The notes under the pieces were generated by a model that did not search any database, had not been told where the DNA came from, and saw nothing but the letters and a program-made list of their open reading frames with translations. The position numbers were made by a program, and so were the translations under genes. Shown one piece after another: positions 1-20,018 of a stretch of DNA of 20,018 nucleotides. The stretch is from positions 1 to 20,018 of the IMG/VR virus record IMGVR_UViG_3300036780_000100; one strand, given 5' to 3'. The DNA is from a virus. Positions within the stretch are counted from its first letter, which is position 1; every line of letters starts with the position of its first letter.

Positions 1-1161
1 AGCGTCGACGAATATCTCGTCGCGGATCAGCAGCCGGACGGCACGACGCGCTACATCACCGCCTATCGCGCGCGCTTCGCCTCGGGCTTCCGCGTCGAGG
101 CACTGAGCTCGCGTCCCGCCAACATCCGCGGCCTGCAGGGCAGCGTCACGATCGACGAGGCGGCGTTCCATCCCGACGTCAAAGGCGTGATCGCCGCCGC
201 GACCGCGCTGCTGATCTGGGGCGGCCGGGTGCGCATCATCAGCTCGCATAACGGCGTCGGCAATCCGTTCAACCAGCTGGTGAAGGAAGCGCGCGCGGGG
301 CGCTCGCCCTATCGCGTGCATCGCTACACCTTCGACGATGCCGTCGCCGGCGGCCTCTACGAGCGCGCCGCGCTGAAGGCGCCGGACCTGGCGCCGAAGG
401 CGGAGTGGTACGCGCAGGTGCGCGGCGCTTACGGCGCGAACAAGGATGCCGAGCGCCAGGAGCTCGACGCGATCCCGGCCGAGGGCGAAGGCGCCTGGCT
501 CACCTACGACATCATCATCGCCTGCGAGCATCCCGACGCCGGCAAGCCCGCGCTCTATGCCGGCGGCCCATGCCTCATCGGCAACGACATCGCGCGCCGC
601 GGCGATCTCTGGGCCGCCTGGGTGTGGGAGCTGGTCGGCGACGTGTTCTGGACGCGCGAGATCGTCACGCTGCGCAACGCGACCTTCAAGGCGCAGGACG
701 CCGAGCTCGACCGCTTGATGGCGCGCTACAACGCGCGGCTCGCGATGGATCAGACCGGCATGGGCGAGAAGCCGGTCGAGGACGCGAAGGGCCGCTATCC
801 CGGCCGCTGCGAGGGCGTGATCCTCTCCGGCCCGATCCGCCTCACCGTCGCGACGATCGCGCGCGGCTGCTTCGAGGACAAGAAGGTCCGCATCCCCGAA
901 GGCGAGCAGCCGCTGCGCGACGATCTGCACAAGCTGAAGCGCGTCACCGGCGACACCGGCAATCCGCGTCTGGTCGCCGAGAGCGACGACGAAGGCCACG
1001 CCGATCGCTTCTGGGCGGCGGCGCTCGGCCTCGCCGCCAACGACAACCACAGCGGCGGCATCATCGAGCACTACAAGCGCCAGGTCGCCAAGAGCGCGGT
1101 CGCGACCGCGGCGCTCACCCAGATCCGCAATCTCCTCGGGAGTGCGAGGCGAGCGGCATGA
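1..1161 (+). CDS. Phage terminase large subunit, C-terminal part (5' truncated)
   Basis: The reading frame is open from base 1, so the N-terminus, including the Walker A region, lies outside the window; 386 codons are visible. Seen: a Walker B-like segment VTIDEAAFH near residue 49, then a coupling-motif-like IISSHNG, then a nuclease-like half with GNDIARRGD near residue 194, MDQTGMGE and DDEGHADRFWAAALG. These acidic positions are where RNase H-fold terminase nucleases place their metal-binding Asp residues. The pattern resembles the Mu gp28 type of large terminase. Family knowledge: the ATPase pumps DNA into the prohead and the nuclease cuts the concatemer. It is first in a head-to-tail gene order, with the portal gene about 0.9 kb downstream. 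The stop is TGA at 1159-1161. The general role is secure; the Mu-like subfamily is less so. Confidence 0.9.
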   Translation, partial: SVDEYLVADQQPDGTTRYITAYRARFASGFRVEALSSRPANIRGLQGSVTIDEAAFHPDVKGVIAAATALLIWGGRVRIISSHNGVGNPFNQLVKEARAGRSPYRVHRYTFDDAVAGGLYERAALKAPDLAPKAEWYAQVRGAYGANKDAERQELDAIPAEGEGAWLTYDIIIACEHPDAGKPALYAGGPCLIGNDIARRGDLWAAWVWELVGDVFWTREIVTLRNATFKAQDAELDRLMARYNARLAMDQTGMGEKPVEDAKGRYPGRCEGVILSGPIRLTVATIARGCFEDKKVRIPEGEQPLRDDLHKLKRVTGDTGNPRLVAESDDEGHADRFWAAALGLAANDNHSGGIIEHYKRQVAKSAVATAALTQIRNLLGSARRAA

Positions 1162-1194
1162 CGAAATTCACCAATCCTTGAAGGAGCGTTCAAC

Positions 1195-2019
1195 ATGGAT
1201 TTGCACCTCAATCTCTTCAGCATCATGGCGCGGCTCGACTTCCTGTTCGCGCTTCTCGCCGTGCTGCTGATCATCATGTGCATCGGCTTCAGGCGTTCGC
1301 CGCATTGGTTCATGCGCGCGATGCGGCGCGCGCCGGCGGCGATCGTCGTCATAGTCGCAGTGTTGCTCGCGCCGGCCGCCGCCTTCGCCACCAGCGTCAC
1401 CATGACGGTGCCGGGCAGTCTCATCGGCCAGACGATCTACGGCGCCGACGGCACGCAATTCACGCCGACCAGCGCCGGCCAGATCTCGGTGCCGATCGGC
1501 GGCGACGTCGCCGGCTTCCTCGCCGCGGGCTTCGCGCTCGCGCCGCAGGCCGGCAACGGCAGCGCGGTGTTCAATCCCGAGGGCGCGATCGTCGTCAACA
1601 CCACCACCACCGGCAACGGCGCCGACACCACCGAGGATACGCTCGTCACCTATGCGCTGCCGGCGAGCAGCTTCAACATCGCCGGCAAGTGCGTGCGGGT
1701 GACGTCCTATGTCCATTTCGCCACCAACGCGGACACCAAGACGACGAAGCTTTATTTCGGCTCCGAGGTGATCGCGACCGCGGGCGCCGCGACCAGCAAC
1801 AAGAACGGCTGGCTGCAGCTCATCGCCTGCAAGACCGGATCGTCGACGCAGATCGTCACCGGCACCGGGCAAGTCGATACGACCGCGGTGACGCCCTATG
1901 TCGCGACCGGCGCCGAGACCGACACCAGCGCCATCACCATCAAGCTCACCGGCCAGGCCGGCACCGGCGACGCCAACGACATCGTCAACGAGGCGACGGT
2001 GGTCGAGGCGCTGAACTGA
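1195..2019 (+). CDS. Beta-rich phage structural protein with N-terminal hydrophobic segments
   Basis: The protein has 274 residues and its ATG follows AGGAG at good distance. Seen: a hydrophobic stretch at about residues 14-33, a basic segment, then a second hydrophobic stretch at about 47-65 ending in AAAFATS, which looks like a signal peptidase site or a second membrane helix. After that comes a Thr/Gly/Ala-rich, beta-type protein. Residues 150-274 (ALPASSFNIAGKCVRVTSY, then TKLYFGS, then ending NDIVNEATVVEALN) resemble a beta-sandwich region common in phage decoration and fibre proteins. It lies between terminase and portal, an odd place for a membrane-targeted protein. In-frame ATGs at 1312 and 1321 would leave only the second hydrophobic segment. 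A head-fibre or decoration role is inferred; a membrane or secreted role cannot be excluded. Confidence 0.6.
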   Translation: MDLHLNLFSIMARLDFLFALLAVLLIIMCIGFRRSPHWFMRAMRRAPAAIVVIVAVLLAPAAAFATSVTMTVPGSLIGQTIYGADGTQFTPTSAGQISVPIGGDVAGFLAAGFALAPQAGNGSAVFNPEGAIVVNTTTTGNGADTTEDTLVTYALPASSFNIAGKCVRVTSYVHFATNADTKTTKLYFGSEVIATAGAATSNKNGWLQLIACKTGSSTQIVTGTGQVDTTAVTPYVATGAETDTSAITIKLTGQAGTGDANDIVNEATVVEALN

Positions 2020-2029
2020 AGGGAGCGGC

Positions 2030-2077
2030 GTAGCAAAGCCGATCGCCGAATCTTCCAGGCGATCGGCGTCTTGTGAA
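2030..2077 (+). repeat. Family 1 palindromic repeat, copy A
   Basis: A perfect 10-bp inverted repeat, GCCGATCGCC (2038-2047) and GGCGATCGGC (2058-2067), encloses a 10-nt loop starting GAATC. It is flanked by TAGCAAA on the left and GTCTTGTGAAGC on the right. It fills the spacer before the portal gene. No T-run follows, so it does not look like an intrinsic terminator. The same layout recurs at six other gene junctions here. Confidence 0.8.
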
Positions 2078-2087
2078 GCCAAGAAAG

Positions 2088-4445
2088 ATGGATGGCGGCG
2101 ACCTGATCATGGCAGCGAACGGCAAGCCCGGCCTTTTCACGCGCGCGATCGCCGCCGCGCGCGTGCTCGGCGGCGGCAAGGTCGACCAGAGCGACTGGTT
2201 CGGGCCGTCCGAGCCGCTGGCGCCGACCGCACCGCCCGAGGTCGCCGGGCGCCGGTGGGACATCGCGACCGGCTTCAACCTCGTCACCGCGCCGCGCGGC
2301 ATCGACAGCACCGGCTCGCCGCGCATCGGCTTCCGCGAGCTCCGCGCGCTCGCCGACAATTACGACATGCTGCGCCTCATCATCGAGACGCGCAAAGACC
2401 AGCTCGCGAAGCTGACCTGGTCGGTGCGCGCCAAGGACGAGGCGAAGCGCGACCAGGACGATCCGCGCCTCAAGCTGCTCACCGATTTTTTCGTCTATCC
2501 CGATCGCGAGCACAGCTGGGACGCGTGGCTGCGCGCCGCGGTCGAGGACATGCTGGTGATCGACGCGGCGACGATCTATCCGCGCAAGTCGCGCGGCGGC
2601 GGTCTCTATGCGCTCGACATCGTCGACGGCGCGACCATCAAGCCGGTGATCGACGATCATGGGCGCCGGCCGTCGCCGCCGCTGCCCGCCTATCAGCAGG
2701 TGCTGAAGGGATTGCCCGCGGTCGATTACCGCAGCGACGAGCTGTTCTATTTCCCGCGCAACTACCGCGCGCCCTTCGTCTACGGCTGCCCGCCGGTCGA
2801 GCAGGTGGTGATGACGGTCAACATCGCGATGCGCCGTCAGCTGCACCAGCTCGAATTCTATACCGCCGGCACCGTGCCCGACATGCTGATCCCGGTGCCC
2901 GACACCTGGTCGCCGTCGCAGATCGAGGAATTCCAGGCGTATTTCGACGCGCTCTATACCGACAACACCGCCGAGCGCCGGCGCGCGCGCTTCGTTCCCG
3001 GCGCGATGACCAAGGGCGTCGTCCAGACCAAGGAGGCCGCGCTCAAGGACGAATACGACGAGTGGCTCGCGCGGATCTGCTGCTACGCCTTCTCGGTCTC
3101 GCCGCAATGGGCGGTGAAGCAGATGAACCGCTCGACCGCCGAGACGCAGCAGGAGCAGGCGCTGATGGAAGGCCTCGCGCCGCTGCAGGCCTGGGTCAAG
3201 GTGATGATCGACCGCTGCCTCGCCGACGGCTTCGGCGCGGACGATCTCGAATTCGCCTGGGACGAAGAGGATTCGATCGACCCGACGGCGCAGAACGAGC
3301 TGCTGCTCGGCCAACTCAAGGAAGGCGCCATCACCCTCGACGAGTTCCGCGCCGAGTTCGGCCGCGTGCCCTATCCCAAGGGCCTCGGCGCGAAGCCGCT
3401 GATCTACACCGCGACCGGGGCGGTCACCCTCGATTCCGTGATCAATCCGCCCGAGCCGGCGCCCGCGCCCGGCGCGATCGACCCGGTCACAGGAAAGCCC
3501 ACCGGCGCGCAGGTGGCTGGGCAACCCGGCAAACCCCCGCAGCCGGGCGCCGATGGCGAAATTGAACGCTCTCCGGGGCGGACGGGCGGCAAAAACGGGG
3601 ACGCCGAGAGCGCCGGTCGCGGCGGCCGGATGGAAAAGGCGGCCCGGCCGCGGCGCCCAGCCCGACCGCTCAGCGCTTTTTCTCAGGAAACCGAGGATAT
3701 CCTGGCAGCGATTTGGCGCCCGCTTTTGGACTCCGAGGGCAAGCGTCTCGCCGCCGCGGCGCAGCTCGGCCGGAAGATGCCCGCTGCCAAAATGCAAAAG
3801 GCGGCCGATGCGCCCGACCCCGGCGCCGCCGGTGGAGCAGGCGCCGGGCAAAACAATGGCGACGAGAACTTCCAGCTCGACCCGGATGCCTGGGAGGAAG
3901 CTGAGGAATCTTCGCGCAAAGCGATCGAAGGGCAGGCATTAAGGGGCTCGACCGAGCGGATCGCGATGCTCGGGCTCGACGACGCCGCGATCACCGCGCT
4001 CGCCAATCCGAACGCCGTCGCCTGGGCGCAGGCGCACGCGGCCGAGCTCGTCAGCCAGGTCGCCGACACCACGCGCGAGCGCGTCAACGCGCTGGTGACG
4101 CAAGCCGAGGACGAAGGCTGGGCGGTCGAGAAGCTCAGCCAGGCGATCCGCGACGACGACGTCTTCGGCGTCAAGCGCGCGCAGCTGATCGCGCATACCG
4201 AGACCCGCACCGCCGACAACCAGGGCGCGCTCGCCGGCATGAGAGGCGCGCAGGAGTCCGGCGTCGACACCGAGAAGAGCTGGGTCACCCGCGGCGACAA
4301 CGTCTGCCTCGTCTGCCAATCGAACGAAGATGACGGCTGGATCGATGTCGGCGACGACTTCAATTCCGGCGACGACGCCGCGCCGGCTCACCCCAATTGC
4401 GAATGCGATACCGAGTATCGCGTCAAACAGGAGACCAGCCCATGA
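2088..4445 (+). CDS. Portal protein fused to MuF-like minor head domain
   Basis: The ORF encodes 785 residues from the ATG at 2088. Residues about 1-430 are portal-like: an N-terminal region with FRELRALADNYDMLRLIIETRKDQ, a central beta-rich part, and a helical part with RSTAETQQEQALMEGL. After a Gly/Pro/Ala/Arg-rich linker (about 455-545), the C-terminal 150 residues look like the Mu gpF minor head domain, with AHTETRTADNQG, a Cys pair at 740 and 743 (VCLVCQ), and PAHPNCECDTEYR near the end. The portal forms the dodecameric DNA gate; MuF proteins sit at the portal or inside the head. Alternative in-frame starts are GTG 2073 and ATG 2109. ATG 2088 is preferred because its distance to repeat A matches that seen for repeats B and D. 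No good Shine-Dalgarno is visible at any of the three. The gene overlaps the next by ATGA. Confidence 0.88.
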   Translation: MDGGDLIMAANGKPGLFTRAIAAARVLGGGKVDQSDWFGPSEPLAPTAPPEVAGRRWDIATGFNLVTAPRGIDSTGSPRIGFRELRALADNYDMLRLIIETRKDQLAKLTWSVRAKDEAKRDQDDPRLKLLTDFFVYPDREHSWDAWLRAAVEDMLVIDAATIYPRKSRGGGLYALDIVDGATIKPVIDDHGRRPSPPLPAYQQVLKGLPAVDYRSDELFYFPRNYRAPFVYGCPPVEQVVMTVNIAMRRQLHQLEFYTAGTVPDMLIPVPDTWSPSQIEEFQAYFDALYTDNTAERRRARFVPGAMTKGVVQTKEAALKDEYDEWLARICCYAFSVSPQWAVKQMNRSTAETQQEQALMEGLAPLQAWVKVMIDRCLADGFGADDLEFAWDEEDSIDPTAQNELLLGQLKEGAITLDEFRAEFGRVPYPKGLGAKPLIYTATGAVTLDSVINPPEPAPAPGAIDPVTGKPTGAQVAGQPGKPPQPGADGEIERSPGRTGGKNGDAESAGRGGRMEKAARPRRPARPLSAFSQETEDILAAIWRPLLDSEGKRLAAAAQLGRKMPAAKMQKAADAPDPGAAGGAGAGQNNGDENFQLDPDAWEEAEESSRKAIEGQALRGSTERIAMLGLDDAAITALANPNAVAWAQAHAAELVSQVADTTRERVNALVTQAEDEGWAVEKLSQAIRDDDVFGVKRAQLIAHTETRTADNQGALAGMRGAQESGVDTEKSWVTRGDNVCLVCQSNEDDGWIDVGDDFNSGDDAAPAHPNCECDTEYRVKQETSP

Positions 4446-6007
4446 TGTTCGCGCGGATGCTGAAGCTCGATGCGGCGAACCGCCTTGTCTATGCGCGCGT
4501 CGACGAGACACCCGACCGGATCGGCGACGCGATGGATTACGCGTCGACGAAGCCGCAATACGAGAAATGGTCGGCCGAGATGCAGAAGGCCTCGGGCGGC
4601 AAGAGCCTCGGCAACGTGCGCGGCATGCACCAGCTCACCGCCGCCGGCGTCGTCCAGGCGCTCGACTTCGACGATGCGGGCAAGGCGATCGATTTCTGCA
4701 TCAAGGTCGTCGACGACGGCGAATGGAAGAAGTGCGAGGAAGGCGTCTACACCGGCATCTCGCCCGGCGGCCGTTATCTGAAGCGCTGGAACGACGGGAA
4801 ATACATCCGCTACACCGGCGACCCGCAGGAGATCTCGCTGGTCGACCGGCCGATGATCCCGACTGCGACCTTCACCATGATCAAGGCGGACGGCGTGCAG
4901 GAGCAGCGCGCCTTCAAGGCGCCGGATGCGATGACGCTGCTCGCCGACGAGCTCGCGAGCGTCGGCAGCCCGGCCGAGTATCGCGCGGTGCTGCGGCGCC
5001 AGCCGGCGACGATGATCAAGGCGCTGTTTTCCGCCGAGGCGATGCAGACGCTCGCTGCCGCGCAAGGAATGGCGAAGGCCGATTACTCGAGCGACGAGCG
5101 CGACGCGATGGCGAAGAGCGGCGAAGCCATGGATGACGGCTCGTTCCCGATCAAATCCGCGAAGGACGTCGCGGACGCGGTCGACGATTGGGGCCGCGCC
5201 GGGAGCAAGCCCGCGGTCAAGGCGCATATCGCGAAACGCGCCAAGGCGATCGGCGCCACCGACAAGCTGCCCGAGGATTGGGACGGCTCGACCAAGAAGA
5301 AGATGGCGAAGGTCGTGTCGATCGGCGACATGCAGAAGGGCATGGGCGACGTCGCGCAGATGGCCTCGCTGCTCGAGCAGCTGAAATGGCTCGCCTGCTG
5401 CGTGACGCAAGATGCGACCGCGGAGCGCGACGGCTCGGCGCTGCCGGGGCGGCTCGCGCAATGGCTCAATGAGGGCGTCGCGATCTTCACCGATCTCGCG
5501 GCCGAGGAAAGCAACGAGGCGCTCACCGCGCTGCAGGCCTCGGTCGATGCGATCCCGGCGCAGGTGATGGCGAAGGCTGCGGCGGGCGGCGACATGCTCA
5601 AGGTCGGCGCCGCGATCAGCAAGTCCAACATGACGCACGTCCAGGCGATCCACGATCATGCGCGCGATCTCGGCGCCGATTGCGCCGCCGGCGACGGCAG
5701 CATGGCCAAGGTCGCCTTCGATCTCGCGACCGCGCGCGGCGACAACGCCATGCTGAAGCGCGCGATCGAGACGCGCGACCAGCGCATCGCCGATCTCGAG
5801 AAGCTTCCCGCCGGCGGCGGCCCGGTGCTGCGCGGCGGCGCGGTCGAGCGCAGCGAGGACGGCAGCGACCCGGCGGCGATGCTCAAGGCCGCGGACGTGC
5901 CGAAGGAGATCGCCGACATGCCCGAAGGCAGCGAGAAATCGACCCGGCTCTTCCGCTGGAGCATGGAGCATCCGACGCCGCCGCGCGCACCCGCGCGGCT
6001 CGGTTGA
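4442..6007 (+). CDS. XkdF-like prohead protease fused to scaffold-like C-terminal region
   Basis: The protein has 521 residues. The ATG at 4442 overlaps the portal stop and follows AGGAG at 4429-4433. Residues about 1-155 resemble the XkdF putative serine protease domain, with GVYTGISPGGRYLKRW and EISLVDRPMIPTATFTMIKADG. About 225-280 resembles a small helical domain often found in phage proteases of this type (FPIKSAKDVADAVDDWGRAG, AHIAKRAKAIGATDKLPEDW). The remaining ~240 residues are helical and Ala/Asp/Lys-rich, as expected of a scaffold. It sits between portal and capsid, the usual place of protease and scaffold. Inference: the protease matures the prohead and the fused tail serves as scaffold, removed by proteolysis. 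The catalytic Ser cannot be assigned with certainty. Confidence 0.78.
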   Translation: MMFARMLKLDAANRLVYARVDETPDRIGDAMDYASTKPQYEKWSAEMQKASGGKSLGNVRGMHQLTAAGVVQALDFDDAGKAIDFCIKVVDDGEWKKCEEGVYTGISPGGRYLKRWNDGKYIRYTGDPQEISLVDRPMIPTATFTMIKADGVQEQRAFKAPDAMTLLADELASVGSPAEYRAVLRRQPATMIKALFSAEAMQTLAAAQGMAKADYSSDERDAMAKSGEAMDDGSFPIKSAKDVADAVDDWGRAGSKPAVKAHIAKRAKAIGATDKLPEDWDGSTKKKMAKVVSIGDMQKGMGDVAQMASLLEQLKWLACCVTQDATAERDGSALPGRLAQWLNEGVAIFTDLAAEESNEALTALQASVDAIPAQVMAKAAAGGDMLKVGAAISKSNMTHVQAIHDHARDLGADCAAGDGSMAKVAFDLATARGDNAMLKRAIETRDQRIADLEKLPAGGGPVLRGGAVERSEDGSDPAAMLKAADVPKEIADMPEGSEKSTRLFRWSMEHPTPPRAPARLG

Positions 6008-6013
6008 TGAGAT

Positions 6014-6083
6014 CTCGCTCGCAGCCGCCACACCAACCCTGCTCGCTCGACCTAGGTTGGCTAGGCGGTGGTCGAGCGAGCAG
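6014..6083 (+). repeat. Family 2 palindromic repeat, copy a
   Basis: A 17-nt block (6024-6040), beginning GCCGCCACACC, is followed by a 14-bp perfect stem. The arms are 6039-6052 and 6070-6083, with core GCTCGCTCGACC pairing to GGTCGAGCGAGC, around a 17-nt loop. It occupies the spacer before the capsid gene. A near-identical copy in the opposite orientation lies just after the capsid gene (7642-7699). Confidence 0.8.
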
Positions 6084-6109
6084 CAAACCTTAAACAGGAG
6101 AGAGCACGC

Positions 6110-7627
6110 ATGAACCAGAACATCACCGAAGACACGCTGAGACTCATGCGTGGCGTCGCCAGCGCCTCGGACATGGTGAAAGCGTGGCTGTCGCCGACCG
6201 GCAACACCACCGGGCTGCAGAACTACGATCTCGAGAAGCCGGCGCTGTCGATCGTGCCGGTCGAGACGCCGTTCTTCAATCGCATCCCGATCGTCGGCGC
6301 CAATGGCGGCATCCAGGCGAACTGGCACGCGATCACCGGCATCAACACCACCGGGATCAGCGCCGGCCTCGGCTACGGCCAGCGCAACAGCCCGATCAGC
6401 ACGACCACCGCGGATTATTTCGCCAAGTTCTGCGCGTTCGGCCTTGATGATTTCATCCAGGAGGAAGCGGAGTGGTCGGCCGAGGGCTACATGGATTTGC
6501 TCGCGCGCGGGCAATCCAATCTCACCTGGGCGATGAAGATCGCGATGGAGCGCGTCTATGTCGGCGGCCAGGGCACCTATGGCCTCGGTGCCACGCCGCG
6601 GCCGACCGTCGCCGATGTCAGCACCGGCGGCGTGCTCGCCGCCAACACCACCTTCTCGGTGATCTGCGCGGCGCTGACGCTCGACGGCTATCTCAACGGC
6701 TCGGTCGCCGGCGGCGTGCCGGGTCTCGTCTCGCGCACCAACGCCGATAAGTCGACCGTGCAATATGGCGGCGGCACCGCGCAGGTGTCGCAGAACCGCA
6801 CCGTCGCCACCGCCAACGACAGCAACAACACGCATTCGCTGACGGCGAGCATCGCGACCGTGTCCGGCGCCGTCGCCTATGCCTGGTTCTGGGGCGCGGC
6901 AGGCTCGGAATTGCTCGGCGCGATCACCACCACCAACTCGGTGCTGATCACCGCCGCCGCGGCCGGCACCCAGAACGCCGCCACGCTCGGCGGGGTCGAC
7001 AATTCGCAGAACAGCCTGGTCTGCGACGGCTTCATCGCCCAGATCGCCAAGAGCGGCATGAACGGCTACATCGTGTCGCAAGCGACCGGCACCGCCGGCA
7101 CCGGCACGCCGCTGACCGCCGATGGCGAAGGCGGCATCGTCGAGATCGATACCGATCTCAAATATTTCTACGACACCTACCGTGCCTCGCCGACGGCGAT
7201 CTGGGTGAGCTCGCAGGAGCTCTTGAACATCGGCAAGAAGATCAGCGCCGGCCCCGGCTCGGGCACCAGCAACATCCGCTTCACCCGCGATGCGACGACC
7301 GGGCAGCTGATCGGCGGCACGCTGGCGCGCGCCTATCTCAACAAGTTCACGGTCGGCTTGTCGGGCGGCCCGGCCGGCGGCCAGGAGATCCCGATCAATC
7401 TCCATCCCAACCTGCCGCCGGGCACGATGATGTACGAAATGATGAAGGTGCCCTTCCCGCTGTCGGGCATCAACAACGTCGTGCAATTCCGCGCGCGCAA
7501 GAACTTCTACGCGACGCTCTGGCCCAAGACCACGCGGCAGTGGGAATACGGCGTCTACCTCGACGGCGTGCTGCAGAACTACTTCATCCCCGGCTGGGGC
7601 GTCCGCAGCAACATCGGCAACGGCTGA
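6110..7627 (+). CDS. Major capsid protein with inserted Ig-like region
   Basis: The protein has 505 residues. The ATG at 6110 follows AGGAGAG at ideal spacing; an upstream in-frame GTG at 6068 lies inside the repeat stem and is unlikely. Seen: an N-terminal region with ETPFFNRIPIVGANGG and a C-terminal half with FYDTYRASPTAIWVSSQELL, AYLNKFTVG, ending QWEYGVYLDGVLQNYFIPGW, the general pattern of HK97-fold capsids downstream of a protease-scaffold gene. Residues about 175-290 are unlike the rest: Thr/Ala/Asn/Gly-rich with TVATANDSNNTHSLTASIA and VAYAWFWGAAGSELLGAITT, resembling an Ig-like insertion that could sit on the capsid surface. It assembles the head shell around the scaffold. No signal for a separate scaffold gene was found. 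Confidence 0.85.
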   Translation: MNQNITEDTLRLMRGVASASDMVKAWLSPTGNTTGLQNYDLEKPALSIVPVETPFFNRIPIVGANGGIQANWHAITGINTTGISAGLGYGQRNSPISTTTADYFAKFCAFGLDDFIQEEAEWSAEGYMDLLARGQSNLTWAMKIAMERVYVGGQGTYGLGATPRPTVADVSTGGVLAANTTFSVICAALTLDGYLNGSVAGGVPGLVSRTNADKSTVQYGGGTAQVSQNRTVATANDSNNTHSLTASIATVSGAVAYAWFWGAAGSELLGAITTTNSVLITAAAAGTQNAATLGGVDNSQNSLVCDGFIAQIAKSGMNGYIVSQATGTAGTGTPLTADGEGGIVEIDTDLKYFYDTYRASPTAIWVSSQELLNIGKKISAGPGSGTSNIRFTRDATTGQLIGGTLARAYLNKFTVGLSGGPAGGQEIPINLHPNLPPGTMMYEMMKVPFPLSGINNVVQFRARKNFYATLWPKTTRQWEYGVYLDGVLQNYFIPGWGVRSNIGNG

Positions 7628-7641
7628 ATTGTCTGATTCCC

Positions 7642-7699
7642 GCTCGCGCGGCCACTGCCTAGCCAATCTAGGCCGCGCGAGCAGGGTTGGTGTGGCGGC
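7642..7699 (-). repeat. Family 2 palindromic repeat, copy b (opposite orientation)
   Basis: A 12-bp perfect stem, GCTCGCGCGGCC (7642-7653) with GGCCGCGCGAGC (7671-7682), encloses a 17-nt loop. A block at 7683-7699 is the exact reverse complement of 6024-6040 in copy a. On the minus strand the loop matches copy a at 15 of 17 positions. The arm sequences differ from copy a but remain fully complementary. The element lies in the spacer after the capsid gene. Confidence 0.8.
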
Positions 7700-7734
7700 C
7701 GCGCGTGCGGCCTCAATCAAAGGAGAAGTGGAAC

Positions 7735-8007
7735 ATGAAGACGATGGTTTTGCGCGACCCGACCAAGCCGGTCTCGGTCATCCACCACGAGACCAAGACC
7801 TACAAGCCCACCAAGAAGGGCATCTTCGAGGTCGACGACGCGCATGTCGATGCGCTGCGCTCGCATGGGCTGATGCTCGAGGGCGAAAAGGCCGAGCTCG
7901 CCGACGCCAAGAACGTGATCGCCGACAAGGACGCGACGATCAAAGAGCAGGGTGAGCAGATCGCCGACCTCACCGCGCGGCTTGAGAAGCTCGAGAAGAA
8001 AGGCTGA
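7735..8007 (+). CDS. Small protein with C-terminal coiled coil, between capsid and connector genes
   Basis: The protein has 90 residues. The ATG at 7735 has AGGAG upstream (7721-7725); the frame is open further upstream through repeat b, which is not likely coding. The first half (VLRDPTKPVSVIHHETKTY, then GIFEVDDAHVDALRSHGL) may be a small folded module. Residues about 47-90 form a charged heptad-like helix with TARLEKLEKK at the end, a likely coiled coil. Position directly after the capsid suggests a minor head or head-completion function, but no family is recognised, and a soluble assembly factor is equally possible. Confidence 0.7.
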   Translation: MKTMVLRDPTKPVSVIHHETKTYKPTKKGIFEVDDAHVDALRSHGLMLEGEKAELADAKNVIADKDATIKEQGEQIADLTARLEKLEKKG

Positions 8008-8015
8008 ACAGCTCG

Positions 8016-8068
8016 CGCAGCACAGGCGCGGCGCGAATCGTGAGCGCCGCGTCCGTCGTGCGAAGCAA
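8016..8068 (+). repeat. Family 1 palindromic repeat, copy B
   Basis: The left arm GGCGCGGCGC (8025-8034) pairs with GCGCCGCGTC (8044-8053) over 10 bp with one G-T pair, around the 9-nt loop GAATCGTGA. It is followed by GTCGTGCGAAGC. It ends 21 nt before the ATG of the connector gene and fills the spacer. The arms differ from copy D by changes on both sides that preserve pairing. Confidence 0.75.
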
Positions 8069-8074
8069 TAAAGC

Positions 8075-8647
8075 ATGACCGATCTCACCACGCTGACGCT
8101 CGTCGAGCAATTCCTCAGCCCGCCGCTGGGCTCGGGGAATGCCGACGAGCCGGTGCTCGCCGCGCTGATCACCGCGGCGAGCGCCTTCGTGGTGACCTAT
8201 GTCGGCTGGCCGGTACTCTCGGGCTCGTTCACCGAGACCCGCAACGGCACCGGCGGCCGGGTGCTGTCGCTGAAGAACCGGCCGGTGACCGCGGTCAGCA
8301 CGCTGACGATCGACGGCGTGTCGATCCCGCCCTCGTCCGGCTTCGGCACCGCCGGCTATTGGGTGAGCGACGACGGCACGATGCTGCTGCTGCGCGGCCA
8401 TCGCTTCGAGCGCGGCCTCGGCAACGTGACGATCGCCTATACCGCCGGCTACGCGACCGTCCCGGCGGATCTGCAGCAGGCGGTCAACGAGCTCGTCGCG
8501 CTGCGCTTCAAGGAGCGCAAGCATTTCGACCAGGCCGGCGAGACCATCAACGGCGCTCAGGGCACGACCTTCATCGTCAAGGACATGCGCGAGAGCACGC
8601 GCATGGTGCTCGATCGCTATCGGCGCGTCGCGCCGGGCTGGCCGTGA
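8075..8647 (+). CDS. gp6-like head-tail connector protein
   Basis: The protein has 190 residues. The N-terminal half contains helix-rich EPVLAALITAASAFVVTYVGW. The middle is beta-rich with LSLKNRPVTAVSTLTIDGV, GYWVSDDGTMLLLRG and GNVTIAYTAGYATVPADLQQAVNELVALRFKER. The pattern of a small helical domain, an RPV-type strand, an AGY turn and P-DL-QAV helix is typical of phage gp6/gp15-like connector (adaptor) proteins that form the ring under the portal. The start at 8075 lies 21 nt after repeat B and has no clear Shine-Dalgarno; upstream is only the A-rich AATAAAGC. It precedes the gp10-like gene, the standard order. Confidence 0.8.
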   Translation: MTDLTTLTLVEQFLSPPLGSGNADEPVLAALITAASAFVVTYVGWPVLSGSFTETRNGTGGRVLSLKNRPVTAVSTLTIDGVSIPPSSGFGTAGYWVSDDGTMLLLRGHRFERGLGNVTIAYTAGYATVPADLQQAVNELVALRFKERKHFDQAGETINGAQGTTFIVKDMRESTRMVLDRYRRVAPGWP

Positions 8648-8680
8648 TGGAAAAGCGAACTCCCATGCGGCGATGTGTGA

Positions 8681-8728
8681 GCAAAGCCGGCGCGCGAACC
8701 CTCAGCGCGACGGCGTCTTGCGAGCGCG
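8681..8728 (+). repeat. Family 1 palindromic repeat, copy C
   Basis: Arms GCCGGCGCGC (8686-8695) and GCGCGACGGC (8705-8714) pair at 9 of 10 positions around the loop GAACCCTCA. The flanks AGCAAAGCC and CGTCTTGCGA match copies A, E and G closely. An outer 8-bp complementary pair, GCGGCGAT (8667-8674) and ATCGCCGC (8729-8736), encloses the hairpin. The element occupies the spacer before the gp10-like gene. Confidence 0.75.
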
Positions 8729-8756
8729 ATCGCCGCCAACAGGGCAGAGCGAAGCG

Positions 8757-9245
8757 ATGCCCATAACAATCCAGATCACCGGCCAGGAAGCCGTCATCGC
8801 CCGCCTCAAGGCGATGGGCGGCGGCGTGCGCCAGAGCCTGCGCCGCGCCGTCATCGCCTCGGCGATCGACGTGCAGGCACGCTCGCGCCAGAAGCTCGCC
8901 GGCGAGGTGCTGAACGAGCGCACCCATCATCTTCACGATTCGATCCACTTCGAGACGGTGCAGGACGATGCGAGCGGCGTGGTCACGCGCGTCGGCACCG
9001 ACGTCGCCTATGCCGCGTTCTGGGAATACGGCTTCAGCGGCACCGAGAACGTGCGCGAGCATCTGCGCCGCACCTCGGTCGCCTTCGGCCGGCCGATCAC
9101 GCCGGTCGACGTGCTGGTCCGCGCCCATAGCCGTCAGGTCGATCAGGCGCCGCGTTCGTTCCTGCGCAGCGCGCTCGCCGAGCTCGAGCCCGAGATCCGC
9201 GCCCGGATCGAAGCGGCCGTTCACCAGGCGGTGAAGGGGTCTTAG
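8757..9245 (+). CDS. HK97 gp10-like head-tail completion protein
   Basis: The protein has 162 residues from ATG 8757 (MPITIQITGQE). An upstream ATG at 8673 would add 28 residues encoded by repeat C and is rejected as a start. Seen: ITGQEAVIARLKAMGGGVRQ, a basic first helix, the signature-like VGTDVAYAAFWEYGF, and APRSFLRSALAELEPEI near the end. The TDVxYAxFxEYG pattern and the RSFLR segment are typical of the HK97 gp10 / lambda-Z-like tail completion family, which joins the tail to the head connector. It follows the connector gene and precedes the tail terminator-like gene, as expected. The upstream purine patch (GGGCAGAGCGAAG) is a poor ribosome binding site. Confidence 0.85.
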   Translation: MPITIQITGQEAVIARLKAMGGGVRQSLRRAVIASAIDVQARSRQKLAGEVLNERTHHLHDSIHFETVQDDASGVVTRVGTDVAYAAFWEYGFSGTENVREHLRRTSVAFGRPITPVDVLVRAHSRQVDQAPRSFLRSALAELEPEIRARIEAAVHQAVKGS

Positions 9246-9253
9246 ATGCCGCG

Positions 9254-9294
9254 CTCACTCGCAGCCGCCACACCAACCCTACGAGCTCGCGCGG
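9254..9294 (+). repeat. Family 2 repeat, truncated copy c
   Basis: Bases 9254-9280 match 6014-6040 of copy a with a single mismatch, including the whole 17-nt conserved block. After a 4-nt insertion, GCTCGCGCGG (9285-9294) resembles the left arm of copy b. The loop and right arm are missing. It lies immediately before the Shine-Dalgarno of the next gene, in a 59-nt spacer. Confidence 0.65.
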
Positions 9295-9304
9295 GGAAGA
9301 GCGC

Positions 9305-9751
9305 ATGAGCATCATCCGCGAGAACTATTACGCGCCGCTCTTCGCCCTCGTCGCCGCATCCGCGACCTTCAAGATCGCCAGCCGCCGGGTGCGGCTCATG
9401 GAGACGATGGAGGATTCGGAGCTGCCGGCAATCTTCATGTCCGTCGACCACCAGCCGACGACGCCATCGATCAACGAGCCGGCGAAATACAAGCTCGGCG
9501 CCAAGGTCTTCCTCTATTGCGCCGTGCCCGACACCGCCGCCGACACCAAGACCTCGGCCGCGGTCGCGCTCAACGGCCTGATCGACGCGCTCGAGGCGGC
9601 GCTCGAGCCGGCGCCGGGCTTCGGCTCGCAGAATCTCGGCCGCGACGACGTGCAGGGCGCGTGGATCAGCGGCGATGTCGAAGTCTTCGATGCGCCCAAC
9701 GGCACGCGCGCCGCGGCGATCGTCCCCATCCAGATTCACGTCTTTGGCTAG
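9305..9751 (+). CDS. Tail terminator-like minor tail protein
   Basis: The protein has 148 residues; the start is preceded by GGGGAAG at suitable spacing. Seen: a short N-terminal helix (APLFALVAASATFK), a beta strand with SRRVRLMETM, then LPAIFMSVDHQPT, KLGAKVFLYCAV, a long helix (SAAVALNGLIDALEAALEP), and a final strand AAAIVPIQIHVFG. This alpha/beta order and length fit the tail terminator (lambda gpU-like) proteins that cap the tail tube and dock to the head completion ring. Its place between the gp10-like gene and the tail tube region supports this. Sequence motifs alone are weak, so the assignment rests partly on context. Confidence 0.65.
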   Translation: MSIIRENYYAPLFALVAASATFKIASRRVRLMETMEDSELPAIFMSVDHQPTTPSINEPAKYKLGAKVFLYCAVPDTAADTKTSAAVALNGLIDALEAALEPAPGFGSQNLGRDDVQGAWISGDVEVFDAPNGTRAAAIVPIQIHVFG

Positions 9752-9760
9752 GAGGCCATG

Positions 9761-10069
9761 ATGACCACCACGGAACTCACCGAGCAACAGAGGAAAGCGT
9801 TCAAGACGTTCCGCGATCGCTTGGCGGATGCGCGCGCGCTTGCGCATTTCGACCGTGTCGCGCCGGAGCTCGCGCGGCGTCTGGCCAGTCCGCCGAAACT
9901 GCATCCGAAAGACGATCGCGATCCGACCGCGGCGCTCGTCTGGGACTGGTTCAACGCGCATTACCCCGGCTCGCCGGCGAGCGAAGACGCGCTCGTCTGG
10001 GAGGGCCTCGTCGAGGCCGGCGTCCCCAACCTCATCACGGCGCTCGAGCCCGCGAAAGCCGCGAGCTGA
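9761..10069 (+). CDS. Unknown 102-aa protein in the tail module
   Basis: Tandem ATGs occur at 9758 and 9761. AGGAGG at 9750-9755 overlaps the stop of the previous gene and is better spaced for 9761. The product is acidic/basic mixed and mostly helical: TEQQRKAFKTFRDRLADARA, then RRLASPPKLHPKDDRDP, then VWDWFNAHYPG and VWEGLVEAGVPNLITALEP. No family is recognised. It sits between the terminator-like and tail tube genes in a tightly spaced run, so it is probably co-translated with them and tail related, but function cannot be inferred. Confidence 0.7.
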   Translation: MTTTELTEQQRKAFKTFRDRLADARALAHFDRVAPELARRLASPPKLHPKDDRDPTAALVWDWFNAHYPGSPASEDALVWEGLVEAGVPNLITALEPAKAAS

Positions 10070-10098
10070 TCGCCGAGAGCTGAAAGGAGTCATCATCC

Positions 10099-10845
10099 AT
10101 GCCCAACACCATCACCCTCGCGGGGCCGGGCGTGCTCTACGGCACGCGCACCGACGCCTCCGGCACCACCGCCTGCAATTTCGGCAAGGTGAAGAGCGTC
10201 GACCTCGAGATCGCCTTCAACACCAAGGCGCTCACCGGGCAATTCCAGGTGCCGTTCGATTTCTTGCGCGGCATCGCCAAGATCACCGGCAAGGCCAAAG
10301 TCGCGGAGATCTCGACCCTGGCGCTGATGAATCTGTTCTTCGGCGTCAACTCGGCGACCGGCGAGACCTTGGTGCAGTTCCTCGAGCCCGGCGCGATCCC
10401 CGGCTCGTCGACCTACATCGTGACGGTCGCGCAATCGGCGACCTGGGTCGCGACCAAGGAAGTGCTCTATGCCGCGACCGGCCTGCCCTTCACCAAAGTG
10501 GCCAGCGCGCCGGCCGCGGGCGAGTTCAGCGAAGCCGCCGGCGTCTACACCTTCGCCGCGGCCGATGCCGGCAAGGCGGTGCTGATCTCCTACAGCTATA
10601 CGCTCACCGGCGGCTTCAACTTCACCCTGACCAATCAGTTGCAGGGCGACACGCCGACCTTCTCGGTCGACTTCTTCAATACGAAGAACGGCAAGCCGGT
10701 GACGTTGACGCTGCCGTTCTGCACCAGCGACAAGCTCGGGCGCGGCTTCAAGGAGGACGATTTCGTCAATCCCGAATTCGACTTCCAGGTCGGCGCCAAT
10801 GCCGCGGGGGTGTGGCTGATCGAGAACTATCCGCAGCTGAGCTGA
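10099..10845 (+). CDS. Major tail tube protein
   Basis: The protein has 248 residues; AAAGGAG sits 9 nt before the ATG. The sequence is beta-rich with tube-like segments (GKVKSVDLEIAFNTKALTGQ, FDFLRGIAKITGKAKVAEI). A central insertion at about residues 125-180 contains GVYTFAAADAGKAVLISYSY, a pattern common to phage tail tube proteins. The end (KNGKPVTLTLPFCTSDKLG, FDFQVGANAAG) is also strand-rich. Family role: subunits stack into the hexameric tail tube around the tape measure. Position just before the tail assembly chaperones and tape measure is the classic siphovirus order. No sheath gene is visible, which favours a non-contractile tail. Confidence 0.82.
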   Translation: MPNTITLAGPGVLYGTRTDASGTTACNFGKVKSVDLEIAFNTKALTGQFQVPFDFLRGIAKITGKAKVAEISTLALMNLFFGVNSATGETLVQFLEPGAIPGSSTYIVTVAQSATWVATKEVLYAATGLPFTKVASAPAAGEFSEAAGVYTFAAADAGKAVLISYSYTLTGGFNFTLTNQLQGDTPTFSVDFFNTKNGKPVTLTLPFCTSDKLGRGFKEDDFVNPEFDFQVGANAAGVWLIENYPQLS

Positions 10846-10855
10846 GGAGGCGGCG

Positions 10856-11029
10856 ATGGCTGATGACCGTGTCGCGGTGCGCCTGGCGCTCGCGCAGGCG
10901 ATCGACGCCGAGGATCTCGATCCGAAGCTCGCCAAGGCGATCGTGCTCGGCATCTTCGACCAGGCGATGGAGCTGGTCGATGCGGTCGAGCGCTTGGCCG
11001 TCGCGGTCGAGAAGATCGCGGCGCGCTGA
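10856..11029 (+). CDS. Small 57-aa helical protein of the tail module
   Basis: The ORF starts at ATG 10856 with AGGAGG at 10845-10850, overlapping the tail tube stop, and ends at TGA 11027-11029. The product is Ala/Leu/Val/Asp-rich and predicted mostly helical (VAVRLALAQAIDAEDLDPKL, AIVLGIFDQAMELVDAVERL). It has heptad-like hydrophobic spacing in the second half. It fits snugly between the tube gene and the chaperone gene, which starts 18 nt after it. No family is recognised; a tail assembly accessory role is a guess from context. Confidence 0.65.
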   Translation: MADDRVAVRLALAQAIDAEDLDPKLAKAIVLGIFDQAMELVDAVERLAVAVEKIAAR

Positions 11030-11047
11030 TTCAATCAAGGAGGAACG

Positions 11048-11353
11048 ATGACGGACAAACGGGACGAGACCGGCGAGATCGTGCTCGCCGGCGAGACGGT
11101 GAAGATCGCGGCGCTGACCCTCGATCAGCTGCAGGAGGTGCTGCCGGCGCTCGAGCGCCTGACGAACGCGCCCGATGTCGGCGCGCGCATCAAGGAATGC
11201 CGCGCCGTCATCTGCACGGTGACCGGCAAGCCCGATGCCGAGCTCGGCAAGCTGAAGGTCTCGCTCGAGGAGCTGCTCGCCGGCGTGCAGACGATCTGCA
11301 AGGTGGCGGGGCTCGAAGAGGTGGGAAAAAAGCTGGCGGCAAGGAAGGGCTGA
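11048..11353 (+). CDS. Tail assembly chaperone, short form (gpG-like)
   Basis: The protein has 101 residues; the ATG follows AGGAGG. Seen: ETGEIVLAGETVKIAALTLD at the start and a helical body (LQEVLPALERLTN, ELLAGVQTICKVAGLEEV) ending in a basic tail. It lies between the tail tube and tape measure genes, where siphoviruses encode a chaperone pair. Near the 3' end the sequence G GGA AAA (11323-11329), read as GGA AAA in frame, allows a -1 shift into an ORF running to 11646. Family role: the G and GT forms coat the tape measure during tail assembly. Confidence 0.82.
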   Translation: MTDKRDETGEIVLAGETVKIAALTLDQLQEVLPALERLTNAPDVGARIKECRAVICTVTGKPDAELGKLKVSLEELLAGVQTICKVAGLEEVGKKLAARKG

Positions 11354-11646
11354 GCGCGGAGGCTTTCGATTGGCACGCCTTCTACGCCCAGACCTGCGCG
11401 GATACCGGCTGGACCTGGGACGAGGTCGGCCGGCTCACCTTGCCGCGGCATCGCGCGCTCTATCGCGTGTTCCTGCGCCAGCCGCCGGTGCATTGGCTGA
11501 TGGCGGCCTGGGTCGGCTACAGGCCGCCGGCCGACGATGCGGCGCGGCCCGCTTCGGTCGATGTGCGCGCGCTGCTCGACATCATCCCCGGCGCGGAGGG
11601 CAAGCCCAAAGCGCTGACGCTCGACATGTTGGCGGCGTTGTTGTGA
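11048..11646 (+). CDS. Tail assembly chaperone, frameshifted long form (gpGT-like)
   Basis: A -1 shift at 11323-11329 would join the first 94 codons to 105 codons of the overlapping frame (from 11329), giving about 199 residues. The extension begins KAGGKEGLSAEAFDWHAF and includes DTGWTWDEVGRLTLPRHRAL, VHWLMAAWVGY and LLDIIPGAEGKPK. It ends 20 nt before the tape measure start. The extension frame has no convincing start codon or ribosome binding site of its own, which supports frameshift expression. The arrangement parallels lambda G/GT, where the T part contacts the tail tube protein. The shift is inferred from sequence and efficiency is unknown. Confidence 0.75.
11323..11329 (+). other. -1 ribosomal frameshift slippery heptamer
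   Basis: The bases GGGAAAA fall as G GGA AAA relative to the short chaperone frame, the X XXY YYZ pattern for -1 slippage, followed by AAG. The zero frame ends 24 nt later at TGA 11351-11353. Lambda uses the closely related GGGAAAG at the same gene position. Confidence 0.78.
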
Positions 11647-11665
11647 CGGCCGCAGGCGCGTAGCG

Positions 11666-14026
11666 ATGGCCGACGAAGGCATCCAGGTCCTCATCGGCGG
11701 CGAGAACAGCGGCGCGCTCGAATCGATGGCGCAGGTGCGCTACGCGCTGCAGGGCCTGACGGCGCCGCTCCGCGGCGTGCGCGACAATCTCGGCGAGCTG
11801 GCCGAGGCCTTCATCGCCGCCTTCGCGGTCGAGAAGATCGCGCATTTCGTCGATCAGATCACCGAGATGGGCGCGGCGGTCGAGCACGCGACGCACGAGC
11901 TCGGCATGTCGGCCGAGCAGGTCTCGACGCTCAACGTCGCCTTCGAGGCGATGGGCCTCGGCCAGGAAGGCGCGAGCCGCGGCCTCGAGCGCCTCGCCTA
12001 CAACATGAACCAGGCCGCGATCTCGGCGAGCGGCCCCGCGGCGCATGCCTTCCAGGCGCTCGGCATCAGCATGGACGAGCTGAAGTCGATGTCGCTCGAC
12101 CAGGTGATGGCGCGCCTCGCCGACGTGTTCTCGCGCACCGCGGACGGCCCGAACAAGACCGCGATCGCGATCGCCCTCCTCGGGCGCAGCGGCGCTGCGA
12201 TGATCCCGATCCTCGATCAGGGACAGGCCGGGCTCGAGCGCTTTCGCCAGATCGCGCAGGAGACCGGCACCATCATCACCGGCCCGATGGCCGAGGGGAT
12301 GGAGCAGACCGCGATCGCGACCGCGACCTTGGGCGACGCGACCGAGGGTGTCGGGATCACGCTCTACGAGGCGTTCAAGCCGGCGATCGACGCGGTCGTT
12401 AGCGGCCTCACCAGCCTGATCGAAGGCTTCAACAACAGCCTGAAGGCCGGCGGCAATCTCAACACCACGCTCGAGACCATCGTGATCGCCGTCGACCTGG
12501 TCGTCGCCGTCGTCGAGACCTTCGTCAACGGCCTGCGCCAGCTTTGGGATGTCGGCGAGACCGTGCTGCGCGATCTCGGTCAGGCCTGGTCGACGCTCGG
12601 CACGGTGATGAAGGACGTCGTCACCTTCGACTTCGCCGACGTCAAGTCGGATTTCGCCGCCGGCTGGGCCAACATGGCGCAAGTCACGCTGACGGGGCTC
12701 CAGCACATCAAGGACATCGGCCAGAAAGAGATCGACGACATCAAGCAGCTGTTCTCGAATATCGGCCTCGGCGTCGATACCAGCGGCGGCGCCGGCGGCG
12801 CGCGCAGCGGCGGCAGCAAGCCGCAGTTGCCCTCGCTCGGCGGCAACGAGCAGAAGGATCAGCAGCAATCGCTGATCCAGCAGTGGCGCGAGCAGCTGCA
12901 GCAGCGCCAGATCGACGAGCAGAATTTCTTCAAGTCGTCGCAGGCCGAGGAGCTCGCCTATTGGCAGGGCAAGCTCGCGACCGTCAAGGAATACGAGGAG
13001 CAATACGGCCTCACCGAGAAGCAGGCGGCGGCGCTGCATCTCCAGGTGCAGACGCAGATCTACAACCTCGACAAGGAGCAGGCGTCGGAATGGCTCGCCG
13101 CCTATCGCGCCGGCCTCACCGAGCAGCAGGATGCGCTGAAGGAGGAGCTCGCCAACAAGGAGATCGGCGAGGGCGCGTATTACCAGCGCTCGCTTCAGCT
13201 CGCCACCAATTGGCAGCAGCTGATGGCGCAGATCTACGGCAAGGACAGCGCCGAGTATCAGAAAGCGCTGCAGCAAAAGGACCAGCTCGACCGCCAGCAC
13301 GCGGCGCAGGAGCAGCAGGTCTGGCAGAAAGCCGCGACCACGATCTCCAACGCCTTCGACACCATGCTGCGCGGCGTGCTGCAGGGGACGCAGACCTGGC
13401 AGCAGGCGATCGAGCGCCTGGTCGGCAACCTCGTGCTGACGATGATCGAGAATTTCGCCAAGTCGACCATCCAATGGGCGGCGCAGAAGGCCGAGCAGCT
13501 GCTGCTCGAGCAGGCGACCGACACCGCGATCGTCGCCTCGCACACCGCGGCGAATGCCGCCAACACGGCCTCCGATGCCGCGGTGAACATTGGCCCCTCG
13601 GTGCTGAAGCATGCCGGCTCGGCCGCCGCCGCGGTCTACGACGACGTGTCGCAGATTCCCTATGTCGGCTGGGTCCTCGCGCCCCCGGCCGCCGCCGCGG
13701 CCTTCGCCGCGGTCGCCGCCTTCGCGTCCTTCGACGTCGGCGCCTGGAACCTGCCGAGCGACATGATCGCGCAGGTGCATCAAGGCGAGATGATCCTCCC
13801 GGCCGATGTCGCCGGCCAGGTGCGCGGCGGCGGCAGCATCGCCTCTTTCGCATCGGGCGCCGGGAGCGCCGGCGGCGGCGGTGGCGTGCAAGTCGTCCAG
13901 AATCTCACCATCAGCACCATGGACGGCGCCTCGGTGACGGCGCATGCGCAGCGCTTCGCCCCGGTCTATGCGCGGGCCGTCGTTCAGCAGCTGGAGCGCA
14001 GTCCCTCGGCGCGGGGGAAGTTTTGA
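11666..14026 (+). CDS. Tape measure protein
   Basis: The protein has 786 residues. The start (MADEGIQVLIGGENSGALES) follows a poor Shine-Dalgarno and probably depends on coupling to the chaperone frame ending 20 nt upstream. Seen: helical regions throughout, hydrophobic segments at about 272-290 and 668-688, and a Gln/Glu-rich coiled-coil region at about 390-560 (LIQQWREQLQQRQIDEQNFF). The C-terminal signature (GAWNLPSDMIAQVHQGEMIL, then PADVAGQVR and a Gly/Ser stretch) is characteristic of alphaproteobacterial phage tape measures. It sets tail length and is ejected with the DNA. At the usual ~1.5 angstrom per residue it predicts a tail near 115-120 nm. Confidence 0.9.
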   Translation: MADEGIQVLIGGENSGALESMAQVRYALQGLTAPLRGVRDNLGELAEAFIAAFAVEKIAHFVDQITEMGAAVEHATHELGMSAEQVSTLNVAFEAMGLGQEGASRGLERLAYNMNQAAISASGPAAHAFQALGISMDELKSMSLDQVMARLADVFSRTADGPNKTAIAIALLGRSGAAMIPILDQGQAGLERFRQIAQETGTIITGPMAEGMEQTAIATATLGDATEGVGITLYEAFKPAIDAVVSGLTSLIEGFNNSLKAGGNLNTTLETIVIAVDLVVAVVETFVNGLRQLWDVGETVLRDLGQAWSTLGTVMKDVVTFDFADVKSDFAAGWANMAQVTLTGLQHIKDIGQKEIDDIKQLFSNIGLGVDTSGGAGGARSGGSKPQLPSLGGNEQKDQQQSLIQQWREQLQQRQIDEQNFFKSSQAEELAYWQGKLATVKEYEEQYGLTEKQAAALHLQVQTQIYNLDKEQASEWLAAYRAGLTEQQDALKEELANKEIGEGAYYQRSLQLATNWQQLMAQIYGKDSAEYQKALQQKDQLDRQHAAQEQQVWQKAATTISNAFDTMLRGVLQGTQTWQQAIERLVGNLVLTMIENFAKSTIQWAAQKAEQLLLEQATDTAIVASHTAANAANTASDAAVNIGPSVLKHAGSAAAAVYDDVSQIPYVGWVLAPPAAAAAFAAVAAFASFDVGAWNLPSDMIAQVHQGEMILPADVAGQVRGGGSIASFASGAGSAGGGGGVQVVQNLTISTMDGASVTAHAQRFAPVYARAVVQQLERSPSARGKF

Positions 14027-14031
14027 TGACT

Positions 14032-14085
14032 AGCGAAGCAACGGCGCCGCGCGAATCGTTAGCGCGGCGCCTGCATGCGAAGCGT
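14032..14085 (+). repeat. Family 1 palindromic repeat, copy D
   Basis: A perfect 10-bp stem, GGCGCCGCGC (14043-14052) and GCGCGGCGCC (14062-14071), encloses loop GAATCGTTA. The left flank is AGCGAAGC and the right flank CTGCATGCGAAGC. It ends 22 nt before the next ATG. Its loop and right flank match copy B, while the arms have exchanged bases on both sides and stay complementary. Confidence 0.8.
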
Positions 14086-14093
14086 TAAAAGCG

Positions 14094-14687
14094 ATGACCA
14101 TTCCGGTCTTTCCCGCGCTGCCCGGTCTCGCTTTCCCGGTCGACCGCAAGCCGGCGAGCGCGACGGTGCTGCAGAAGACGAGCTCGGGCAAGAAGAGCGC
14201 GCTGCAACTCTATACCTTTCCCGAATATCAATACACGCTCGACATCGAGGTGCTGCGCCAGTTCGCGAGCTTCACCGAGTGGGCGACCTTCGTCGGCTTC
14301 GTCAACAGCCTGCAGGGCCAGGGCAACGTCTTCTATTTCGACGATCCCGACGACGACAGCGTCGCCGATCAGGCGACCGGCACCGGCGACGGCACGACCA
14401 CGGCGTTCCAGCTTGTGCGCACGATCGGTGGCTTCGCCGAGCCGATCCAGAGCATCAACGGCACGCCCACGATCATGCTCGACGGCACGCCGACCGCCGC
14501 GTTCACGCTCGGCAATACCGGCATCGTCACCTTCGCCAGCGCGCCCGGCGCGGGAGTCGCGATCACCTGGACCGGCAATTACTACTGGCTGTGCCGGCTC
14601 GACGCCGACGATGCGGTGAAGTTCTCGAAGTTCGCCAGCGGTCGCTGGTCGGTCAAGCAGATCAGCTTCACGACGGAGAAGCAGTAG
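14094..14687 (+). CDS. DUF2460-like distal tail protein
   Basis: The protein has 197 residues. Seen: FPALPGLAFPVDRKP at the N-terminus, KKSALQLYTFPEYQYTLDIE, a helix with WATFVGFVNSLQGQGNVFYF, then GTGDGTTTAFQLVRTIGG, IMLDGTPTAAFTLG, VTFASAPGAGVAITWTGNYY and FSKFASGRWSVKQISF. This series matches the DUF2460 family, which includes gene transfer agent distal tail proteins. It heads the tail-tip block and precedes DUF2163, NlpC/P60 and the large tip protein, the same order as in gene transfer agents. The ATG at 14094 has no Shine-Dalgarno; upstream is repeat D followed by GTTAAAAGCG. Role: a hub at the tube end that organises the baseplate. Confidence 0.85.
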   Translation: MTIPVFPALPGLAFPVDRKPASATVLQKTSSGKKSALQLYTFPEYQYTLDIEVLRQFASFTEWATFVGFVNSLQGQGNVFYFDDPDDDSVADQATGTGDGTTTAFQLVRTIGGFAEPIQSINGTPTIMLDGTPTAAFTLGNTGIVTFASAPGAGVAITWTGNYYWLCRLDADDAVKFSKFASGRWSVKQISFTTEKQ

Positions 14688-14702
14688 ATGCTGCGCCGCG
14701 CG

Positions 14703-14757
14703 CCGTCGCAAGACGCCGCCTCGCTGAATTCGCTCGCCGGCTTTGCTGGCGCGCGTC
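14703..14757 (-). repeat. Family 1 palindromic repeat, copy E (reversed)
   Basis: Read on the minus strand it carries AGCAAAGCC, a shortened loop GAATTCA and CGTCTTGCGA, matching copies A and C in order. Its arms, GCCGCCTCGC (14715-14724) and GCTCGCCGGC (14732-14741), pair at about 7 of 10 positions, the weakest stem of the set. It fills the spacer between the DUF2460 and DUF2163 genes. Confidence 0.7.
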
Positions 14758-14767
14758 GGGGGCACCG

Positions 14768-15700
14768 ATGCCGCTGAGAGCTGCCTCGCCGTCGCTGATC
14801 GCGTTGCTCGCCAGCATCGGCCCGACCGAGAATCCTTACATCGCCGAGCTCTACACCTTCACCCTCACCGGCGGCCTGGTGCTGCGCTACACGACCGCCG
14901 ATCGCGACGTCAATGTCGGCGGCACGATCTGGGAAGCGGGCACGGTGCGCTGGCAAGACCCGAACAACCGCGCGCTCGGTCATTGGAAGATCGGCCTCGA
15001 TCCCGATCAATGGCAGGTGCTGGCGGTGCCGCGCGACAAGGACCCGCATACGGGGACGCTGTGGCCGGATATGGTCGGCAGCCAGCCTTTCCTCGCCGCG
15101 GCTTTCGGGGGCGCCTTCAGCGGCGCCGACATCGAGGTCGATTACGCCTTCTTCGCTGCGCCGCCGGCCGCGGGTGCGACGAGTTGGGCGCCGGTCGGCA
15201 CCATCCAATGGTTCCGCGGCGAGGTCGGGCCGATCGATGTCGGCCGCTCGGCCGCCGTCTTCACCTTCAACGACTATCGCGTGCTGCTGACGACGCAGAT
15301 GCCCCGCCATCTCTTCGGTGCGACGTGCCGCTTCGCGCTCTACAGCCCGCCTTGCGGCGTCGTCGAAGCGAGCTTCGGCGTCGGCGGCGCGGTGGCCGAC
15401 GGCTCGCGTCCTGGGGTCATCGTCGCCAGTGCCGGGGTCTTCCCATCAATTAGCGGTCTCACCTTCGATCTCGGTCAATGTGTGATGACGAGCGGCGCGA
15501 ATGACGGATTCTCGCGCATGATCCGGCTCTGGGACGGCGGCAGCGGCTTTTATCTATCCGCGCCGTTCTATTGGCCGGTCAACGCCGGCGACAGCTTCAC
15601 GGTCTATCCCGGCTGCGACCTGACGCAGGCGACCTGCGCGCTCTTCGCCGGCAATTTCGGCGGCCAGCCCTTCATCCCGGCGCCGGAAACGGCAACATGA
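14768..15700 (+). CDS. DUF2163 / BR0599-family tail-tip protein
   Basis: The protein has 310 residues from ATG 14768, which follows a GGGGG run. The frame is open much further upstream through the DUF2460 gene and repeat E, which is not likely coding. Seen: NPYIAELYTFTLTGGLVLRY, VGGTIWEAGTVRW, a middle part with YAFFAAPP and WFRGEVGPIDVGRSAAVFTF, and a Cys-rich end (ATCRFALYSPPCGV, PGCDLTQATCALFAGNFGGQ, PFIPAPETA). The NFGGxPFIP ending near a Cys pair is typical of the family that follows DUF2460 in phages and gene transfer agents. It is a hub protein that binds the distal tail ring; four or more Cys may bind metal. A new repeat (F) follows the stop. Confidence 0.85.
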   Translation: MPLRAASPSLIALLASIGPTENPYIAELYTFTLTGGLVLRYTTADRDVNVGGTIWEAGTVRWQDPNNRALGHWKIGLDPDQWQVLAVPRDKDPHTGTLWPDMVGSQPFLAAAFGGAFSGADIEVDYAFFAAPPAAGATSWAPVGTIQWFRGEVGPIDVGRSAAVFTFNDYRVLLTTQMPRHLFGATCRFALYSPPCGVVEASFGVGGAVADGSRPGVIVASAGVFPSISGLTFDLGQCVMTSGANDGFSRMIRLWDGGSGFYLSAPFYWPVNAGDSFTVYPGCDLTQATCALFAGNFGGQPFIPAPETAT

Positions 15701-15714
15701 TTTTGTGCGGCCAT

Positions 15715-15768
15715 ACGCCGTCGCACGACGGCCGCTTCGCTCCAGATCCGCTCGCGGCCTATGCTGGC
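15715..15768 (-). repeat. Family 1 palindromic repeat, copy F (reversed)
   Basis: On the minus strand it shows GCCAGCATAGGCC, loop GGATCTGGA and CGTCGTGCGACGGC, a diverged version of the consensus. Arms GGCCGCTTCGC (15730-15740) and GCTCGCGGCC (15750-15759) form a 6-bp outer stem with a mismatched inner part. It lies between the DUF2163 gene and the peptidase gene. Confidence 0.65.
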
Positions 15769-15794
15769 GCATGGCCGAGCGGGAGTCCGCGGCG

Positions 15795-16331
15795 ATGACC
15801 GAGCTCGAGCAACAACAGCGCGCGGCGGTGGTCGCCGAGGCCGAGAGCTGGCTGCGCACGCCCTATGTCCACGCGCAGCGCGTGAAGGGCGCCGGCGTCG
15901 ACTGCGCGATGCTGCCGGCCGAGGTCTATCACGGCGCCGGCCTGCTGCCCTTCGTCGCCGTGCCGTATTACCCGCGCGACTGGCATCACAATGTCGCGGC
16001 CGAGCGCTATCTCGCGATCGTCCTCAGCTACACGACGGAGATCCCGCGCGCGGCGCTCACGCCGGGCGACCTGATCCTCTTCCGCATCGGCAAGTGCTGG
16101 GCGCATGGCGGCATCGTCATGCCGCCCGGCTGGCCGCGCATCATCCATTCCGACGCCAATGCCGGCTGCGTCGCTTATGGCCGCGCCGATGGCGGGAGGC
16201 TCGCCGATCCAAGATGCAAGCCGAGATATTTCACCTTATGGCCTTCTTCGGTGCCGGCGCGGCCGTCGCAAGACGCCGGCGTCGCTGAAGACTCGCGCGC
16301 CGGCTTTGCTGGCCGCGCCGGGGAGGACTGA
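15795..16331 (+). CDS. NlpC/P60-family tail-tip peptidase
   Basis: The protein has 178 residues from ATG 15795 (MTELEQQQRAAVVAEAESWL) with GGGAG about 10 nt upstream. An earlier in-frame ATG at 15705 is followed by codons from repeat F and is unlikely. Catalytic residues are visible: Cys37 in GVDCAML, His104 in WAHGGIV and a third polar residue His118 in IIHSD; RTPYVHAQRVKGAGVDCA is the family-type lead-in. Family role: a cell-wall hydrolase in the tail tip that opens peptidoglycan during DNA entry. The last ~24 residues (after RYFTLWPSSVP) are encoded by repeat G and look like an accidental tail, so the ancestral protein probably ended near residue 154. Confidence 0.87.
   Translation: MTELEQQQRAAVVAEAESWLRTPYVHAQRVKGAGVDCAMLPAEVYHGAGLLPFVAVPYYPRDWHHNVAAERYLAIVLSYTTEIPRAALTPGDLILFRIGKCWAHGGIVMPPGWPRIIHSDANAGCVAYGRADGGRLADPRCKPRYFTLWPSSVPARPSQDAGVAEDSRAGFAGRAGED
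16262..16316 (-). repeat. Family 1 palindromic repeat, copy G (reversed, inside a coding region)
   Basis: On the minus strand it reads CAGCAAAGCCGG, loop GAGTCTTCA, and CGTCTTGCGACGGC. Arms GCCGGCGTCGC (16275-16285) and GCGCGCCGGC (16295-16304) pair over 10 bp with one bulged T. The entire element is in frame with the peptidase gene and supplies its C-terminal residues (ARPSQDAGVAEDSRAGFAG). It ends 18 nt before the next start. Confidence 0.78.
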
Positions 16332-16334
16332 GTC

Positions 16335-19300
16335 ATGTCCGGCCTGTTCGGCGGCAAGAACCAGGTCAACGACACGACGCCGCCGGCGACGGCGCTGCGC
16401 GTGCAGAGCTCGATCGCCGGCAAGGCGATCCCCGTCGTCGTCGGCCAGGTGCGGCTCGGGCCCAATCTCATCGACGATCAGGACTTCGCCTCGCAGCAGA
16501 TCTCGAGCGGCGGCGGCGGCGGCGGCGGCGGCAAAGGCGGCGGCGGCAGCTGCGTCGCCGGCGAGACCCTGGTTGCCATGCCCGGCGGCGCGAAGCGCAT
16601 CGATCAGCTCGCACCGGGCGATCTCATCTGGTCGCTCGACCCCGACAGCGGCAACCGCGTCGCCGGCCGCGTCGAGCAGGTGTTGAAGCACGACATGGCG
16701 CAGTTGCCCGATAAGCTGCTGCGGGTCGATTTCTTCGGCAGCGATCGGCCGCTCTTCATCACCACGAATCATTATCCCTGGATCGACGGCACCCGCCGCC
16801 GCGAGATGAAGGATTGGTGCATCGGCGAGGAGCTGCTGCATCTCGACAGCGGCTTCGCCGTCATCAGCAGCATGCGCGACGCGCCCGCGGCGGCATTCAC
16901 CTACAACCTCGTCGTCGCGCCGCACCACAACTTCTTCGCCGAGGGCGTGCTGCTCCATAACGGCTTCAGCAGCGGCGGCGGCAAGGGCAACACGCAGACG
17001 ACCTACACCGTCGTGCCGGTCTATGGCGTCTGCGAGGGGCCGATCGCCGGCTTTTACCAGATGTGGAACGGTCAATCGCCGACGTCGCTCGCGGCGCTGA
17101 ATTTTACCGGCTATGTCGGCGATTATCCCGGCGAGATGTCGGGCTACATGGAGACCAAGCACCCGGCGAACGCGCTGCCCTATCCCGGCCTGGCGCGCGT
17201 CGAGGCGACGCCGCTGCAACTCGGCACCTCGGATAGCCTGCCGAACATCAATGTCGAAGTCCTTGCCGCCATCAACGGCTTGGCGCTGAACGGCGTCATC
17301 GTCAGCGCCGATCCGTCGCTTTGGATCGCGGATCTGCTGACCAACGCGAATTACGGCGTCGGCTTTCCCTCGGCGCGGCTCGGCGACCTCTCCACCTATT
17401 CGGCCTTCTGCATCACCAACCTGCTGCTGGTGAGCGATGCGATGACCGATCAGCGGGCGTTGAACGACTATTTGAACGACCTGGCGGAAGCGACCTATTC
17501 GGAATTCGTCTTCGTCGACGGCGGCCTCACCGTCATCCCGCGCGGCATGCAGGCGACGGGCGGCTTCGGCATCGCCTATATCCCGCCCGCGGTCGATTAC
17601 ACGCTGTCGATCGACGACTTCCTGCCGAACACCAACGCGACCGGGACGTCCGCGGCCTCGACGGCGCTCAGCAACGATCCGGTGATCTGGGTCACCGCGG
17701 AGCGCTCGACGCTCGACAACCAGATCACGGTCAACTGCTACGACCGGCAGAATTCCTACAATCCCAACCCGCAGATCGCGCAGAACCTCGCCGCGATCCA
17801 AGCCTGGGGGCTGCGCGCCGGCGACCCGAAGCAATACAGCTTCTTCACCGACACCTTCGCCTCGATCGCCAGCGCTCACTATCAGCTCGAGGAAGCGCAG
17901 ATCGACAAAACCTGCTGCTTCACCCTCGGCATGAAATATGCGCGGGTGATGCCGATGTCGATCCTCGCCGGCATCCCGCTGCCGCAGAACGTCGGCACGA
18001 CGACGGTGCGCGTCGTTGAGATCACCCAGAACCAGGACTTCACCTTCTCGGTCACCGCCGAGGAATATCCGGTCGGCGGCATCGCGCCGCAGCAATACAA
18101 TTCGGAGAACCCGAACCCCACCGCGCCGGGCATCAACACAGATCCGGGCCTGACCACGGCCTATATCTTCGAGCCGTTGGAGAGCCTCGCCGGCGACCCC
18201 GAAATCTGGATCATGGCGAATGGTGCGAGCGAACACTGGCGCGGCTGCGACGTCTATCTCTCCTTCGACAATCAGAGCTATTTGCAGATCGGCTCGATCA
18301 CCAACGCGGCACGCGCCGGTGTGCTGACGGCACCGCTGCCGGCGATCACGCCGGCGAGCTTCGGCCAGACTGTCGACACCACCGACACGCTCTCGGTCGC
18401 GCTGCAAGGCAACAACGACGAGCTCGCCGGCGGCACGCTGGCCGAGGCGCTGCAGCTCTCGACGCTCTGCTATGTCGACGGCGAGCTCCTTGCTTATCAG
18501 AACGCCACGCTCACCGGCGCCGGCGCCTACAACCTCACCACGCTCGTGCGGGGCGCTTACGGTACGACGATCGGCGCGCATCTCGCGGCCACGCAATTCG
18601 CGCGCATCGACAACAACGACGCGACGATCGTCAAGCTGCCCTACACGCCCGACCGCGTCGGGCAGGTGTGCTATCTCAAATTCGTCGCCGTCAATACCTT
18701 CGGCGGCGGCGACCAGGAGCTCGCCGGCGTCCCGTTCCACGTCTATGTCGTCCAGGGGAGCGCCGTCACCGCGCCATTGCCCGATGTCGAGGGGCTGCAG
18801 CAGACCGTCGACGTCAACAACGTCGTCGAGCTGATCTGGGAGACGGTAACCGACACGCTGCCGGTGCCGCGCCCGGTCGATTACGAGATCCGCTTCGGGG
18901 GGGCGTCGTGGACGAGCGCGACCTTCATCGGCCGCACCGCGGCGACGTCGTTCGCGGTGCCGTCTGACGGCCTGTTCTGGGTCGCGGCGCATTATTCGCC
19001 AGTCGCCGGTGTCGACGTCTACAGCGCCGCAGCGAGCCTCACGGTCACCATTCCGCTCGGGCTGCAGAACCTGTTGGTGCAATCCATCGCCGAAGCAGCG
19101 CCAGCGCCGTTCATCGAAGGCTCGCTGATCACGCCCTTCGATACGTTCTTCCCCGATTCTAACCTGGTGCTCTTCGGCGCCTGGACGCCCTTTTATAATC
19201 AGATGTTCCCCAACGGGGGGCAGCCTTACGGCTTCGCGGTCAGCGACGGCGTGGCGCGGCTGCAGGGCCTCTATCTCGCCCTCGGCGACAGCGGCGACTT

Positions 19301-20009
19301 CTTCGCCCCGGCTGATTTCTTCGCCGAGGCCAATCCGCTCTACCAGGGCGGCATCAAGCCCAGCGGTCGCTACGTGATGGAGTTCGGCTCGCTCAGCGGC
19401 TTCAAGGCGCGCGCCGACAGCACGGTCGTGGTCGTCGCGTCCTACATCTTCGCCGGCGTGCCGATCTACGGCGACTTCTTCTCCCTGCCGGACTTCTTCT
19501 ACGGGGACGACTTCTTGCAATGGACCTTGGCGCAACGCGCCAGCCTCACCTTCCAGTATGGCTTGAGCAGTAACGCCTTCGTCGAGCCGACGAGTTGGGT
19601 CGCTTTTCAGCCCGGCCAGCAGATCCGCGTGCCGGCCGGCGAGACGATCTTTCTCAGCGCGCTGATCGAGACGAGCGACCCGAGCGTCCAGCCTATCCTC
19701 TCGCATCTCAACGTCGGCATCTTCGGCGTCGACCAGGTCGAGCGTTTCCAAGACGTCGCGACCGCCGCGGCGGTGACTCTCGCCATGCCGCGCAACGACC
19801 GGCCGAACATCGCCCTGGTGCCGCTCGATCAGCAATCGGGCGACGTCCTCACCGTGACCTGGCAGCAATCCTCTGGCTCCGGCACCAACCAGCCGATCTT
19901 CGGCGGCGGCGGATTCCTCACCGGTGCCTATACCGGCTTCACCCTCGGCGTCACCAATGGCGGCGTCGCGGTGACGCGGCATTTCGACTGCGCCGTCATC
20001 GGCTTTTAA
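16335..20009 (+). CDS. Large tail-tip (gpJ/megatron-like) protein with internal Hint domain
   Basis: The protein has 1224 residues; GGGGAGGA lies upstream of ATG 16335. Residues 1-72 (ALRVQSSIAGKAIPVVVGQV) lead into a glycine-rich linker. Residues 73-209 are a Hint/intein-like domain. The tip protein resumes at GGGKGNTQTTYTVVPVYGV and continues through VCEGPIAGFYQMW, RALNDYLNDLAEATYSEF, an LVRGAYGTTIGAH segment near 737, a fibronectin-like part at about 811-905 (ELIWETVTDTLPVPRPVDYE), and a C-terminal region after about 930 rich in repeated DFF motifs (GDFFAPADFF, GDFFSLPDFFYGDDFL) that may be host-contacting. It is last in the tail block, as in gene transfer agents and lambda gpJ. Stop is TAA 20007-20009. 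Exact subfamily is uncertain. Confidence 0.85.
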   Translation: MSGLFGGKNQVNDTTPPATALRVQSSIAGKAIPVVVGQVRLGPNLIDDQDFASQQISSGGGGGGGGKGGGGSCVAGETLVAMPGGAKRIDQLAPGDLIWSLDPDSGNRVAGRVEQVLKHDMAQLPDKLLRVDFFGSDRPLFITTNHYPWIDGTRRREMKDWCIGEELLHLDSGFAVISSMRDAPAAAFTYNLVVAPHHNFFAEGVLLHNGFSSGGGKGNTQTTYTVVPVYGVCEGPIAGFYQMWNGQSPTSLAALNFTGYVGDYPGEMSGYMETKHPANALPYPGLARVEATPLQLGTSDSLPNINVEVLAAINGLALNGVIVSADPSLWIADLLTNANYGVGFPSARLGDLSTYSAFCITNLLLVSDAMTDQRALNDYLNDLAEATYSEFVFVDGGLTVIPRGMQATGGFGIAYIPPAVDYTLSIDDFLPNTNATGTSAASTALSNDPVIWVTAERSTLDNQITVNCYDRQNSYNPNPQIAQNLAAIQAWGLRAGDPKQYSFFTDTFASIASAHYQLEEAQIDKTCCFTLGMKYARVMPMSILAGIPLPQNVGTTTVRVVEITQNQDFTFSVTAEEYPVGGIAPQQYNSENPNPTAPGINTDPGLTTAYIFEPLESLAGDPEIWIMANGASEHWRGCDVYLSFDNQSYLQIGSITNAARAGVLTAPLPAITPASFGQTVDTTDTLSVALQGNNDELAGGTLAEALQLSTLCYVDGELLAYQNATLTGAGAYNLTTLVRGAYGTTIGAHLAATQFARIDNNDATIVKLPYTPDRVGQVCYLKFVAVNTFGGGDQELAGVPFHVYVVQGSAVTAPLPDVEGLQQTVDVNNVVELIWETVTDTLPVPRPVDYEIRFGGASWTSATFIGRTAATSFAVPSDGLFWVAAHYSPVAGVDVYSAAASLTVTIPLGLQNLLVQSIAEAAPAPFIEGSLITPFDTFFPDSNLVLFGAWTPFYNQMFPNGGQPYGFAVSDGVARLQGLYLALGDSGDFFAPADFFAEANPLYQGGIKPSGRYVMEFGSLSGFKARADSTVVVVASYIFAGVPIYGDFFSLPDFFYGDDFLQWTLAQRASLTFQYGLSSNAFVEPTSWVAFQPGQQIRVPAGETIFLSALIETSDPSVQPILSHLNVGIFGVDQVERFQDVATAAAVTLAMPRNDRPNIALVPLDQQSGDVLTVTWQQSSGSGTNQPIFGGGGFLTGAYTGFTLGVTNGGVAVTRHFDCAVIGF
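16551..16961 (+). other. Hint / intein-like (BIL-type) domain, in frame within the tail-tip gene
   Basis: Residues 73-209 carry the expected Hint motifs. The N-terminal block is CVAGETLVAMPGGAKRIDQL with GDLIWSLD. TTNH fits the TxxH block. The C-terminal block is NLVVAPHHNFFAEGVLLHN. The domain starts with Cys73 and ends His208-Asn209, but the next residue is Gly210 and not Cys, Ser or Thr. At 137 residues it has no endonuclease insert. It sits inside a glycine-rich loop (SGGGGGGGG before, SSGGGKG after), so it interrupts a flexible segment. Known: standard inteins need Cys/Ser/Thr at +1; bacterial intein-like domains often lack it and cleave or splice differently. Inference: autoprocessing of the tail tip is possible but the outcome is not known. 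Confidence 0.82.
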
Positions 20010-20010
20010 C

Positions 20011-20018
20011 AGGAGAGA
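20011..20018 (+). promoter_or_regulatory. Ribosome binding site of a gene beyond the window
   Basis: AGGAGAGA directly after the tail-tip stop matches the strong site upstream of the capsid gene (AGGAGAG). It implies another gene begins just past the right edge, probably a tail fibre or other late gene. Confidence 0.55.

Follow-up and report, generated by a model that had tools for sequence, protein, structure and literature searches.

What are the seven hairpins that punctuate the structural genes of this phage? The window, the whole stretch of 20,018 nt analyzed here, contains seven copies of one palindrome, family 1, as imperfect hairpins of ~50 nt, four on the plus strand and three on the minus strand. 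The initial annotation had described seven ~50-bp palindromic repeats, each just before a structural gene start, and had proposed a short mobile palindromic element, a late-gene operator or an RNA leader. All seven were recovered within a few bases by two covariance models, R1 and R2 (one of them weakly by R2), and the names given to the adjoining genes (portal, head-tail adaptor, HK97-gp10/neck, DUF2460, DUF2163, NlpC/P60, tip) are correct. The copies are the following:

2028..2079, plus strand: copy 1 (c2030), subtype A, GTAG end intact; R1 61.7 bits, R2 49.1 bits, RNA fold z -3.3; between ORF 1195-2019 and the portal gene (start 2088), 8 nt past the stop and 8 nt before the start.
8015..8066, plus strand: copy 2, subtype A; R1 58.7 bits, R2 44.9 bits; 7 nt past the stop, upstream of the head-tail adaptor gene at 8075.
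8677..8725, plus strand: copy 3 (c8681), intermediate between A and B; R1 53.4 bits, R2 34.5 bits; 29 nt past the stop, upstream of the HK97-gp10/neck gene (start 8757).
14033..14083, plus strand: copy 4 (c14032), subtype C; R1 55.5 bits, R2 24.2 bits; tape measure/DUF2460 junction, 6 nt past the stop, with GATGAC on each flank.
14702..14750, minus strand: copy 5 (c14703), subtype B, reversed; R1 54.6 bits, R2 29.7 bits; DUF2460/DUF2163 (start 14768) junction, 14 nt past the stop.
15717..15768, minus strand: copy 6 (c15715), subtype B, reversed; R1 53 bits, R2 15.8 bits (E 0.13); DUF2163/NlpC/P60 peptidase (start 15795) junction.
16262..16313, minus strand: copy 7 (c16262), subtype B, reversed; R1 67.2 bits, R2 35.0 bits; in frame in the peptidase C-terminus (residues 156-173 of 178), the tail-tip gene (16335) being next.

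R1 was trained on the seven window copies and gives them 53-67 bits, the next best match in the window reaching 11.7. R2 was built against circularity, from 20 chromosomal copies alone; its top six matches in the window are six of the copies (24-49 bits, E 8e-11 to 6e-4), c15715 being the weakest in this independent test. The flank pair AGCAAAG..GTCTTGCGA (at most one mismatch each, gap of 20-34 nt) occurs six times in the window, against a mean of 0.07 in 100 dinucleotide shuffles (maximum of one per shuffle); the shared flanks noticed earlier are thus far above chance. As for the location just before a start, a structural gene does follow every copy, but c16262 forms part of the peptidase ORF, past the limit of peptidase homology, and most copies also adjoin the upstream stop codon: five of the seven begin 6-16 nt past it and a sixth 29 nt past it. 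Mini-ORFs bridge stop and start at c8681, c14032, c14703 and c15715, for which chance may suffice in GC-rich DNA.

The core reads, 5' to 3', AGCA[A/C]AG, inner stem, apical loop, inner stem, GTC[T/G]TGCGA. Covariation is seen both for the bracketed bases (A-T, C-G) and for inner-stem positions, and an asymmetric A/GTC internal loop is conserved. Three subtypes are distinguished by their ends. Subtype A has GCGnAGCA[A/C]AG / GTC[T/G]TGCGAAGC, with an outer helix GCGnAGCA/TGCGAAGC; subtype B, to which all three reversed window copies belong, has GCCAGCA..TGCGACGGC and a longer GCC../..GGC outer helix; subtype C has GCGAAGCAAC/TGCAYGCGAAGC, also written GCGAAGCAAC..TGCAYGCGRAGC. The covariation score is 0.412 for 13 phage copies (0.120 in shuffles) and 0.312 for 20 chromosomal copies (0.074 in shuffles). 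The apical loop of the phage copies is GAATCTTCA-like, a type common to phages from different metagenomes, and GAATC is found in the loop of 7 of 11 phage copies versus 0 of 21 chromosomal ones. Conversely, a GTAG end is present in 14 of 21 chromosomal copies and in one of the seven in the window (c2030); elsewhere in phage DNA, it occurs in phage G054, at 3775 and in a nested copy. Most copies have CGTC in the 3' arm, internally and not terminally. The Rfam 15 covariance models gave nothing near the gathering score and nothing at the repeats.

Outside the window, relatives of the seven copies were found both in bacterial chromosomes and in other phages, in part with a covariance model made from the seven copies, a check that the annotation had proposed. 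Over genome contigs, the exact pattern AGCAAAGCC..GCGTCTTGCGA gave 13 matches with one true hairpin, an intergenic pair in the alphaproteobacterial MAG REEB95; two viral matches of the pattern (L002 and L003) were not accepted as family members. The element is present in 4/4 genomes of the uncultured genus of REEB95. The R1 search found it in 0/35 other genomes of the family, the order-level search returned the four genus genomes plus one marginal match elsewhere, and in a class-level sample of 385, REEB95 alone reached E<=1e-4; as 15-149 candidates per genome were scored in these searches, the absences are soft. Confined as it is to a single genus in the sampled genomes, the element may serve as a host tag for uncultured phages.

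Some 4-9 copies were found per genome of this genus, mostly intergenic and near stop codons. By approximate codon-model gene calls, 17 of 21 adjoin a stop codon, and most lie <=10 nt from it or within the 3' end of a gene. Their ends are constant while their stems are wholly different; in one case (G014:C23), a second, small copy is nested inside a copy. Five sets of chromosomal copies recur at orthologous loci of 2-4 species; flank identity is 80-88%, mostly 81-86% (the alignment of one such locus, L089/L090, is partial), and these copies are therefore old. Alteration of their stems with retention of their ends could reflect selection for function. An entire chromosome contig of 371 kb contains one strong copy. 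The overall density is 0.0022 per kb in chromosomes versus 0.35 per kb in the phage (7 in 20 kb), a difference of ~160 times.

The closest relative of the window, phage L018, is collinear with it (terL 80%, portal 69% aa) and contains no family-1 copy by R1 or R2. At its g7/gp10 junction, the genes overlap as GTGATG (TGATG stop/start); in the window, the two genes are separated by 109 nt that include copy 3:

8648..8756, no strand assigned: extra stretch relative to the g7/gp10 junction of L018; a relic ATG follows the stop in the window.

Likewise, the g6/g7 spacer is short and element-free in L018, versus 67 nt with copy 2 in the window. The empty-site check proposed earlier thus turned out in favor of insertion at the checkable junctions, where L018 has short or overlapping spacers; it rests on this one close relative, which ends inside the tape-measure gene, so that the comparison covers the junctions upstream of the four downstream ones. 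Further close relatives were sought by tail tip and DUF2163, and none was found.

Two more distant phages carry the element. G054 (IMGVR_UViG_3300036780_000410) has the same gene order at 35-55% aa identity (portal 55%) and at least seven copies; it also has a bacterial NMT1-like gene. L194 has one copy, before the portal gene. At the junctions where the window and either phage both have a copy, the subtype differs in 4/4 cases and the orientation in 3/4 (window versus other phage: DUF2460, C+ vs. B+; peptidase, B- vs. A+; tip, B- vs. C+; portal, A+ vs. B-). Copy 4 of the window and the G054 copy at 19249 belong to the same subtype, C. Sharing of junctions between phages beyond chance was not seen (3/5, p 0.27; 4/6, p 0.12). 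Such swaps of subtype and orientation are expected from independent insertion and not from an inherited control site. Moreover, two copies lie in frame in the G054 peptidase gene, one N-terminal (AQASAESSKREPSCEA) and one internal, and a minimal copy lies in the portal gene of the G013 prophage.

The same kind of junction is used by a second palindrome, family 2, composed of a constant loop GCAGCCGCCACACCAACCCTGC and a second hairpin:

6008..6086, minus strand: family-2 palindrome at the g4/g5 junction; absent there in L018.
7637..7715, plus strand: family-2 palindrome at the g5/g6 junction; a clean spacer, GGCTAAGGAGACTCAAATG, in L018.
9241..9289, minus strand: family-2 palindrome at the gp10/g9 junction; also in L018.

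In G054, one family-1 copy has a family-2 palindrome nested in its loop. The G013 prophage carries an unrelated CCCTC palindrome at several of these junctions and within its peptidase gene, and the CCCTCNCCC motif of its own abundant palindrome reaches 1.1 per kb versus 0.04 per kb in its chromosome contig.

The window repeats probably represent a mobile palindromic element of REP/RPE-like type, active at the DNA level. Of the readings proposed earlier, this is the one backed by the empty junctions of L018, the copies outside phages, the subtype swaps and the in-frame and nested copies, whereas an operator or RNA leader, possible for single copies, leaves these facts unexplained. Orientation independence and the conserved folded shape suggest that the element would be recognized as DNA. 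The simplest form for this would be a single-stranded hairpin, as with REPs and their RAYT transposases; shape and constant bases would both be read. Spread would depend on a trans-acting nuclease or transposase of the HUH/Y1 (RAYT-like) kind. Copies would persist where harm is small, i.e., a few bases past a stop in either orientation, or in frame, and in a compact operon, such sites would also directly precede the next start. The element is not a phage-specific start signal.

A Y1/RAYT gene flanked by the element was not found in the four genus genomes, which are MAGs and possibly incomplete, and the phage proteins that were scanned yielded no Y1 domain. The sole Y1 gene of the genus (G013:C3) was rejected as a carrier, being flanked by other inverted repeats, GGGGTCAGAGTAGATTT. 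Some copies have GATG(AC/C) flanks; no target-site duplication is claimed from them, since an overlapping stop/start must be duplicated anyway to keep both genes and since ATG touches the stop codon in 67/296 host genes. Further points speak against this reading: the age of the orthologous chromosomal copies, which kept their ends while their stems changed, the restriction of the GAATC loop to phage copies, where it may have a phage-specific role, and the retention of the GTAG end in one window copy of the seven.

Once transcribed, a copy would form a stable RNA hairpin, mostly ~15 nt or less from the stop codon, and hairpins between cotranscribed genes could shift the balance of structural proteins. 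According to PMC12306157, citing earlier work, E. coli REPs <=15 nt from a stop are reported to cause ribosome stalling and lower translation of the upstream gene. By analogy with these reports, and given the short distance to the stop of five of the seven window copies, such a side effect on gene balance is plausible. A bolder version is possible but doubtful: phage-adapted, structure-recognized palindromes, marked by a loop code of their own (GAATCTTCA) and by three subtypes of ends and circulating among alphaproteobacterial phages and hosts, would be moved by a putative single-strand-specific enzyme and would rewire late-gene expression via hairpins at stop/start overlaps.

It is unlikely that the repeats are instead a late-gene control site, at which a phage protein would bind the hairpin (the constant GAATCTTCA and the internal loops) and set expression or mark the DNA for processing, the chromosomal copies being stray or domesticated. 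The loop is conserved in three phages of 35-55% aa identity with different stems, a structural gene follows every window copy, the density is ~160 times that of host chromosomes, and the chromosomal copies are old and conserved, all of which such a site would accommodate. However, both orientations occur, junctions overlap between phages at chance level, the checkable junctions of L018 lack copies, copies lie within peptidase and portal genes, and the G013 prophage has other palindrome families at the same junctions.

An intercistronic hairpin selected on RNA structure alone, whether to protect mRNA 3' ends, to allow RNase III processing or to terminate transcripts, would explain the compensatory stem changes, the location past stop codons in phage and chromosome alike, and the stable predicted RNA folds of most copies (z -4.1 to -1.6 against shuffles for six of them). 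Yet the consensus of the reversed copies lies on the non-transcribed strand, and the view of the initial annotation that both orientations argue against a strictly RNA-level role is sound. Taken singly, only some of the copies fold better than shuffles; the c14703 RNA fold is no stabler than these (z +1.1), homologous junctions of relatives lack the element, and Rfam has no match. None of the seven copies is followed by a T-run, in line with what had been noted, and intrinsic terminators were rejected on this ground. An RNA-only element is thus very unlikely.

It is likewise very unlikely that a prophage or domesticated prophage gathered ordinary intergenic host palindromes with no phage preference, as the CCCTCNCCC-rich G013 prophage and the NMT1-like gene of G054 might suggest, given a phage density far above all known host-lineage chromosomes and a loop type of the phage copies' own, common to phages from different metagenomes. 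For this density and the GAATC-like loops, passive capture alone is an insufficient explanation; two others are left, a true host that is a copy-rich species outside the sample, or a preference for phage DNA as a target or niche.

Among known systems, integron attC sites resemble the present element in their conserved ends, their variable palindromic middle and, probably, their recognition as a folded single strand. The likeness is one of analogy; attC sites have a GTTRRRY/RYYYAAC core and an integrase, whereas here gene order is collinear with that of element-free relatives. The start-associated sequences (SAS) of cluster K mycobacteriophages are a fixed 13-bp asymmetric motif, GGGATAGGAGCCC, at starts in the non-structural half of the genome, and ESAS sites are retained by gene family from phage to phage (PMC3203893). 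The likeness to mycobacteriophage repeats drawn earlier proved superficial: in both cases, short repeats with inverted repeats are found near phage gene starts, but here structural genes are concerned, there is no fixed start motif (GGGATAGGAGCCC is absent from the start-proximal window sequences inspected), positions are not conserved, and host copies exist.

REPs are closer. They are found downstream of genes, show complementary stem changes and have in-gene copies, and CGTC REPs lack a transposase (PMC3733652). Like CGTC REPs and RPE, the present element is alphaproteobacterial, has no dedicated transposase known and has CGTC in most 3' arms. It also shares their in-frame gene insertion, seen twice in the G054 peptidase, in the window peptidase and in the mini copy of the G013 prophage portal. 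CGTC REPs are defined by CGTC (TGTC, CCTC) at one terminus, a stem of 8-9 bp, a loop of 4-5 nt and a CCA tail (PMC3733652), none of which fits here. With GTAG REPs (PMC2817692, PMC3733652), it has in common small palindromes, variable covarying stems, GTAG at one end of 14/21 chromosomal copies, and gene-downstream sites in unidirectional and convergent gaps, sometimes at gene ends or interiors, in either orientation. The tetranucleotide of GTAG REPs is a 5'-terminal GTAG (or GTGG). The adjacent palindrome of variable base composition that marks them is present as well. The elements here differ in being longer, with paired outer arms and the conserved A/GTC internal loop, in their few copies per genome (~4-9) with no flanked RAYT gene found, in the loss of GTAG from most phage copies and in their density in phage structural operons. 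Membership in the REPs is not claimed, as a cognate RAYT and a high copy number were not found and GTAG is mostly lost in the phage. In PMC3733652, PMC2817692, PMC3116915 and PMC12306157, as far as covered by term searches, REPs are not described in phages. REPs are known as repeats of bacterial chromosomes, whereas here a related family packs a phage structural operon; its dense copies, with empty sites, nested and in-frame insertions and constant ends around free stems, form a natural test of how palindromes move and affect expression.

The window carries a second family of palindromes (family 2):

6008-6086, family-2 palindrome
7637-7715, family-2 palindrome
9241-9289, family-2 palindrome

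These hairpins hold a ~22-nt loop, GCAGCCGCCACACCAACCCTGC, constant; the stems vary freely and stay complementary. They occur in nine viral stretches, in two cases directly 5' of an apparent capsid gene; the loci concerned, beside those of the window, are L018 (a collinear close relative) and L163-L171. The loop core occurs once in each of the chromosomes of the alphaproteobacterial MAG REEB95 (G001), G031 and G033. One family-2 site is common to the window and L018, and three differ.

A third palindrome family, of the CCCTCACCC..GGGTGAGGG type, occupies gene junctions in the related prophage L110 (G013:C26; G013 belongs to the genus of REEB95), where its motif is ~26 times denser than in a chromosome contig:

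tmp/DUF2460 junction
DUF2460/DUF2163 junction
peptidase/tip junction
within the peptidase gene, as an in-frame insertion

Short open frames run through hairpins of the window, beginning at an ATG that abuts the upstream stop and ending at or near the next start:

8648-8756, short open frame
14027-14094, short open frame
14688-14768, short open frame
15697-15798, short open frame

Possibly these frames are left over from overlapping starts, or they serve to keep translation coupled.

Between terminase and portal, window positions 1195-2019 encode an ORF of 274 aa, absent at the matching place in L018 and without a match in Pfam and PHROGs; it is possibly a cargo gene. In the second phage, G054 (L191), a bacterial NMT1/THI5-like gene (11106-12104) lies within the structural cluster, which suggests a prophage remnant or cargo.

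Chromosomal family-1 copies often have GCGnAGC / GCGAAGC at both ends, a sequence type that forms very stable DNA mini-hairpins. G013 also encodes a transposase:

L113:10444-10770 (G013:C3), Y1 tyrosine transposase gene

Flanked on both sides by GGGGTCAGAGTAGATTT inverted repeats, it belongs to the TIR-flanked kind described alongside RAYTs, the Y1-type transposases associated with REP palindromes.

Follow-up and report, generated by a model that had tools for sequence, protein, structure and literature searches.

The tail-tip hub protein encoded on a 20,018-base virus record from IMG/VR (the window, i.e. the whole stretch of DNA analysed) carries in a glycine loop an inserted Hint domain, which we interpret as an A-type BIL-like domain that brings about cleavage-type self-processing of the hub (probability of about 0.7). 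A putative self-processing domain of this kind is seen in the central tail hub of two diverged families, at one fixed loop, with the catalytic residues kept and the splicing nucleophile always missing. Enzymes, surface proteins and toxins are the main known hosts of inteins and BIL domains. We found no report of a Hint domain in a tail-tip hub in open full-text papers; proteins of uncultured phages are already annotated as 'Hint domain containing' in UniProt. The machine with which these phages inject their DNA probably cuts or trims itself in the course of assembly. If this is true, some of the uncultured tailed phages use auto-proteolysis to mature their ejection hub, a step that would be new to tail assembly, and the predicted tail-tip masses and structures for Hint-bearing phages are wrong. 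These phages would also be a source of natural BIL domains with simple glycine flanks.

The right end of the window is an RcGTA-like tail module with genes for a tape measure, a DUF2460 protein, a gp13-like protein, an NlpC/P60 peptidase and the tail-tip hub (Table 1). A GGAGG motif is found 8 nt upstream of the ATG of the hub gene. In Foldseek searches, the hub part of the protein matches RcGTA gp15, lambda gpJ, T5 pb3 and further tail tips, and homology to hubs of the gp15/gpJ type is indicated by E-values of 1.8e-15 for 6tba_8A (RcGTA gp15) and 3e-15 for 8k35_A; 6tba_8A is also matched by profile (E 4.3e-10). The host of the Hint domain is a trimeric hub and DNA conduit of the gp15/gpJ type. 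The original prediction of a receptor-facing or cell-penetrating tip was right in that this is a tail-tip protein; it is not merely such a tip, since both structure and profile matches identify it as a gp15/gpJ hub. RcGTA gp15 (Rcc01698, 6tba/6teh) and lambda gpJ are homologous hubs that share the glycine-loop hairpin and the gene order gp12-13-14-15, but their loop is empty, and in lambda the gene directly upstream of gpJ encodes a separate chain, gpI. In the region of this loop, the hub naturally consists of more than one chain in both lambda and RcGTA. On the minus strand, an antisense open frame of 1260 aa (window 16236-20018) spans the whole tail-tip gene; it probably results from G+C-rich codon use.

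Table 1. Coordinates of the tail module, the hub loop and the Hint domain in the window.
Feature	Position	Strand	Basis
DUF2460 tail protein (gp12-like)	14094..14687	+	domain match
Baseplate-hub gp13-like protein, C-terminal part of open frame	14075..15700	+	PF09931, PF09356
NlpC/P60 peptidase gene (gp14-like), directly upstream of hub gene	15789..16331	+	PF00877 8.8e-5, at cut-off
Shine-Dalgarno-like GGGGAGGA before hub ATG	16320..16327	+	sequence
Tail-tip hub protein, 1224 aa	16335..20009	+	PF13550 and Rcc01698_C above cut-off; phrog_1101 tail protein
Hub beta-strand before loop, aa 44-57	16464..16505	+	AlphaFold2 model of aa 1-640
N-side glycine linker, aa 59-72, GGGGGGGGKGGGGS	16509..16550	+	sequence; 59-69 disordered in model
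Hint (BIL-like) domain, aa 73-209, 137 aa, without homing endonuclease	16551..16961	+	domain matches, alignment, model
Cys73, Cys1 of the Hint, invariant	16551..16553	+	20/20 aligned Hints, 80/80 gpJ-type, 8/8 window-type
Block B TTNH, aa 143-146 (TxxH)	16761..16772	+	T143 and H146 invariant; TPNH in 80/80 gpJ-type
Blocks F/G, aa 198-209, HNFFAEGVLLHN, ending in penultimate His and terminal Asn	16926..16961	+	H198, A202, H208, N209 invariant
+1 residue Gly210, non-nucleophilic	16962..16964	+	Gly in 8/8 members
C-side glycine linker, aa 210-221, GFSSGGGKGNTQ	16962..16997	+	sequence; 213-217 disordered in model
Hub beta-strand after loop, aa 220-234, leading to conserved CEGPI	16992..17036	+	AlphaFold2 model, alignment

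It is nearly certain that residues 73-209 form a complete Hint domain. The bounds first proposed for the insert, from Cys73 to Asn209, proved exact, and the catalytic set is complete as predicted, with Cys73, TTNH, HHNFFAEG (197-204) and His208-Asn209 all present, Gly210 at +1 offering no nucleophile, and glycine flanks on both sides (GGGGKGGGGS before and GFSSGGGKG after). In Pfam, the isolated domain matches Intein_splicing (E 3.6e-5) and Hint_2 (2.4e-4), both under the curated cut-offs, while L201, a relative, scores above cut-off for both PT-HINT (50.5 bits, cut-off 27.7) and Hint_2. An AlphaFold2 monomer model, built with 20 tail-tip Hints, has a pTM of 0.80, with pLDDT values of about 92-98 throughout the domain. 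This confident model has the Hint fold, in agreement with the original prediction; its Z scores against inteins and BIL domains are about 19-21. Using VIA-align, the SspDnaB mini-intein 6frg aligns at Z 21.5 (rmsd 1.6 A over 134 residues), BIL2 6y75 at Z 20.7 and the C. thermocellum BIL 2lwy at Z 19.3; altogether 91 chains match at Z 8 or more. In Foldseek, the top match is T. thermophila BIL2, with the C. thermocellum BIL and the SspDnaB mini-intein close behind.

The domain shares with A-type BIL domains the Hint fold, Cys1 and TxxH, the His-Asn at the C-terminus and the lack of both a +1 nucleophile and an endonuclease; the loop that holds it is variable. BIL domains have been described in non-conserved, hypervariable bacterial proteins (Amitai 2003, Dassa 2004 and Aranko 2013, as cited in PMC7765530, PMC5874633 and PMC7664689). 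In contrast, the host here is a conserved structural phage tail hub, and the insertion is always in the same loop, in both tail-tip families. Class 1 mini-inteins such as SspDnaB and NpuDnaB share its fold (Z about 21, rmsd 1.6-1.7 A) and its Cys1, TxxH and His-Asn; unlike them, the window Hint has no C, S or T at +1 and lies in a variable loop instead of a conserved active site. A class 1 intein with canonical splicing was rejected on account of Gly210 at +1. Also rejected were a class 3 intein, which has a WCT motif and no Cys1 (Cys73 is present and invariant); a B-type BIL domain, which is without the intein C-terminal motif (the window Hint ends in the canonical one); and a Hedgehog Hog domain or ester transfer, where a sterol-recognition region follows and Asn cleavage is lacking (here a hub strand comes directly after the Hint).

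In the AlphaFold2 monomer model of aa 1-640, the Hint sits at the tip of a beta-hairpin, connected to two long strands through disordered glycine linkers. A break or a removal at this position should thus spare the hub, and a cut in the loop should be harmless because its two sides are strands of one hairpin. The search proposed beforehand, for homologues with and without the insert, found both at the same loop. Nearly all relatives, namely four phage records and some 170 viral or prophage sequences, have an empty loop, usually with a GKGG motif; a few are fragments that stop short of it. With a profile made from three Hint-bearing hubs, RcGTA gp15 can be aligned on either side of the insert (residues 50-103, a weak match on its own, and 108-208), so the empty site is present in a solved structure. 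When the Hint is excised on paper, the flanking landmarks of five members are 26-37 residues apart, compared to 20-38 in 40 empty relatives; since this is within the empty range, the insertion is clean and its removal yields an ordinary loop. The loop is variable in length (20-38 aa) while the host protein is a conserved hub. Independent contigs carry the same insertion at the same site, and it is therefore not an assembly chimera. A doubled glycine loop (GGGGKGGVTGGGGGKGGG) occurs in six of the empty hubs (L103, L104, L118, L128, L134 and L166) and resembles the two flanks of the window Hint joined together.

The domain is not an isolated oddity: a Hint is carried by seven further window-type tail tips and by at least 80 of the lambda gpJ type. 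With the window domain as query, 385 alphaproteobacterial genomes yielded a single tail tip whose corresponding loop holds a Hint (L200), and 317 genomes of its order yielded one more (L199). Five more window-type members were obtained in IMG/VR scans (L201, L202, L298, L300 and L301). All eight, the window included, have Cys1, TxxH-Y, H-N-[FY], His-Asn and a Gly at +1. The second group, reached through the IMG/VR contig L203, consists of lambda gpJ-type tail tips of uncultured phages, with the FNIII-A_GpJ domain (PF24801), in which the Hint is at the extreme N-terminus, within a glycine stretch preceding the gpJ hub (L217-L296, IMG/VR). This set comprises the best 80 of 115 relatives reported by one scan seeded from one contig. 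All 80 have Cys1, TPNH, a His-Asn end, a Hint length of 130 aa and Ala at +1, followed by GLG or GIG. In many of these tail tips, the short upstream flank (e.g. RIIGAGGGG) recurs downstream, and C-terminal cleavage alone would therefore leave a normal-looking N-terminus.

Other searches delimit this distribution. No cultured phage among the 50,697 phage records searched has this domain; tblastn against cultured phages returned only inteins (in helicases, terminases and thymidylate synthase) and one RHS pretoxin Hint, and the plasmid search only Hints of polymorphic toxins. Viral contigs gave no match when scanned with only the window protein, nor with a DNA pattern for HNF[FLYH]A..G....HNG. 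Most alphaproteobacterial Hint matches were set aside as ordinary FecR-type, calcium-binding-type or RHS proteins.

We infer the reaction, its main product and its timing as follows. After folding, Cys73 would attack the preceding peptide bond in an N-S shift, and Asn209 would cyclise with the help of His208, breaking the bond to Gly210. Because Gly210 has no side-chain nucleophile, the usual transesterification is impossible, and a cut chain is expected: an N-terminal piece of 72 aa, the free Hint and a hub of 1015 aa. The hub would be cut at Ser72/Cys73, at Asn209/Gly210 or at both, and the 72-aa piece would stay in place as one strand of the beta-hairpin. BIL domains without a +1 nucleophile give mostly N- and C-cleaved products (PMC7664689, PMC5874633, PMC7765530). 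Perhaps a minor ligated form would also arise, with the new amino end of Gly210 attacking the thioester; either way the Hint would depart and the loop would be back to its normal length.

Efficient splicing through this backbone amine, which would leave the mature hub unbroken and make the Hint a benign intein-like passenger, is unlikely. Ligation by a BIL domain without nucleophilic side chains has been reported (Aranko 2013, as cited in PMC7664689), and excision here would give a loop that is ordinary in length and content, GGGGKGGGGS-GFSSGGGKG, similar to the doubled loop of L104 and L118. The scattered distribution of the Hint also suits a passenger. However, BIL domains cleave for the most part (PMC7664689), and the +1 residue is Gly in 8/8 window-type and Ala in 80/80 gpJ-type members, with C, S or T in none of the 88; selection for ligation would favour reversion to one of these.

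The history of the domain bears on whether it is a selfish mobile mini-intein that moves among tail-tip genes and does nothing for the phage. In a tree built from 78 hub proteins, diverged in sequence, with the Hint columns removed and five Hint-bearing rows, the presence of the Hint needs three changes, a result forced by supported branches and holding across the 5-95% bootstrap range. A single clade of Hint-bearing hubs is rejected (AU p 0.0018), and they belong to at least three lineages, whereas the window-type Hints themselves form one clade (98/91). A single Hint lineage at the same loop in separate hub lineages implies either transfer into the same site or repeated loss. This is the pattern expected of a mobile element, but repeated loss could produce the same scattered distribution, and a homing endonuclease is absent from every member. 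Furthermore, the gpJ-type Hint has a fixed length in all 80 members and is strongly constrained, which fits a domesticated part better. We therefore regard a purely selfish element as rather improbable. It should be noted that Hints of the two tail-tip types are about 26-34% identical, and that their grouping as one clade is neither supported nor rejected (AU p 0.138).

Estimates of selection cover gpJ-type pairs and the pair L201/L202. In 315 pairs of gpJ-type Hints, dN/dS has a median of 0.035, and these domains are under strong purifying selection. Between L201 and L202, dN/dS is 0.167 for the Hint vs. 0.075 for the remaining hub, i.e. constraint is weaker on the Hint.

A more specific role can be imagined for the Hint, as a component of the ejection machine that acts at a set time or on a trigger, although we consider it quite doubtful. 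Its three copies, placed at the hub like the T5 plug domain and lambda gpI, would hold the hub in an unfinished or closed state and self-excise on assembly or on receptor contact, converting one chain into a lambda-like two-chain hub. The plug domain of T5 pb3 likewise sits within the hub, in its HDII-insertion region (PMC10721106), but is a structural stopper and not a Hint. The idea that the Hint takes the place of a plug or controls one is speculative.

An alignment of 20 Hints from both tail-tip types, 26-45% identical to that of the window, has 14 invariant positions: C73, T78, G95, G106, H119, T143, H146, Y190, N191, L192, H198, A202, H208 and N209. As read from the alignment, this set includes every residue expected to be catalytic, and an inert decoration should not retain exactly these. 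Inserted domains are common in tail hubs, and the site has been termed a focus of hypervariability in a hub study (PMC13243795), which would suit a Hint that is retained as structural decoration, exposed at the tail-tip loop with no cleavage. Decoration, however, needs no Cys1, TxxH or His-Asn, all of which are invariant in both tail-tip types, and it would be strange to decorate the surroundings of the DNA channel with three domains of 15 kDa on long flexible linkers; an inert Hint is thus very improbable. Hint-triggered release of a cargo or toxin, as in polymorphic toxins with a pretoxin HINT (PF07591), with which there is sequence kinship and which is the best Pfam match of L201 (PT-HINT), is largely refuted by the domain order and can be given hardly any weight, since the Hint is followed by conserved hub instead of a variable toxin and preceded by a hub strand.

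Several further Hint-like domains were observed. In L086, an open frame starting at 5841 (+), after the tail tip, has a glycine run and then a C-terminal Hint-like domain (CPEVNEMVDLPGG...VHSYQTGGILSSN-IKPTQ stop); it was ruled out as a loop insertion, being located at the end of the next tail gene. In the prokaryote genomes L182 and L184, a glycine run, a Hint and HN-KG are found at the C-terminus of other proteins (FecR-like in L184), and glycine flanks around Hints are not peculiar to phages. Finally, the Hints of L199 (3838-4332) and L200 (7235-7729) have an extra stretch of ~25 residues (WMPWPLYYRLPRWLRRLCPRQLP) after the first ~14 residues, which is missing from the window; it is rich in Trp, Pro and Arg and looks amphipathic and cationic.
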